Assembly (NCBI RefSeq): GCF_001758425.2
Contig: NZ_MDSS02000002.1
Span: forward strand, 62,001-126,000
Reading direction: 5' to 3'
Origin: Nesterenkonia sp. PF2B19
GTDB lineage: Bacteria > Actinomycetota > Actinomycetes > Actinomycetales > Micrococcaceae
Length of the DNA stretch: 64,000 nt
The first letter of the stretch is position 1. Each line of letters starts with the position of its first letter. Under the pieces are notes generated by a model. It did not search any database, had not been told where the DNA came from, and saw only the letters and a list, made by a program, of their open reading frames with translations. This document shows positions 1 through 64,000 of this stretch, one piece after another. The position numbers and the translations under genes are program-made.

Positions 1-61
1 ACGCCTGCGCCCGGCGGCTCCGCGGGGGTGTCGCCGGCAGCCCACGTCCAGGAGGGGGCGG

Positions 62-67
62 TAGAAT
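62..67 (+). promoter_or_regulatory. -10 element TAGAAT upstream of DUF4870 gene
   Basis: TAGAAT matches the actinobacterial -10 consensus and lies about 70 bases before the GTG I favour as start. No convincing -35 hexamer is visible, so this is a weak prediction. Confidence 0.35.
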
Positions 68-135
68 CTGCCTCATCCGTGCAGGCCCCCCGGGTCCGCA
101 CGACCGCCATCCCACGAGCATCAGAGAGGGGCGCC

Positions 136-597
136 GTGCCACAGTCCGAGCCGCCACATCCGCAGCAGCCGAACTCGGGCGACCGTCACCGGCCTGCGGA
201 CCGACGCCGCCAGCACGCCGGGGACTCCGAGCGCGTCGAGGGCTCCGCCGACGCGGCGCTGCCACTGACCCCTTCGGAGGACCGTCGCTGGGCGACGCTG
301 TCCCACTTCGGCGGGCTCATGGGCTGCGTGCCGTCGCTGATCATCTACCTCGTGTTCCGGGACCGAGGTCCGTTCACCGCACAGGAGTCCAAGGAGGCCC
401 TGAACTTCACCCTGCCGCTGACCGTGGTGATGCTCGTCTGCTACGTGCTGGCGCTGATCCCCGCCATCGGGTGGATCTTCGGACTGGCCGCCGTCTTCCT
501 GTGGGTCGTGATGACGATCTCAGGTCTCGTGGCGGGCATCGAGTGCAACAAGGGTCGCCCCTACCGGTACCGGATGAACCTGCGCCTCATCCACTGA
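136..597 (+). CDS. DUF4870 domain-containing membrane protein
   Basis: A 153-residue protein of unknown function. After a hydrophilic, proline- and arginine-rich N-terminus comes the DUF4870 core: an amphipathic WATLSHFGG segment, a first hydrophobic stretch around a VPSLIIYLVF motif, the conserved QESKEALNF signature, then two adjacent transmembrane helices. The frame is open back to a GTG at 28, but the GTG at 136 has a strong AGAGAGGGG ribosome binding site a few bases upstream and gives the usual family length, so I prefer it. The stop overlaps the 3' end of convergent hemW by 11 bases. Family members are integral membrane proteins; no specific role is known. Confidence 0.85.
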   Translation: MPQSEPPHPQQPNSGDRHRPADRRRQHAGDSERVEGSADAALPLTPSEDRRWATLSHFGGLMGCVPSLIIYLVFRDRGPFTAQESKEALNFTLPLTVVMLVCYVLALIPAIGWIFGLAAVFLWVVMTISGLVAGIECNKGRPYRYRMNLRLIH

Positions 598-1858
598 GGC
601 GACGGGTCACCGCATCGGCCAGCAGGCGGCCCTGCAGCGTGAGCACCACCCGTCCGCGCGGGCTCCGTTCGTCCGGGTTCAACGGTCCCTCCTGCGCCAG
701 CCCCTCGTGGACCAGGGCCCGCAGGACTCCGTCGTCGAGGCGTCGAGCCCCAGGCAGCGCCTCATGCTCGGCCACGTCGAGGCCCTCGGCGATCCGCAGG
801 CGCAGCATCAGGTGCTCCAGCGCCTGTGCGTCGTCGTCGAGAAGCTCCCTGCCGTGGCCCGGGGTGATGCCCTGGTGGAGCCGCTGGGCGTAGGCGGCGG
901 GGTGCTTGACGTTCCACCAGCGCAGTCCGCCCAGGTGGGAGTGGGCGCCCGGCCCCGCACCCCACCAGTCGGAGTCCCGCCAGTAGTTCAGGTTGTGCTG
1001 CGACCGGGTCGACTCATCCCGCGAGAAGTTCGAGACCTCGTACCACTGGTGTCCGGCCGCGCTCAGCAGCTCGTCGGTGAGCAGGTACTTGTCCGCATGG
1101 TCATCCGGATCCACATCGGGCAGCTCGCCGCGGCGGACCTTCGCCGCCATCGCGGTACCCTCCTCCACGATCAGCGAGTACGCCGAGACATGGTCCGGAT
1201 CCATCGCGACCGCAGTCTCCAGGCTGGTGCGCCAGTCCTCCAAGGTCTCTCCCGGCGTGCCATAGATCAGGTCCAGGCTGACCTGAAGGCCCTGGCTCCG
1301 GACGGCGTCGACCGCACGGGTGACATTGGCAGGATCATGGGTGCGGTCCAGTGTGCGCAGCACCTTCGGCACCGCCGACTGCATGCCCAGACTCACCCGG
1401 GTGAATCCGGCCTCGGCCAATGTGGCGGCGGTAGCTTCGTCCACGGTGTCGGGGTTCGCCTCCGTGGTGACCTCCGCCCCCGGGGCCACCCCGAACAGGG
1501 ACCGGGCGCGCTCCAGGATGCGGGCCAGGGACTCGGCCGGGAGCAGCGTGGGGGTGCCGCCGCCGAAGAAGATCGTGCGCAAGGGGCGCTCGGGCGCCCC
1601 GGAGCGTGCCAGCAGATCCGCGGCGAACTCCAACTCCCGGATCAGCGTCTCCGGGTAGGACTCCCGGGACGCACCCGGACCGAGGTCCTCAGCCGTGTAG
1701 GTGTTGAAGTCGCAATAGCCGCAGCGCACCGAGCAGAAGGGGATGTGCACGTACAGCCCCAGCGGCGCTGAGGCGCGCCCGCCCAGCCCGGCGAGCACCC
1801 GCGCGGGCAGCGCGCCGTCGGCCGGGACCGGATCGCCCACCGGAAGCGTGGCAGGCAC
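587..1858 (-). CDS. hemW: Radical SAM family heme chaperone HemW
   Basis: A 423-residue radical SAM protein of the HemW (formerly HemN-like) family, which binds heme and delivers it to target proteins rather than acting as coproporphyrinogen dehydrogenase. The [4Fe-4S] cluster motif CX3CX2C is at residues 42-49 (C42, C46, C49), followed by the FFGGGTPTLL segment and a C-terminal HemN-type domain. The GTG start lies three bases after the lepA stop, so the two are translationally coupled; lepA-hemW adjacency is common in actinobacteria. Length is typical. The alternative name oxygen-independent coproporphyrinogen oxidase is less apt because the extra HemN N-terminal residues are missing. Confidence 0.93.
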   Translation of the reverse strand: MPATLPVGDPVPADGALPARVLAGLGGRASAPLGLYVHIPFCSVRCGYCDFNTYTAEDLGPGASRESYPETLIRELEFAADLLARSGAPERPLRTIFFGGGTPTLLPAESLARILERARSLFGVAPGAEVTTEANPDTVDEATAATLAEAGFTRVSLGMQSAVPKVLRTLDRTHDPANVTRAVDAVRSQGLQVSLDLIYGTPGETLEDWRTSLETAVAMDPDHVSAYSLIVEEGTAMAAKVRRGELPDVDPDDHADKYLLTDELLSAAGHQWYEVSNFSRDESTRSQHNLNYWRDSDWWGAGPGAHSHLGGLRWWNVKHPAAYAQRLHQGITPGHGRELLDDDAQALEHLMLRLRIAEGLDVAEHEALPGARRLDDGVLRALVHEGLAQEGPLNPDERSPRGRVVLTLQGRLLADAVTRRLSG

Positions 1859-1861
1859 TGC

Positions 1862-3718
1862 CTACTTCTTGCCCTTCTCGCCGCCACCCTCGTCGGAGGA
1901 CAGAGCAGCGATGAAGGCCTCCTGAGGCACCTCCACGGTGCCCACCATCTTCATGCGCTTCTTGCCCTCCTTCTGCTTCTCCAGCAGCTTGCGCTTGCGG
2001 CTGATGTCTCCGCCGTAGCACTTCGAGAGCACGTCCTTGCGGATGGCGCGGATGTTCTCACGCGCGATGATGCGCGAGCCGATGGCCGCCTGGATCGGAA
2101 CCTCGAACTGCTGGCGCGGGATGAGCTCCTTCAGACGGGAGGCCATCCTCACTCCGTAGGCATAGGCATGGTCGCGGTGGGTGATCGCGGAGAAGGCGTC
2201 CACCTTGTCCCCCTGCAGCAGGATGTCGACCTTCACCAGGTCGGCCGCCTGATCACCCTCGCCCTGCCAGTTCAGCGAGGCGTAGCCCTTGGTGCGGGAC
2301 TTCAGCTGATCGAAGAAGTCGAAGACGATCTCCGCCAGGGGAAGCCTGTACCGCAGCTCCACACGTTCCTCGGAGAGGTAGTCCATGCCCTCCATGGTGC
2401 CGCGACGAGCCTGGCAGAGCTCCATGACAGCTCCGACGAACTCACTGGGGACGATCACCGTCGCGGCGACCACCGGCTCACGGATCTCCGAGACCTTGCC
2501 GTCGGGGAACTCGCTGGGGTTGGTCACCACGTGGACCTCGCCGTCCTCCGCCGTGACGTCATAGATGACGTTCGGCGCGGTGGAGATCAGGTCGAGGTTG
2601 TACTCGCTCTCCAGACGCTGGCGGGTGATCTCCAGATGCAGCAGGCCGAGGAACCCGACGCGGAACCCGAACCCGAGAGCCGCCGAGGTCTCCGGCTCGA
2701 AGCTGAGGGCGGCGTCGTTGAGCTGCAGCTTCTCCAGCGCCTCGCGCAGCACCGGGAAGTCCGAGCCGTCGATGGGGAACAGCCCCGAGAACACCATCGG
2801 GCGGGGCTCGTCATAGCCACCGATGATCGCGTCGGCAGGCTTCGCCTGCGAGGTGACGGTGTCACCGACCTTGGACTGACGCACGTCCTTGACGCCGGTG
2901 ATCAGATAGCCGACCTCTCCGACGCCGAGCCCCTTGGTCGGCTCCGGCTCCGGGGAGGAGACGCCGATCTCGAGCAGCTCATGGGTGGCTCCGGTGGACA
3001 TCATCTTGATGCGCTCGCGATGCCCAAGACTGCCGTCGACGACGCGGACGAAGGTCACCACGCCGCGGTAGGTGTCGTAGACCGAGTCGAAGATCATCGC
3101 GCGTGCCGGTGCCTGCGCGTCGCCCTCCGGGGCGGGGATCTCCTCGACGATGCGGTCCAGGAGCTCCTCCACGCCTTCACCGGTCTTGCCCGAGACGCGC
3201 AGCACATCGGCGGGGTCGCCGCCGATCAGGTGGGCGATCTCCTCGGCGTACTTCTCGGGCTGGGCCGCCGGCAGGTCGATCTTGTTCAGCACCGGGATGA
3301 TCGTCAGGTCATGCTCCATGGCCAGGTACAGGTTCGCCAGCGTCTGGGCCTCGATGCCCTGGGCGGCGTCCACCAGCAGCAGCGCCCCTTCGCAGGCGGC
3401 CAGCGAGCGGGAGACCTCATAGGAGAAGTCCACGTGGCCGGGCGTGTCGATCATGTGGAAGGCGTAGGTCTCGCCGTCGTGCTCCCAGGGCATGCGCACC
3501 GCCTGGGACTTGATGGTGATGCCCCGTTCACGCTCGATGTCCATGCGGTCCAGGTACTGGGCCTTCATCTCGCGGGGCTGGACGACTCCCGTCAGCTGCA
3601 ACATGCGGTCCGCGAGTGTGGACTTGCCGTGGTCGATGTGCGCGATGATGCAGAAGTTCCGGATCACGCCAGGATCGGTCGCGGCGGGCACCAGAGGAGT
3701 GCGGGCCTTCGGAGACAC
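1862..3718 (-). CDS. lepA: Elongation factor 4 (back-translocating GTPase LepA)
   Basis: A translational GTPase that acts on stalled or mis-translocated ribosomes. The G1 loop AHIDHGKST is at about residues 26-34, followed by the DTPGHVDF G3 and NKID G4 motifs, the EF-G-like domains and the LepA-specific C-terminal domain. The open frame extends to an ATG at 3775, but the GTG at 3718 gives the family-typical N-terminus MSPKART and has GGAAGGA about ten bases upstream, giving 618 residues. It sits between the rpsT terminator and hemW and heads the lepA-hemW operon. Confidence 0.96.
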
Positions 3719-3834
3719 GTGCGAGTGGTCCTTCCCTCGGGGACGGGATGTCGGGCTGACGCTCCATTCTTCCATGAAACGGGCGCAGCACCGTGCGGAG
3801 GACGGACTCGGCGCCCGGAAGACGCGACCCGGAC

Positions 3835-3874
3835 GCCGCGGGCCCGCCGCACCATGTGCGACGGGGCCCGCGGC
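3835..3874 (-). terminator. Hairpin terminator downstream of rpsT
   Basis: A perfect 11-bp inverted repeat (GCCGCGGGCCC with its complement) with an 18-base loop lies 44 bases past the rpsT stop. There is no good U-tract, as is usual in GC-rich actinobacteria. Confidence 0.6.
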
Positions 3875-3917
3875 ACCCGACTCCCGCGGCTGCGAGACGA
3901 GCGTGATCCGGGATGGA

Positions 3918-4178
3918 TCAGAGCGCGTTGACCTTGGCGGCCAGACCGGACTTGCGGTTGGCGGCCTGGTTCTTGTGGATGACGCCCTTGGAGACGGCCT
4001 TGTCCAGCTTGCGCGCGGCCTCGCGGTGCGCCGCCAGCGCGGCGTCCTTGTCCTCGGCCGCGACGGCCTTGCGGACCTTCTTCACCGCGGTCTTCAGCTC
4101 GGACTTGACGGCCTGGTTGCGCAGGCGAGCCTTCTCGTTGGTGAGGATGCGCTTCTTCTGAGACTTGATGTTTGCCAC
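3918..4178 (-). CDS. rpsT: 30S ribosomal protein S20
   Basis: An 86-residue basic helical protein that binds 16S rRNA in the small subunit. The N-terminus [20 protein letters not shown] and the alanine/lysine-rich helices are diagnostic of S20. GTG start with an AGAAAG-type ribosome binding site. It is transcribed alone between holA and lepA, in the conserved holA-rpsT-lepA order, and is followed by a hairpin terminator. Confidence 0.97.
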
Positions 4179-4311
4179 GTGTTGTCTTTCTGTCTGGGTT
4201 CACTGTGTGGTGAGGGCTGCATCCCTGCTTGGGCGGCAGAAGACAGACTGAGTGGCGTGGGGTTGCCATGGCGAATGCGCGACGTCATCAGGCAGAGGGG
4301 CCTGACGCCGC

Positions 4312-4376
4312 GCAGAGAGCTCTCTGCCGCAGGGAGTGCCGACCGCGAGGGCCGTAGACACTGCCTATAGATCGTA
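4312..4376 (-). promoter_or_regulatory. Putative rpsT promoter and leader palindrome
   Basis: On the minus strand the extended -10 TGCTACGAT (hexamer at 4371-4376) lies about 190 bases before rpsT, implying a long 5' leader. Inside that leader is a perfect 16-base palindrome at 4312-4327 (GCAGAGAG and its complement). The rest of the 246-base gap between holA and rpsT shows no gene. The leader could be a site for translational feedback by S20, but nothing in the sequence proves it. Confidence 0.4.
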
Positions 4377-4424
4377 GCAGAGAACACGGGGCTCGTCTCA
4401 CCTGGGGCGGTGCCGACGCTGGAC

Positions 4425-5504
4425 TCACCGCCCGACGGACCCGGCGATGATCCCGATGGCGCGCTCCACGGCGTACTCGGGCGTCCGGGAAGCTCCCTTG
4501 GCCTCCGCGTCGGCGCGTGCCACCGCTTCCACGGCGGCCGCCGCCCGGTGGGACTGCCAGCGTCGGGCCGTCTCGGCGGCCTGACGCAGCTGCCAGGGAG
4601 GCACGCCGAGGTCCGAGGCCAACCGGTCGGCGCTGCCCCGATGGTCCACCAGGGCGGCGATCTGGCGCCCCTTGCGGGCCAGCGCGGCAGTCACGGCGAT
4701 CGGCGAGACTCCGGTGGCCATCGCGTGGCGGTACAGCCGGGTGGCGGCGTCACGCCGCCCGTCGAATGCCGCGTCGGCGACCTTGAAGGCCGTCGCCTCC
4801 ACCCGGCCGCCGTGGTACCGGTCAACGTCCTCCTCCGTGATCGCTCCCGGCACGTCCCGGATCAGCTGCTGGCAGGCTCCGCCGAGGTCCGACAGGGAGG
4901 ATCCGGCGGCTGCCACGAGTGCTCGGGCGGCGTCGGGCTGGATCTCCCGACCCGCGGCACGGAACTCGCGCCGGAGGAAGTCCATCTTGTCCGTGTCGGA
5001 CTTCGCCGCCGCGCAGTCGACGACGACGGCTCGCCCGGACATCGCATCCAGGAGCTTCTTGCCCCGGTTGCCGCCCGAATGACGCATCACCACGGTGACT
5101 TCGGCGTCAGGGGCCTCCCCGAGATAGGAGAGGGCGTCCTCCAGGAAGGCGTCGTTCATCTGCGCGAGATCCTCCGCCAGGATCAGGCGCGCCTCGCCGA
5201 AGAGCGACGGTGAGGCCACGGTGGCCAGCTCGCCGCGGGCTGCCGCACTGACGTCGAGCCGGGTGTACTCCAGGTCAGGGTGAGCACTGCGCAGCGTGGC
5301 TTTGATACGGTCCATCGCGCGGGACGCCAGATAGTCCTCAGGTCCACGCAGCAGCATCAGCGGCGCAGGTTCGACGAGACGGAAGTCCTCACCGGCGCGT
5401 GGTGACGCACCCTTGCGCCCGGCGGAGCCTCCGCCCTGGGTGCGCTGCCCCGCCCCCCGTCGCCCTGCTCCTCGCTGTCCTGCCCCGCGCTGTGCCGCTG
5501 CCAT
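4425..5504 (-). CDS. holA: DNA polymerase III subunit delta
   Basis: The 359-residue clamp-loader delta subunit, which opens the beta sliding clamp. The conserved N-terminal core LLRGPEDYLASRAM and the C-terminal collar domain ending in an EYAVERAIGI-type motif are present. The first 35 residues are an unusual low-complexity extension rich in Arg, Gly, Ala and Gln with RGAGQ-type repeats. Start chosen because TAGGAT, a -10 element, ends six bases before this ATG, fitting a leaderless mRNA. An 8-bp inverted repeat overlaps the stop codon and may act as a weak terminator. Confidence 0.93.
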   Translation of the reverse strand: MAAAQRGAGQRGAGRRGAGQRTQGGGSAGRKGASPRAGEDFRLVEPAPLMLLRGPEDYLASRAMDRIKATLRSAHPDLEYTRLDVSAAARGELATVASPSLFGEARLILAEDLAQMNDAFLEDALSYLGEAPDAEVTVVMRHSGGNRGKKLLDAMSGRAVVVDCAAAKSDTDKMDFLRREFRAAGREIQPDAARALVAAAGSSLSDLGGACQQLIRDVPGAITEEDVDRYHGGRVEATAFKVADAAFDGRRDAATRLYRHAMATGVSPIAVTAALARKGRQIAALVDHRGSADRLASDLGVPPWQLRQAAETARRWQSHRAAAAVEAVARADAEAKGASRTPEYAVERAIGIIAGSVGR

Positions 5505-5510
5505 GTCTCC

Positions 5511-5516
5511 ATCCTA
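5511..5516 (-). promoter_or_regulatory. -10 element for leaderless holA transcript
   Basis: TAGGAT on the minus strand is followed by six bases and then the holA ATG, so the start codon would coincide with the transcription start. No clear -35 is seen. Confidence 0.5.
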
Positions 5517-5587
5517 GGCGGTGTCCAGGACTCGGACGAGGTGACCGCGCTCGCGACGCGGCGGCCGCCCCACGCAGGGTCGACAGC

Positions 5588-5623
5588 GGCCGGGCCCCGT
5601 CGATGTCTCGACGGGGCCCGGCC
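5588..5623 (-). terminator. Strong hairpin terminator of the fadA-fabG-MaoC operon
   Basis: A perfect 16-bp stem with a four-base TGTC loop, starting 27 bases after the MaoC hydratase stop. It separates this operon from holA. Confidence 0.8.
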
Positions 5624-5650
5624 GGTGTCTGCGTACCTGCGGGTTGCGGA

Positions 5651-6649
5651 TCAGGCAGGACTGGCGAGCTCTCCGGTGAAGTGTCGGCGCCCCTTGCGCG
5701 GATCCCATCCGGTGAAGGTCTCCACAACCTGACCTGCGGAGGCATCGACGCCTCGGCGCTCGGCGTGGAAGGCGACGGTGCAGGGCAGGCGCATCGGTGC
5801 CTCGAAGGTGATGCGCCACCGGTGCCCCGCGTCGTCGGGCTCACGCCCCTCCAGCATCCGGCCGGCGGCGTACATGCCATGCACGATCGCCCGGGGCATG
5901 CCAAGCATGCGGGCGCTGACGGAGCTGATGTGGATCGGGTTCCAGTCTCCGGAGACGGCGGCATAGCGGCGGCCCATGTCGGCGCCCAGACGCCACTGTC
6001 CGGTCTTGGCGGGCGGAATGAACTCCTCACGCTCCGACGACTCCGGCTGCCTCTCAGGCTCACCGTCGCCCGGGCGACCGGCCAGGTGCGCGCCCCGGCT
6101 CAGATAGGTCGACACCCCCCGCCACAGCACCTCCGACTCCGCGGGGCGCCCGACGTCCGCGGCGTCCGCGAGCACCTCCACGACGGCGTCGAACTGTGTG
6201 CCGCGCCGGTGCGGGCGCAGACCTTCGGTCCAGGCCTTGATCTGCACCGGCTCGTCCACCGTCACCCGGCGACGATGCTCCACCGCATTGCTCAGGTGGA
6301 CCATGCCCATCAGCGGCAGCGGAAACGCCTCCTCGGCGAGCAGACCCATCTGGACCGGGAAGGCCAGGATGTGGGCCAGCACCGAGGGCAGGCCCCGACG
6401 GTGCACGCCGTCGAAGGGCTCCCCGCCGAAGAGCAGGCGGTACTGCTCCAGCTGCTGGGCCGAGGCACCGGGATGCCGCGCGACCACGGCGTGCCCCGGC
6501 AGCTCGTCCGCGGCTCCCGAGGATCGTGGGGCCACGGCCGAACGGGCGGACTCCCAGCCGGCGTGGACGTAGATGTCCTTCAGCGCGGGCAGCTCGATCC
6601 GACGGACGTCGACAGGACCTGTGCTCTGCTCCTCGATCCGATCAGTCAT
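5651..6649 (-). CDS. MaoC-like (R)-specific enoyl-CoA/ACP hydratase, HtdX type
   Basis: A 332-residue double-hotdog protein predicted to hydrate trans-2-enoyl thioesters to (R)-3-hydroxyacyl thioesters, or the reverse. The C-terminal half carries the hydratase 2 signature YAAVSGDWNPIHIS followed by the VHGMYA segment, with the catalytic Asp and His of that motif. The N-terminal half is a degenerate hotdog. Gene order thiolase-FabG4-hydratase resembles the mycobacterial fadA2/fabG4/htdX neighbourhood, so HtdX is the closest named relative. It starts six bases after the FabG stop and ends before a strong terminator. Substrate chain length cannot be read from sequence. Confidence 0.85.
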   Translation of the reverse strand: MTDRIEEQSTGPVDVRRIELPALKDIYVHAGWESARSAVAPRSSGAADELPGHAVVARHPGASAQQLEQYRLLFGGEPFDGVHRRGLPSVLAHILAFPVQMGLLAEEAFPLPLMGMVHLSNAVEHRRRVTVDEPVQIKAWTEGLRPHRRGTQFDAVVEVLADAADVGRPAESEVLWRGVSTYLSRGAHLAGRPGDGEPERQPESSEREEFIPPAKTGQWRLGADMGRRYAAVSGDWNPIHISSVSARMLGMPRAIVHGMYAAGRMLEGREPDDAGHRWRITFEAPMRLPCTVAFHAERRGVDASAGQVVETFTGWDPRKGRRHFTGELASPA

Positions 6650-6655
6650 ACCGGC

Positions 6656-8014
6656 TCAGGCCCCCACCAGGTTCTGACCACAGACACGCAGCGTCAGTCC
6701 GCTGGTGCCGCCGGCCGCAGGGGACGCCAGGTACGCGATGGTCTCCGCGACGTCGTCGGGACGGCCTCCCTGGTTGAGGGAGTTCAGGCGTCGGGCCACC
6801 TCACGCGTGGCGAACGGGATCTTCGCCGTCATCTCCGTCTCGATGAACCCGGGCGCCACGGCGTTGATGGTCCCGTGACGAGCCTCCAGCTGAGCCGAGC
6901 TCGCCGCCACCATGCCCATCACCCCAGCCTTCGAGGCCGCGTAGTTGGTCTGCCCCCGGTTGCCCGCGATGCCCGAGGTCGAAGCCAGGGAGACGATGCG
7001 CGGCCCGGACGTGCCCTCCGGCCGGTTGAACAGGTCATCGGCCAGCAGCGCGCGGTTCATCCGCAGCTGGGCCTCGATGTTGACCGCGATGACCGAGTCC
7101 CACCGCGCCGGGTCCATGTTGGCCAGCAGCTTGTCGCGGGTGATGCCGGCATTGTGCACCACGATGTCCAGCCGGCCATAGTGCTGCCGCGCGTGGGCCA
7201 GGATGCGTTCCCCGGCGTCGTCGGCCGTGATGTCCAGTTGCAGGGCCGTGCCGGAGACACGGTTCGCCGTGGCGGCGAGCTGCTCGCCCGCCGCGGGGAC
7301 GTCCACGACGATGAGCTGGGCACCGTCGCGATGCAGCACCTCCGCGATGGAGGCGCCGATCCCTCGGGCCGCGCCCGTGACCACCGCGACCTGACCCTCC
7401 AGGGGGCGATCCCAGTCCCCAGGGAGCACACCGTTGACGGAGTCCACGGTGAGGAACTGCCCAGAGACGAAGGCCGACCGCCCGGAGAGCAGGAAGCGCA
7501 GCCCTCCTGCCACGGAGGGTGCGCCGGCGTCGAGGTCCTCAGCGAGGACCAGTCCGTTGGCCGTCGCGCCGGCCCGCATCTCATGGGCCAACGACCGGGT
7601 GAGGCCCTCCACGCCCTTGCGTGCGGCCCGCAGCGCCGGGTCCGAGGCGGCATCAGGGCTGCGGAAGACCGTGACGACCCGCCCGGACGGTGCGACCTGC
7701 TTCAGCATCCGACCGAGGCCGAGTGCGGTCTCGCTCAGGTCCGCCGGAGTGGAGATCGCGTCGAAGCAGGCGATCACGGCCGAGACCCGCTCGCGGGGCT
7801 CCACATGCCGGCGGACGTCCAGGTCCCACGTCAGCAGCAGTGAGGCGATCTCATCCGAGACCGTCCCTGTGCCCACGACGACGACGGGCCCCGGCACCAC
7901 GGGCGCGCCGGGTCGATGCCGTCGCAGCCTGGCCGGCTGCGGCAGGCCCAGGGCGGAGGTCAGCCGGCGCCCCAGCGGCGTATTGGCGAACTCGGTGTAG
8001 GTATCGCGTGCCAT
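6656..8014 (-). CDS. fabG: 3-oxoacyl-ACP/CoA reductase, high-molecular-weight FabG4 type
   Basis: A 452-residue two-domain SDR. The N-terminal ~200 residues are a degenerate Rossmann-like domain (a VVGTG motif is visible), and the C-terminal domain is a full classical SDR with cofactor motif TGAARGIG, NAG, a catalytic Ser and YAASK. This architecture is that of mycobacterial FabG4 (Rv0242c), an NADH-using ketoacyl reductase. The frame stays open upstream into fadA, but the ATG at 8014 (MARDTYTEF) has the fitting length and lies seven bases from the fadA stop. It acts between the thiolase and the hydratase encoded on either side. Confidence 0.9.
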   Translation of the reverse strand: MARDTYTEFANTPLGRRLTSALGLPQPARLRRHRPGAPVVPGPVVVVGTGTVSDEIASLLLTWDLDVRRHVEPRERVSAVIACFDAISTPADLSETALGLGRMLKQVAPSGRVVTVFRSPDAASDPALRAARKGVEGLTRSLAHEMRAGATANGLVLAEDLDAGAPSVAGGLRFLLSGRSAFVSGQFLTVDSVNGVLPGDWDRPLEGQVAVVTGAARGIGASIAEVLHRDGAQLIVVDVPAAGEQLAATANRVSGTALQLDITADDAGERILAHARQHYGRLDIVVHNAGITRDKLLANMDPARWDSVIAVNIEAQLRMNRALLADDLFNRPEGTSGPRIVSLASTSGIAGNRGQTNYAASKAGVMGMVAASSAQLEARHGTINAVAPGFIETEMTAKIPFATREVARRLNSLNQGGRPDDVAETIAYLASPAAGGTSGLTLRVCGQNLVGA

Positions 8015-8021
8015 GGACTGC

Positions 8022-9344
8022 TCACCGCCCTTCCAGAATCGCGGTGATGCCCTGCCCGCCTGCGGCGCAGACCGAGATGAAGCCGAGCTTGCCCGGCTTG
8101 CCGTGCAGCATCTTGGCCAGGGTGGCCACGATCCGTCCGCCCGTGGCGGCGAAGGGGTGGCCCGCGGCCAGGGATGAGCCGTGGATGTTGAGCCGGCTGC
8201 GGTCGATGCGCCCCAGAGGCGCATCGAGGCCGAGCTTCCCGCGGCAGAACTCCTCGTCCTCCCAGGCGGCGATCTGCGCCAGCACGGTCGAGGCGAAGGC
8301 CTCATGGATCTCGAAGTACTCGAAGTCCTCGAAGGTGAGGCCGTTGCGCTCCAGCATCCGGGCGGCGGCATAGGCGGGAGCCATCAGCAGCCCCTCGGCA
8401 CCGTCCACGAAGTCCACGGCGGCCTGCTCATAGTCGACGAAGGTCGCCAGCTGCGGCAGGTCGTGGGCCTCGGCGTAGTCCGCCGAACCGAGCAGCACGG
8501 CGGAGGCGCCGTCGGTCAGTGCGGTGGAGTTGGCCGCCGTCATGGTGGCCTCTTCCCCCAGATCGCGTCCGAAGGCGGGGGCGAGCTTCCCGAGCTTCTC
8601 CAGCGTGGAGTCAGCACGGAGGTTGGTGTCCCGCTGCACACCCTTGAAGGGGGTGACCAGGTCGTCGAAGAAGCCGTCGTCATAGGCGGCGGCCAGGTTC
8701 TGATGGGAGGCCAGGGCGAGCTCATCCTGCTCCTGACGCCCGATGCCCCAGGCGTGGGCGGTCACCGCCATGTGCTCCCCCATGGACATCCCGGTCCGGG
8801 GCTCGTTGACGCCGGGAGCCTGCGGGGCCAGGTGCCCGGGACGGATCTTCGCCAGCGCCTTGAGCCGCTGTCCCGGCGTCTTGGCCCGGTTGGCCTCCAT
8901 GAGAATCCGGCGCAGGGCGTCGGTCACCACGATCGGGGCGTCCGAGATGGAGTCCACCCCGGCCCCGATGCCGGACTCGATGCGGCCCAGCCGAATCTTG
9001 TCCGCCAGCGAGCCGATGGCCTCCATGCCGGTGGCACAGGCCATCTGGACGTCGGTGGCCGGCGTGGCCGGATCCAGCGGAGTGCCCAGCACGGACTCCC
9101 GCACCAGGTTGAAGTTCTTCGAATGCTTCATCACCGCGCCGCCGGCGACCGACCCGATCCGCTGTCCCTGCAGCCCGAACCTCGCCACGAGGCCGTTGAG
9201 GCCCGAGGTCAGCATGTCCTGGTTCGATGCGGTGGCATAGGCGCCGTGAGCGCGGGCGAAGGGGATGCGGTTGCCGCCGATGACGACGACGTCGCGCGTC
9301 TGGACGGTGCGTGTCTGGGCGCTCGTCCGGTCAATGGTGGTCAC
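8022..9344 (-). CDS. fadA: Acetyl-CoA C-acetyltransferase (thiolase), FadA2/FadI-like
   Basis: A 440-residue thiolase that cleaves 3-ketoacyl-CoA in the last step of beta-oxidation, or condenses acyl-CoAs in reverse. Visible active-site elements are the acylated Cys in MACATGMEA, the HEAFA histidine motif and the C-terminal CAAGGQG loop. GTG start preceded by GGAGGAG. It is the first gene of a three-gene minus-strand operon and is divergent from the acyl-CoA oxidase, with a palindromic site in the shared control region. Confidence 0.92.
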   Translation of the reverse strand: MTTIDRTSAQTRTVQTRDVVVIGGNRIPFARAHGAYATASNQDMLTSGLNGLVARFGLQGQRIGSVAGGAVMKHSKNFNLVRESVLGTPLDPATPATDVQMACATGMEAIGSLADKIRLGRIESGIGAGVDSISDAPIVVTDALRRILMEANRAKTPGQRLKALAKIRPGHLAPQAPGVNEPRTGMSMGEHMAVTAHAWGIGRQEQDELALASHQNLAAAYDDGFFDDLVTPFKGVQRDTNLRADSTLEKLGKLAPAFGRDLGEEATMTAANSTALTDGASAVLLGSADYAEAHDLPQLATFVDYEQAAVDFVDGAEGLLMAPAYAAARMLERNGLTFEDFEYFEIHEAFASTVLAQIAAWEDEEFCRGKLGLDAPLGRIDRSRLNIHGSSLAAGHPFAATGGRIVATLAKMLHGKPGKLGFISVCAAGGQGITAILEGR

Positions 9345-9376
9345 GAGGGGTTCTCCTCCAGTCGGTGGACCAGGAC

Positions 9377-9407
9377 TTGTCTTTATTACTGCTCAGTATC
9401 TTAGACT
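9377..9407. promoter_or_regulatory. Divergent promoter region with 12-bp palindromic operator candidate
   Basis: The 117-base gap between fadA and the acyl-CoA oxidase gene is AT-richer than its surroundings. It holds TTGTCT (9377-9382), a possible -35 for the plus strand, and TAGACT (9402-9407), a possible -10 with a rather long 19-base spacer. Between them is the palindrome TACTGCTCAGTA at 9387-9398 (5-bp arms, two-base centre). A dimeric repressor of the TetR type bound there would cover both promoters. No regulator gene is adjacent. Confidence 0.5.
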
Positions 9408-9461
9408 ATCTGTGTTGATCATCACTGTCACACTCCCCACGCGGGCGTAAGGAGTCGGACC

Positions 9462-11557
9462 ATGAGTCAGACCACGAGTCACACCACCACTGACACTACT
9501 GAACACGAGGTGTCCTCACCATCCCTGGACACCGGTCTCCTCGAGGAGGTTCTGCTCGGACGGTGGGCGGACACCCGCCGAGTCTCTCGCGCCCTCGCCG
9601 CCGAGGACCGGTTCCATAAGATCGAGGGCCTGACCAAGGAGCAGCACCGCGAGCGCGTGCTCGGTCAGCTCCACGAGCTCGTCGCCGCCGATGCGGTCCA
9701 CCGCGCTTCCCGAAGGAGTTCGGGGGCCAGGACGCGCCGGGCGGGAACATCGCCGCCTTCGAGGAGCTCGTCACCGCCGACCCCTCGCTCCAGATCAAGG
9801 CGGGCGTCCAGTGGGGACTGTTCGGCTCCGCCGTGCTGCATCTCGGCACCGAGGAGCATCACCGACGCTTCCTGCCGGGCATCATGGACCTCAGCGTGCC
9901 GGGCGCCTTCGCGATGACGGAGATCGGCCACGGCTCGGACGTGGCCTCCATCGGCACCACGGCGACCTACGACCCGGCCGCCGATGAGTTCGTGCTCCAC
10001 ACGCCGTTCACGGCAGCCACCAAGCGGTTCCTCGGCAACGCCGCCGTGGACGGCAAGGACGCGGTCGTCTTCGCCCAGCTCATCACAGGGGGCGTGAACC
10101 ACGGGGTGCACTGCTTCTACTGCCACCTGCGGGACGACGACGGCCAGCCGCTGCCGGGCATCACCATCTGGGACGACGGCCAGAAGGGCGGCCTCAATGG
10201 GATCGACAACGGTCGGATCGCCTTCGACTCGATCCGGATCCCGCGCACCTACCTGCTCAACCGTTATGGGGACGTCGCCGCCGACGGCACCTACACCTCC
10301 TCCATCGAGAGCCCCGGCCGCCGGTTCTTCACCATGATCGGCACCCTGGTCCAGGGGCGCGTCTCGCTGTCCGGCGCCTCAGTGGCGGCCTCCAAGCTGG
10401 CCCTGATCGGCGCCGTCACCTACGGCAACCAGCGGCGCCAGTTCAACGCCTCCTCCCCCGTGGAGGAGGAGGTCATCATGGACTACCAGCTGCACCAGCG
10501 CCGGCTGATCCCTCGCCTGGCCACCACCGTCGCACTGACCTTCGCCCAGGAGAAGCTCCTGGCGAAGTTCGAGGACGTGTTCTCCGGCGCCGACGACTCC
10601 GACGAGAACCGCCAGGAGCTCGAGACGCTGGCCGCGGCCATCAAGCCGATCGCCACCTGGCACGCCCTGGACACGCTGCAGGAGGCCCGTGAGGCGTGCG
10701 GTGGAGCAGGGTTCATCGCGGAGAACCGTTTCGCGACGCTCCGCGCGGACCTCGACATCTACGTCACGTTCGAGGGTGACAACAACGTGCTGCTGCAGCT
10801 GGTGGCCAAGCGGCTGCTCAGCGACTTCGCCGCCGAGTTCAAGGACGCCGACGTCGGGGCGCTGTCCCGGTACGTGGCCTCGCAGGCCCAGTCGACGGTG
10901 CTGCACCGCTTCGGCCTGCGGCGGGCGATCCAGTCCGTGCAGGACACCGGCGACGAGCGTCGCAGCGCGAACTGGTTCAAGCAGACCGAGGTGCAGCGGG
11001 ATCTGCTCACCGACCGGGTCCGGCAGATGGTCACCGATGTGGCCGGGGAGCTGCGGAGCGTGGCCCGCAAGCCCGCCGCCGAGCAGGCCGCCACCTTCAA
11101 CGAGCACCAGCACGAGATCATCCAGGCGGCGACGGCCCACGCCGAGCTCCTCATCTGGGAGTCCTTCACCGAGGCGCTGGACGGAGTGGAGCACGCGGGG
11201 ACCCGTCAGGTGCTGACCTGGCTGCGCGACGTCTACACGCTGACCAGGATCGAGGAGAACCTGGACTGGTATCTGCTCAACGGCCGGATCTCCTCCCAGA
11301 GGGCCCGCACGCTGAGCCCCTACATCAACCGGCTGCTGGCCCGCCTGCGCCCGCTGGCGCAGGACATCGTGGACTCGTTCGGCTACACCGCCGATCATGT
11401 GCGCATGGAGGTCGCATCCGGTGCCGAGCAGCTGCGTCAGGAGGAAGCGATGGAGCACTACCGCGTGCTCCGCGCCTCTTCGGACGCACCCGTGGACGAG
11501 AAGATCCTGCTCAAGCGGCGCCAGCAGGAGCGTCGGGGGCGACGCACGGAACGCTGA
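9462..11557 (+). CDS. Acyl-CoA oxidase/dehydrogenase family protein (frameshifted)
   Basis: Predicted FAD enzyme that introduces the first double bond in fatty acyl-CoA oxidation, about 698 residues when repaired. The reading frame breaks at about 9705: the first 81 codons run in one frame, then FPKEFGGQDAPGGN onward continues in another, consistent with one missing base. Family signs are TEIGHGSDV in the mid region and an ACOX-like C-terminal part, CGGAGF...NRF followed by TFEGDNNVLLQLVAKRLL. Start has AAGGAG eight bases upstream. It is divergent from the thiolase operon. The ACOX-like C-terminus makes oxidase likelier than a plain FadE dehydrogenase, but the electron acceptor is not certain. 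Confidence 0.85.
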
Positions 11558-11580
11558 GGCTCGGAGACGGGGCGGGCAGG

Positions 11581-11640
11581 GCCGCACAGAGCCGGACTGG
11601 GCTGCACAGAGCCGGACTGGGCTGCACAGGGCCGGACCGG
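11581..11640. repeat. Three tandem 20-bp direct repeats
   Basis: Three adjacent copies with period 20, each of the form GCYGCACAGRGCCGGACYGG; copies 1 and 2 differ at one base and copy 3 at a few. They fill the gap between the acyl-CoA oxidase stop and the pepN promoter and do not code. Confidence 0.85.
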
Positions 11641-11654
11641 GGTCGCGACCCGGC

Positions 11655-11684
11655 TTTGCCCGCCCCGTCGGATGCGGCTTGAAT
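11655..11684 (+). promoter_or_regulatory. Promoter for leaderless pepN transcript
   Basis: TTTGCC (11655-11660), an 18-base spacer and TTGAAT (11679-11684) end six bases before the pepN ATG. No ribosome binding site is present. Confidence 0.4.
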
Positions 11685-11690
11685 GGGGTC

Positions 11691-14382
<2,692 letters not shown>

Positions 14383-14392
14383 ACCGGGCTCA

Positions 14393-14477
14393 GCAGAACC
14401 GGGCTGGGCTGGGCGGGACTGGGCAGAACCGGGCTGGGAGGACCCTGGGCTGACCAGTCCTCGGCTGATCAGTCCTC
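14393..14477. repeat. Direct repeats after pepN
   Basis: GCAGAACCGGGCTGGG occurs at 14393-14408 and 14423-14438 (period 30). A 15-base near-repeat GGCTGAYCAGTCCTC then occurs twice in tandem at 14448-14477. Non-coding, directly downstream of the pepN stop. Confidence 0.75.
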
Positions 14478-14496
14478 GCCCCTGCGGCCCGCAGAA

Positions 14497-14558
14497 GATC
14501 GTCTCTCCGTGAGAGATCGCCCCCTGATTCGGCGACGATCTCTCACGGAGAGACGATC
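14497..14558. terminator. Perfect 23-bp inverted repeat between pepN and tatC
   Basis: Arms at 14497-14519 and 14536-14558 are exact reverse complements, separated by 16 bases. Each arm also contains its own small dyad (TCTCTC-CGT-GAGAGA). It lies ten bases past the tatC stop on the minus strand and between convergent genes, so a bidirectional terminator is the simplest role. A second small dyad (CTGCGG-C-CCGCAG, 14482-14494) sits beside it. Confidence 0.65.
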
Positions 14559-14568
14559 CGCACCCCGC

Positions 14569-15420
14569 TCAGGTGCGGGTGATGAGATCCTCGGTGGCGG
14601 CCTCGCGAGCGGCCACCCGCTTCTCCCGGCGCTTGTCATTGAGCAGACACAGCACGATCGCGACCCCGAAGAGGACCACGAGCGGACCGGCGATGAAGAA
14701 CATGGTGATCGCATCGCCGCCGGGGGCCGCCATGGCCGAGATCAGCGCGATGAACATCAGGGTCCCCCGCCAGCTCTTGAGGACCCGACGCCCGGTGATC
14801 AGCCCCATCATGTTCACTCCCACCAGGATCACCGGGATGACCATCGCGACCCCGAAGGCCAGGAAGAGGTGCAGCACGAAGGTGAAATAGACGTCCGGAG
14901 CGATGATGTTCGACGTGCCCTCGGGGTTCAGGGTGAAGAAGAATCGGATGGCCTGCGGCAGGACCACGTAGGCCAGGCCGATGCCGATCACGAACAGCGG
15001 CACCGAGGCGGCGATGAACCCCAGGGCGTAGCGCTTCTCCTTCTTCTGCAGCCCGGGCATGATGAAGGCCCACAGCTGGTAGAGCCACACCGGCGAGGAG
15101 ATCACGATCCCGACGAACAGCGAGATGCGGATCATCAGGTCCAGCGGCTGGCCGACCGTGTTGAAGGCGATCTCGGTGCTGCGGTCCACATCGTCGAAAC
15201 CGATGACCGGCGCGCTCAGCAGCGCGAAGATCGTGTCATAGAGGAAGAACCCCGCGACGGCACCGACCACGATCCCCAGGCAGGCCTTGATGAGCCGATT
15301 GCGGAGTTCGCGCAGATGCTCCTTCAGGGGCATCTTCCCCTCAGGGTCTCTGCGGCGTCTCGACTTCCTGCGACGTCGTGGCGATGAGGTGCGGGGAGCG
15401 TCGTCGTGCGTCCCTGCCAT
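14569..15420 (-). CDS. tatC: Sec-independent protein translocase TatC
   Basis: A 283-residue polytopic inner-membrane receptor for twin-arginine signal peptides. The cytoplasmic N-terminal MPLKEHLRELRNRL motif with its conserved Glu is present at about residues 29-42, followed by six predicted transmembrane helices. The first ~28 residues are an unusual Arg/Ser-rich leader and the C-terminus is a charged tail. It follows tatA by six bases, forming the tatAC unit at the end of the pafBC operon, a conserved actinobacterial arrangement. Confidence 0.95.
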   Translation of the reverse strand: MAGTHDDAPRTSSPRRRRKSRRRRDPEGKMPLKEHLRELRNRLIKACLGIVVGAVAGFFLYDTIFALLSAPVIGFDDVDRSTEIAFNTVGQPLDLMIRISLFVGIVISSPVWLYQLWAFIMPGLQKKEKRYALGFIAASVPLFVIGIGLAYVVLPQAIRFFFTLNPEGTSNIIAPDVYFTFVLHLFLAFGVAMVIPVILVGVNMMGLITGRRVLKSWRGTLMFIALISAMAAPGGDAITMFFIAGPLVVLFGVAIVLCLLNDKRREKRVAAREAATEDLITRT

Positions 15421-15426
15421 CGGTCC

Positions 15427-15687
15427 TCAGGCGTGGTCGCGGCGGTGCTGTGAGCTGCCGCGCGGGGTGTCGGTGGGGTCCACCACACGGCCCTCCACCG
15501 CGGGACGCTCGGCGTCGCCGGTCTCGGGGTCCTTGGAGTCAGACTCGTCCTGCATCGTGCGGACCTCGGATTTGAAGATCCTCATCGACTGACCCACGGA
15601 CTTGGCCAGCTGTGGAAGCTTCGGCGCACCGAACAGCAGGATGATGAGCAGGGCGATGATGGCGATCTGCCAACCGGTGATGTTCAT
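15427..15687 (-). CDS. tatA: Twin-arginine translocase subunit TatA
   Basis: An 86-residue protein with one N-terminal transmembrane helix (about residues 5-20), the FGAPKLPQLAKSVGQS hinge and amphipathic helix, and an acidic soluble tail. It oligomerises to form the Tat pore. Its ATG overlaps the pafBC stop in an ATGA arrangement, implying translational coupling. Confidence 0.95.
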   Translation of the reverse strand: MNITGWQIAIIALLIILLFGAPKLPQLAKSVGQSMRIFKSEVRTMQDESDSKDPETGDAERPAVEGRVVDPTDTPRGSSQHRRDHA

Positions 15688-18031
15688 GGAGTGCGTCCTT
15701 TCGTCTGGCCCCCAGGATACTCCACCGAGCTGGACACACCGTCGCCCAGGGCCGCCAGCCCCCGTTCGGCTCGACGCACGACCTCCCCGGCAAGCTCCTC
15801 CGGCTGCAGCACGGTGACGTCGCCCCCGGAGCGCAGCGCCAGATCGACGGCGATGGACCCGCTGCGCAGGGCGACCTCCACCGTCCGCGCGCCGTCCTCT
15901 CCCCAGACCTCCCGCACGGGCGCCCAGGCATCAGCGTCGGCCGCCGCCGAGGGGGCGAAGCGCAGGATCACGAGCTCGTCATCGCGACGACGAGGGACCT
16001 CCGGGCGGCGCGCAGGCTCGGTCGCGAGCGCGCGGGCCTGATCGCTCAGCGGCGTGTCCGGCATCGGCGTCAGGTCCAGCACCCGGCCGAGCAGGAAGTT
16101 CCGCTCCCCCTCCACCGACCGGCACCAGGCCCGCAGGTAGGTGCGGGCGCCGTCGTGCAGCAGCGTCACGGGGTCCACGACGCGACGGGTCCGGCGGTTC
16201 TGGACATCTTCGTAGAGGAGTTCGACGGCGTGCTCGCCGTCGAGGGCCTCGCGCAGAACGGCCTCGTGGCCGAACTCGTCGGCGCTCTGCCAGGCCACAC
16301 TCAGCTCGGCGGCAGTGGCGTCGAGCTCAGCCGGAACGATCGCACGGATCCTGTCGCGCAGGCGCGCGGCGGCCTGCCGGACCGGCTCGGTGTCCGGATC
16401 CTGGGAGGCGATGAGACCCTCCAGGGCGATCAGCACCGAGAGCGCCTGCGGTGCGGTCAGCCGCAGCGGACGCCCCAGCGTGTCCTGAAGCCGCGGGCCC
16501 GGCAGGGCGATGCGGATGACCGGGTCCTCTGCCAGCAGCTGCTTCTCGAACACGCGACGCGTCAGCGGAAGCTCTGGGTCGATGTCGATGTAGTGCCCGA
16601 ACTGCGCGGAATCGAAGGCGGCCGACTGCTGCAGGGAGAGAAGATCCCGGTGCAGCTGACGAGGCGTGATGCTGTAGCGCTCCAGCAGATCGCTGGCCCG
16701 TGCACCGCCGGTGGCGTGCAGGTAGGCGGCCATCGACATGACCCGGGCGATCTTCGCTCCGGCGTCGTTGGTCGTCGAGGTCCGCGGCGCCCTCAGCTCC
16801 TCCGCCGGAACCGGGCTGTCCCGATGCGCCCGGCGCACAGCTTCCAGGTGACGCCGGACCAGCGCCGTGAGTCGCTCCCCGGAGAGCACCCGGACCCGCG
16901 GCAGCGCGACGGCGATCTTCCCCAGGAAGCTGTCGTGGAGCGTGGTCTCGACCGTAAGTCGGACAGCTTCGTCGTGGGACGCCTCAGAAGACACAGGATC
17001 GTGACGCGCATGCGGCAGGAAGGTGGCCGCGACGTCGGCGTCGGCCTCCAGCTCCACCGTCTCCGTCCCGTGGGCCGGGCCGAGGGTCTCGAGCTGCTCG
17101 CGGGTCACCTGCGGGGGGTCGATGCGGCCGTCGGCGATCTGCTCCAGGACGGTCCTGATGGAATCGTCCGGCGCCGTGAGCCGGGTGATGTCGCCACGGA
17201 TGCGGTCCAATCGGTAGACACGGACGGCGTCGCGGTCAAGATCGTGGCCCACCAGATACCAGCCGCCGCGGGAGCCTACGCCCAACGGCACCGTGCGGCG
17301 CTGTTGGGCGCGATGCCGGCCTCGCGGACTGTAGGTGAACGCCACTGCCGCAGTCGTCAGGGAGTCGGCGAGGGTCCCGAGGTGGTCGAGCACGTGGTCG
17401 TCGGCCAGACCCAGTCTCACCGATGCCGGAGGCGGCAGAGCGCCGGGCGTGGGCGCCTCCGGATCGCAGTCGAAGCGGCCGCGGCACGGTCGCCCGCCGG
17501 CTCCGAGGCCTGCAGGGCCGTCAGCGCGCCGGCGGCCTGCCGTATGGCCGCCTGTGCCCGGGTCCCGCTCCACAGCAGCTCGGCGTGTCGCAGGGCGATG
17601 ACCTCGTCCGCCGGAATCCGCAACGGGGGCAGCCCGTGGGCCTCCGGATCGATGACGTAGCGGAAGTCGTGGTCACCGCCGTGGCCGTCCCGCCCCTCGT
17701 CCTCGGAACCCAGGGACGTGATGTCGATGCCGAGCCGCCGCAGCGTCCGCTTGTCCCGGTTGAACTGCTGCTCGAAGGCCTCCCGGGAGGTCTCGCCCTC
17801 GGGACGGTAGTGCTCGACCCGCTCCCGGATCTCTGCCTTGGAGAGGCCCACGGGGGCGGCGTCGATCAGCGTCGCCGCCAGCGAGAGCGCGCGGCTGACG
17901 CCGGTGTCGGCGAAGGCGTCCTGTCGCTCCGCCTCAGGAGCATGCGGCGTCGTCCCGTAGACGAAGCCCCCCTGCCCCTCGGCGCCGATCCGGTCCGGCC
18001 CGCCTCGGCTGCGGTGGCGATACCCGACCAC
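15684..18031 (-). CDS. pafBC: PafBC fusion, WYL-domain transcriptional regulator (frameshifted)
   Basis: PafB and PafC fused in one reading unit of about 782 residues. Each half has a winged-helix DNA-binding region and a WYL ligand domain. The N-terminal (PafB) wHTH reads LSKAEIRERVEHYRPEGETS; a second HTH region (PafC) follows in mid protein. The frame changes at about 17477 within a GC-rich run, consistent with one missing base; resumption is at FDCDPEAPTPG. In mycobacteria PafBC activates the LexA/RecA-independent DNA damage response, and the two genes are reported fused in Arthrobacter relatives. GTG start lies six bases after the FKBP stop; the stop overlaps tatA. Confidence 0.88.
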
Positions 18032-18037
18032 GGCGGA

Positions 18038-18442
18038 TCAGCCGGCTCGACGGACGCGGACCAGGTCGACCACGAAGATCAGGGTCTCGTTCGGCCCGAT
18101 GGCCGCACCGGCGCCACGCTCGCCGTATGCCAGGTGCGGCGGGATCTCCAGACGCCGCCGAGCGCCCTCCTTCATCCCGATCAGCCCCTGGTCCCAGCCT
18201 GCGATGACCTGTCCGACGCCGGCCGTGAAGTCCAACGGCTGGCCACGGTTCCAGGAGGCGTCGAACTCCTCGCCGGTGGACCAGGACACCCCCACGTAGT
18301 GGCACGACACCTGGTCGCCCGGCTCGACGGCGCGGCCGCCGCCGGGGATGAGCTCCTCGACGACGAGCTCCTCAGGCGGAGTGTCTCCGGGGAAGTCGAT
18401 CTCCGGGCGTGTGCGGTCGTAGGTGCGCTGACCGAAAGACAT
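18038..18442 (-). CDS. FKBP-type peptidyl-prolyl isomerase, single domain
   Basis: A 134-residue cytoplasmic proline isomerase. Conserved elements: VSCHYVG, GEEFDASWNRGQPLDFTAGV, QVIAGWDQGLIGMKEGARRRLEIPP and LAYGERGAG...LIFVVDLV. The frame extends 19 codons further upstream, but ATG 18442 has GGAGAGGAAA in the right place. The gene sits between the FKBP lipoprotein and pafBC, the usual pafA-FKBP-pafBC order in actinobacteria. Confidence 0.94.
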   Translation of the reverse strand: MSFGQRTYDRTRPEIDFPGDTPPEELVVEELIPGGGRAVEPGDQVSCHYVGVSWSTGEEFDASWNRGQPLDFTAGVGQVIAGWDQGLIGMKEGARRRLEIPPHLAYGERGAGAAIGPNETLIFVVDLVRVRRAG

Positions 18443-18512
18443 AGGTGCTGTTTCCTCTCCGACAGGGATCTTCTGCATCCAGCCTATCGGAGACCGCACA
18501 GCAGAGACGGCA

Positions 18513-18554
18513 CACGCCCCGGGGCCGGACCATCAGGTCGGGCCCCGGGGCGTG
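18513..18554 (-). terminator. Hairpin between the two FKBP genes
   Basis: A perfect 14-bp stem (CACGCCCCGGGGCC and complement) extended by further pairs after one mismatch, loop ATCA. It lies 63 bases past the FKBP lipoprotein stop, so it probably ends that transcript and gives the downstream FKBP its own promoter. Confidence 0.7.
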
Positions 18555-18616
18555 GGATCGTCAGGGTCGGGTCCTCACGGAGCGCCCGTCACGCGCCGGC
18601 GGCCGCGGGGCCCCTC

Positions 18617-19816
18617 TCACTCGTCGTCGTCGCCGGCATCGTCCTCAGCGTCGTCCTCAGCCTCATCCTCAGCGTCGCCCTCAGCATCGGCGTCGTCGGC
18701 TCCGCTCTCCGCGGCGCCCTGCTCCTCGAGCATCTCCTGGAGCTCCTCAAGCTCCTCCTCGCTGAGCTCCGGCTGCTCGGGCATCTCCTGCTGCGTCTGC
18801 TCCGGCATGGGTGCGGCCTCGATGACGTCGACGACGAAGATCAGGGTCTCGTCCTGGAGCTCGTGGCCCTCGGACTCCCCGTAGCCCTCCTCCGGCGGGA
18901 TGACCAGCAGCACGCGGTCACCGACATGCTTGCCTTCCAGACCCTCGGCCCATCCGGCGACCAGGTTGTCCAGCGGGAAGCTCGCGGGCGGTGCCGGCGG
19001 GGTCTCCTCCCCCTCGGCCTCGTCCTCGGAGTCGTCGGCGTCATCGGCCTCATCGTCCTCATCGGCCTCATCGGCCTCATCGTCCTCCGCGGCCCCGGCG
19101 GTCACACCGGGCCAGGCCGAGTCGAAGACCTCGCCGTCGGACCACTTCCACCCGGTGTAGCGGACCACGACCTGGTCGGTGGCGCCGATCTCTTCGCCGT
19201 CGCCGGCGATCAGCACCTCGCTCGCGGTCTCCTCGGGGGCGTCCTCGTCGTCGCCGGGCGCCTCGGCGAGCTCGGGAGCCTCGCCCTCCACAGACGTGAT
19301 CTCCGGGAGGTCGCCGCTCTGCTCCTGCTCCTCACCGGTGGCATAGGCGGGAACCTGATCATCGATGCGCAGGATGATCAACGAGTCGACGCCGCCCGTC
19401 TCCGGCGTTCCCGGCTCGTAGAGGGCCAGATCGGAGCCGACGGTCGCGCCCGTCTCCATGAGCGAATCGTAGATGAACTCGCTCTGCTGCTCGATCATCG
19501 GCAGGAACAGCAAGGAGGGCAGATCCTCGCTGAAGTTCTCCTGCTGGACGGCACCGCTCGAGGGGTCCACCGTCGCCGAGGAGACGTGCAGGATCTGTTC
19601 CGGATCCAGTTCCTCGCCATCGCCCTGGGAGAGGATCACCGAGGACTCCTCGTCCGCCTCGACCGGGTTGCTGATCAGCACCTCCGGGACGCCTTCATCC
19701 GTGAAATGCAGGTCGATCCCCGACAGCGCTGAGGTGTCGCCGAGGCCGTCGCCGGAGCAGGCGGCCAGCAGCAGCACGGCAGGGGCGGCCAGGGCGGCGT
19801 GATGCTTCTTTCGCAC
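18617..19816 (-). CDS. FKBP-type isomerase lipoprotein with acidic insert
   Basis: A 399-residue secreted lipoprotein. GTG start with GGAGG nine bases upstream; lysine-rich n-region MRKKHH, hydrophobic stretch and lipobox LAAC around residues 16-19. The chain contains a degenerate FKBP-like domain followed by a second FKBP domain (VVVRYTGWKWSDGEVFDSAW...LIFVVDVIEAAP). Within that second domain, between VFDSAW and SFPLDNLVAGWAEGL, there is an insertion of about 40 residues made mostly of Asp, Glu and Ala. A Glu/Asp/Ala-rich tail of roughly 50 residues ends the protein. Likely an extracytoplasmic folding helper; very acidic composition suggests salt-adapted surroundings. Confidence 0.88.
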   Translation of the reverse strand: MRKKHHAALAAPAVLLLAACSGDGLGDTSALSGIDLHFTDEGVPEVLISNPVEADEESSVILSQGDGEELDPEQILHVSSATVDPSSGAVQQENFSEDLPSLLFLPMIEQQSEFIYDSLMETGATVGSDLALYEPGTPETGGVDSLIILRIDDQVPAYATGEEQEQSGDLPEITSVEGEAPELAEAPGDDEDAPEETASEVLIAGDGEEIGATDQVVVRYTGWKWSDGEVFDSAWPGVTAGAAEDDEADEADEDDEADDADDSEDEAEGEETPPAPPASFPLDNLVAGWAEGLEGKHVGDRVLLVIPPEEGYGESEGHELQDETLIFVVDVIEAAPMPEQTQQEMPEQPELSEEELEELQEMLEEQGAAESGADDADAEGDAEDEAEDDAEDDAGDDDE

Positions 19817-19941
19817 GAAGGGTGTCCTCCAGTGTTGATCGGGGCAGACGGTGGTCCCGCCAGTGTTCTCGCCAGGGTGAACTGTACAGGTTCCCGCTGG
19901 ACGGCCGCGTGCCGTTCCTCCGTGTCGAGCCCGTGCGCCGA

Positions 19942-21426
19942 TCACACCAGCGGGGGCTCGGGCGGTGCCGCGGGCTGTGTCCGCACGTAGCGCTCGCTGA
20001 GCGCCAGCGGCACCGACTGAGCCTCCCGCTCGGCGGGGTTCAGCTCGAGCAGCTCGCCGCCGAGGCGAGCCAGCAGCGTCTCGATCCGAGGGTCCTCGGT
20101 CACGAAGGGATCCTTGACCATGACCGCCTCCAAGGGGCGGTCCACCAGCTTGTGGTGGACCCAGTCCACGGTGTGGCCGACGCCGTGGGCACGAGCCGCT
20201 GAGAGGAAGCGCCCCCGGACGACGGCACGCGTCGTCGCGGGCGGGTCGGTGATCGCCCGACGCAGGCGGGCGTCGTCGAGCAGCCTCTCGGCGCGGCCCC
20301 GTCGGACCAGCAGGTGGAACAGGCCCCGTTCCGGGTGGATGTCATGGTAGGCGAAGTCGATCTGATCCAGCCGGGGCGCCCCGAGGTCGAGCCCTGAGCG
20401 GGCGGCGACCTCGTCGATCAGCCGCTTCTTGATGGCCCAGTCGATCTCCCGGTCGATGAGCGAGTGATCGCCGGTGGCGACCGCCTCCACGGCTCTGCCC
20501 CAGAGGTCGAGGACCTGCTCGACCCTGTCGTGGTGGGCTCCGTGCCGGGCGACGAAGCGGCGCGCCTTCTCGAGCAGAGCGGCCTGCACGTCCACAGCCG
20601 TCACGCGCTTGCCCTCGCGGGTGCGCACCGTCGCGCGCCCGGAGAGGTCGTGGCTGATGTGGCGGATCGCGCTGATCGGGTTCTCCAGCTCGTGGTCTCC
20701 CAGCGGCTGGCCGGCCTCGATCATGCGCAGGACGAGGTCTGTCGCACCGAAACGCACCAGCTGGGTGGTCTCCGACATGTTCGAGTCGCCCACGATCACA
20801 TGCAGCCGCCGATGCACCGACGCATCGGCATGCGGCTCGTCCCGGGTGTTGATGATCGGACGGGACCGGGTGGTGGCCGAGGAGATGCCCTCCCACATGT
20901 GGTCGGCACGCTGCGAGAAGGCGTAGTGCGCCGGTGCGTCCTCCGTCGCGGGGACGATGCGCCCGGCACCGGCGATGATCTGGCGGGTCACCAGGAAGGG
21001 CAGCAGCACGGTGGACAGTCGCCGGAAATGCGTGGTCCGAGGGATCAGGTAGTTCTCGTGCGAGCCGTAGGAATTGCCCTGCGAGTCGATGTTGTTCTTC
21101 AGCAGGTAGACCGATCCGGGAAGCCCGTCGGCGCCCATCGCCGCCTCGGCCCGCTGGCCGAGGTCATGCATGATCAGCTCCCCCGCCCGGTCCGAGGCGA
21201 TGAGGTCGAGCAGGTCATCACATTCGGCGGTGGCGTACTCCGGATGGGATCCGACGTCGAGGTAGAGCCGGGACCCGTTCGGAATGAAGACGTTCGAGCT
21301 GCGCCCCCAGTCGATCACCGGACGGAACAGGTACCGGGCGGCCTCGTCCGGCGCCAGTCCGCGACGTCCCTGGCCGTGGTGCGCCAGGCCGAACTCGGTC
21401 TCCACGCCGAAGACGCGACGCTCCAT
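19942..21426 (-). CDS. pafA: Pup--protein ligase PafA
   Basis: The 494-residue glutamine-synthetase-like ligase that joins the C-terminal glutamate of Pup to lysines of target proteins using ATP. The nucleotide/metal signature VETEFG with Glu9 is at the N-terminus, followed by the SRLYLDVGSHPEYATAEC strand and the [10 protein letters not shown]...RLHVIVGDSNMSE core. It starts only four bases after the pup stop, where prcB and prcA usually intervene, so pup and pafA are directly coupled here. Confidence 0.97.
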   Translation of the reverse strand: MERRVFGVETEFGLAHHGQGRRGLAPDEAARYLFRPVIDWGRSSNVFIPNGSRLYLDVGSHPEYATAECDDLLDLIASDRAGELIMHDLGQRAEAAMGADGLPGSVYLLKNNIDSQGNSYGSHENYLIPRTTHFRRLSTVLLPFLVTRQIIAGAGRIVPATEDAPAHYAFSQRADHMWEGISSATTRSRPIINTRDEPHADASVHRRLHVIVGDSNMSETTQLVRFGATDLVLRMIEAGQPLGDHELENPISAIRHISHDLSGRATVRTREGKRVTAVDVQAALLEKARRFVARHGAHHDRVEQVLDLWGRAVEAVATGDHSLIDREIDWAIKKRLIDEVAARSGLDLGAPRLDQIDFAYHDIHPERGLFHLLVRRGRAERLLDDARLRRAITDPPATTRAVVRGRFLSAARAHGVGHTVDWVHHKLVDRPLEAVMVKDPFVTEDPRIETLLARLGGELLELNPAEREAQSVPLALSERYVRTQPAAPPEPPLV

Positions 21427-21430
21427 GCTG

Positions 21431-21643
21431 CTACTGACCGCCCTTCTGGACGAATCCCTTCACGAACTCCTCGGCGTTGCTCTCCAGCACCGAGTCGATC
21501 TCGTCGAGCAGGCTGTCGAGCTCTTCCACCCGTGCCTGAGACTGGGCGTTTCCGCCGGCAGGGGCCGGCGCTCCACCGTCCCCGGGGGCTCCCGGGGTGT
21601 CCTGCTCGGTCTGGCCGGGACGGCGCTGCGGCTGAGTGGCCAT
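21431..21643 (-). CDS. pup: Prokaryotic ubiquitin-like protein Pup
   Basis: A 70-residue, largely disordered protein modifier. The Pro/Gly-rich N-terminal half is followed by a helical coiled-coil segment (VEELDSLLDEIDSVLESNAE) that in other species docks on Mpa, then the C-terminal GGQ. Ending in Gln means the precursor must be deamidated by Dop before ligation. Located between dop and pafA. Confidence 0.97.
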   Translation of the reverse strand: MATQPQRRPGQTEQDTPGAPGDGGAPAPAGGNAQSQARVEELDSLLDEIDSVLESNAEEFVKGFVQKGGQ

Positions 21644-21662
21644 GATGTCTCCCTTCCTCGTC

Positions 21663-21695
21663 CCCGGACCCGGCGCCGAGCACCAGGGGTCCGGG
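21663..21695 (-). terminator. Hairpin between dop and pup
   Basis: A 9-bp perfect stem (CCCGGACCC and complement) with a 15-base loop in the 148-base gap between the repaired dop stop and pup. It may attenuate read-through from mpa-dop into pup-pafA; a weak prediction. Confidence 0.4.
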
Positions 21696-21791
21696 ACCTT
21701 CTCCGCACGGCGGGGCGCCGTGCGACGGACTGACTTCCGAGTCTACGACTGCCGGCGGCTTCTGCGTGTCCCGCCGGGCCTGACGGGGCGT

Positions 21792-23526
21792 TCAGGACTC
21801 CAACAGACGGCGCAGCCCGGCCACCAGGTCCTCAGGGGCTTCGGCGGCATACAGGACAGGCTCCGCGTCGGCACGGGAGCCGCGGGTCGCTCCGCCATCG
21901 TCAGACGCGTGACGCGTCCCAGCGGATCGGGACGCAGCAGGATCTGGTCCCAGCTGGCGCCGACCACGTGGTCGGCATGCTGGGACACGAGCTGGCCGCG
22001 CAGCCAGGCCCGGGTCTCCTCGGGCGGGTGCGCCGCCGCCCAGGCGACCTGATCGTCGGTGAACAGCCGCCGCATCCGCCCGGCCCGGGCCAGCTTGTGG
22101 TAGAGCCCGCGCTCCGGCCGGAGGTCGGCGTACTGCAGGTCGATGAGCTTCAGCTGCGGGGCATCCCAGTCCAGCCGGTCCCGCCGACGGTAGGACTCCA
22201 TGAGGGTCAGCTTGGCCACCCAGTCCACGCGGTCCGCGGCCAGGGTGAGGTCGTTCTCGAGGTCCTCCAGCAGAGTCTCCCAGGCCTCGAGCACCTCCGC
22301 GGTCTCGGTGTCCGGGGCGGTGTGGGCCGACTTCGGTCCGGACTTCTCGGCCGCCCGGGAGGCCGCGGCCCGCAGGTAGAGCCGCTGGATCTGCAGGGCG
22401 GTCATCTCGCCCCGATTGGTGCGCACCGTGGTGGTGAGGCTCGGGTCATGCGAAACGGCCTTCAGCGCATCGACCGGGTCGTGCAGGCGCAGCTGGGGAG
22501 CCCGACCGGACTCGATCAGGTCCAGGACCAGCGCCGTGGTGCCCACGCGGAGCCAGGCCGAGTACTCACTCATGTTCGCGTCGCCGATGATCACGTGCAG
22601 GCGCCGATGCCGGTCGCGTCGGCGTGCGGCTCATCCCGGGTGTTGATGATGGGGCGCCGCACCGTGGTCTCCAGACCCACCTGCTCTTCGAAGAAGTCGG
22701 CCCGCTGAGAGATCTGGAAGCCGCTGCGAGAGGCTCGCTGACCGATGCCCACGCGACCGGCTCCACAGATGATCTGCCGGGTCACGAAGAACGGGATCAG
22801 CCCGGCGACCAGCTGATCGAAAGGCACCTCCCGGGGAACCAGGTAGTTCTCGTGGGCGCCGTAGGACACGGATTTGCCGTCGGTGTTGTTCTTGTAGAGC
22901 AGCAGCTCCGGGCTGCCATCCTCGCGAGCGAGCCGCTCCACGGCCCGCCGGACGATCACGTCCCCGGCGACGTCATAGAGCACCGCGCGCTTGGCGCCGA
23001 TCGTCTCCGGCGCGGAGTACTCGGGGTGGGCGTGGTCCACGTACAGCCGCGCCCCGTTGGTCAGCACCAGGTTCATCAGCAGCTGCGGCTGCCCCTCCCG
23101 GAGCTCGAAGAAGTCGCCGCGCCAGTGCGCCGATCCCGGCGCATGGAACTCCGAGTCCCCACTGTCCTCCTGTCCTTCCGAGAGGTCTGCGGGACTCGCC
23201 GTCGAGGCGGTCCTCGGCGTGGCCCGCACCGGGACGTCGGCCGGGGAGGGGTCTCCCCCGCTGACCCCCTCGAGGGCCTCGCCGGTGTCGGTCAGCTGGC
23301 TCGGATGCGCCGCCGAACGGGGCAGCACCCAGCCGCGGGCGTCCACCAGGGGGGACTCCGAACGGTAGTCCCACTCCGTGCCGGCCACCGCGCCGCCGTC
23401 CTCCGTGACCGCCGCCGCATAGGCGTTGACCAGCTCGATGGACAAGGCCACGTGGCTCGCCCGGGGGTTGTTCGGGGCGTGGATCCCGTACTCGGTCTCC
23501 ATGCCGATCAGACGCCGTACGCTCAT
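21792..23526 (-). CDS. dop: Deamidase of Pup / depupylase Dop (two frameshifts)
   Basis: PafA homologue that converts the Pup C-terminal Gln to Glu and removes Pup from substrates; about 578 residues when repaired. N-terminal [10 protein letters not shown] carries the catalytic glutamate. The Dop-specific loop is present and long ([16 protein letters not shown] region). The frame breaks at about 22607 inside the conserved [28 protein letters not shown] segment, where one missing C restores it. It breaks again at about 21865, after which the conserved end [20 protein letters not shown] is recovered, stopping at 21792. ATG overlaps the mpa stop (ATGA). Without repair the visible C-terminus would run to 21743. 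Confidence 0.93.
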
Positions 23527-25253
23527 CGGGCTCCTCCGGCCAGTCGTTCGACCCGCACCACCGGGGACGGGGCGGCGCCGAGCACCCGCGCCCATTCCTG
23601 GGGGTCCGCGGTGTTCACCAGGTCCTCCTGGTCACGCAGCTCGGCCTCGGCCGCTGCCAACAGCTGCTCCTCCGAGAGCCCCTTGGCCTCCACACTGCGG
23701 TCAGCGGCGAGGAACTGCTTGATGGCGGACTTCTTGGCCCGGTCGACGATGTTGCTCAGCACCGCTCCCGAGATGAAGTCCGCGGCGGTGAAGTCCGTGG
23801 TGGCGCCGTCCGCGTGCACCAGGCGGAGACGCGCCGCCGAGTCCTGCGGATAGAGCCGGTCGACGACGGCGTCGACCATCGCCTCCACGGCCTCGGCATG
23901 CCCGCCCTTCTCCGCGACATAGTCGGCCCGCAGCGGCAGCCGACCGCCCAGATGGATCCCCAGGATCTCCCGGGCGCGGCGGCGCCGGGACGGCGGACTC
24001 GGATCTTCACGTCCAGGCGCCCGGGGCGCAGGATCGCCGGATCGATCATATCCTCCCTGTTGGAGCGCCGATGACGATGACGTTGTCCAGGGACTCGACG
24101 CCGTCGATCTCCGCCAGAAGCTGCGGGACGATCGTGGTCTCCACGTCCGAGGAGACGCCGGTGCCGCGCGTGCGGAACAGCGCCTCCATCTCATCGAAGA
24201 ACACCACCACCGGGTGTCCCGCCGAAGCCCGCTCCCGCGCCCGAGAGAAGATCACCCGGATATGACGTTCCGTCTCGCCGACGTACTTGTTCAGCAGCTC
24301 GGGCCCCTTGATGTTGAGGAAGAAGCTGCGGGCCGACGTCGTCCCGGGGGCCCCCGCGCCGTCTGGCGCTTCGACGCCCTGCAGCGAGGAGGCCACGGCC
24401 TTGGCGATCATGGTCTTCCCGCAGCCCGGAGGGCCATAGAGCAGGATGCCCTTAGGCGCGCTGAGCCCGTGCTCGCGGTAGAGGTCCGCGTGCAGGAACG
24501 GCAGCTCGACGGCGTCGCGGATCTGCTCGATCTGCTCGGAGAGACCACCGATGTCCGCATAGGAGACGTCCGGCGTCTCCTCCAGCACGACGTCTTCGAC
24601 CTCGGAGAGCGGCACCACCTCGGTCGCGGTGCCGGTGCGCAGGTCCACCGTGACGGCGTCGCCGACCCGCACCGGAGTCTCGTGGTCACCGGCGAGGCGC
24701 ACCAGACGCTCATCTTCGCCCCGGATGAAGACCACCAGACGACCGTCCGGCAGCACCTCCTTGACCCGAGCGAGCTCCCCGGTGTCCTCGGCCGGCAGCA
24801 CCGCCACCACGGTGAGGTGCTCGTTGAGCAGCACCTCAAGCCCGGGCCGCAGCTGCTCGGGGTCGAGCAGCGGGGACACGCTGACCCGCATCTTCCGGCC
24901 GCCGTGCAGGATGTCCGCCCCGGGTCCGGTGGCCGCGTCGATCTCCCGTCCCTCGACCAGCTCATGGGCCGGCCGGTAGCCGATCACGGTGCCGAAGGTG
25001 AAGGGTGCCTGGCCGTCGGCGTGCAGCGCGGTGCGCAGCTCGTCCATCTGGTTCCGCGTGGTCTCCAGCAGTCGAGCCATCCGCTGGTTCGTGCTCCCGG
25101 CGGTCTGCAGCTGCTGCTCCAGCTGGCGGCTGCGCTGGCGCAGCGAGTCGAGCTGCCGGTGGGCGCGCTCCAGGCGCTCCTGCAGCTGCTCGGCCGTGGC
25201 CTCTGCCGGCGAGGACTCTCCAGTGGGCGGTCCCTGTGCGGCGTCTGGCTCAT
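23523..25253 (-). CDS. mpa: Proteasomal-type AAA ATPase Mpa/ARC (three frameshifts)
   Basis: Hexameric AAA+ unfoldase that recognises pupylated proteins; about 577 residues repaired. Order: N-terminal coiled coil ([18 protein letters not shown] region), OB domains ([10 protein letters not shown]), then AAA with GPPGCGKT Walker [11 protein letters not shown] Walker B and RTRGTG. Missing single bases at about 24065 (restoring [14 protein letters not shown]) and about 23985 (restoring [14 protein letters not shown]) break it. A third shift at about 25215 joins the ATG at 25253, which overlaps the trmI stop as ATGA, to the coiled coil. The C-terminus reads [11 protein letters not shown] and lacks the GQYL-type tail used to open the 20S proteasome. 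Confidence 0.92.
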
Positions 25254-26452
25254 GTCTCCTCCTGCTCCACGGCCCCGCCCCGGGGCCCGCGGCCGGTCTC
25301 GGCTGTGTCCGCTGTGTCCTGGGCGGCGTCCTGCACAGTGTCCTGCACAGTGTCCTGCACAGTGTCCTGTGACGGCTCCTGGGACGGTGCTGGGTCGTCG
25401 GCGCCGCGCGCGGCCTCTGCGAGCTTCTGTGAGTGGGCGGCGGCTTTGCGGGCCTTGCGCCCAGTGACGGTGCGCCGTTTGAGCGTCTCCTCGTCCCAGG
25501 CGGCGTCCTCCGGGAGCCAGGCCTGCATGTCCTCCGTGGTGACCTCGGACTGCTTCTCCCGCTTCTTCAGCTGCAGCGGCGTCTGGTCGTCGGCCAGTCT
25601 GCGGGCCGAGAGCAGGAATCCGGTGTGAGCCACCATGCGATGGTCCGGGCGCACCGCCAGACCGTCGAGATGCCAGGTGCGCAGCATCGTCTCGTGGGCC
25701 TCCGGCTCGGTGAAGGCCCCGGAGGCGCGGATCGCCTCAGCGAGCCGAGACAGCTGGGTGACGGTGGCGACGTAGCTGACCCACACGCCGCCCGGAGCGA
25801 GCACATGCCGCACCGCGTCGAGGCACTCCCACGGGGCCAGCATGTCCAGGACCACCCGATCCGCCGCTCCGGCGCTCTCCTGGTGGGGCACCTGCTCCTG
25901 CATGTCGCCCACCAGGACCTTCCAGCCGGGATGCGGCTGGCCGAAGAACGCCTCCACGTTGCCGCGGGCGATCTCGGCGAAGTCCTCACGACGCTCATAG
26001 GAGTGCACCGTGCCGTGATCTCCGACGGCGCGCAGCAGGGAGAGGGAGAGCGCACCCGAGCCCACCCCGGCCTCGATGACGTGCGCTCCGGGGAAGACGT
26101 CAGCCACCTGGACGATCTGGGCCGAGTCCTTGGGGTAGACGACGGTGGCGCCGCGCGGCATCGACAGCACGAAGTCGTTCAGCAGCGGGCGGAGCACCTG
26201 GTACTCGTGGCCGGCGTCGTTGGCCACCACGATGCCCTCGGGCTGACCGATCATCGTGTCATGGCGCAGCACCCCCTGGTGGGTGTGCCACTCACCTCCG
26301 CGCTGCAGGGTGATGGTGCTGGGCTTCCCCTTCCGGTCGGTGAGCTGCACGCGCTGGCCCGGCCGCAGCGGGCCTTTGCGCATGTGCACGCCGATCGGAG
26401 CGCCCTGCTCGTCCGCGGGGCCTGTCGGTGCCGACTCGGGGTTGGTGCTCAC
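25250..26452 (-). CDS. trmI: tRNA (adenine(58)-N1)-methyltransferase TrmI
   Basis: A SAM-dependent methyltransferase making m1A58 in the T-loop of tRNA. N-terminal beta domain ([18 protein letters not shown]) and Rossmann fold with the SAM motif [18 protein letters not shown] and [10 protein letters not shown] are clear. GTG 26452 (MSTNPESAP) is preferred over GTG 26461 because GAGAG sits eight bases before it; 400 residues. The C-terminal ~80 residues are a low-complexity extension including three DTVQ repeats encoded by a 12-bp tandem repeat. Overlaps mpa by ATGA; trmI-mpa adjacency is typical of actinobacterial pup loci. Confidence 0.95.
25331..25366. repeat. Three perfect 12-bp tandem repeats inside trmI
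   Basis: CTGCACAGTGTC occurs three times in a row (plus-strand reading) and encodes DTVQ repeats near the TrmI C-terminus. Copy number could vary by slippage without changing frame. Confidence 0.9.
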
Positions 26453-26530
26453 GGATCTCACTCTCGTCGTGGGGGTCTGGTGGCGCGACGACGGACCGGT
26501 GCCGGCGCCGACGCATTCGTCATCTCGAGC

Positions 26531-27334
26531 CTATCGCTCCCCGGGGCCCTGAGGCCCGCCGGCCCCGCCTCCGCCGTCGTCGTCGTGCCGCTGACGCGTC
26601 AGCCGAGCTCGGGCCGTCCGGACCGCATCCCCAGCACCCTGCCAGAGGAAGAAGCACACCATCGTCGCCACGACGACCAGCACGAGGCTGATCCGCGGCG
26701 AACCCGTGGCGGCCAGGACCAGGACCGTCGCGGCGAGGGCGACGACGACGGCGCGGCCCGCCCAGCCGGCCGCCAGCATCCCGCGGTCCTGACTCCCCGT
26801 GGCCCGCCAGACTGCGGACTCTACGAGGCGCCCGCCGTCGAGGGGATGCCCCGGCAGCAGGTTGAACAGCCCCACCAGGAAGTTGACGAGCACGGTGACC
26901 GAGGCGAGCATGCCGAGCACCCCGACCGGCTCCAGGGCTTCGATCAGCGCCCAGCCCACGGCGGCGATCAGCAGATTCGCAGCCGGCCCGGCGAGAGAGA
27001 CGGCCAACGACTTCCCGGGAGTCGCCTCCCGGGTGAGGAACTGGGTGTGACCGCCCCAGAGGTTCAGCTCGATCTCGGTGGACGGCCAGCCGAAGGCACG
27101 GGCGGTGAGCGCATGGGCCAGCTCATGGGCGAGCACCGAGAGCAGCAGCAGCACCGCATAGGCGGCCGCGACCAGGTGGGCCCACACCCCCAGCCCGGGG
27201 AAGATGCGGGCCACCTGGGGTCCGAACAGGATCACGATGACCCCGCCGATGAGGAACCAGGAGTACTGCAGCCGCACGGGCGTGCCGGCCACGCGGGCGA
27301 CCGTGATCCCGCCCCGTCCCGTTCGAGGTCTCAT
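26531..27334 (-). CDS. Site-2 protease family (M50) zinc metalloprotease
   Basis: A 267-residue polytopic membrane protease. HELAH zinc motif within the first helices (VLAHELAHALTARAFGW) and the LLPGHPLDGGRL segment, a variant of the NPDG motif supplying the third zinc ligand. Five or six hydrophobic helices. The ATG at 27334 overlaps the HAD gene stop as ATGA, and trims 33 spurious upstream codons. Lies in the conserved PAC2/HAD/M50/trmI neighbourhood of Micrococcales; its substrate is unknown. Confidence 0.9.
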   Translation of the reverse strand: MRPRTGRGGITVARVAGTPVRLQYSWFLIGGVIVILFGPQVARIFPGLGVWAHLVAAAYAVLLLLSVLAHELAHALTARAFGWPSTEIELNLWGGHTQFLTREATPGKSLAVSLAGPAANLLIAAVGWALIEALEPVGVLGMLASVTVLVNFLVGLFNLLPGHPLDGGRLVESAVWRATGSQDRGMLAAGWAGRAVVVALAATVLVLAATGSPRISLVLVVVATMVCFFLWQGAGDAVRTARARLTRQRHDDDGGGGAGGPQGPGER

Positions 27335-28062
27335 GGTCGGGCCAGCGAGCCGATGGCCGAGCCGGGAGCCACCGAGATCAGCTGGTCCAACCCATCGGCG
27401 TCGAGGCCGCGGAGAGTGGGCAGAGTGTGCCAACGTCCCGACTCGGGCAGCGGACTCATATGCGGCACCGCCAGGGTCACGATCCCGGAGTCCGCGGCGG
27501 CGGCCGTGCCGGGCACCGAGTCCTCCACCGCCAGGCAGCGTCCGCGCTCCAGAGGCTCCGGATGGTCGGCCGCCATCCGCTCGAACGCCACATGGTAGGC
27601 CTCCGGGTCAGGCTTGCCACGGCTGACCATGTCTCCCGAGACGACGAACTCGAGCCTCCCCTCCGGCAGGGCGGCGACGACCTCACGGGCGAGCGGCCCT
27701 TCGCTCATGGTCACCAGGGCGCAGCGCACTCCCGCGGAATGGAGGTCCTCCAACAGCTCGCGGGCGCCGGGACGCCACGGCATCTGCTCTCGGACCCTCT
27801 CCACCACCTGTCCGATGAGATGGTCGATGATCTGACGGACCGACAGGTCCACTCCGGCACGCTGCAGCACGGCGGCACTGTGCGTCAGAGCCTGGCCCAC
27901 CAGCGAGTGGGCCTGTTCGTCGCTCCAGGAGCCGCCGTGGGCCGCGACGAGCTCATACTCGGAGGCGATCCAGTAGGGCTCCGTGTCGACGAGGGTGCCG
28001 TCCATGTCCCAGAACACGGCCTGGAGCCGTCGGGACGCGCCGGGAGAGGTCTCAGAATGCAT
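27331..28062 (-). CDS. HAD family hydrolase, beta-phosphoglucomutase-like
   Basis: A 243-residue phosphatase/phosphomutase-type HAD enzyme. Motif I is FWDMDGTLVDTEP with the nucleophilic Asp, motif II the TMSEG serine/threonine region, and motif III/IV the GKPDPEAY...CLAVEDS segment. The cap is the helical C1 type. Substrate not predictable. TACGAT ends six bases before the ATG, so a leaderless message is likely. Confidence 0.9.
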   Translation of the reverse strand: MHSETSPGASRRLQAVFWDMDGTLVDTEPYWIASEYELVAAHGGSWSDEQAHSLVGQALTHSAAVLQRAGVDLSVRQIIDHLIGQVVERVREQMPWRPGARELLEDLHSAGVRCALVTMSEGPLAREVVAALPEGRLEFVVSGDMVSRGKPDPEAYHVAFERMAADHPEPLERGRCLAVEDSVPGTAAAADSGIVTLAVPHMSPLPESGRWHTLPTLRGLDADGLDQLISVAPGSAIGSLARP

Positions 28063-28068
28063 GCTTCC

Positions 28069-28074
28069 ATCGTA
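28069..28074 (-). promoter_or_regulatory. -10 element for leaderless HAD gene
   Basis: TACGAT on the minus strand, six bases before the HAD ATG. Confidence 0.45.
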
Positions 28075-28150
28075 GGCGTGATGACGCGCGGCACGCCGTC
28101 GCGGACGTCACACGCCCACGTCAGCACTTCCCTCCCCCCAGGGCCGGAGC

Positions 28151-28156
28151 TAGTGT
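28151..28156 (+). promoter_or_regulatory. -10 element before PAC2 gene
   Basis: TAGTGT ends seven bases before a GTG at 28164. If used, the PAC2 message is leaderless and translation begins at 28164 rather than 28155, because this hexamer overlaps the earlier GTG. Confidence 0.4.
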
Positions 28157-29093
28157 GAGAGCTGTGGATCAGCAGAACCAGCCCGAGGACGCACCCGAGC
28201 AGACCGAGGCCCGCGCCGCCCGGTTCGCCCGGCATCTCCGCGAGTCCACCGACGTGGCAGACGAGCGGCCCACCGTGATGGTGCTGGCCTTCGAGGGTTG
28301 GAACGACGCCGGCGGGGCCGCCTCCTCGGCCGTGCGCTCCATCACCACGGCCGCCGACGGAGAGCTGGTCGAGCGCATCGACGACGAGGACTACTACGAC
28401 TACCAGTTCACCCGCCCGCGGGTCCGTCGGACCGGGTCGCACCGGGAGATCGTCTGGCCCGCGACGAAGATCTACCGGGCCCGCCCGCAGACCTGTGAAC
28501 TGGACCTGCTGCTGGTCAACGGCGTGGAGCCGAGCTTCCGCTGGCAGGCCTTCACCGCCGACATCCTGACCAAGGCCGCCGAGCACGACGTCGCCGCGAT
28601 CGTGCTGGTGGGCGCGCTGCTGGCGGACGTGCCGCACACCCGGCCCATCCCTGCCGCACTGTCCAGTGAGGACCCCGCTCTGCAGGACGCCCTGGATGTG
28701 GACGAGCCGACCTATGAGGGGCCCACCGGGATCGTCGGAGTCCTGGCACACACGGCGAACCAGGCCGGCATCCCCGCGGTCTCGCTGTGGGCGGCCGTGC
28801 CGCACTATGTGGGTCAGGCGCCCTCCCCGAAGGCCCAGCTGGCCCTGATGCGGCAGCTCGAAGACCTGCTCGGGCTGACCCTGGACGTCGAGGAGGTCTC
28901 CGAGGACGCCGAGGCGTGGGAGCGCGGCGTGGACGAGCTGGCTCAGGAGGACACCGACATCGCCGAGTATGTGCAGCGGCTGGAGGAGGCCACCGACACA
29001 CCCAATCTGCCGGAGGCCAGCGGCGAGGCGATCGCGCGCGAGTTCGAACGGTATCTGCGCCGTCGCCGGCCGCCCGAGCCCGGCGACTCCTGA
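28155..29093 (+). CDS. PAC2 family protein
   Basis: A 312-residue protein related to proteasome assembly chaperone 2 (PAC2 fold), widespread in actinobacteria; its role there is not established. Conserved: TVMVLAFEGWNDAGGAASSA near residue 40, the IVWPATKIYRA strand, and VSLWAAVPHYVGQAPSPKA. The C-terminal ~70 residues are acidic and helical. GTG 28155 has GGAG five bases upstream, while GTG 28164 fits a leaderless start; the two differ by three codons. Divergent from the HAD gene and convergent with mshC, its usual neighbour. Confidence 0.9.
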   Translation: MRAVDQQNQPEDAPEQTEARAARFARHLRESTDVADERPTVMVLAFEGWNDAGGAASSAVRSITTAADGELVERIDDEDYYDYQFTRPRVRRTGSHREIVWPATKIYRARPQTCELDLLLVNGVEPSFRWQAFTADILTKAAEHDVAAIVLVGALLADVPHTRPIPAALSSEDPALQDALDVDEPTYEGPTGIVGVLAHTANQAGIPAVSLWAAVPHYVGQAPSPKAQLALMRQLEDLLGLTLDVEEVSEDAEAWERGVDELAQEDTDIAEYVQRLEEATDTPNLPEASGEAIAREFERYLRRRRPPEPGDS

Positions 29094-29094
29094 C

Positions 29095-29113
29095 GCCGGC
29101 CCGTCGGGCCGGC
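29095..29113. terminator. Short bidirectional hairpin between PAC2 gene and mshC
   Basis: An 8-bp perfect GCCGGCCC stem with a three-base loop directly between two convergent stop codons. Confidence 0.55.
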
Positions 29114-29120
29114 TCCCGCG

Positions 29121-30413
29121 TCAGCCGAGTCGGATGCCCAGCATCGACTCGACGACGGCGCGCACCCGGTCCTGCCCGGTGCCGCCGGCGATGTGCCCGG
29201 CAGCCCACTGGTCGAGCTGGTCGAGCGCGGCAGGGCCGTTGAGGTTCAGCGACAGTGCCGCATGCAGGGCATACTGCAGGTCTTCTGCGGTGTCCGCCGG
29301 ACCCTCATGCACGGCGGGAGCACGGCGCAGCGCCTCCTCCCAGCGGGTGAGCCGGGCACGGGCCTGCTCGAGGTGCTCCTCGGTCCAGCTCCAATCATGG
29401 CGCCAGTGCTGGCCCAGCAGCGCGATGCGGATCAGCCGCGGATCCACCCCCCGCTCCCGGAGCTTCGAGACGAGCACCAGGTTCCCGCGCGACTTGGACA
29501 TCTTCTCGCCGTCCAGGCCCACCATGCCGGTGTGCACATAGGTCTCGGCCAGGGGGACGCCGTCGGCCGCCGTGGCATGGGCCGCGGAGAACTCGTGGTG
29601 CGGGAAGCGCAGGTCCGACCCTCCTCCCTGGACCGTGAACGGGGCCGGGAGATGACGCCTCGCGATCACCGAGCACTCGATGTGCCAGCCGGGACGACCG
29701 TCGCCGAGCGAACCACCCTCCCACCACGGCTCGTCCCGCCGGCGGGCACGCCACAGCAGCGGATCCAGAGGATCGCGCTTCCCGGCCCGCTGCGGATCCC
29801 CGCCGCGCGTCGGGAAGAGCTGCTCCATGGTGGCGCGGTCATAGGCGCCGATGCTGCCGAGGCGCCAGTCGGTGCGAGCCTCCGCCGCGGCGATGTCGAA
29901 GTAGACGTCCTCGCCATGGTCCACTCCGGCAGGCAGCTCCTCGGCCGGGACGACGACGGGGTACCCCACGCCGAGGGCCACCAGCGATTCGACGTCGGCG
30001 ACGACGTCGGGAATGGACTCCACGGCGCCCAGGTAGACGTCCGGGGCGACGACGTCGAGGGCCTCCATGTCGGTGCGGAAGAGCTCGGTCTGCTCCTCGG
30101 CCAGCGCCTGCCAGTCCACGCCGGTGTCCCGGGCTCGCTCCAGCAGCGGGTCGTCGATGTCGGTGACGTTCTGCACGTACCGCACGTCCAGTCCGCAGGC
30201 CCGCCAATAGCGGACCAGCAGGTCGAACTGGACGTAGGTGTTCGCATGTCCCAGATGTGTGGCGTCGTACGGGGTGATCCCGCAGACGTAGAGCGACCCG
30301 ATCCCGTCCCGCGCGACGACGTCGACGGCGGCGCCACCGGCGGTGTCGTGCAGCTGCAGGGCCTCCGGCAGCGGTGGGAGGGTCGGCACGGCCGGGGAGG
30401 TCCAGGGTTTCAC
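29121..30413 (-). CDS. mshC: Mycothiol ligase MshC (Cys--GlcN-Ins ligase)
   Basis: ATP-dependent enzyme joining cysteine to glucosaminyl-inositol in mycothiol synthesis; a CysRS paralogue of 430 residues. The zinc-binding/HIGH region is YVCGITPYDATHLGHANTY, the KMSKS loop is EKMSKSRGN, and GWHIECS and FPHHEFSAAH provide further zinc and substrate residues. The GTG start at 30413 (MKPWTSPAVP) is family typical and has AAAGGA nine bases upstream; seven extra codons upstream are excluded. Presence of mshC supports assignment to mycothiol-producing Actinomycetia. Confidence 0.96.
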   Translation of the reverse strand: MKPWTSPAVPTLPPLPEALQLHDTAGGAAVDVVARDGIGSLYVCGITPYDATHLGHANTYVQFDLLVRYWRACGLDVRYVQNVTDIDDPLLERARDTGVDWQALAEEQTELFRTDMEALDVVAPDVYLGAVESIPDVVADVESLVALGVGYPVVVPAEELPAGVDHGEDVYFDIAAAEARTDWRLGSIGAYDRATMEQLFPTRGGDPQRAGKRDPLDPLLWRARRRDEPWWEGGSLGDGRPGWHIECSVIARRHLPAPFTVQGGGSDLRFPHHEFSAAHATAADGVPLAETYVHTGMVGLDGEKMSKSRGNLVLVSKLRERGVDPRLIRIALLGQHWRHDWSWTEEHLEQARARLTRWEEALRRAPAVHEGPADTAEDLQYALHAALSLNLNGPAALDQLDQWAAGHIAGGTGQDRVRAVVESMLGIRLG

Positions 30414-30507
30414 GCGGCGGGGTCCTTTCTGCACGGGCAGTCCGGTCAGTGGACAACGTCGGCTCTGGCCAGGGTATTTCCGCCCTGGGCATGCCGACGA
30501 TCACGGG

Positions 30508-31335
30508 TCAGGCGTGGATGATGCCCAGGCCCAGCAGCACGAAGACGATCAGCCCCACGATGATGCGGTAGTTGACGAACAGCGTGTACGAGTTCGTGGA
30601 CACGTAGCGCAGGAACCACCCGATGATCACATAGGCCACGAAGAACCCGACCACGGTGGAGACCATCGTCTGCGCCATCGAGTACGGGCCCTGCTGCTCG
30701 CCGAGGGACCCGACGAGCTTGTACAGCCCCGAGCCGAAGACCGCGGGCACGGCCAGCAGGAAGGAGTAGCGGGCGGCGGCCTCACGGGTGTAGCCCATGA
30801 GCAGCCCGGCGGTGATCGTACCGCCGGAGCGGGACACGCCCGGGATCAGTGCCAGCGCCTGCGCGAAGCCGAAGAGCACACCGTCGCGGATGGAGAGCTC
30901 AGCCAGCGGTTTGCGCTGTCGGCCGTAGGCGTCCGCCACAGCCAGCAGCACGCCGAAGACGATCAGCATGGTGGCGACCAGCCACAGCGTGCGGAAGGTG
31001 GTGTCGATCAGCTCTTCGAAGAGCAGCCCGAGCACCACGATCGGGATGGTGCCCACGATGATGAGCCACCCCATCCGGACGTCGGGGTCGCGGTGGGAGA
31101 GCCGTCCGGCCAGCGCGGCGAACCACGCCCGCAGGATGCGCACGATGTCGCGCCAGAAGTACACGAGCACCGCGGTCTCGGTGCCCAGCTGAGTGATCGC
31201 GGTGAAAGCCGCCCCGGGATCGGCCGCGCCGGGGAGGAACTCCCCCACGATGCGCAGATGTGCCGACGAGGACACCGGGAGGAACTCGGTGAGGCCCTGG
31301 ACCAGCCCCAGGATGATCGCTTCTATCCACTGCAC
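30508..31335 (-). CDS. uppP: Undecaprenyl-diphosphatase UppP (BacA)
   Basis: A 275-residue membrane phosphatase that recycles the lipid carrier of cell-wall synthesis and confers bacitracin tolerance. Signatures: [20 protein letters not shown] at residues 8-27 and the PGVSRSG motif carrying the catalytic Arg/Ser. Around eight transmembrane helices. GTG start six bases after a TAAGCT -10 element, fitting leaderless expression. It is upstream of mshC on the same strand with a 94-base gap. Confidence 0.96.
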
Positions 31336-31341
31336 AGGCTG

Positions 31342-31347
31342 AGCTTA
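31342..31347 (-). promoter_or_regulatory. -10 element for leaderless uppP
   Basis: TAAGCT on the minus strand ends six bases before the uppP GTG. Confidence 0.45.
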
Positions 31348-31437
31348 GATCATCCTGGGCGTCCTGCCTGACCACGACGTCGGGTGAGATCCCCCACGGC
31401 CCCGCGCGAACCGCCTCGGGACGTGCCCCCGGTCGGG

Positions 31438-31773
31438 CTACTGCCGAGGCTCGTCGTCGGGTCCGCCCTCGTCGTCGAAGTCGTCGTCCTCATCGTCGTC
31501 ATCGTCGTCGAGCGACTCCTCGAGGTCATCGTCCTCGTCGTCCTCGTCCAGAACGTCGTCGGAGTCATCGTCCTCGTCATAGAGGTCCAGGGGCGTGACC
31601 TCCCCGGTGGCCGCGAAGAGGGCGTCCTCATAAGCCTCGAAGGCGTCGGCCACCCCGTAGAAGGCCGACTCCACCGCCGGGTCCTCCTCGCCGCGGCGGT
31701 TGAGTGAAGCAGAGAGATGCTCTTCGAGAGCGTTCGTCAGCGTGCTCAGTGCGACGCGGGGATCCATGTTCAT
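31438..31773 (-). CDS. Conserved small acidic protein, unknown function
   Basis: A 111-residue protein. The first ~60 residues look folded and helical (MNMDPRVALSTLTNALEEHLSAS... YGVADAFEAYEDALFAATGEVTPLDLY) and the last ~45 are almost pure Asp/Glu. I do not recognise a characterised family. TACCGT ends seven bases before ATG 31773, so I reject the longer open frame to 31857. It faces the DUF5703 gene across a shared control region. Runs of Asp codons make this region prone to slippage. Confidence 0.72.
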   Translation of the reverse strand: MNMDPRVALSTLTNALEEHLSASLNRRGEEDPAVESAFYGVADAFEAYEDALFAATGEVTPLDLYDEDDDSDDVLDEDDEDDDLEESLDDDDDDEDDDFDDEGGPDDEPRQ

Positions 31774-31780
31774 AGCCCAC

Positions 31781-31786
31781 ACGGTA
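31781..31786 (-). promoter_or_regulatory. -10 element for the acidic protein gene
   Basis: TACCGT, seven bases before the ATG; leaderless pattern. Confidence 0.4.
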
Positions 31787-31847
31787 CCAACGCCCGAGGG
31801 TTTCGGTAAGACCTCTCGGAGAGATTCGGGACATGATCGGCACACCC

Positions 31848-31879
31848 TTGACGACACGGATGTGACCAGGTGCTAAGGT
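31848..31879 (+). promoter_or_regulatory. Promoter for DUF5703 gene
   Basis: TTGACG (31848-31853) and the extended -10 TGCTAAGGT (hexamer 31874-31879) are separated by 20 bases, slightly long. The start codon follows about 75 bases later. Confidence 0.4.
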
Positions 31880-31955
31880 GCACTCAATCGCAGAGGCGAT
31901 GCCGCGCTGACATCGCCTTCAGTCGCACATCAGAGAGCGAGCGTGATCGGCCGGA

Positions 31956-32207
31956 ATGTCTCAGCAGTTCTCCGCGATCCCGTCCCCCGCAGCCGCCCGC
32001 TACACCACCGACAACGCCTCTGGCCCGAACTGGGAGTACCTGGTGATCACCTGCCAGCCCCGGGAGTCTCTGAAGGAGGTCCGGCGGCGCCTGGCGGACC
32101 ACGCCGAGTACGGCAAGTGGGAGCTGCGGCGCAGCCGCATCTACACCGGCGGCGTCCGGAAGTACTGGCTGCGGCGCCGCATCATGAAGGTCCGGGCCAC
32201 ACTCTGA
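31956..32207 (+). CDS. DUF5703 family protein
   Basis: An 83-residue conserved actinobacterial protein. The family core NWEYLVITCQPRESLKEVRR and the basic C-terminal KYWLRRRIMKVRATL are clear. A small alpha/beta, basic protein with no assigned activity. It ends 24 bases from the convergent acyl-CoA dehydrogenase gene. Confidence 0.88.
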   Translation: MSQQFSAIPSPAAARYTTDNASGPNWEYLVITCQPRESLKEVRRRLADHAEYGKWELRRSRIYTGGVRKYWLRRRIMKVRATL

Positions 32208-32231
32208 GGCCGCGGCGCGGACACCGGCGGG

Positions 32232-33434
32232 TCAGCCGTCGAGGGGCCCCAGCAACGACGTCGCCAGCGTCCGATGCGCGGACTCGTCGTTTGACGGATG
32301 GTGCACCCCCGCCAGCACGTCACGATACAGCCGACTCAGCTCGCTCTCCCGGCGATACTGGCCTCCGCCGCTGACGTGGAGCGCGGCGTCCACCGCCGCT
32401 CGAGCCGTACGGGTCGCCGTGGTGCGCAGAGCCACCAGCCGCGGGAACCACAGGTCACCATGCTCGACCCTGTCCTCGATCTCGCGGGAGAGCTGACGCA
32501 GCTGAGCGTCCAACCCCAGCTGCTGCAGCTGGGCCTCGGCCAGCCGGTATCGGATGTCCGGGTCCTGGCTCAGCGACTCCCCCGTGATGCGGCTCCTCCG
32601 GTCCTCCGCCAGTCGGGCGGCCAGCTGCAGAGCACGGTCCCCCAGCCCTGTGTACACCGCCGAGAGCAGCCCCAGGAAGGACGAGAAGATCGCGAACACC
32701 AGCGGATCCCGGTTCGGCCCCTCGGGAAGACGCCGCACGATCCTGTGTGCGGGCACCCGGGCACCTTCCAGGACCGTGGTCTGGGACTGCGTGGCCCGCA
32801 TGCCGAGGGTGTCCCAGTCGTCCAGGCTCCGCCAGCCCGGCGCCTCCCGCTCGAGGAAGCCGAAGATCAACGGCGCATCACCGCCCTCGACGTCTCTGCC
32901 GAACAGCCCCAGGCGAGTCCACACGGGCGCCAGCGTGGTGAAGATCTTCGTGCCGGTGAAGCTCACTGCGCCGTCCTGGTCCACCCGGGCCTCGGTCGCT
33001 GAGTCGAAGAGCACCGCGTCGTTGCCCGGTTCCGAGATCCCGAAGGCGAAGATCTCCCCTGCTGCCGACTCCCGGAGCACCGGGTGGAACTCCTCATGGC
33101 CGCTCGCGGTCATCTGCCGGGCCACGGCGACCCAGACATGATGCATGTTGACCGCGAGCGCTGTGGCCGGCGCATGCGCGGCCAGCAGCCGTTGAGCGGC
33201 GACCAGCGTGGGCAGGTCCCAGCCGAGGCCCCCGTCGGCTTCGGGCACCAGAGCGCGGAGGTATCCGACGTCCATGAGCTCCGCAAGGTCTTCGTGGCAG
33301 AACTCGTTGCGCTCGTCGTAGCCGGCGGCGCGCTCGTGGATCCGTGCCAGCAGCTCGGGGGTCAGGACGGCCGCGACGCGGTCACGCACGGCGGCGTCGG
33401 GGTGGGTGGCCATCGTCATGTCCTGTGCCCTCAC
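32232..33434 (-). CDS. Acyl-CoA dehydrogenase family protein
   Basis: A 400-residue flavoprotein with N-terminal helical, central beta and C-terminal helical domains. FGISEPGND in the beta domain replaces the usual ALTEPxAGSD, followed by FTGTKIFTT and LGMRATQSQTTVLEG. Closest in style to the SfnB/DszC-like and other non-classical members, so a classical acyl-CoA substrate is not certain. GTG 33434 overlaps the upstream peptidase stop (GTGA); internal ATGs at 33419 and 33413 are possible starts. Confidence 0.8.
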   Translation of the reverse strand: MRAQDMTMATHPDAAVRDRVAAVLTPELLARIHERAAGYDERNEFCHEDLAELMDVGYLRALVPEADGGLGWDLPTLVAAQRLLAAHAPATALAVNMHHVWVAVARQMTASGHEEFHPVLRESAAGEIFAFGISEPGNDAVLFDSATEARVDQDGAVSFTGTKIFTTLAPVWTRLGLFGRDVEGGDAPLIFGFLEREAPGWRSLDDWDTLGMRATQSQTTVLEGARVPAHRIVRRLPEGPNRDPLVFAIFSSFLGLLSAVYTGLGDRALQLAARLAEDRRSRITGESLSQDPDIRYRLAEAQLQQLGLDAQLRQLSREIEDRVEHGDLWFPRLVALRTTATRTARAAVDAALHVSGGGQYRRESELSRLYRDVLAGVHHPSNDESAHRTLATSLLGPLDG

Positions 33435-34750
33435 TGCGCGGCGAGGAACCGGTGCAGGACCCGGACGCCGAAGATCAGCGAGTCCACCGGCACCCGTTCA
33501 TCGACTCCGTGGAACATGCCGGTGAAGTCGAGCTCGGCCGGCAGCTGCAGCGGCGCGAAGCCGTAGCCGGCGATGCCCAGTGCCGAGAGATGCTTGTTGT
33601 CGGTGCCGCCGCCCAGCATGTAGGGCAGCACGACGCCGTCGGGGTCCTCGGCGCGCAGGGAGGCGACCATGTCCTCCACCAGCGCCCCGGAGAACGGGAC
33701 CTCCAGGGAGGGCCCGCCCTTCTGCAGCTCGAACCGCACCTTCTCTCCGGCCAGCTCCTGCAGCGTCGCCGCGACCTTCTCGTCCTGCTCGGGCAGGGTC
33801 CTGGCGTCCACGAGGGCCTCGGCCGTCCCAGGCACGACGTTGTGCTTGTAGCCGGCGTCGAGGGCTGTGGGGTTGGAGGTGTTCTGGAGCGTGGCGGCGA
33901 TGAACTTGGCCGTGCTGCCGGTGGCCTCCAGCAGCGCCGAGGGGTCCTCCTCGTCGAAGGGGATGCCGGTGAGCTCGGAGAGCTGCTCCATCAGCGCCCG
34001 GGTCGTCTTGGTGTACTCGATCGGCCATTCGTGGGCGCCGATGCGGGCCACCGCCTCCCCCAGGGTGACCACGGGGTTGTCGTGCTGGACGGCCGAACCG
34101 TGTCCGGCGGTGCCGGAGGCGATCATCTTCGTCCAGTGGAGACCCTTCTCTCCGGTCTGGATGAGGTAGGCCCGGGTGCCGGCGATCTCGGTGGAGAACC
34201 CGCCGACCTCGCTGATCGCCTCGGTGGCGCCGGCGAAGATCTCCGGGTGGTTCTCCACCAGCCATCCGGCTCCGTAGGTGCCGTTGTCCTCTTCGTCGGC
34301 GAAGAAGGCGAAGATGATGTCCCGCACGGGCCGGTGGCCCTCGCGGTGCATGCGGAGCATGGCGGCCAGGATCATGGCGTCCATGTCCTTCATGTCGACC
34401 GCGCCGCGGCCCCAGATCATGCCGTCGACGACCTCGGCGGCGAAGGGGTCCACCTGCCAGTCCTCCGCCTGGGCGGGGACGACGTCGAGGTGGCCGTGGA
34501 CGACGAGGGCCCCGGCCTCAGGGTCGGTCCCGGCCAGTCGCGCCACCACGGAGGCCCGACCCGGCGCCGACTCGAAGATCTGCGGCTCGAGTCCTGCACG
34601 CCGCATGATCTCGGCGCAGTACTCGGCGGCCGCCCGCTCCCCGTTGGAGCGGCCGTTGCCCCAGTTGGTCGTGTCGAGGCGGATCAGGTCCCGGCAGAAG
34701 TCGACGACGTCCTGCTCAGCGAGGGCTGCGGGGTCGAGTGCGTCAGTCAT
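33431..34750 (-). CDS. M20 family metallopeptidase
   Basis: A 439-residue di-zinc hydrolase of the ArgE/DapE/CPG2 clan. HGHLDVVPA supplies the first metal ligands, GRGAVDMKDMDA the bridging Asp, FADEEDNGTYG the catalytic Glu-Glu, and GGGTDNKHL near the C-terminus the last His. A dimerisation (lid) domain lies between. Likely a dipeptidase or acyl-amino-acid deacylase; the substrate is not readable. TAAGGT ends six bases before the ATG, indicating a leaderless transcript, and the next gene overlaps by four bases. Confidence 0.9.
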   Translation of the reverse strand: MTDALDPAALAEQDVVDFCRDLIRLDTTNWGNGRSNGERAAAEYCAEIMRRAGLEPQIFESAPGRASVVARLAGTDPEAGALVVHGHLDVVPAQAEDWQVDPFAAEVVDGMIWGRGAVDMKDMDAMILAAMLRMHREGHRPVRDIIFAFFADEEDNGTYGAGWLVENHPEIFAGATEAISEVGGFSTEIAGTRAYLIQTGEKGLHWTKMIASGTAGHGSAVQHDNPVVTLGEAVARIGAHEWPIEYTKTTRALMEQLSELTGIPFDEEDPSALLEATGSTAKFIAATLQNTSNPTALDAGYKHNVVPGTAEALVDARTLPEQDEKVAATLQELAGEKVRFELQKGGPSLEVPFSGALVEDMVASLRAEDPDGVVLPYMLGGGTDNKHLSALGIAGYGFAPLQLPAELDFTGMFHGVDERVPVDSLIFGVRVLHRFLAAQ

Positions 34751-34756
34751 GGCACC

Positions 34757-34762
34757 ACCTTA
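34757..34762 (-). promoter_or_regulatory. -10 element for leaderless M20 peptidase
   Basis: TAAGGT on the minus strand, six bases before the ATG. Confidence 0.45.
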
Positions 34763-34793
34763 TCGCCCGCGTCGTCGTGCGTCCGACAGAAGG

Positions 34794-34799
34794 TATGGT
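34794..34799 (+). promoter_or_regulatory. -10 element for the SARP regulator gene
   Basis: TATGGT, about 42 bases before the GTG start. Both divergent -10 elements lie within 40 bases of each other. Confidence 0.4.
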
Positions 34800-34840
34800 G
34801 CTGTCATCCCGATGGTCGGCTCGTGAGGTGGAGATCTCCG

Positions 34841-37800
34841 GTGGTGGTGTTCGACGTCCTGGGGCCCGTGCAGGTGCGTCGGCCCGACGGCCCCTCCTGG
34901 ACGCCGACCGGCCTGCAGGGGCTGCTCCTGGGGCTGCTGCTCGTCCACGCCGGCCGGCCGGTGTCCGTGGACGAGATCATCGATGCGCTGTGGGGCGGAC
35001 TCACCGACTCCCGAACCACCCACCGCCTGCAGACCCATGTGCACCGCCTGCGGCGCGCGCTGGGCCCAGGCGTCGCCATCACGGCGGAAGGCGGAAGCTA
35101 TTGCCTTGCGGCGCAGGGCTGCGACCTGGACTCGGACCGTTTCCGTCGGCTCATGCGGGAGGCCCACCAGGTGATGGCCTCAGATCCGGCCCGTGCCGTG
35201 GACCTGCTGCGCACCTCCCTGGACCTGTGGACGGGACGCCCCTACCAGGGGCTGGACCATCCGCTGCTGACCGGGGAGGCGGAGCGCCTGGAGGAGCTGC
35301 GGCTCTGCGCTCTGGAGGATCTGCACCACACGGAGATCGTGCGCGGGCGCACCGACGCGGTGACGGCGGAGCTCCCGGCGCTGCTGCGGGAGCATCCGCT
35401 GCGGGAACGCCTCTATGAGATCCAGATGCTCGGGCAGGCGCTGACGGGCCGCCGCGCCGATGCGCTGGCCACCTACCGGAAGGCCCGGCGCACCCTGGCC
35501 GAGGAGCTCGGCGTGGAGCCCGGCGTCCGCCTGCGCCGCCTGGAACAGGATGTGCTCGACGGCCGGGACCTCAGCGGCGTCGCCCCTGCGCCGCATCAGG
35601 CCGGAGAGGCTGTTTCCGGAGCCGCCGACGGCGTCGCCGACCCGCCCGAGGCGCACGTGCAGGTCCAGCAGGTCAGCAGGCCTTCGGAGCTGCCGGGTCC
35701 CCCGGCCCGGCTCTGCGGCAGGACGGACGAGTTGGCTCTGGTGGATCACGCCGTCCGTTCACGGGCAGGGGTCATCGCCTTCACCGGCGTCGGCGGAGTC
35801 GGGAAGACGACCCTGGCCCTGCACTGGGCGCACACAGCAGTGAACGCCTTCCCTGACGGTCAGCTCTACGCCGCACTGGGCGGCTTCGGCCCGGACGCTC
35901 CGCTGCCCCCGGAACGCGTGCTCGGCGGGTTTCTCCGTGCGTTGGGCCTGGACTCCAGGGAGCTGCCCGAGTCGACGGCAGAACGGGCCGCCATGTTCAG
36001 GTCCAGGGTCGCGGGACGTCGGATGCTGATCCTGCTCGACGACGCGGCGACGGCAGATCAGGTCCGTCCCCTGCTCCCCGGCACGGACCACTGTCAGGTG
36101 GTGATCACCAGCAGAGATGCGTTGTCCGGACTCGCCGTCACCGACGGCGCTCTCCGCGTGCCCGTGAGGCCCCTGCCGACGGCCGAGTCGCGGCATCTCC
36201 TCACCGAGGAGCTCGGCGGCGACGCGGCCGCCCTCTCACCGGACACCTTGACGGAGGTCGCCGAGGCGTGCGGCGGCATCCCACTGGCCGTGCGGCTCGC
36301 CGCTGACCTCGTCCGTGATCAGGCAGCAGACCGGCTGCAGGACCTCCTCGCGGAACTGCGCGCGCCCGACGGCCGCCTGGGCGCACTCTCCCGCCGTTCC
36401 GGCAGCGGGTCATTGCGGGAGGTCCTCGCCCGGTCGGTCCACCGGCTCGACGACGATGCGCACCTGGTGCTGCGCCGTCTGGGCGATCTGCCGGGGCACA
36501 GCCATGACCTGCGGAGCGTCCGCGTCGTCACGGGGTTGGAACGGCGAGCCGCCGCCCGTGCGGTGGACTCGCTGGTGCGCGCACATCTGGTCGACAGGCT
36601 GCCACCGCGGCGGCTGATGCTCCACGACCTGGTCCGCGACTATGCCCGCGAACTCGCAGCAGTCCAGGACGGGGGCCGACCCCTCGGCGAGGCGTTCGCC
36701 GCGTACTGCGAGCAGCAGCTCAGGACCGCCCGGTCAGCGCAGGCGATGGTCACTCCGGTCGATCATCAGGATCCCCGCACGGTGGCTCCGCTCTTCGACG
36801 ATCGCGCCTCGGCTGCGCGCTGGCTGGACTGCACCCTCGAGACGCTGCTGGCCACCGCCGAACGTGCGGCCGCGCACGGCCCCCTGGACTTCGCGCCGCA
36901 GCTCTCCGCCCTGCTGCGTCGTCACCTGGACGAGCATCATCGTCACGATGAGATGGAACGCCTGCACCGGGCCGCGCTGCGCGCCGCCCAGGCCCAGGGG
37001 AGCCCCTCCGGGGAGGATACGGCCCAGCACAACCTGGGCATCCTGGCGCTGCGCCGCGGGCTGCCATCCGTGGCGCGGGAGCACCTGCGGGCCTCCCTGG
37101 AGATCGCCGAGCGGATCGAGGACGACGAGAGGTCCGCAGCCTCCCGAAACTTCCTCGCCGGCGCCTATGCCGCAGAGCGCGACCTGGGGAAGGCGGTGCA
37201 TCATCTCCAGGAGTCCATCGGCATCTACCGCCGGCTGAAGCTCCCGACGGTGATCCACCCGCTGACGAACCTGGCCACCATGCGCCGGTGGACCGGGAGA
37301 TCCCATCTGGCGATGCCCCTCCTCCAGGAGGCATTGGCCCTCGCCGAGCAGGCCGAGCCCGCCGACCGACCCCGGTACCGTCTGGGCCCCCAGAACGAGA
37401 TGACCGCGGTGCAGGTGGCACGGCGCGATCCCCAGGGCGCACTGCACGCCGCCGAGGAGGCGCTGGAGCTGTCCCAGCGGCTCGGCAGGTGGCCCAAGGC
37501 CTCTGCCACGTTGGCCTGGCGCGGGACCGCCCTGTGGCAGCAGGGCCGGACCGAGGAAGCGGTGCGGCAGATCCGCGACGCACTCGATCTCGCCGAGGCC
37601 CACCAGGTGTCTCTGGGCCTCGCCACCGCTCACAACGGTCTGGCGGAGGTGTTCCGTGACCTGGGCCGACTCACCGCGTCCGAGGAGCACCACCGGGCCG
37701 CCCTGGAACACGCCGGCGTCGCCTGGGAGGAGGGGCTGCGGGCCCACCGCGGGCTGTCCGAGACGTGCCGTCTCACCGGCCGGGTCACCGAGGCCGAGGC

Positions 37801-37885
37801 GCACCTCGCAGCGGGACTACGGATCTGCGAGGCAGTGGACCACCAGGACACCGCGGACCTGCGCCGGATGCTCTCCGCCGGCTGA
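34841..37885 (+). CDS. AfsR/SARP family transcriptional regulator with NB-ARC and TPR domains
   Basis: A 1,014-residue signal-transduction ATPase. Domains: OmpR-like DNA-binding domain (about residues 1-95, with DEIIDALWGG and HRLQTHVHRLRRALG), bacterial transcriptional activator domain (about 96-245, ending EELGVEPGVRLRRLEQDVL), NB-ARC ATPase with P-loop TGVGGVGKTT near residue 320, Walker B MLILLDD near 394 and GGIPLA near 477, then TPR repeats to the C-terminus. This is the AfsR layout. GTG 34841 has GAGGTGGAG seven bases upstream; GTG 34823 is also possible. No secondary-metabolite genes are nearby, so its targets are unknown. Confidence 0.9.
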   Translation: MVVFDVLGPVQVRRPDGPSWTPTGLQGLLLGLLLVHAGRPVSVDEIIDALWGGLTDSRTTHRLQTHVHRLRRALGPGVAITAEGGSYCLAAQGCDLDSDRFRRLMREAHQVMASDPARAVDLLRTSLDLWTGRPYQGLDHPLLTGEAERLEELRLCALEDLHHTEIVRGRTDAVTAELPALLREHPLRERLYEIQMLGQALTGRRADALATYRKARRTLAEELGVEPGVRLRRLEQDVLDGRDLSGVAPAPHQAGEAVSGAADGVADPPEAHVQVQQVSRPSELPGPPARLCGRTDELALVDHAVRSRAGVIAFTGVGGVGKTTLALHWAHTAVNAFPDGQLYAALGGFGPDAPLPPERVLGGFLRALGLDSRELPESTAERAAMFRSRVAGRRMLILLDDAATADQVRPLLPGTDHCQVVITSRDALSGLAVTDGALRVPVRPLPTAESRHLLTEELGGDAAALSPDTLTEVAEACGGIPLAVRLAADLVRDQAADRLQDLLAELRAPDGRLGALSRRSGSGSLREVLARSVHRLDDDAHLVLRRLGDLPGHSHDLRSVRVVTGLERRAAARAVDSLVRAHLVDRLPPRRLMLHDLVRDYARELAAVQDGGRPLGEAFAAYCEQQLRTARSAQAMVTPVDHQDPRTVAPLFDDRASAARWLDCTLETLLATAERAAAHGPLDFAPQLSALLRRHLDEHHRHDEMERLHRAALRAAQAQGSPSGEDTAQHNLGILALRRGLPSVAREHLRASLEIAERIEDDERSAASRNFLAGAYAAERDLGKAVHHLQESIGIYRRLKLPTVIHPLTNLATMRRWTGRSHLAMPLLQEALALAEQAEPADRPRYRLGPQNEMTAVQVARRDPQGALHAAEEALELSQRLGRWPKASATLAWRGTALWQQGRTEEAVRQIRDALDLAEAHQVSLGLATAHNGLAEVFRDLGRLTASEEHHRAALEHAGVAWEEGLRAHRGLSETCRLTGRVTEAEAHLAAGLRICEAVDHQDTADLRRMLSAG

Positions 37886-38055
37886 GCGGGGGTCGGGGGA
37901 CGCGCCGCGCGAGGTCGAGGCATGCGTCCAGGGATTCCCACGACGGCCGGGACGTGACGCCGGTCGACCTGCTGATCGCTGGTGCCGCGGCGTCTGACCA
38001 CCTCCCTGTGAGCCACCGGTCACGCCGAGGACGGGCCGCTGGCCTGGATGACGAA

Positions 38056-38099
38056 AGACCCCGGTCTGGTCAGGATCTCGCCTGATCAGACCGGGGTCT
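38056..38099. terminator. 19-bp hairpin terminator between SARP gene and tRNA-Leu
   Basis: Stem of 13 perfect plus 6 further pairs (one G-T), six-base loop. On the minus strand it starts seven bases after the tRNA end and is followed by CTTTCGTC, so it terminates the tRNA transcript and probably also the SARP gene from the other side. The remaining 170 bases after the SARP stop hold nothing I recognise. Confidence 0.75.
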
Positions 38100-38106
38100 C
38101 GAGTCG

Positions 38107-38193
38107 TGCGCGGAGCGGGACTTGAACCCGCACCCTCATTAATAGAGGACTAGCACCTCAAGCTAGCGCGTCTACCTATTCCGCCACCCGCGC
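38107..38193 (-). tRNA. tRNA-Leu (anticodon GAG)
   Basis: 87 bases. Acceptor stem GCGCGGG pairs with TCCGCGC (one G-T pair), discriminator A, no encoded CCA. D-arm GGCGGAATAGGTAGACGC, anticodon arm CTAGC-TTGAGGT-GCTAG with anticodon GAG reading CUC, a long variable arm (TCCTCTATTAATGAGGG), and T-arm GCGGGTTCAAGTCCCGC. The 5' end overlaps the stop codon of the upstream lipoate ligase-like gene. Confidence 0.97.
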
Positions 38194-39498
38194 AGGGGGT
38201 GAATGCCTTGCGGCAACGACATGAGACTCTAGCACGGCCTCCAGGCGCTCCACCAATCGAGTGACCTGCCTCTCACTGGGAGCCGCGGTGTGCGGGCCGA
38301 GCCGATCAGGCACTCGCGCCGTCCATGCCTCGGTGCTGAACTTCTCGTCCACGAGCTGATGCGCGCGAGCCAGTTCGTGCTCACGGATCTCCGCGGTGCG
38401 CGCGCCGTAGCGGCGGCCGAAGACCTCCATGAACGTCTCGAAGATCTCCAGGCGGCTGCGTCCTGTCTGGCTGCGCAGCGGGTCCACCCGCTTGACCGCC
38501 GAGGCGATGCCCTTGTCGGAGATCTTCTCCCGGCCGATGCGCAGGACCTGGAGCATCTTCGCCGCGTCGATGTCATAGCTCATGGTGACGTGGTGCAGCA
38601 TCCCACCGTTGGCGAGACGCTTCTGAGCGGCCCCGCCGATCTTCCGCCCCTGTCCCTCGCCCTCGGCGGCGGACACGATGTCGTTGAGCGGCTTGTAGGC
38701 TGCCTCCACGCCGATCTCTCGCAGCGCCTCCATGACCCAGGAGTCCAGGAACGGATAGGAGTCCGCGAAGCTCATGCCGTCGACCAGGGACTGCGGGAAG
38801 CACAGGGAATAGGTCACGCAGTTGCCGGGCTCCATGAACATCGCGCCGCCTCCGGAGATGCGACGCACCACGGTGGTCTCCGTGGCGCGGGCCGCTTCGG
38901 CGTCGACCTCATTGGCCAGCGACTGGAAGGAGCCGATGACCACGGCACGTTCGTTCCAGTCCCACAGCCGCAGCAGCGGCGGGCGGGCACCGCGTCCGAC
39001 CTCCTCGGTGAGGACCTGATCCAGAGCCACGTTGACCGCGATCGGCAGCGCCACCGGCGGCAGGATCTCCCACTCGTGGTCGGTCCAGGTGGTGGCGTGC
39101 CCGAGCGCCCGCCGGACCGCGACGCCGACCGCGTCGGCGTCGAATCCGACCATCTGCGCATCCACGGGCAGCCCGGCCTCCACGGCGCGGGCGATGGTCT
39201 CACGGGTCGAGCCGACGTCGAGCCCGACCAGCGAGCGGTTCAGGTCCTCGAGCGCCTCGTCGGGCTCCAGGAAGAAGTCACCGTTGACCGAGGCCGCGGC
39301 GATGCGCCCGGCCTCCTCGTCGACCGTCAGATCGACCACCACCAGCTTGCCGCCGACGACCTTGTACTCTCCGTGCCGGGTGGTGGACGCGGTGGGATCC
39401 ACCGGGCCTGCCGCCGGCGCAGGGACACTGGACGCCGGACCTCCAGACGCCTGACCTGCGGATGCCTGACCTGCGCTGCTCTGCTGTTCGCTCGTCAC
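38176..39498 (-). CDS. Lipoate--protein ligase family protein
   Basis: A 440-residue protein of the biotin/lipoate ligase (BPL/LplA) fold. The ligase core is VVIGSFQSLANEVDAEAARA...VVRRISGGGAMFMEPG with the RR(I)SGGGA lipoyl-AMP motif, and GRKIGGAAQKR carrying the catalytic Lys. An N-terminal ~90-residue module (GEYKVVGGKLVVVDLTVDEE) resembles the accessory domain normally C-terminal in LplA, so the order is permuted. GTG 39498 is chosen because TAGGAT ends seven bases upstream; ATG 39507 overlaps that element. The stop codon lies inside tRNA-Leu (18-base overlap). Confidence 0.85.
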   Translation of the reverse strand: MTSEQQSSAGQASAGQASGGPASSVPAPAAGPVDPTASTTRHGEYKVVGGKLVVVDLTVDEEAGRIAAASVNGDFFLEPDEALEDLNRSLVGLDVGSTRETIARAVEAGLPVDAQMVGFDADAVGVAVRRALGHATTWTDHEWEILPPVALPIAVNVALDQVLTEEVGRGARPPLLRLWDWNERAVVIGSFQSLANEVDAEAARATETTVVRRISGGGAMFMEPGNCVTYSLCFPQSLVDGMSFADSYPFLDSWVMEALREIGVEAAYKPLNDIVSAAEGEGQGRKIGGAAQKRLANGGMLHHVTMSYDIDAAKMLQVLRIGREKISDKGIASAVKRVDPLRSQTGRSRLEIFETFMEVFGRRYGARTAEIREHELARAHQLVDEKFSTEAWTARVPDRLGPHTAAPSERQVTRLVERLEAVLESHVVAARHSPPARVAE

Positions 39499-39505
39499 GG
39501 CCTCC

Positions 39506-39511
39506 ATCCTA
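39506..39511 (-). promoter_or_regulatory. -10 element for leaderless lipoate ligase gene
   Basis: TAGGAT on the minus strand, seven bases before GTG 39498. Confidence 0.45.
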
Positions 39512-39599
39512 CTGACGCTGGGCACAGCCGGTGCACGAGACAGCACTCCTGAGGGGCCTGCGACGGTGCACGGGCCGGTCGTGCGCCCGCAGACACGAC

Positions 39600-39627
39600 G
39601 AGGGCCGCGGCAGATGCCGCGGCCCTC
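39600..39627 (-). terminator. Terminator hairpin downstream of rpmE2
   Basis: An almost uninterrupted 13-bp GC-rich inverted repeat with a two-base loop, about 45 bases past the rpmE2 stop. Confidence 0.7.
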
Positions 39628-39671
39628 GTCCGTGCTGCCCCCGACGGATCGTCAGGGGCGGCGGCGCCATG

Positions 39672-39929
39672 TCACTTGCTGCCGCCGAAGCCCTTGAAGC
39701 GCTTGTTGAACTTGTCCACGCGACCGGCGGAGTCCATGATCCGCTGCTTGCCGGTGTAGAACGGGTGCGAGGCCGCGGAGATCTCGACGTCGATGACCGG
39801 GTAGGTGTTGCCGTCCTCCCACTCCATGGTCTTCTCGGAGGTGGCCGTCGAGCGGGTCAGGACCTTCTCGCCGGAGGAGAGGTCGTGGAAGATGACCGGC
39901 CCGTAGGTGGGGTGGATGTCAGACTTCAT
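39672..39929 (-). CDS. rpmE2: 50S ribosomal protein L31 type B
   Basis: An 85-residue ribosomal protein. It begins [16 protein letters not shown] and contains no cysteine, so it is the zinc-free paralogue (C-minus form) that replaces zinc-binding L31 when zinc is scarce. [26 protein letters not shown] is the conserved L31 tail. GAAGGA ribosome binding site. I looked for but did not find a Zur-like palindrome in the 139 bases upstream; a TAGCAT -10 is present about 80 bases before the start. Confidence 0.95.
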
Positions 39930-40068
39930 GGTTCGGATGTCCTTCGTGTCTGCCGCTGGATTTTGCCAGAAGCTCGTGGATCAGGGGGCCCTCTGCGGAC
40001 CAGCACACCATGCTATCCCAGACCGGTCCGCCGACCCAACTCCCCTGGCCCGATTCTTCCGGGCACCC

Positions 40069-41418
40069 TCAGGCCCCCGTCCCCTGCTCTGCGGCGGCCC
40101 CGCCGCCCGCGCCCGCCCACGTCTCGCAGATCGGGATCGGGCGGCCCAGCACGTTCTCGGCCGCGCGGTGACCGGAGCACAGGGCCGCGGTGACGGTCGC
40201 TGGATCATCGCTCCAGGTCGCCTCGCCGGCGAGGTGCAGCACACCGCCGACCGGAGTCGCGAGGGTGTCATGGTCCTCCGGTCGGGACCCGACCGGCAGA
40301 TAGGCGTAGGACCCTTGGGCGAACGGATCCTCGCTCCATTGGGTGACGTGCACCTCGGTGGGAGCGGGGACGTCCGGATGCAGCCGTCGCAGCTGATTCA
40401 GCACGGACTCGGCGACCTCCTCCTCGCTCCAGGAGCGGATGGCCTGCGCGGCCGGTCCGGCGGCGAAGGTCAGCAGGGTGGGCACGCCGTCCAGCCGGGT
40501 GAGGTCATACCAGGAGTGCCACCAGTGCCCTGCGGGTCCCAGCTGTCGCAGGGCATAGGCCTCCTCGTCCCAGAACCGGTGCGGGAAGCGCAGGATGATC
40601 TTCTCGAAGGCGTTCATCTCCAGGCGCCCGAGGGCTGTGGAGACCGGCTCGGGCAGCGGGGGCTCCACCCGGAGCAGGTCGGACCTCAGCACACCGACAG
40701 GAACGGTCAGGACCGCGGCGTCCGCGGCGAACCTGCCCCGGTCGGTCTCGGCGACGACGCCGTCGCCGCCCCAGACGAGCCGCGAGACCGGGTGCTTCAG
40801 GCGGACGTCGAGTCCGGAGGCGAGATGCGCCGGCAGCGCGGCATAGCCGCGGGGGAAGATCACCTCGTCGCCGATGATCTCATCGTCGTCGAGTCCGTGC
40901 GCGGCGAGCTCCTCGATCCCGACGCCGTACTGCTCCTCGCTGCGGTGCGCGAGATGCTCGCGGACCCTCTGGGCGCGATCAGGGGGCCACGCCTGGGCAG
41001 CGAGGGCGGCCTCGGTGACGTCGTGGTACGAGTCGGCCGGGCCGGAGGATTCGATCAACGGCAGGAGCTCCCGGTCGATCGCATGCACGTCCGCCGCGAA
41101 GGCCCGCACCTCCTCGACCGGCAGACGCGCGCCGTCGGGCCCGAAGTACGCGATCGGGCGGCCGTCCACCTGGTACCCGCCCACCGTGAACTCAATCATC
41201 GGCATGCCGAGTGCCGCCGCGGCCGCGGCCACCGGGTTGTCGTCCACCCCGTGGATCCAGCTGGCCCCGAGGTCGAGCCCGTGGGCGGTGTGCACCCGCC
41301 CACCGATGCGGTCCCGGGCCTCGAGCACGATGACGGACCGTCCGGCCCGGGCGAGCAGCCGGGCTGCGGTGAGACCGGCGACGCCGGCCCCGACGACGAT
41401 CGTGTCGCCACGGGTCAT
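40069..41418 (-). CDS. FAD-dependent amine oxidase
   Basis: A 449-residue flavin amine oxidase. The ADP-binding fold VVGAGVAGLTAARLL and the RIGGRVHT segment are at the N-terminus, and the C-terminal FAD-binding LHLAGEATWSDDPATVTAALCSG ends the catalytic core. Style resembles polyamine oxidases. The last ~20 residues are Ala/Gly-rich. Its ATG overlaps the stop of the SDR gene, so the two form an operon; the amine substrate is unknown. Confidence 0.88.
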   Translation of the reverse strand: MTRGDTIVVGAGVAGLTAARLLARAGRSVIVLEARDRIGGRVHTAHGLDLGASWIHGVDDNPVAAAAAALGMPMIEFTVGGYQVDGRPIAYFGPDGARLPVEEVRAFAADVHAIDRELLPLIESSGPADSYHDVTEAALAAQAWPPDRAQRVREHLAHRSEEQYGVGIEELAAHGLDDDEIIGDEVIFPRGYAALPAHLASGLDVRLKHPVSRLVWGGDGVVAETDRGRFAADAAVLTVPVGVLRSDLLRVEPPLPEPVSTALGRLEMNAFEKIILRFPHRFWDEEAYALRQLGPAGHWWHSWYDLTRLDGVPTLLTFAAGPAAQAIRSWSEEEVAESVLNQLRRLHPDVPAPTEVHVTQWSEDPFAQGSYAYLPVGSRPEDHDTLATPVGGVLHLAGEATWSDDPATVTAALCSGHRAAENVLGRPIPICETWAGAGGGAAAEQGTGA

Positions 41419-42251
41419 GGGCGCCAGGTGTGCCGTGGCTCGAAGCCGAGCAGACGGCGTGCCTTGGCGATGGAGAGCATCGTGTCGTGCTCACCGAGGT
41501 CGCCGCGGATCGGCACGTCGGGGAACACGTCGGCCACGAGGTCGGCGTTGCTGCGCGTGGTGACGGTGTCCGCGGCGGCGATGATGAAACGGTCGAAGCC
41601 GGCAGGTGCGGACTGCAACGCTCTCTCGACGGCCTGCGCGCCGTCACGGGCGTCGATGTAGCTCCACAGGTTCCACTTGCGCTGCCGCGGATCCTCATCG
41701 AAGGGGAACGCGGCGTAGTCCTCGGGCCACATCACGTTGGAGAAGCGCAGGGCCGTGATGGACACCTGCGGATTCCACCGGACGAGCTCGATCGCCATCT
41801 GCTCCTCGAGGTGCTTCACCAGCGAGTAGACCGACTCGGGGCGCGCCGGGTACTCCTCGTCCACCGGGATGTAGGGCGGGGGCACGTCGAACGGCAGGCC
41901 CAGCACGGTCTCACTGGACGCATGCACGATGCGCGTGATCCCCAGCTTCGTCGCCGCCCAGAACACGTTGAACGTGGCGAGCATGTTGTTGTGGAAGGTG
42001 GCGACGTCGGGCGCGAGCCCCGGAGCGGGGATGGCGCCGAGGTGCACCAGCGCGTCCACTCCGTCGTGTGTGTCGTTGACGGAGGTCAGGGCGTCGACGA
42101 CCTCGCCGTAGTTCATCAGGTCGATCTGGACGAAGTCAGGATCGCGCTCACCGACGCGATCGAGCCCGACCACCCGGTGGCCTGCGGCACGGAGCTCGCG
42201 GGCCACCACAGATCCGAGCTTGCCTGAGGACCCTGTCAGTGCGATGCGCAT
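41415..42251 (-). CDS. NAD(P)-dependent oxidoreductase, extended SDR (epimerase-like)
   Basis: A 278-residue extended short-chain dehydrogenase. Cofactor loop TGSSGKLGS at residues 5-13, the Ser of HASSETVLG and the catalytic YSLVK motif are present. Related to NAD-dependent epimerase/dehydratases and uronate dehydrogenases. ATG 42251 is favoured over 42275 because it gives the standard MRIALTGSSG start. First gene of an operon with the amine oxidase. Confidence 0.88.
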   Translation of the reverse strand: MRIALTGSSGKLGSVVARELRAAGHRVVGLDRVGERDPDFVQIDLMNYGEVVDALTSVNDTHDGVDALVHLGAIPAPGLAPDVATFHNNMLATFNVFWAATKLGITRIVHASSETVLGLPFDVPPPYIPVDEEYPARPESVYSLVKHLEEQMAIELVRWNPQVSITALRFSNVMWPEDYAAFPFDEDPRQRKWNLWSYIDARDGAQAVERALQSAPAGFDRFIIAAADTVTTRSNADLVADVFPDVPIRGDLGEHDTMLSIAKARRLLGFEPRHTWRP

Positions 42252-42386
42252 GCGCACCAGTGTGGCACAGGTCATGGACCCATGAGCCTGTGAGCCGGAG
42301 CGCGGACGTCCAGCACTCCCCCGCCGCCGTGCCCTCTGGCAGGATCAGATCACGGAGCCATCCCCTGAGAGACCCTGGAGGACCTG

Positions 42387-43064
42387 ATGAAGCTGCTGCT
42401 GACCTCCGGAGGCATCACCAACGCGACCATCCGGTCCGCGCTCACCGACGTGCTAGGCCGACCGACCGACGAGAGCCGGGCGCTGTACATCCCCACTGCG
42501 ATGCATGGCCATCCGTCGTGCACGCCGCAGATGACCTGGCAGGGCATCGCCGGACAGGGTCCGGCGGGCCGAGGTCTCATCGACGCACGGTGGGGCTCCG
42601 TCGGCGTCCTGGAGCTGACGGCGCTGCCCAGCATCGCCCGTGAGCGCTGGCTGGGCTGGGTCCAGGAGGCCGATGTCCTGCTGGCCGCCGGCGGTGACAC
42701 GATGTACCTGTGCCACTGGATGAGGACCTCCGGGCTCGCCGAGGTCCTGCCCGAGCTGTCAGAGACCGTCTGGGTGGGGATGAGTGCGGGCAGCATGGTG
42801 ATGACGCCGCGGATCGGCGAGCGCTTCGTGACCTGGCCCGAGCCGCGCGGCGACGATCAGACGCTCGGGTTCGTGGACTTCTCCCTCTTCCCCCATCTGG
42901 ACTACCCGGGATGGGACCATCAGACGGCAGAGAAGGCCGCGGAATGGGCCGAGACTCTCACGGGAGGGGCCTACGCGATCGATGACGACACCGCGATCCG
43001 CGTGGTGGACGGCGACGTCGACGTCGTCTCCGAGGGACGGTGGCTGCGCCTCGGCGCAGTCTGA
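42387..43064 (+). CDS. Peptidase E / S51 family dipeptidase-like protein
   Basis: A 225-residue class I glutamine amidotransferase-like serine hydrolase. The nucleophile elbow GMSAGSMVM and the AAGGDTMYL loop match S51 enzymes such as aspartyl dipeptidase and cyanophycinase. LFPHLDYPGW carries the likely His. GGAGG five bases from the ATG. The stop lies inside an 11-bp tandem repeat. Substrate may be Asp-X dipeptides, by family analogy. Confidence 0.88.
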   Translation: MKLLLTSGGITNATIRSALTDVLGRPTDESRALYIPTAMHGHPSCTPQMTWQGIAGQGPAGRGLIDARWGSVGVLELTALPSIARERWLGWVQEADVLLAAGGDTMYLCHWMRTSGLAEVLPELSETVWVGMSAGSMVMTPRIGERFVTWPEPRGDDQTLGFVDFSLFPHLDYPGWDHQTAEKAAEWAETLTGGAYAIDDDTAIRVVDGDVDVVSEGRWLRLGAV

Positions 43065-43100
43065 CCGCAGTCTCACCACAGTCCGACCACAGTCTGACCA
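43057..43100. repeat. Four tandem 11-bp repeats across the peptidase E stop
   Basis: CAGTCTGACCA-type units at 43057, 43068, 43079 and 43090 with one or two differences. The first copy contains the stop codon of the peptidase E gene. Confidence 0.85.
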
Positions 43101-43122
43101 CGACGCCTCCGCGCCGCGCACG

Positions 43123-43177
43123 TCACCGGGTCGAACAGCGGATCACCGGGTCGAACAGCGGGTCACCGGGTCGAATA
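43123..43177. repeat. Three tandem 20-bp repeats across the RNA methyltransferase stop
   Basis: TCACCGGGTCGAACAGCG-type units start at 43123, 43143 and 43163. The last copy encodes the C-terminal STR and stop of the minus-strand methyltransferase; the other two are non-coding. Confidence 0.88.
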
Positions 43178-44038
43178 GAACGCCACGGCGGAGGCGGCGG
43201 CCACGTTGAGGGAGTCCACGCCGCGCATCATGGGGATCGTCACCCGCGCGTCCAGACGCCGCTCGGTCTCCTCCCGCAGCCCGTCTCCCTCATTGCCCAG
43301 CACCAGGGCGAGCCGACTGTGGTCCTGAGCCACCAGGTCGTCCAGCGGCACCGAGCCCTCCCCCAGCGAGAGTCCGGCCACCACGAAGCCGGCGGCCTGC
43401 AGGGACGCCAGGCCGTCCGGCCACGGGTGGACCCGGGTCCACGGCATCTGGAACACCGCCCCCATCGAGACCCGGATCGCCCGCCGGTACAGCGGGTCGG
43501 CACACGCCGGGGAGAGCAGCACCGCATCCACGCCCAGCGCCGCCGCCGAGCGGAACACGGCCCCGACGTTCGTGTGGTCGGTCAGATCCTCCAGGATGCC
43601 GACTCGCAGGCGCGCGTCCTTCTGATCCGCATCGATGCCGTCCAGCACCTCGTCCAGACGCAGCTCGGCCGGCCGATGCATCGCTGCGAGCGCGCCACGG
43701 TGCAGATGGAATCCGGTGATGTCCTGCAGGACCTGCTGCTCCCCCAGGTACACGGGCGCCTGCGGCCAGCGGGCGACGACGTCGGCGAGACCGGCCAAGT
43801 GACGGTGCTCCATGAAGAAGGACCGTGGCCGGTGCCCGGCGTCGACCGCCCGGCGCACCACCTGGCTGGACTCCGCCATGTACATTCCGTGGGCGATGTC
43901 CTGGCGGCGCCGCAGCGCCGCGTCGGTCAGGGACCGGTAGTCCGTGGCCCGCGGATCATCGGCGGAGTCCAGCACCACGATCGGATTGGGGACCGACGCC
44001 ACAGCGTCGCGCTCGAGCCCGGAGACGCCGCCGCTCAT
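43163..44038 (-). CDS. TrmH/SpoU family RNA 2'-O-methyltransferase
   Basis: A 291-residue SPOUT methyltransferase. The three motifs are visible: LTDHTNVGAVFRSAAALGVDAVLL (motif 1), LVLGNEGDGL (motif 2) and IPMMRGVDSLNVAAASAVAFY (motif 3), forming the knotted SAM site. The N-terminal half is an RNA-binding substrate domain. Whether it targets rRNA or tRNA is not clear. ATG 44038 overlaps the TauE stop as ATGA and removes 52 shadow codons. Confidence 0.92.
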   Translation of the reverse strand: MSGGVSGLERDAVASVPNPIVVLDSADDPRATDYRSLTDAALRRRQDIAHGMYMAESSQVVRRAVDAGHRPRSFFMEHRHLAGLADVVARWPQAPVYLGEQQVLQDITGFHLHRGALAAMHRPAELRLDEVLDGIDADQKDARLRVGILEDLTDHTNVGAVFRSAAALGVDAVLLSPACADPLYRRAIRVSMGAVFQMPWTRVHPWPDGLASLQAAGFVVAGLSLGEGSVPLDDLVAQDHSRLALVLGNEGDGLREETERRLDARVTIPMMRGVDSLNVAAASAVAFYSTR

Positions 44039-44883
44039 GCGCCCAGCAGGTTGCGGATCATGACGACCAGGGCCACCACGCCCAGGGTGACGATCACCAG
44101 CCGCAGCACCAGCGGCTTCATCCGCCGCCCGACCCAGGCTCCGGCGAAGCCGCCGATGGTGGAGCCCACGGCGATGATCGCGACCACGATCCACTCGATC
44201 CGGTCGATGGCCAGGAACAGGTAGCTCACCGCGGCGGTGAGGTTCACGGTGAGGACCAGGGCGTTCTTGACCGCGTTGGCCTGCTGCAGGGTCGCGGCCA
44301 GGAAGACCCCCAGGATGCCGACCAGCAGCACGCCCTGGGCCGCGACGAAGTACCCGCCATAGACGCCGGCGAAGAACACCAGGGCGATCAGCAGCGAGCC
44401 CACCTCGGGCCGCTCAGGCGGCGGAGCCTCCCCGTTCTGCACGGCGATCTCGGTGCGGCGCTCCTGTTCGGCGGTCTTGCGGGCCCGGACCCATCGCTGC
44501 AGCCGCGGCTGGAAGATCACGAAGAACAGCGCGACCACGATGAGCGCCGGGGCGACGGTCTCGAAGACCTCCTCGGGCAGGGTCAGCAGCAGCAGGGCAC
44601 CGACCACGCCACCGAGCAGCGAGACCGGCACCAGACGCAGCAGCGTCCCACCGACCTGGGCGATCTCCCGTCGATAGCCCCAGGTGCCGGTGATGTTCCC
44701 GGCGATGAGCCCCATGGCGTTGGAGATCGTCGCCGTCACCGGGGGAAAGCCCATGGCCACCAGCACGGGGAAGGTCACCAGTGTCCCGGAGCCGACGACG
44801 GTGTTGATCGCCCCGGCCCAGACGGCGGCCAGCGCGATGATCAGGACCTGGTCCAGGCCCAGCCCGAAGATGTCCACGCCCAC
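44035..44883 (-). CDS. Sulfite exporter TauE/SafE family protein
   Basis: A 282-residue membrane permease with two repeated TauE blocks. GAINTVVGSGTLVTFPVLVAMGFPP near the N-terminus is the family signature, and GVYGGYFVAAQGVLLV begins the second half. Seven or eight helices with a charged cytosolic loop between halves. Members move sulfite, sulfoacetate or other organosulfur anions; the substrate here is unknown. GTG start one base after the ABC ATPase stop. Confidence 0.9.
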   Translation of the reverse strand: MGVDIFGLGLDQVLIIALAAVWAGAINTVVGSGTLVTFPVLVAMGFPPVTATISNAMGLIAGNITGTWGYRREIAQVGGTLLRLVPVSLLGGVVGALLLLTLPEEVFETVAPALIVVALFFVIFQPRLQRWVRARKTAEQERRTEIAVQNGEAPPPERPEVGSLLIALVFFAGVYGGYFVAAQGVLLVGILGVFLAATLQQANAVKNALVLTVNLTAAVSYLFLAIDRIEWIVVAIIAVGSTIGGFAGAWVGRRMKPLVLRLVIVTLGVVALVVMIRNLLGA

Positions 44884-44884
44884 G

Positions 44885-45673
44885 TCAGCGGGAGTCGGCG
44901 AACGCCGAGAAGCGCCCGTTGCGGGTGTGGAGCTCCAGCGGCATGTCGAAGGTGGTCGACAGGTTCTCCGAGGTCAGCACCTCGTCGATCGGCCCTTGGG
45001 CGACCGACCGGCCGTCGCGGAGCAGCAGCACGTGGGTGAAGCCCGGAGGGATCTCCTCCAGGTGATGGGTGACCAGCACCGTGGTGGGAGCATCCTCGGA
45101 GGCCACGAGCTCGGCGGTGCGGTGCACCAGCGACTCCCGCCCGGCGAGGTCCAGCCCTGCTCCCGGCTCGTCGAGCAGCAGCAGCTCCGGGTCGGTCATC
45201 AGTGCCCGGGCGATCTGCACCCTCTTGCGCTCCCCCTCGCTCAGCGTGGCGAAGGGGCGGTCGAAGACGGTGCCCACTCCCCAGGTGTTGAGCAGCTCGA
45301 AGGCGCGGCGCTCGTCCAGGCGCTCGTACTCCTCGCGCCAGCGGCCCGTCACCCCGTAGGCGGCGGTGACGACCATGTCCAGGGCCTTCTCCCGGGTCGG
45401 CATCGTGGAGGCCAGGGCGTTGGAGCACAGGCCGATGCGCGGCCGCAGCTCAAAGACGTCGACCGCACCGAGACGCTCGTCCAGGATGCCCACCTGCCCC
45501 TGGGTGGGGTGGAGACGCGCCGCGGCGATCTGCAGCAGAGTGGTCTTGCCCGCACCGTTGGGGCCGAGCACCACCCAGCGCTCGTCCTCTCCCACGGTCC
45601 ACGTGACGTCGTCGAGCAGATGCTTCCGGCCGCGGCGCACACTGACGCCCTGGATGTCGAGGACAAGACTCAT
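44885..45673 (-). CDS. ABC transporter ATP-binding protein (ModF/YlmA-like)
   Basis: A 262-residue ATPase with Walker A GPNGAGKTT, signature LSEGERKRVQIARAL, Walker B LLLLDEPGAGLD and a His switch THH. No permease or binding protein gene is adjacent, only TauE, so it may be an orphan ATPase of the type often called YlmA. TAGTCT ends seven bases before the ATG. Confidence 0.9.
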   Translation of the reverse strand: MSLVLDIQGVSVRRGRKHLLDDVTWTVGEDERWVVLGPNGAGKTTLLQIAAARLHPTQGQVGILDERLGAVDVFELRPRIGLCSNALASTMPTREKALDMVVTAAYGVTGRWREEYERLDERRAFELLNTWGVGTVFDRPFATLSEGERKRVQIARALMTDPELLLLDEPGAGLDLAGRESLVHRTAELVASEDAPTTVLVTHHLEEIPPGFTHVLLLRDGRSVAQGPIDEVLTSENLSTTFDMPLELHTRNGRFSAFADSR

Positions 45674-45680
45674 GAGCCCC

Positions 45681-45686
45681 AGACTA
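45681..45686 (-). promoter_or_regulatory. -10 element for leaderless ABC ATPase
   Basis: TAGTCT on the minus strand seven bases before the ATG. Confidence 0.45.
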
Positions 45687-45697
45687 TCGAAGCCCGA

Positions 45698-45703
45698 TAC
45701 CCT
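45698..45703 (+). promoter_or_regulatory. -10 element for leaderless serB
   Basis: TACCCT ends nine bases before the serB ATG; divergent with the ABC ATPase promoter only 11 bases away. Confidence 0.35.
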
Positions 45704-45712
45704 GGTCGCACT

Positions 45713-46765
45713 ATGACTGCTTCCTCCGGCCGCGTGTCTCCCAGCCCCTCGTCAGCACCTTCCACCGAGGCTCCCGCCTCTCCGGATCTGCCGCCCGGCA
45801 CCGTCGCGATGATCGCCGCCCGGCGCCTCGACGTGCCGCTGCTGCGCTCGCTCACTGCGGAGCTGGAGCGCCGCGGGGCCGTGCACAGCGTCGAGTCCCG
45901 CACGGTGGCCGTGCGGGACGCCGCCGGTGACGGCGAGGTCGAGGTGGCCCGCTGGTCGGTGACGTTGGATGACGCCGACGACTCGTACGGCACGCAGCTG
46001 CTGATCGCCCTGCTGCAGGACGTCGCGGACCGCATCGGTGACCTGCTGGAGGCCGAGGGCCTCGGCGAGGAGGGCCTCGACGGCGCGGCCGCGGTGACCA
46101 CCACCGTCCTTCCGGCGGCCATGCGCCCGCCGGGTCCGCGGATGCTGCTCATGGACGTGGACTCCACCCTCATCGACCAGGAGGTCATCGAGCTGCTCGC
46201 CCGGCATGCCGGCCGTGAGCAGGAGGTCGCCCAGGTCACGGAGCGGGCGATGCGCGGAGAGCTGGACTTCGCGGCCTCGCTCCACGAGCGGGTCGCCGCG
46301 CTCCAGGACCTGCCGCTGTCGGTCATCGACTCCACTGTCGACGCGGTCTCCCCCACCTGCGGCGCCGAACGGCTCATCTCCGGATTCCAGCGTCGCGGCT
46401 GGACGGCCTGCGCGGTCTCCGGAGGATTCGTCCAGGTCCTGGACCCCCTGGCGCATCGGCTGGGCCTGGACCGCGCCGACGCCAACACCTTGGAGATCGA
46501 GGCCGGCCGCCTGACCGGTCGTGTAGCCGGCGCCGTGGTGGATCGTGCGGCGAAGCGGGACCGTCTGCTCCGCTGGGCCGCCGAGGACGGCGTCGACGCC
46601 TCCTCCGTGGTGGCCGTGGGCGACGGCGCCAACGACCTGGACATGGTCGCCGCCGCCGGCGTCGGCGTCGCCTTCTGCGCCAAGCCTGCCCTGGCGGAGC
46701 AGTCCGACCTGGTGATCCGACACCGCTCCCTGGAGCTGGTGTCCCTCGCGCTCGGTCTCGACTGA
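45713..46765 (+). CDS. serB: Phosphoserine phosphatase SerB
   Basis: A 350-residue HAD phosphatase for the last step of serine synthesis. An N-terminal ACT-like region (to ~residue 125) precedes the HAD core: DVDSTLIDQEVIELLA (motif I), VSGGFVQV (motif II), and GDGANDLDMVAAAGVGVAFCAKP (motif IV). The frame is open far upstream, but ATG 45713 is the first in the natural promoter context. Confidence 0.94.
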   Translation: MTASSGRVSPSPSSAPSTEAPASPDLPPGTVAMIAARRLDVPLLRSLTAELERRGAVHSVESRTVAVRDAAGDGEVEVARWSVTLDDADDSYGTQLLIALLQDVADRIGDLLEAEGLGEEGLDGAAAVTTTVLPAAMRPPGPRMLLMDVDSTLIDQEVIELLARHAGREQEVAQVTERAMRGELDFAASLHERVAALQDLPLSVIDSTVDAVSPTCGAERLISGFQRRGWTACAVSGGFVQVLDPLAHRLGLDRADANTLEIEAGRLTGRVAGAVVDRAAKRDRLLRWAAEDGVDASSVVAVGDGANDLDMVAAAGVGVAFCAKPALAEQSDLVIRHRSLELVSLALGLD

Positions 46766-46995
46766 CCCTTCTGCACGCTCATGTGCGCCGCTCATCTGAG
46801 CATGTTCCCTCCGATGACGCCCCCTGGCGAAGAAATCGGAAACCGCATTCCCATTGCCCTCACCCCCGTGGAGATTCCCGAGAATCCGCGGAAGTCCTCG
46901 TCTCGCCTGGCCAGACGCGCGATCGGAGCACCCACCCACCCCTTCTCACCTCACCCATGCGCTCGCGTGAGCAAACGGCAATCCCCACATGATGC

Positions 46996-47024
46996 GAGAC
47001 ACATATGCTCGACCCCGGTAGTCT
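46996..47024 (+). promoter_or_regulatory. Promoter of the tkt-tal operon
   Basis: GAGACA (46996-47001), 17-base spacer and TAGTCT (47019-47024). The 323-base gap between serB and tkt has no gene. It contains an AT-richer patch around 46826-46860, and the promoter lies in its last quarter, leaving a 5' leader of about 58 bases with GGAGGAA before the GTG. Confidence 0.5.
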
Positions 47025-47088
47025 GGACACGCGCGGCACGACGATGTGCAGCCTCGTTGTCATCCGTCAAAACCTTGGAGGAACCTCA

Positions 47089-49215
47089 GTGACCGAAACA
47101 GCCGTGAACGACTCCGCCGTCTTCAGCGATCTCGACGAGCGGGCCGTCGACACCCTGCGCGTGCTGGCCGCCGACGCCGTCGAGAAGGTCGGCTCCGGCC
47201 ACCCCGGTACGGCCATGTCGCTGGCTCCCGCCGCCTATCTGCTCTTCCAGAAGGTCATGAGGCATGACCCGAAGGATCCCACCTGGATCGGTCGTGACCG
47301 GTTCATCCTCTCTCCGGGGCACACGTCGCTGACTCTCTACCTCCAGCTGTTCTTCTCCGGCTACGGCCTGGAGCTGGACGACATCAAGGCCCTGCGCACC
47401 TGGGACTCGCTGACCCCGGGGCACCCCGAGTACGGCCACACCGACGGTGTGGAGATCACCACCGGCCCGCTGGGCCAGGGGCTCGCCTCCGCCGTCGGCT
47501 TCGCCTACGGCCAGCGCCGCATGCGGGGTCTGCTGGACCCCGACGCCGCTCCGGGCGAGAGCCCCTTCGACCACACCGTGTGGGTCATCGCCTCCGACGG
47601 CGACCTGCAGGAGGGCGTCACCTCCGAGGCCTCCTCGCTCGCAGGCCACCAGCAGCTGGGCAACCTCGTCGTCATCTACGACGACAACAAGATCTCCATC
47701 GAGGACGACACGGACATCGCCTTCACCGAGGACGTCTCGGCCCGCTACGAGGCCTACGGCTGGCACGTCCAGCGGGTCGACTGGCTGAAGACCGGCGACT
47801 ACGTCGAGGACGTGGCCGAGCTCGAGCGTGCCATCGCCGAGGCGAAGGCGACCACCGACAAGCCCTCGCTGATCAGCCTGCGCACCATCATCGGCTGGCC
47901 GGCCCCCACCAAGCAGAACACCGGCGGCATCCACGGCGCCAAGCTCGGCGGCGACGAGCTGGCCGCGCTGAAGACGGTCCTCGGCGTCGACCCCGAGGCA
48001 CACTTCGGCGTCGACGACGAGGTCCTCGGCCCACGCCCGCCAGGTGGTGGACCGCGGGGCCGCCGCCCACGCCGAGTGGGACCAGTCCTACCAGGCCTGG
48101 CGTCAGCCAACCCCGAGGCCGCCGCGCTGCTGGACCGCCTGACCGCCGGCGAGCTGCCCGAGGGCTGGGAGGAGAGCCTCCCCGAGTTCCCGGCCGGCGA
48201 GGCCGTGGCCACCCGCGCCGCCTCCGGCAAGGTCCTCAACGCCGTCGGCGACGTGCTGCCCGAGCTCTGGGGCGGCTCCGCAGACCTGGCTGGGTCCAAC
48301 AACACGCTGATCGCGGCCTCCCCCTCCTTCGTTCCGGAGGAGCGATCCACCTCGAAGTTCTCCGGCAACCCCTACGGCCGGAACCTGCACTTCGGCGTCC
48401 GGGAGCACGCCGCAGCGGCCATCACCAACGGCATCCAGCTCTCGACGCCGCTGCGCACCTACAACGGCACCTTCCTCATCTTCTCCGACTATCAGCGTCC
48501 GGCGATCCGCCTGGCGGCGCTGATGGGGATCGGCTCCATCTTCGTGTGGACCCACGACTCCATCGGCCTCGGTGAGGACGGCCCGACCCACCAGCCGGTG
48601 GAGCAGCTCGCCTCCCTGCGGGCGATCCCGGGACTCGACGTGGTCCGTCCCGGTGACCCGAACGAGGTCGTCGTCGCCTGGCGCGAGGTGCTGCGCCGCG
48701 GGGACCGTCCGGCCGGCCTGGCGCTGACGCGTCAGGGCATCCCCACCTACGAGCGCGGGGAGGGTGCGGCGACCGCGGAGTCCTTCGGCTCGGTCGAGGG
48801 GGCCGCCCGGGGTGCCTACGTGCTCGCCGAGGCCGTCAGGGATGGCCAGGCCGTCACCCCCGATGTGATCCTGATCGGCACGGGGTCCGAGGTGCAGCTG
48901 GCCGTGGAGGCTCGCGAGCAGCTGGCCGCCAAGGGCGTCGCCGCCCGTGTGGTCTCCGCTCCCTGCCTGGAGTGGTTCGCCGAGCAGGACGGCGCGTACC
49001 GGGAGCAGGTCCTGCCCTCCTCGGTGAAGGCCCGTGTGGCGGTGGAGGCGGCGCACCCGATGAGCTGGCACCGGCTCGTCGGCGACGCCGGCCGCGTGGT
49101 CGGCCTCGACCACTTCGGCGCCTCCGCCGACTATCAGACCCTGTACCGCGAGTTCGGCATCACCACCGAGGCCGTCTCCGCGGCCGCCGAGGAGTCCGTC
49201 GCGGCCGCGCGCTGA
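47089..49215 (+). CDS. tkt: Transketolase
   Basis: A 708-residue thiamine diphosphate enzyme of the pentose phosphate pathway. [30 protein letters not shown] and the GDGDLQEGV-like [15 protein letters not shown] segment bind cofactor, and [22 protein letters not shown] is the pyrimidine domain. GTG 47089 has GGAGGAA upstream. Residues about 314-339 (48028-48106) are read out of frame: an extra base at 48028 and a missing base at 48106 cancel each other. In the alternative frame the segment reads [20 protein letters not shown], which is the expected family sequence. Confidence 0.95.
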
Positions 49216-49285
49216 CCGCCGCCCCGCAGTTCCGACCCCCAGGGCGACGCCGTCGCCCGCTGACATGTCATCAGGAGACATACCC

Positions 49286-50406
49286 ATGACGAACCCGAAC
49301 ACCCAGGCGCTCTCCGACCAGGGCGTCTCCATCTGGCTGGACGACCTCTCCCGCGAGCGTCTCGACTCCGGCTCGCTGGCCGAGCTCATCGAGAGCCACC
49401 ACGTGGTCGGTGTGACCACCAACCCGACGATCTTCGAGAACGCTCTGGCCAAGGGCGAGGCCTACGAGAAGCAGCTCAGCGAGCTCGCCGCCGCCGGCGC
49501 CGATGCGGAGAAGGCCGTCTTCGAGATCACCACCGCCGATGTGCGCCAGGCCTGCGACGTCTTCGCCGGCGTCTACGAGCGCACCGACGGCGTGGACGGC
49601 CGGGTCTCGATCGAGGTCGACCCCCGTCTCGCCCGCGACACCGAGGGCACCATCGCGCAGGCCAAGGAGCTCGCGGAGGCGGTCGGGCGTGAGAACGTGC
49701 TGATCAAGATCCCCGCCACGGTGGAGGGCATCGAGCGATCGCCGCAGTGCTCGCCGAGGGCATCAGCGTCAACGTCACGCTGATCTTCTCCCTGGAGCGG
49801 TACCGCGCGGTCATCAACGCGTTCATGCTCGGACTGGAGAAGGCCCACGCCGAGGGCAAGGACATCTCGACTATCCACTCCGTGGCCTCCTTCTTCGTCT
49901 CGCGCGTCGACTCCGAGGTGGACAAGCGTCTGGAGCTGGCTGCGGAGGAGGGCAAGCCGGGCACTGAGAAGCTGCGCAGCGCCGCGGCACTCGCCAATGC
50001 CCGGCTGGCCCACCAGATCGCCGGCGAGTCGTTCAGCTCCGAGCGCTGGCAGCTGCTGGCGGATCGCGGCGCGCGCCCCCAGCGCCTGCTGCTGGCCTCC
50101 ACCGGCACCAAGGACCCCAACCTCTCGGACACGCTGTACGTGACCGAGCTGGTGGCCGCCGGCGTGGTCAACACCATGCCGGAGAAGACCCTCATGGCGC
50201 TGGCCGACCACGGCGTGGTCGAGGGCGACACGATGACCGACACCTACGTGGAGTCCAACCGGGTCCTCGACGGCATCGCCGCGGCCGGCATCAGCTACCG
50301 CGACGTCGTGGACACCCTCGAGACCGAGGGGCTCGACAAGTTCGTGCAGTCCTGGGAAGGCCTGCTGGGCACCATCGACGCGGGTCTGCGTCGCGTGGTG
50401 GCCTGA
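49286..50406 (+). CDS. tal: Transaldolase (frameshifted)
   Basis: Class I aldolase of the non-oxidative pentose phosphate branch, about 373 residues repaired. [12 protein letters not shown] and [13 protein letters not shown] at the N-terminus, [17 protein letters not shown] and the Schiff-base lysine in NVLIKIPAT. The frame breaks at about 49735, just after TVEGIE; inserting one G restores [22 protein letters not shown] 49286 has AGGAGA eight bases upstream. Co-transcribed with tkt and ended by a strong hairpin. Confidence 0.94.
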
Positions 50407-50436
50407 CCCTCCCACGGACTCGACCGTCCCCGGACG

Positions 50437-50471
50437 CCCGGGAGACGCCGCAGACCGCGGCGTCTCCCGGG
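50437..50471 (+). terminator. Strong hairpin terminator after tal
   Basis: A perfect 15-bp stem with five-base loop 30 bases past the tal stop, followed by a second 7-bp hairpin at 50477-50494. The rest of the 315-base gap before pgi is GC-rich without a gene or clear promoter. Confidence 0.8.
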
Positions 50472-50721
50472 CCACGGGGCCGGTCCCCCGGCCCGCCCCA
50501 CGGCGTCCGCTCGCCGCGGACCAGCCTCTGCTCCACGAGACCCGGCGCCGCAGCCACAGCGCCTCCTCCTGCTCCACCCCTGATTCCCCGCTCCACCTCT
50601 GACCCTCGCCGACGCTCGCTGACGCGGAGTCGGCCGTTCCGGGGCTCCCGTCAGCGGCCCGCGCCGGCGAGGGCACTCCCCGAACCCGTCCGGCAGCTTC
50701 CGCTTCGAAAGGATGCACACC

Positions 50722-52362
50722 ATGAGTTCGCTCTCCCTCACCCTGCGCGGGGCCGCCCGCGACGCCGTGGACGCCCAGGTCCCTGGACTGATCGACCACG
50801 AGTTCGCCAGCCGTCTGGCCGCCCAGGACCACACCCTCTGGGGTGCGGCCGCCGAGGACGAGGCCTCGCAGCGTCTCGGCTGGGTGTCCCTGTTCGCCGA
50901 CTCCCGGGAGCTGCTCCCCCGCATCGCCGAGCTGCGTGACCAGCTCGCCGCCGAAGGAGTCGACCGTGTGGTGCTGGCCGGCATGGGCGGATCGTCGCTG
51001 GCCCCCGAAGTCATCTGCGCCACCGAGGGGGTGGAGCTGACCGTACTGGACTCCACCGACCCGCAGCACGTGGCCGCCGTCGTCGGCACGGCTGTGGAGC
51101 GCACCGTGCTGGTGGTCTCCTCCAAGTCCGGCTCCACCGTGGAGACCGACTCGCAGCGCCGGATCGTCTCCGCGGCGTTCGCCGCGGCCGCCATCGACGC
51201 CGCCTCCCGCACCGTGGTCGTGACTGACCCCGGCTCCCCGTTGGCCGAGTCCGCGGCGGCCGACGGGGTGCGGGCGGTCTTCGAGGCCGATCCCACCGTC
51301 GGGGGTCGCTACTCCGCCCTCACCGCCTTCGGCCTCGTCCCCTCCGGGTTGGCCGGCGCCGACATCGAGGCCCTCCTCGACGACGCCGAGGAGGCCTTCA
51401 CGGTCCTGGCAGGCGACGACGACGCCAACCCGGGGCTGCAGCTCGGCTCCGCGATCGGCGGCACCCAGCCGCTGCGCAACAAGCTGGTCATCACCGACGC
51501 CGGCTCCCCGCTGGTGGGCCTGGGCGCATGGATCGAGCAGCTCATCGCCGAGTCCACCGGCAAGGAGGGCACCGGCGTGCTGCCGGTGATCGTCTCCGAC
51601 GGCGAGCCGGAGCTCACCCGCGAGCTGGACGACGTGCTCGTGGTGCAGATCGTCGACGCCGACGCCGAGGAGGGTTCCTCGGTGGACGGCGACACCGCGG
51701 ACACCGTCGTCACCCCGCATGTCGTGCGCACCGGCGGGAGCCTGGGGGCGCAGTTCGTGCTCTGGGAGGTCGCCACCGCCGTCGCCGGGGCACTGCTGGG
51801 CATCAATCCCTTCGACCAGCCTGACGTGGAGTCCGCCAAGACCGCAGCCCGCGGTCTGCTGGACTCCCCCGCGCCTGAAGCCGGCGACGCCGTGACCTGC
51901 GGTGCCGTGGAGATCCGTACCGCCGGAGGAGCACCGGTCGGCGAGGACCTGGGCTCCGCCCTGCGCGGCCTGCTCGCGCAGGTGCCCGGGGACGGCTATG
52001 TGGCCGTCATGGCGTACCTGGACCGCACCTCCGAGGCGCGTCTGGAAGATGTGCGCGCGCAGTTCGCCGCCCACACCGGACGACCCGTGACCTTCGGCTG
52101 GGGGCCGCGCTTCCTGCACTCCACGGGCCAGTTCCACAAGGGCGGCCCCCACGTGGGCGTCTTCCTGCAGATCACTGCGGACACCGCCGAGGACCTCGAG
52201 GTCCCCGGCCGGCCGTTCACCCTGCAGAAGCTCATCGGCGCCCAGGCGGCCGGTGACGCCCAGGTGCTGGCCGGTCACGGGATGCCGGTGCTCCAGCTGC
52301 ATCTGACCGACCGCGCCGCCGGGCTCCAGCAGGTGCTCGACGCCGTCGACGCCCTGTCCTGA
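50722..52362 (+). CDS. pgi: Glucose-6-phosphate isomerase
   Basis: A 546-residue SIS-domain isomerase. AGMGGSSLAPEVI and VVSSKSGSTVETDSQ are the phosphosugar-binding loops, and HSTGQFHKGG near the C-terminus is the PGI signature 2 region. Family form is the actinobacterial/archaeal-bacterial variant seen in pentose phosphate operons rather than the E. coli type. ATG 50722 (MSSLSL) has AAAGG nine bases upstream; ATG 50713 is too close to it. Confidence 0.93.
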   Translation: MSSLSLTLRGAARDAVDAQVPGLIDHEFASRLAAQDHTLWGAAAEDEASQRLGWVSLFADSRELLPRIAELRDQLAAEGVDRVVLAGMGGSSLAPEVICATEGVELTVLDSTDPQHVAAVVGTAVERTVLVVSSKSGSTVETDSQRRIVSAAFAAAAIDAASRTVVVTDPGSPLAESAAADGVRAVFEADPTVGGRYSALTAFGLVPSGLAGADIEALLDDAEEAFTVLAGDDDANPGLQLGSAIGGTQPLRNKLVITDAGSPLVGLGAWIEQLIAESTGKEGTGVLPVIVSDGEPELTRELDDVLVVQIVDADAEEGSSVDGDTADTVVTPHVVRTGGSLGAQFVLWEVATAVAGALLGINPFDQPDVESAKTAARGLLDSPAPEAGDAVTCGAVEIRTAGGAPVGEDLGSALRGLLAQVPGDGYVAVMAYLDRTSEARLEDVRAQFAAHTGRPVTFGWGPRFLHSTGQFHKGGPHVGVFLQITADTAEDLEVPGRPFTLQKLIGAQAAGDAQVLAGHGMPVLQLHLTDRAAGLQQVLDAVDALS

Positions 52363-52412
52363 CCCACGGTCCAGATCCTGCCCTGACCAGGAGAGACACA
52401 GAGAGAGCTCGC

Positions 52413-54009
52413 ATGAATCCGACCCTTCGGAGCACCCCGCGCAGCAGCCGCACCTCCCGCGGAGGCAATCCGCTGCGCGATGTCCGCGACAGGCGGCTGA
52501 ACCGCATCGCCGGGCCCAGCGCCATGGTGATGTTCGGCGTCACCGGTGACCTGGCCCGGAAGAAGCTGCTGCCGGCGATCTACGACCTCGCCAACCGAGG
52601 ACTGCTGCCGCCGAGCTTCTCCCTGGTGGGCTTCGGCCGCCGAGACTGGACCCACGAGCAGTTCGCCGCCGAGGTCCTCGACCATGTGAAGGCCTCGGCG
52701 CGCACCAGCTTCGACCAGCGGGTGTGGGACCAGCTCTCCGCGGGGCTGCGGTTCGTCCCGGCCGCAGGATTCGACGACGACGACGCCTACGCCCGCCTGG
52801 GCGAGACGCTGCGGGAGGTCCAGGAGTCCCGCGGGACCCGAGGCAACCACGCCTTCTACCTGTCGATCCCGCCGAACTCCTTCGACGTGGTCTGTGAGAA
52901 GCTCTCCGCCCATGGCCTCGCCTCCCGCCAGGAGGAGACGGCCGCCCGCAACGGGCGTTCCACGCCGTGGAGCCGAGTGGTCATCGAGAAGCCGTTCGGC
53001 CACGACCTGGCCTCCGCCCGGGAGCTGAACCGCGTGGTGGAGAAGGTCTTCCCCTCAGACTCGGTGTTCCGCATCGACCACTACCTGGGCAAGGAGACGG
53101 TCCAGAACCTGCTGGCCCTGCGCTTCGCCAACCAGCTGTTCGAACCCCTCTGGAACGCCCAGCACGTGGACCACGTGCAGATCACCATGGCCGAGGACAT
53201 CGGCATCGGCGGACGTGCCAGCTACTACGACGGCGTCGGCGCGGCCCGCGACGTCATCCAGAACCACCTGCTGCAGCTGCTGGCGCTCACGGCCATGGAG
53301 GAGCCGATCTCCTTCGACGCGCGACCTGCGCGCGGAGAAGGAGAAGGTGCTGGCCGCCGTCACCCTCCCCGAGGACCTCGGCGCCGCCTCGGCCCGCGGG
53401 CAGTACGCCTCCGGCTGGCAGGGCGGCGAGAAGGTCGTCGGGTTCCTGGACGAGGAGGGTTTCAACCCGGAGTCCAGGACCGAGACGTTCGCGGCGCTGA
53501 AGCTGGACATCAACACCCGCCGCTGGGCCGGGGTGCCCTTCTATCTGCGTGCCGGCAAGCGATTGGGGCGCCGGGTCACCGAGATCGCGGTGATCTTCAA
53601 GAGGGCACCCAATCTGCTGTTCCTGGACCACGACGACCACGAGTTCGGCCAGAACGCGGTGGTCATCCGGGTCCAGCCGGACGAGGGCGCGACGATCCGC
53701 TTCGCCTCCAAGGTGCCGGGGACTCAGATGGAGGTCCGTGACGTGACCATGGACTTCGGCTACGGCCACGCCTTCACGGAGGACAGTCCGGAGGCCTACG
53801 AACGGCTCATCCTGGACGTGCTGCTCGGCGAGCCTCCGCTGTTCCCCCGCCACGAGGAGGTCGAGCTGTCCTGGAAGATCCTCGACCCATTCGAGGAGCA
53901 CTGGGCCTCCCTCGACGAGCAGCCGGAGCCCTACGCTCCGGGCAGCTGGGGGCCCGCGTCGGCCCACGAGCTGCTGGCCCGCGATGGACGCACCTGGCGC
54001 CGGCCGTAG
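52413..54009 (+). CDS. zwf: Glucose-6-phosphate dehydrogenase (frameshifted)
   Basis: First enzyme of the oxidative pentose phosphate pathway, about 532 residues. [19 protein letters not shown] is the NADP fold and [21 protein letters not shown] the active site with catalytic His. The frame breaks at about 53322: ...EEPISFDA then [13 protein letters not shown] in another frame. A two-base loss in a GC dinucleotide run (or one extra base) explains it. GAGAGAG before the ATG. Downstream opcA encodes its assembly factor. Confidence 0.94.
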
Positions 54010-54033
54010 GCGCGCGAGACGAGGAGATGACCT

Positions 54034-54978
54034 GTGATCGTTGACATCCCGGACACCACCACCTCCAAGGTGTCCAAGCAGCTGAACCAGATGCGGGAGG
54101 CCGGCGGCGTCGTCGCGCTGACGCGGGTGCTGACGCTGGTGATCCTGGCCTCCGAGGAGAACGCGGAGCCGGCCATCGCGGCGGCCAACCTGGCCTCCCG
54201 GGAGCATCCGTGCCGCATCATCGTGCTCGCCACCGGCGACGCCGCGGGCGACACCCGGCTGGACGCCCAGATCCGCGTGGGCGGCGACGCCGGAGCCTCC
54301 GAGGTCATCGTGCTGCGCGCCTCCGGTGAGCTGGCCGAGCAGAACGAGTCGATGGTGGCCGCGCTGCTGCTGCCCGATGCTCCTATCGTGGCGTGGTGGG
54401 CCGACGAGATCCCGGAGGACGTGAGCCGCACACCCATCGGACGGATCGCGCACCGTCGCATCACCGACACCGCGCGGGCCTCCCGTCCGCTGGAGGCGCT
54501 GCACACGGTGGCCCGCAGCTATCACGACGGCGATTCGGACCTCGCCTGGACGCGGATCACCGGCTGGCGCATCCAGTTGGCCAGCATCCTGGACACGATG
54601 GACCCCGAGCACGTCACCGGCGCGACCGTGGAGGCGGCCCCGGAGCTGCCGTCCTCGGCGCTGCTGGCCGCCTGGCTGCAGCTGGCCCTCGGTGTGCCGG
54701 TGACGCTCACCCGCCACACGGTGGACCGGGGACTGAGCGCCGTGCGGCTGCACACTCCCGACGGCGACGTCGTGCTCTCCCGGCCCGTGGGGGACATCGC
54801 GTCCCTGCACCTCCAGGATGCCCCGGTGCAACGGGTGCCGCTGCCGCACCGTACGCTGGAGGACTGCCTGTCCGAGGAGATGCGTCGGCTCGACGCCGAC
54901 GAGGTCTTCGGCGAGGTCCTCACCCGGGGCCTGCCCGAGACCGACCTGCGCGCCTGTGTGGAGCAGTCCGCGATCTGA
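54034..54978 (+). CDS. opcA: Glucose-6-phosphate dehydrogenase assembly protein OpcA
   Basis: A 314-residue activator of Zwf first described in cyanobacteria and present in actinobacteria. The central PDAPIVAWWADEIPEDVSRTPIGRIAHRRI segment is typical. GTG start with GAGGAG; 24 bases after zwf, and its stop overlaps an ATG of the pgl frame. Confidence 0.93.
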   Translation: MIVDIPDTTTSKVSKQLNQMREAGGVVALTRVLTLVILASEENAEPAIAAANLASREHPCRIIVLATGDAAGDTRLDAQIRVGGDAGASEVIVLRASGELAEQNESMVAALLLPDAPIVAWWADEIPEDVSRTPIGRIAHRRITDTARASRPLEALHTVARSYHDGDSDLAWTRITGWRIQLASILDTMDPEHVTGATVEAAPELPSSALLAAWLQLALGVPVTLTRHTVDRGLSAVRLHTPDGDVVLSRPVGDIASLHLQDAPVQRVPLPHRTLEDCLSEEMRRLDADEVFGEVLTRGLPETDLRACVEQSAI

Positions 54979-55010
54979 TGCCCCGTCACCCCAGCAGAGA
55001 GGCCGCCTCC

Positions 55011-55817
55011 ATGACCGTGCCCCTGAACACCGCCGCCGCAGCGCCCCGCACCGAGCTCTTCGAGGACAAGGACTCGCTGTGCCGGGCCGTGGCGGAGCGT
55101 CTGATCGATCTGCTGCGCCGCACCGTGGCCGAGGACGGCGCGGCCCATGTGGCGCTCACGGGCGGCGGTGCAGGCATCGGCACCCTCGTCGAGGCCGCCC
55201 GGCTCTTCCGCTCGGGAGCCGCCGAAGGACTTGACCTCTCCGCGGTGCACCTCTGGTGGGGCGACGAGCGGCTGCTCCCGGCCGGCGACGCGGAGCGCAA
55301 CGCGCAGCAGGCCGACGAGGCCCTGCTGGACCTGCTGGTGGCCGAGCACGGCCTCCCGGCGGCCAACATCCACCGGATGCCGTCCTCGGAGGACGCCGCC
55401 TCCCCGCGGGAGGGGGCTGAGCTCTATGCGGAACAGCTTGCCCTCCACGCCCCTGAGGGAGGCCGTGCGGGGCTGCACCTCCCGCGGTTCGCCGTCATCC
55501 TGCTCGGCGTGGGGCCCGACGGGCACATCGCCAGCCTCTTCCCGGGCAAGGCCGCTCTGCAGGTGACGGGCCGGACCACTGTGGGAGAGGACGACTCCCC
55601 CAAGCCACCGCCGCCCCGGGTGTCTCTGACGTTCGACGCGATCCACAGCGCCGAGCGGGTGTGGTTGGTCGTCGCCGGCCAGGACAAGGCCGAGGCCGTC
55701 CGCCGCGCAGCAGACGAGACCACGGAGGTCACCGAGATCCCGGCGAAGAACGCCCGTGGTGCCCGTGAGACCATCTGGCACGTGGACCGCGCCGCCGCGG
55801 GGCACGCTCAGACCTGA
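55011..55817 (+). CDS. pgl: 6-phosphogluconolactonase
   Basis: A 268-residue enzyme hydrolysing the lactone made by Zwf. ALTGGGAGIG, VHLWWGDERLLP and LLGVGPDGHIASLFPG are the SugarP-isomerase-type motifs with catalytic His. ATG 55011 has AGAGAGG eight bases upstream; an ATG at 54978 overlapping the opcA stop would add 11 residues. Its 3' end overlaps the convergent phosphoesterase gene by ten bases. Confidence 0.93.
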   Translation: MTVPLNTAAAAPRTELFEDKDSLCRAVAERLIDLLRRTVAEDGAAHVALTGGGAGIGTLVEAARLFRSGAAEGLDLSAVHLWWGDERLLPAGDAERNAQQADEALLDLLVAEHGLPAANIHRMPSSEDAASPREGAELYAEQLALHAPEGGRAGLHLPRFAVILLGVGPDGHIASLFPGKAALQVTGRTTVGEDDSPKPPPPRVSLTFDAIHSAERVWLVVAGQDKAEAVRRAADETTEVTEIPAKNARGARETIWHVDRAAAGHAQT

Positions 55818-56623
55818 GGCTCGATGGTCCGGTCCGCCCCCACGGTGCGCACCGTCGCCGACCAGCATCCGGACGACATCGACACGACGACGTACTGCCG
55901 TTGGCGAGCCCACGACGGAGCCGCCAGGAGGCCCGCCCCGGCGACTTCTCCCATGAGCGCGTGGCGCCCGTGCCCGGCGAGCACCACCCGGGTGTCGGTG
56001 CCCTCCAAGGCCTCGGTGAACGCCGAGGCGTCGGCCACCACCGCCCTCAGTGCGTCCGCCGCGCCGTTCCTGGGGAACGGGTACGGCGGCGGGGAGGCCA
56101 GGGACGTCGCCACCGGTGGATGGTGCAGGCACACGACGCTTCCCCAGGGCGCGTCCGTGGCGAGTCGACGTCGCATCCAGCGCAGCTGAGCCTCCCCCAG
56201 GCGTCCGGAGCTGCTGTCCAGCAGCACGAGCCGCAGCGGGCCCAGACGGTGCACCGTCCAGGACCCAGCACGCAACGACGGGATCGCCTTGGCTGCGATG
56301 GCGTCGTCATGGTCACCCAGAGCACACAGCACGGGAGCCGCCAGTCGCGTCTCCACGCACCGCAGCGCCGCCGCAAGCATCGGATAGGACTCGGCTGTCC
56401 CCTGGTGCACCAGGTCCCCGGTGATGATGACCGCATCGGCCCGTCGCCCGGGGCCATCCTCCCGGCTCAGATCCTCGACCAGCAGTTCCAAGGACCCCAG
56501 AGCGTCCGTACCGGGTGCTCCCAGCTGCAGATCGCTGAGGTGGACCACGAGGCGTTCCTCCCGACGCGGGGGCGCTGAGCCATCACCTGCCGGTCGCTGG
56601 GAGGTGAGCAGGTCTCGTGGCAT
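55808..56623 (-). CDS. Metallophosphoesterase family protein
   Basis: A 271-residue calcineurin-like fold protein. Motifs are recognisable but altered: SDLQLG in place of DxH, GDLVHQG (GDxx), LGDHDD in place of GNHD, LHHPP, and AGHGRH in place of GHxH. So two of the metal ligands differ from the consensus, although DxQ also occurs in other members. Possibly a nucleotide or phospholipid phosphoesterase; start uncertain between 56623 and 56698. Confidence 0.78.
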   Translation of the reverse strand: MPRDLLTSQRPAGDGSAPPRREERLVVHLSDLQLGAPGTDALGSLELLVEDLSREDGPGRRADAVIITGDLVHQGTAESYPMLAAALRCVETRLAAPVLCALGDHDDAIAAKAIPSLRAGSWTVHRLGPLRLVLLDSSSGRLGEAQLRWMRRRLATDAPWGSVVCLHHPPVATSLASPPPYPFPRNGAADALRAVVADASAFTEALEGTDTRVVLAGHGRHALMGEVAGAGLLAAPSWARQRQYVVVSMSSGCWSATVRTVGADRTIEPQV

Positions 56624-56700
56624 CCCCCTATGGTGTCCACCGATGGTGACGGCAGGATGAACGCGTCCCGTCAGCGTGATGACGAATCGTCCGGACACGC

Positions 56701-56746
56701 GATGGGGCCCGTGACCCGACCGGACGGTCGAGTCACGGGCCCCATC
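56701..56746 (-). terminator. Terminator hairpin after secG
   Basis: A 15-bp perfect stem, one mismatch, then six more pairs around a two-base loop; 34 bases past the secG stop. It ends the gap/pgk/tpiA/secG block. Confidence 0.75.
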
Positions 56747-56779
56747 CCGCGCGGTCCCGGAGGACGGCTCAGCGGAGGA

Positions 56780-57031
56780 TCAGATGTCCACGTTGACCTG
56801 GATGAGCAGACCCAGGGCCACGACGATCAGGCCCCAGGAGACACCGAGGGCGATGGTCAGGCGGTTGAGGTTCCGCTCCGCCACGCCGGACGAGCCCAGC
56901 GAGGAGGTCACACCGCCGCCGAACATGTCAGACATTCCGCCGCCGCGCCCCTTGTGGAGCAGGATCAGCAGGATCAGCAGCAGGCTGATGACGGCCAGGA
57001 GGACCTGGAGAGCGATGGTCAGTGCAGACAC
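56780..57031 (-). CDS. secG: Preprotein translocase subunit SecG
   Basis: An 83-residue two-helix membrane protein of the SecYEG channel. HKGRGGGMSDMFGGG between the two helices is the SecG signature. GTG start. In the usual actinobacterial place after tpiA. Confidence 0.96.
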   Translation of the reverse strand: MSALTIALQVLLAVISLLLILLILLHKGRGGGMSDMFGGGVTSSLGSSGVAERNLNRLTIALGVSWGLIVVALGLLIQVNVDI

Positions 57032-57086
57032 AGCGGCCTTTCGTGGACGGTGGAGGTTTCAGCAGCTACCAGGATAACGCGGGAAC

Positions 57087-57911
57087 TCAGCCCGCGTGGC
57101 CCGTGTCGACGTGCTTCTCGAAGGAGACGATGTTGGCGAACTCCTCAGCCTCGAGGCTGGCACCGCCGACCAGCGCACCGTCGACGTCGGTCCCGGCGAG
57201 GATCGAGGCGACGTTCTTCGCCTTCACCGAGCCGCCGTAGAGGATCCGCACGCCGTCGGCGAACTCTGCGGAATACCGTTCGGCCAGGTGCGCGCGGACC
57301 GCGGCCGCCATCTCCTGCGCGTCCTCCGGTCCCGCGACCTCACCGGTGCCGATGGCCCAGACCGGCTCATAGGCGACCACGAGCTCGCCGAGCTCATCGG
57401 CCGTGAGCCCCTCCAGGGCGCCGTCGAGCTGCGCCAGCGTGTGGGAGACGTGGTCCCCCGCCTGCCGGACCTCAAGCCCTTCGCCGACGCACAGCACCGG
57501 CGCCAGATCGTGGCGCAGCGCGGCGCGGATCTTGCGGTTGAGCAGCGCGTCGTCCTCGCCGTGGACCTCCCGGCGCTCCGAGTGCCCGATCAGCACCTGG
57601 GAGCAGCCCAGGCGGCTCAGGAACTGACCGGAGATGTCTCCGGTGTAGGCTCCCGAGTCGTGCTCCGAGAGATCCTGGGCGCCGTAGTCCAGGGAGAGCT
57701 TGTCTCCCGTGACCAAGGTCTGCACGCCGCGGAGATCGGTGAACGGCGGGAACACGGAGACCTGGACACGCTCGTAGTCGTGTCCTGCGTCATCCAGCGT
57801 CCACGCCAGCTTCTGGACCAGGGCGATGCCCTGCATATGGTCCATGTTCATCTTCCAGTTGCCTGCGATCAGCGGGCGACGGACGAACTGCCCGTCCTTC
57901 TGAGCGGTCAT
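57087..57911 (-). CDS. tpiA: Triose-phosphate isomerase
   Basis: A 274-residue TIM barrel. AGNWKMN carries the active-site Asn/Lys, IGHSERR the His, [12 protein letters not shown] the catalytic Glu and loop 6, and LYGGSVK the phosphate grip. GGAAGGA upstream of the ATG. Between pgk and secG. Confidence 0.97.
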
Positions 57912-57980
57912 GAGTCAGGTGATCCTTCCAGCGGTGGAGTCCAGCGACGGATATGTGGTGGGGTCGGTGAGGCTGGGCGC

Positions 57981-59207
<1,227 letters not shown>

Positions 59208-59214
59208 GGGGTTC

Positions 59215-59220
59215 AGAGTA
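59215..59220 (-). promoter_or_regulatory. -10 element for leaderless pgk
   Basis: TACTCT on the minus strand, seven bases before the ATG. Confidence 0.5.
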
Positions 59221-59245
59221 CCAATCGGTCGGAGGGGCGGAACGG

Positions 59246-59298
59246 CCGAGGCCCCGCCGACCACGTCCGCGCAGGCGGTCGGGCAGGCGGGGCCTCGG
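59246..59298 (-). terminator. Terminator hairpin between gap and pgk
   Basis: A 13-bp perfect stem with a 27-base loop that contains a further GACC/GGTC pairing; 33 bases past the gap stop. Confidence 0.65.
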
Positions 59299-59330
59299 TC
59301 ACTGAGTCGTCAGCTGCGGCAGCGGGCGTG

Positions 59331-60458
<1,128 letters not shown>

Positions 60459-60496
60459 TCAGCGGCCCGGGTCTTCACCCAGTGCCACTGACCCCC

Positions 60497-60511
60497 AACA
60501 ACATCGTTGTT
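60497..60511 (-). promoter_or_regulatory. Palindromic operator candidate in the gap leader
   Basis: AACAACATCGTTGTT has perfect 6-bp arms around a three-base centre. It lies about 24 to 38 bases downstream of the predicted gap start point, a normal place for a repressor site. No regulator gene is adjacent. The 314-base gap between gap and sodA otherwise holds no gene. Confidence 0.5.
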
Positions 60512-60540
60512 CTCAGGTTGTCCGTAGAACGCAGTCTTGA

Positions 60541-60570
60541 ATTATCAGCTCATATTCTGTCACATGTCAG
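60541..60570 (-). promoter_or_regulatory. Strong sigma-70-type promoter for gap
   Basis: On the minus strand CTGACA (60565-60570), an 18-base spacer and GATAAT (60541-60546), both close to consensus. Start point near 60534, giving a leader of about 195 bases. Confidence 0.65.
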
Positions 60571-60652
60571 CGCATCGTGTGTGAGCCGATCGGCATGAGT
60601 CCGACATGTGGACCTCAGGACAGGGGCGCCGGGCGAGCATCCCGGCACTGAG

Positions 60653-61276
60653 TCACGGAGTGATCAGCGAAGCCGCGCCGGAGCGTGCGGCCTCCAGACG
60701 GCGCGCCACGTCCTCCCAGTTGATGATGTTCCAGAACGCCTTGACGTAGTCCGGCTTCACATTCTGGTAGTCGAGGTAGAAGGCGTGCTCCCACATGTCC
60801 AGCATCAGCAGCGGGACGGTCGCCACGGGGACGCCGTTCTGCTGGTCGTAGAACTGCTCGATCACCAGGTTGCCGCCGATCGGCTCGAAGGCCAGGATCG
60901 CCCAGCCGGAGCCCTGGATGGTGAGCGCGGCCTGCGTGAACTGCTCCTGGAACTTCTCGAAGGAGCCGAAGTACTCGTCGATCGCGGCGGCCAGCTCACC
61001 CTGCGGACGCTCCTGCCCCTCCGGAGAGAGGTTCTTCCAGAAGATCGAGTGGTTGGTGTGCCCGCCGAGGTTGAACTGCAGGTCCTTCAGCAGCTTCGGC
61101 GTCGTGCCGTAGTCGCCGTTCTCCCGGGCCTCAGCGAGCTTCTCCAGCGCGGTGTTGGCGCCCTTGACGTAGGTCGCGTGGTGCTTGGAGTGGTGCAGCT
61201 CCATGATGCGCGCGGAGATGTGCGGCTCCAGCGCGGCGTAGTCGTAGTCGAGTTCAGGAAGCGTGTACTCAGCCAT
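60653..61276 (-). CDS. sodA: Superoxide dismutase (Mn/Fe type)
   Basis: A 207-residue SOD. Metal ligands are visible in [28 protein letters not shown] and [14 protein letters not shown]. The N-terminal [17 protein letters not shown] is typical. ATG 61276 has AAGGAG upstream, so 20 earlier codons are excluded. Metal choice (Mn, Fe or either) cannot be told from sequence alone. Confidence 0.96.
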
Positions 61277-61427
61277 GCGGTGCTCCTTGCAGCAGGGATT
61301 CATCGGGCCGGGGCGTCGAGCCCCGCTCGCCCTCAATCCTATGACTCCGACCCAGAACGCATAAGGGGTTACCGACTATGACAGCCGATGTTCACCACGG
61401 GAGGAAACTTCCTCACGAGAGAAAGAT

Positions 61428-61441
61428 TTAGGCATTCCTAA
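61428..61441. promoter_or_regulatory. TTAGG-N4-CCTAA site, DtxR/MntR-like
   Basis: TTAGGCATTCCTAA is a perfect 5-bp inverted repeat with a four-base centre, about 150 bases upstream of sodA. It matches the first 14 positions of the DtxR/IdeR box pattern in its arms but not the full 19-base consensus. A second dyad, GAGGAA-AC-TTCCTC, is at 61401-61414. The 185-base gap between whiA and sodA has no gene. Confidence 0.4.
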
Positions 61442-61461
61442 TTATCGCGGGGCCACGCCCC

Positions 61462-62442
61462 TCAGGTCTCCAGCATGTCAGGAGTGACGTTGGCCTCGGT
61501 GCCTGGCACATCCAGCTCCTGCGCCCGCTTGTCGGCCATCGCCAGCAGACGACGGATGCGTCCGGCGATGGCGTCCTTGGTCATGGGCGGCTCCGCGAGC
61601 CGACCCAGCTCATCCAGGGATGCCTGCCTGTGCTGCAGGCGCAGCTCACCGGCATATTTCAGGTGCTCGGGAGCCTCGTCGCCGAGGATCTCCAGCGCCC
61701 GCTGCACCCGGGCTCCCGCGGCGACGGCGGCCTGCGCCGACCGCCGGAGGTTGGCGTCGTCGAAGTTCGCCAGCCGGTTCGCCGTGGCCCGCACCTCCTT
61801 GCGCATGCGTCGCTCCTCCCACACCAGCAGGGCCTGATGGGCGCCCATGCGGGTCAGCAGCTGGGCGATCGAGTCGCCGTCCCTGATCACCACGCGATCC
61901 ACGGAACGCACCTCGCGGGCCTTCGCCGTGAGTCCCAGGCGACGCGCGGCGCCCACGAGCGCCAGCGCGGCCTCCGGTCCGGGGCAGGTGACCTCGAGCG
62001 AGGATGAACGCCCCGGCTCGGTGAGCGATCCGTGAGCCAGGAACGCGCCCCTCCAGACCGCGACCGCATCAGCCACCGACCCGTTGACGATGACCGAAGG
62101 AAGCCCTCGGACCGGGCGACCACGGGCGTCGAGCAGGCCTGTCTGTCGCGCCAGGGCCTCGCCTTCGCGGACCACCCGGACCACGTAGCGGCTGCCCTTC
62201 TTCAGGCCCGACCCGGAGACCACGATGATCTCACTGGAGTGTCCGTAGACCTCGGCGATCGCGGCACGCAGGCGGCGCGCCGTCGCCGCATGGTCCAGCT
62301 CCGCCTCGATGACGATGCGCCCCGAGATGATGTGCAGTCCGCCGGCGAACCGCAGCATGGCCGAGACCTCGGCCTTGCGCTCAGAGGATGTGGAGACCTC
62401 CTGGCGAGAGAGCTCTTCCTTGACCGATTCGGTCAGCGCCAT
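61462..62442 (-). CDS. whiA: DNA-binding protein WhiA
   Basis: A 326-residue regulator of division and sporulation genes. An N-terminal LAGLIDADG-like domain precedes a C-terminal HTH ([27 protein letters not shown]). GGAGGAACG before the ATG. Third in the conserved rapZ-yvcK-whiA cluster. A small GGGGC hairpin follows the stop. Confidence 0.96.
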
Positions 62443-62582
62443 ATGAACGTTCCTCCGGTGGTTTCTGTCGCAGTGAGCACGGCATCGGGCTCCGACATGC
62501 TACTGGATGGTTCTGGGCACGGCGTCGAGGGTGTGATCCGCGCGACTCCCCCGACCCCCAAGGCGACCCGCGCCCTCGCCCG

Positions 62583-63654
62583 TCAGGAGCCGAAGACCTC
62601 GTCGAAGGCGATCGCCAGCCGGAGCGGGTCATGGACCTCAGGATCATCCTCCTTGCGCACCCGGTGATAGCCCACGCGCGCCCCGAGCCGCGCCGCCGCC
62701 TGCTCGAAGGCGGCACGGTCGTCCGTGCGCACGGAGTCCGGGGCGGCGATGATCCGGTCCACGTGGAGCTCAGGGGCATGGTCGATCAGCACCTCGAGGT
62801 GATCCGCCGGCGTCATCCCGACGGTCTCATCGGTGTCAGCTGTGAGGTTCATCACGATACACCGCTTCGCCTCGGTCTCGCACAGGGCCGCTCGCAGATC
62901 CTCGAGCAGCAGATGCGGCAGCACCGAGGTGTACCAGGACCCCGGGCCGAACACGACCCAGTCCGAGAGTTCGATCGCCGTGACCGCCTCGCTGCACGCC
63001 TGCGCCTCCTCGGGATGGATCCGCACATCGGTGAGCCGGCCCAGCTGACCCGCCCGGGCCAACTCCACCTGGGAGGAGACGCGCATCGGCGCTGACGGCT
63101 CCTGCCCGTCAGCGGCGGGGCGATGCACCAGGCCGGACATCGTCAGTGGCTCACGCGACATCGGCAGCACCTGCCCCCGCGCGCCCAGCAGCGCCCCGGC
63201 CCAGCGCAGACCGTCGACGGGATCACCGATGAGCTCCCAGAGCGCGACGATCAGCAGATTGCCCATGGCGTGGTCATCGAGGCTGCCGGTGACACCGTCC
63301 CGGGAGCGGAAGCGATGCTGCATGACCTGCGCCCATGTGCGCCCCCACTCGGTGTCATCGCACAGCGCCGCAAGCGCCATGCGAAGATCTCCCGGGGGCA
63401 GCACGTCCATGTCCTGTCGGATGCGCCCCGACGAGCCGCCGTCGTCGCACGACCGTGACGACGGCCGTCAGGTGCTCGGCCGCGATGATCCGCAGCGCGG
63501 CCAGTGTGGCGGAGAGACCGTGCCCGCCGCCCAGCGCCGAGACACGGAACGACCGGCGGCCCGAGGGATGGGTGCCCCGGGACTCGGCCGTGGAGGGGAC
63601 GATCGGCACCGGCCCGGTCGACTGGGGGGCCGGAAAGGAGGAGGCCATGCTCAT
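62583..63654 (-). CDS. yvcK: YvcK family gluconeogenesis factor (frameshifted)
   Basis: UDP-sugar-binding protein (CuvA/YvcK) needed for growth on gluconeogenic carbon and for cell-wall balance. N-terminal [15 protein letters not shown] nucleotide loop is in one frame; [25 protein letters not shown] onward is in another. The change is at about 63449 and needs one extra base removed or two restored. C-terminal part has [19 protein letters not shown] overlaps the rapZ stop (ATGA). Length about 357 residues repaired, with an extra ~35 residues at the N-terminus. Confidence 0.93.
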
Positions 63655-64000
63655 TCACGCCCCAGGTCACGGTGCACGGTGTTCACCGTGACATTGGGGA
63701 CCTGGGCCAGCCGACGGGCCAGCTCCTCGGAGATGGCCACCGACCGGTGCTTGCCCCCGGTGCAGCCCACGGCGAGCGTCGCATAGTGCTTGTTCTCCCG
63801 CCGGTACCCCTCCAGCACGGGTTTGAGCGCCTCCACGTACCGGTCGACGAATTCGCCGGCACCTTCGTCGACGAGCACGTACTCGCGGACCGGCTCGTCG
63901 AGTCCGGTGAGCGGCCGCAGCTCCGGCACCCAGTGCGGGTTGGGTACGAACCTGACGTCTGCGATGAAGTTCGCATCGGCCGGCACACCATATTTGAAGC
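63651..64000 (-). CDS. rapZ: RNase adapter protein RapZ, C-terminal part (runs off window)
   Basis: Only the last ~115 codons are inside the window; the gene continues past the end, so the apparent start at 63986 is internal. The RapZ C-terminal domain is clear: [29 protein letters not shown] and [19 protein letters not shown]. In E. coli RapZ targets GlmZ sRNA; in actinobacteria only the nucleotide/metabolite-binding role is suspected. Confidence 0.93.

Follow-up and report, generated by a model that had tools for sequence, protein, structure and literature searches.

Small indels that break nine conserved genes in a draft Nesterenkonia assembly are probably errors of the consensus sequence

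The fourteen frame changes that interrupt nine conserved genes in the window, the 64,000-nucleotide stretch of the Nesterenkonia sp. PF2B19 assembly analysed here, are most probably small-indel errors in the draft consensus, and the genes themselves are in all likelihood intact in the living organism (probability about 0.97, judged from sequence comparison). We favor errors over real mutations because the same small base losses occur across the sampled assembly, indispensable cell-wall genes included. The preliminary description of this DNA had likewise argued for consensus error rather than decay, a view upheld by the excess of breaks throughout the sampled assembly, the involvement of needed genes, the near absence of nonsense codons, the coding constraint that is kept, and the predominance of one-base losses. 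The errors would have arisen at read calling or consensus building, chiefly through the dropping of a single base, at a rate that varies along the assembly, perhaps with read depth. This is an artefact of a known kind and of low biological interest.

All fourteen changes proposed earlier were confirmed (Table 1). Twelve are supported by gapped gene alignment to the nearest congener compared (G003), in which the region is syntenic, lies on one contig, and shares 74 to 88% DNA identity over aligned blocks; all nine genes form a single open frame there. When its open reading frames were searched against the window by tblastn, eight of the nine genes were split into at least two frame-shifted pieces. 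The exception, tkt, stays unsplit because the gained base offsets the lost one, with about 26 codons out of frame between the two sites.

Table 1. Interrupted genes in the window, with frame changes and unbalanced small gaps against G003
Gene	Positions	Strand	Frame change(s)	Gap(s), blastn	Split, tblastn	Basis
Acyl-CoA oxidase family gene	9462..11557	+	one, near 9706	9707	yes	alignment; Pfam ACOX domains on G003 ortholog
pepN (aminopeptidase N)	11691..14382	+	near 13723 and 13939	13723, 13939	yes	alignment; TIGR02412 on G003 ortholog
Fused pafBC-like regulator gene	15684..18031	-	between about 17429 and 17561; exact base not placeable		yes	
dop (depupylase)	21798..23595	-	near 21890 and 22610	21896, 22616	yes	alignment; TIGR03688 on G003 ortholog
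mpa (Pup-dependent AAA ATPase)	23527..25253	-	near 23978, near 24066, and at the start (about 25215-25253)	23976, 24065	yes	alignment (first two), start-codon position (third); TIGR03689 on G003 ortholog
tkt (transketolase)	47005..49215	+	gain near 48028, loss near 48106	48028, 48106	no	alignment; TIGR00232 on G003 ortholog
tal (transaldolase)	49265..50406	+	one, near 49735	49735	yes	alignment; TIGR00876 on G003 ortholog
zwf (glucose-6-phosphate dehydrogenase)	52413..54009	+	one, near 53322	53323	yes	alignment; TIGR00871 on G003 ortholog
yvcK	62583..63654	-	one, near 63448	63448	yes	alignment; TIGR01826 on G003 ortholog

The two remaining changes rest on other evidence. The pafBC-like gene is split between two frames, its pieces sharing 64% and 69% identity with G003, and the break at about 17477 lies in a poorly conserved linker; WYL and HTH_PafC domains were found in the downstream window piece and none in the upstream one, and the G003 ortholog has no NCBIfam match. 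At the N-terminus of mpa, the conserved protein is encoded in a frame that lacks a start, and an MSQ start stands in a different frame, whereas an in-frame M or V start is present in all six congeners. This break is not visible to BLAST, and an initial judgment that it was unsupported, based on a single tblastn frame reaching 25233, was dropped once the start-codon position supported it.

The coordinates given in the preliminary description hold to within about 10 bases for most sites but not for the first dop change (put at 21865), for pafBC, or for the mpa start. Its statement that mostly one base is missing is correct for eleven net losses of one, but there are also two gains of one and, in zwf, a change that alignment shows as two bases lost on balance and the coding model as one gained, all signs being counted modulo three and those of the pafBC and mpa-start changes read from frame alone. 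The stretch from 25.3 to 48.0 kb is, as had been noted, free of breaks by both methods, but the unevenness is only mild: such a large gap among 14 uniform points has P of about 0.031, a figure judged after the fact. Counted gene by gene against G003, the 43 aligned genes of the window (49,575 bp) contain 12 persistent frame changes; about 14 kb of the window lacks an aligned G003 gene. Checking of further candidates from the alignment yielded no additional supported break in the window; those at 4263, 8015, 28075, and 54990 resemble gene junctions or noncoding differences and were rejected.

Comparison with close relatives, which had been proposed as a check, makes the window the odd one out: two to six congeners align at twelve of the sites and agree with one another, and the breaks placeable by alignment are private to this assembly among the congeners compared. 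The same gene-level pipeline applied to the window region of five other congeners returned two events over 186,369 bp, and a single gene of G008 accounts for both. Outside the window, privacy was judged against G003 only, except for mraY and alaS, which were compared with 18 other genomes.

The breakage characterizes the assembly and is not peculiar to this region; the window even fares slightly better than the rest. The draft comprises 3.70 Mb in 134 contigs, of which we sampled 21% (784 kb of 3,697 kb, window included, partly aligned). With a frameshift-aware coding model, the 64-kb window has 11 filtered calls and 39 other stretches, 559.6 kb in total, have 121 (0.17 versus 0.22 per kb), compared with 4 in 393.5 kb of six congeners, so that the sampled assembly carries about 21-fold more breaks than its relatives. 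The rate is about 210 filtered calls per Mb, or about 330 after correction for sensitivity (320 of 495 simulated single-base indels recovered). The filter, adopted because calls near gene overlaps occur in every congener tested, set minimum lengths of 28 bases for continuation of the old frame and 60 bases for each of the two coding runs, thresholds chosen post hoc with the calls in the window and controls already inspected. In the window it retained 11 of 17 raw calls and removed the supported break at 24066; the dop change near 22610 drew no call from the model. A set of 16 named control loci yielded 6 filtered calls over 334 kb, with 5 falling in one locus (L012), although these controls are weaker than the congeners, as the model's training did not include them and only 56% of another (L009) was recognized as coding.

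Gene alignment to G003 across the sampled assembly detected 80 events, which break 56 of 280 genes (20%) over 311 kb; 16 of the 80 are unclassed and may partly be alignment noise. In one gene cluster on contig C85, murF, mraY, ftsW, and murC have clean single gaps, and murD, murG, and the variable tail of ftsZ have more tangled ones. Clean gaps also occur elsewhere in alaS, hemE, protoporphyrinogen oxidase, ruvA, ruvC, proA, cysD, and dihydropteroate synthase, while hemC, aconitase, and cysN contain two or more. A match to mraY over the family cutoff is missing only here among 19 genomes, and two part matches adjoin on C85. The alaS match ends at 789 of 847 model positions here, whereas 847 is reached in 17 other genomes; one 65%-complete genome has no match. 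It counts against the error reading that murC and alaS are broken close to the end of the gene, at base 1427 of 1485 and base 2478 of 2703, respectively.

Genes such as mraY, murF, and ftsW are indispensable to a walled bacterium. That they are not spared, with lipid II and cell-wall genes hit in one cluster, speaks against genome-wide decay of the kind known from Mycobacterium leprae, with the breaks as true pseudogenes, a reading that we regard as extremely unlikely. Such decay would fit both the privacy of the window breaks and the broken fraction of the aligned genes, a level seen in decaying genomes; M. leprae has 30% interrupted genes according to the cited portion of one study (PMC1852416). 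Yet the genome, at 3.7 Mb, is not reduced relative to congeners of 2.2 to 3.6 Mb.

Two further properties of the broken genes are at odds with decay. Alignment to G003 flagged six nonsense codons, of which at most one is internal and outside a misaligned stretch. If real decay made 10 substitutions per indel, about 16 nonsense codons would be expected, given a stop fraction of 2.5% computed here. In addition, coding constraint persists beyond the breaks: changes at the first two codon positions relative to those at the third stand at 0.195 in intact genes, 0.199 before the first break, and 0.225 after it. The slight weakening of constraint beyond the break is a point against the error reading.

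The predominance of one-base losses points to consensus error. Relative to G003, the 80 events comprise 53 one-base losses, 7 one-base gains, 4 net two-base losses, and 16 not classed. The short-run context suggested earlier shows as no more than a moderate enrichment: 25 of 38 well-placed losses fall in runs of at least two bases (43% expected; P = 0.004), but 13 are single bases outside runs, which a model based purely on homopolymers does not explain. The runs are four bases long at most. The lost base is G or C in 31 of 38 cases (68% expected). A single GGC/GCC motif suggested by the window sites fails, there being 34 different contexts over the 38 losses. This lack of a common context, together with the shortness of the runs, also tells against the idea that some changes are programmed frameshifts used in translation, to which we attach practically no credence. 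Beyond the frame changes themselves we found no support for it, and in congeners each of these genes occupies a single frame, with neither change nor site conserved. Programmed frameshifting requires a conserved site, and homolog-supported singletons are expected to be sequencing errors, as stated in the section cited (PMC3711429).

The consensus-error explanation has a variant that differs in the source of error: strain mixture or very low read depth, rather than base calling alone, could be responsible, with the genes intact in each cell. Uneven depth could account both for the unequal rates among stretches (P = 0.002; chi-square 43.2 with 20 degrees of freedom) and for the lower rates on longer contigs (Spearman -0.38, P = 0.036, over 31 points, of which the window is one). 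The contamination reported for the assembly is low (0.51), however, and a strain mixture by itself should not produce chiefly one-base losses in coding frames; we consider this variant rather unlikely.

Consensus errors of this kind have precedents. In Mycobacterium smegmatis, 28 of 73 studied interrupted coding sequences were sequencing errors, and the corrected sequences were closer to orthologs, according to the passages cited (PMC1852416). The present case is similar in that frames are broken in otherwise conserved genes; it differs in rate, the cited figure being about 4 errors per Mb against about 210 filtered calls per Mb here, or about 330 with the sensitivity correction. In the Kastor paper on uncorrected long-read assemblies, the share of genes scored as pseudogenes fell from 23.3% to 5.6% on correction (PMC12007338). 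Those were mostly false deletions, and the 20% of aligned genes broken here is comparable. The deletions described there lie mainly in runs of 2 to 8 bases, most often of A or T, whereas here most of the well-placed losses are of G or C and 13 of all 38 lie outside runs.

That a few genuine breaks stand among the errors is very unlikely; the candidates would be pafBC, dop, and mpa, whose six breaks might reflect true loss of the Pup pathway in a lineage where no 20S proteasome beta subunit was found. Nothing in the analysis sets these six breaks apart from the error background. Gene loss should not be read from this assembly, in which 56 of 280 aligned genes look broken and probably very few are, and any claim that a gene is missing or split here should be verified against congeners first.

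All 14 frame changes that the preliminary description had reported in nine genes of the window are supported, because twelve could be placed by alignment, the one in pafBC is seen from split frames and the N-terminal one in mpa from the start codon. The nearest congener compared, G003, consists of a single contig (3.57 Mb) that shares synteny with the window and is 74 to 88% identical to it in DNA over aligned blocks, and its open reading frames (ORFs) hit the window as at least two frame-shifted pieces for eight of the nine named genes. Comparison with close relatives, which had been proposed as a check, found the twelve placeable sites to be private to the window, with two to six congeners aligning at each and agreeing with one another against it. 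In pafBC the break falls within a linker of low conservation, where G003 has a single 790-residue ORF and the window has two pieces in different frames. At the mpa N terminus, the frame with an MSQ start differs from that of the conserved protein, which has no start, while the start (M or V) is in frame in all six congeners. Net changes modulo three are eleven one-base losses and two one-base gains, plus a net loss of two in zwf by alignment; the signs of the pafBC and mpa-start changes are based on frame alone. Gene-level counting gave 12 events across 43 window genes. Neither gene alignment to G003 nor the coding model found further supported breaks in the window, the coding model covering the ~14 kb outside aligned G003 genes, bar the parts reached by the G003 ORF search.

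The breaks are a property of the assembly, not of the window, which comprises bases 62001-126000 of a 129,496-base contig in a draft genome of 3.70 Mb and 134 contigs (completeness score, 96%; contamination, 0.51). We used a coding-frame model with frameshift states, trained on congeners, and a call filter chosen after inspecting calls in the window and controls. After filtering, the window retained 11 calls and 39 stretches elsewhere in the assembly (559.6 kb) retained 121; six congeners had 4 over 393.5 kb, a rate ~21-fold lower than in the sampled assembly. Unfiltered counts were 17, 257, and 80, respectively, the congeners' calls lying mostly within 25 bases of the stop of the old frame. 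The model recovered 320 of 495 simulated indels, and a rough extrapolation to the whole genome gives 870 to 1,240 breaks. Alignment to G003 yielded 80 events in 280 genes (311 kb), of which 56 are broken; run on window-region genes of five other congeners, this pipeline gave 2 events in 186 kb, although these controls are more distant from G003 (68 to 75% identity in mpa versus 88% for the window).

Both control events fall in one gene of a 65%-complete congener, G008. Elsewhere in that genome, downstream of its mpa (locus L140, ~2450-2555), lie two filtered calls ~100 bases apart. These G008 breaks possibly have the same origin, with a much lower frequency, or they may be real. Separately, a 21,253-base locus of Arthrobacter nitrophenolicus SJCon had 5 filtered calls, compared with a single one across the 15 remaining named loci, and errors of this kind may be present in that public draft as well.

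The density of breaks had been described as uneven, with none between 25.3 and 48.0 kb. Rates do differ among 21 stretches (chi-square, 43.2; P = 0.002), while the 22.8-kb gap itself has a P of ~0.031 among 14 uniform points and was chosen after the fact. Filtered calls were fewer on longer contigs (Spearman, −0.38; P = 0.036; 31 points). Uneven read depth could lie behind the rate differences.

Were the breaks real decay, nonsense codons should accompany them: if substitutions outnumber indels 10:1, decay would predict ~16 nonsense codons per 64 clean indels (stop fraction, 2.5%, computed here). Alignment to G003 flagged six in the 280 genes. Three are close to a gene end, two sit where the sequence between two events is misaligned, and the remaining one is internal, at a site that the model takes to be coding and free of any local frame change. 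Even at 4:1, the probability of at most one nonsense codon is 0.012. The codon-position ratio was 0.195 in intact genes. For the 39 broken genes whose events were all clean, it was 0.199 before and 0.225 after the first break (0.231 over all 56 broken genes); constraint is therefore retained, if slightly weaker after breaks.

Needed genes are also broken. Lipid II genes are indispensable to walled bacteria, yet the contig carrying the murF-ftsZ cluster has clean single-gap frame changes in murF, mraY, ftsW, and murC, and others amid further gaps in murD, murG, and the variable tail of ftsZ. Off this contig, frame changes are clean in alaS, hemE, protoporphyrinogen oxidase, dihydropteroate synthase, proA, ruvA, ruvC, and cysD and more tangled in hemC, aconitase, and cysN; those in murC and alaS are close to the gene ends. 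For 38 of the 56 broken genes, and for pafBC, the G003 ortholog was scanned against NCBIfam, and no match at 1e-10 was found for two of the 38 or for pafBC. MraY scored above its family cutoff in 18 of 19 genomes, the sole exception being PF2B19, with two adjacent part matches. The alaS match stops at 789 of 847 in PF2B19 and reaches 847 in 17 genomes; one 65%-complete genome has none.

The 80 events comprise 53 clean one-base losses, 7 one-base gains, 4 net two-base losses, and 16 unclassed. Among 38 losses whose flanks match well, the missing base was G or C in 31 (expected, 68%) and lay in a run of at least two in 25 (expected, 43%; P = 0.004), with 13 outside runs; the earlier wording, that breaks often affect short C or G runs, is therefore partly right.

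Features located in the window
Feature	Window coordinates	Observation
pafA, pup, dop, mpa (pupylation genes)	19942-25253	Present
pup	21434-21643	Pfam PF05639, E 7e-20
Stretch	34771-38050	No counterpart in syntenic G003 region (blastn); end adjoins tRNA-Leu
tRNA-Leu	38106-38193	
tkt gain and loss	48028 and 48106	Both gene ends in frame
Stretch	55799-56779	No counterpart in syntenic G003 region (blastn)

The two stretches without a G003 counterpart are possibly inserted or lost DNA. Among the matches listed for the window's zwf ORF, the first 15 of 80 named loci, at 71 to 74% identity, come from Arthrobacter, Pseudarthrobacter, Glutamicibacter, Sinomonas, and one "Micrococcaceae bacterium"; closer loci may exist beyond this list. 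The proteasome beta-subunit (TIGR03690) had no match in any of 13 genus genomes (two <80% complete), compared with matches in 4 of 6 genomes from elsewhere in the order; the C-terminal end of G003 Mpa is without the GQYL tail motif. It is already published that a subgroup of Actinobacteria has lost its proteasome subunit genes, Micrococcus luteus and Corynebacterium glutamicum being among the species presented (PMC8223512).

In Mycobacterium smegmatis, 28 of 73 interrupted genes were sequencing errors (PMC1852416); a study of programmed frameshifts demanded a conserved frameshift site and expected homolog-supported singletons to be errors (PMC3711429). Uncorrected long-read assemblies had mostly false deletions, with pseudogenes falling from 23.3% to 5.6% after correction (PMC12007338), and the 20% share of broken genes in the PF2B19 assembly is comparable to the uncorrected figure. 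With needed genes broken, few nonsense codons, and constraint kept after breaks, the proposal of consensus error rather than decay is supported. The breaks almost certainly represent a known type of assembly artefact, spread across all of the genome that was sampled, and carry no biological novelty.
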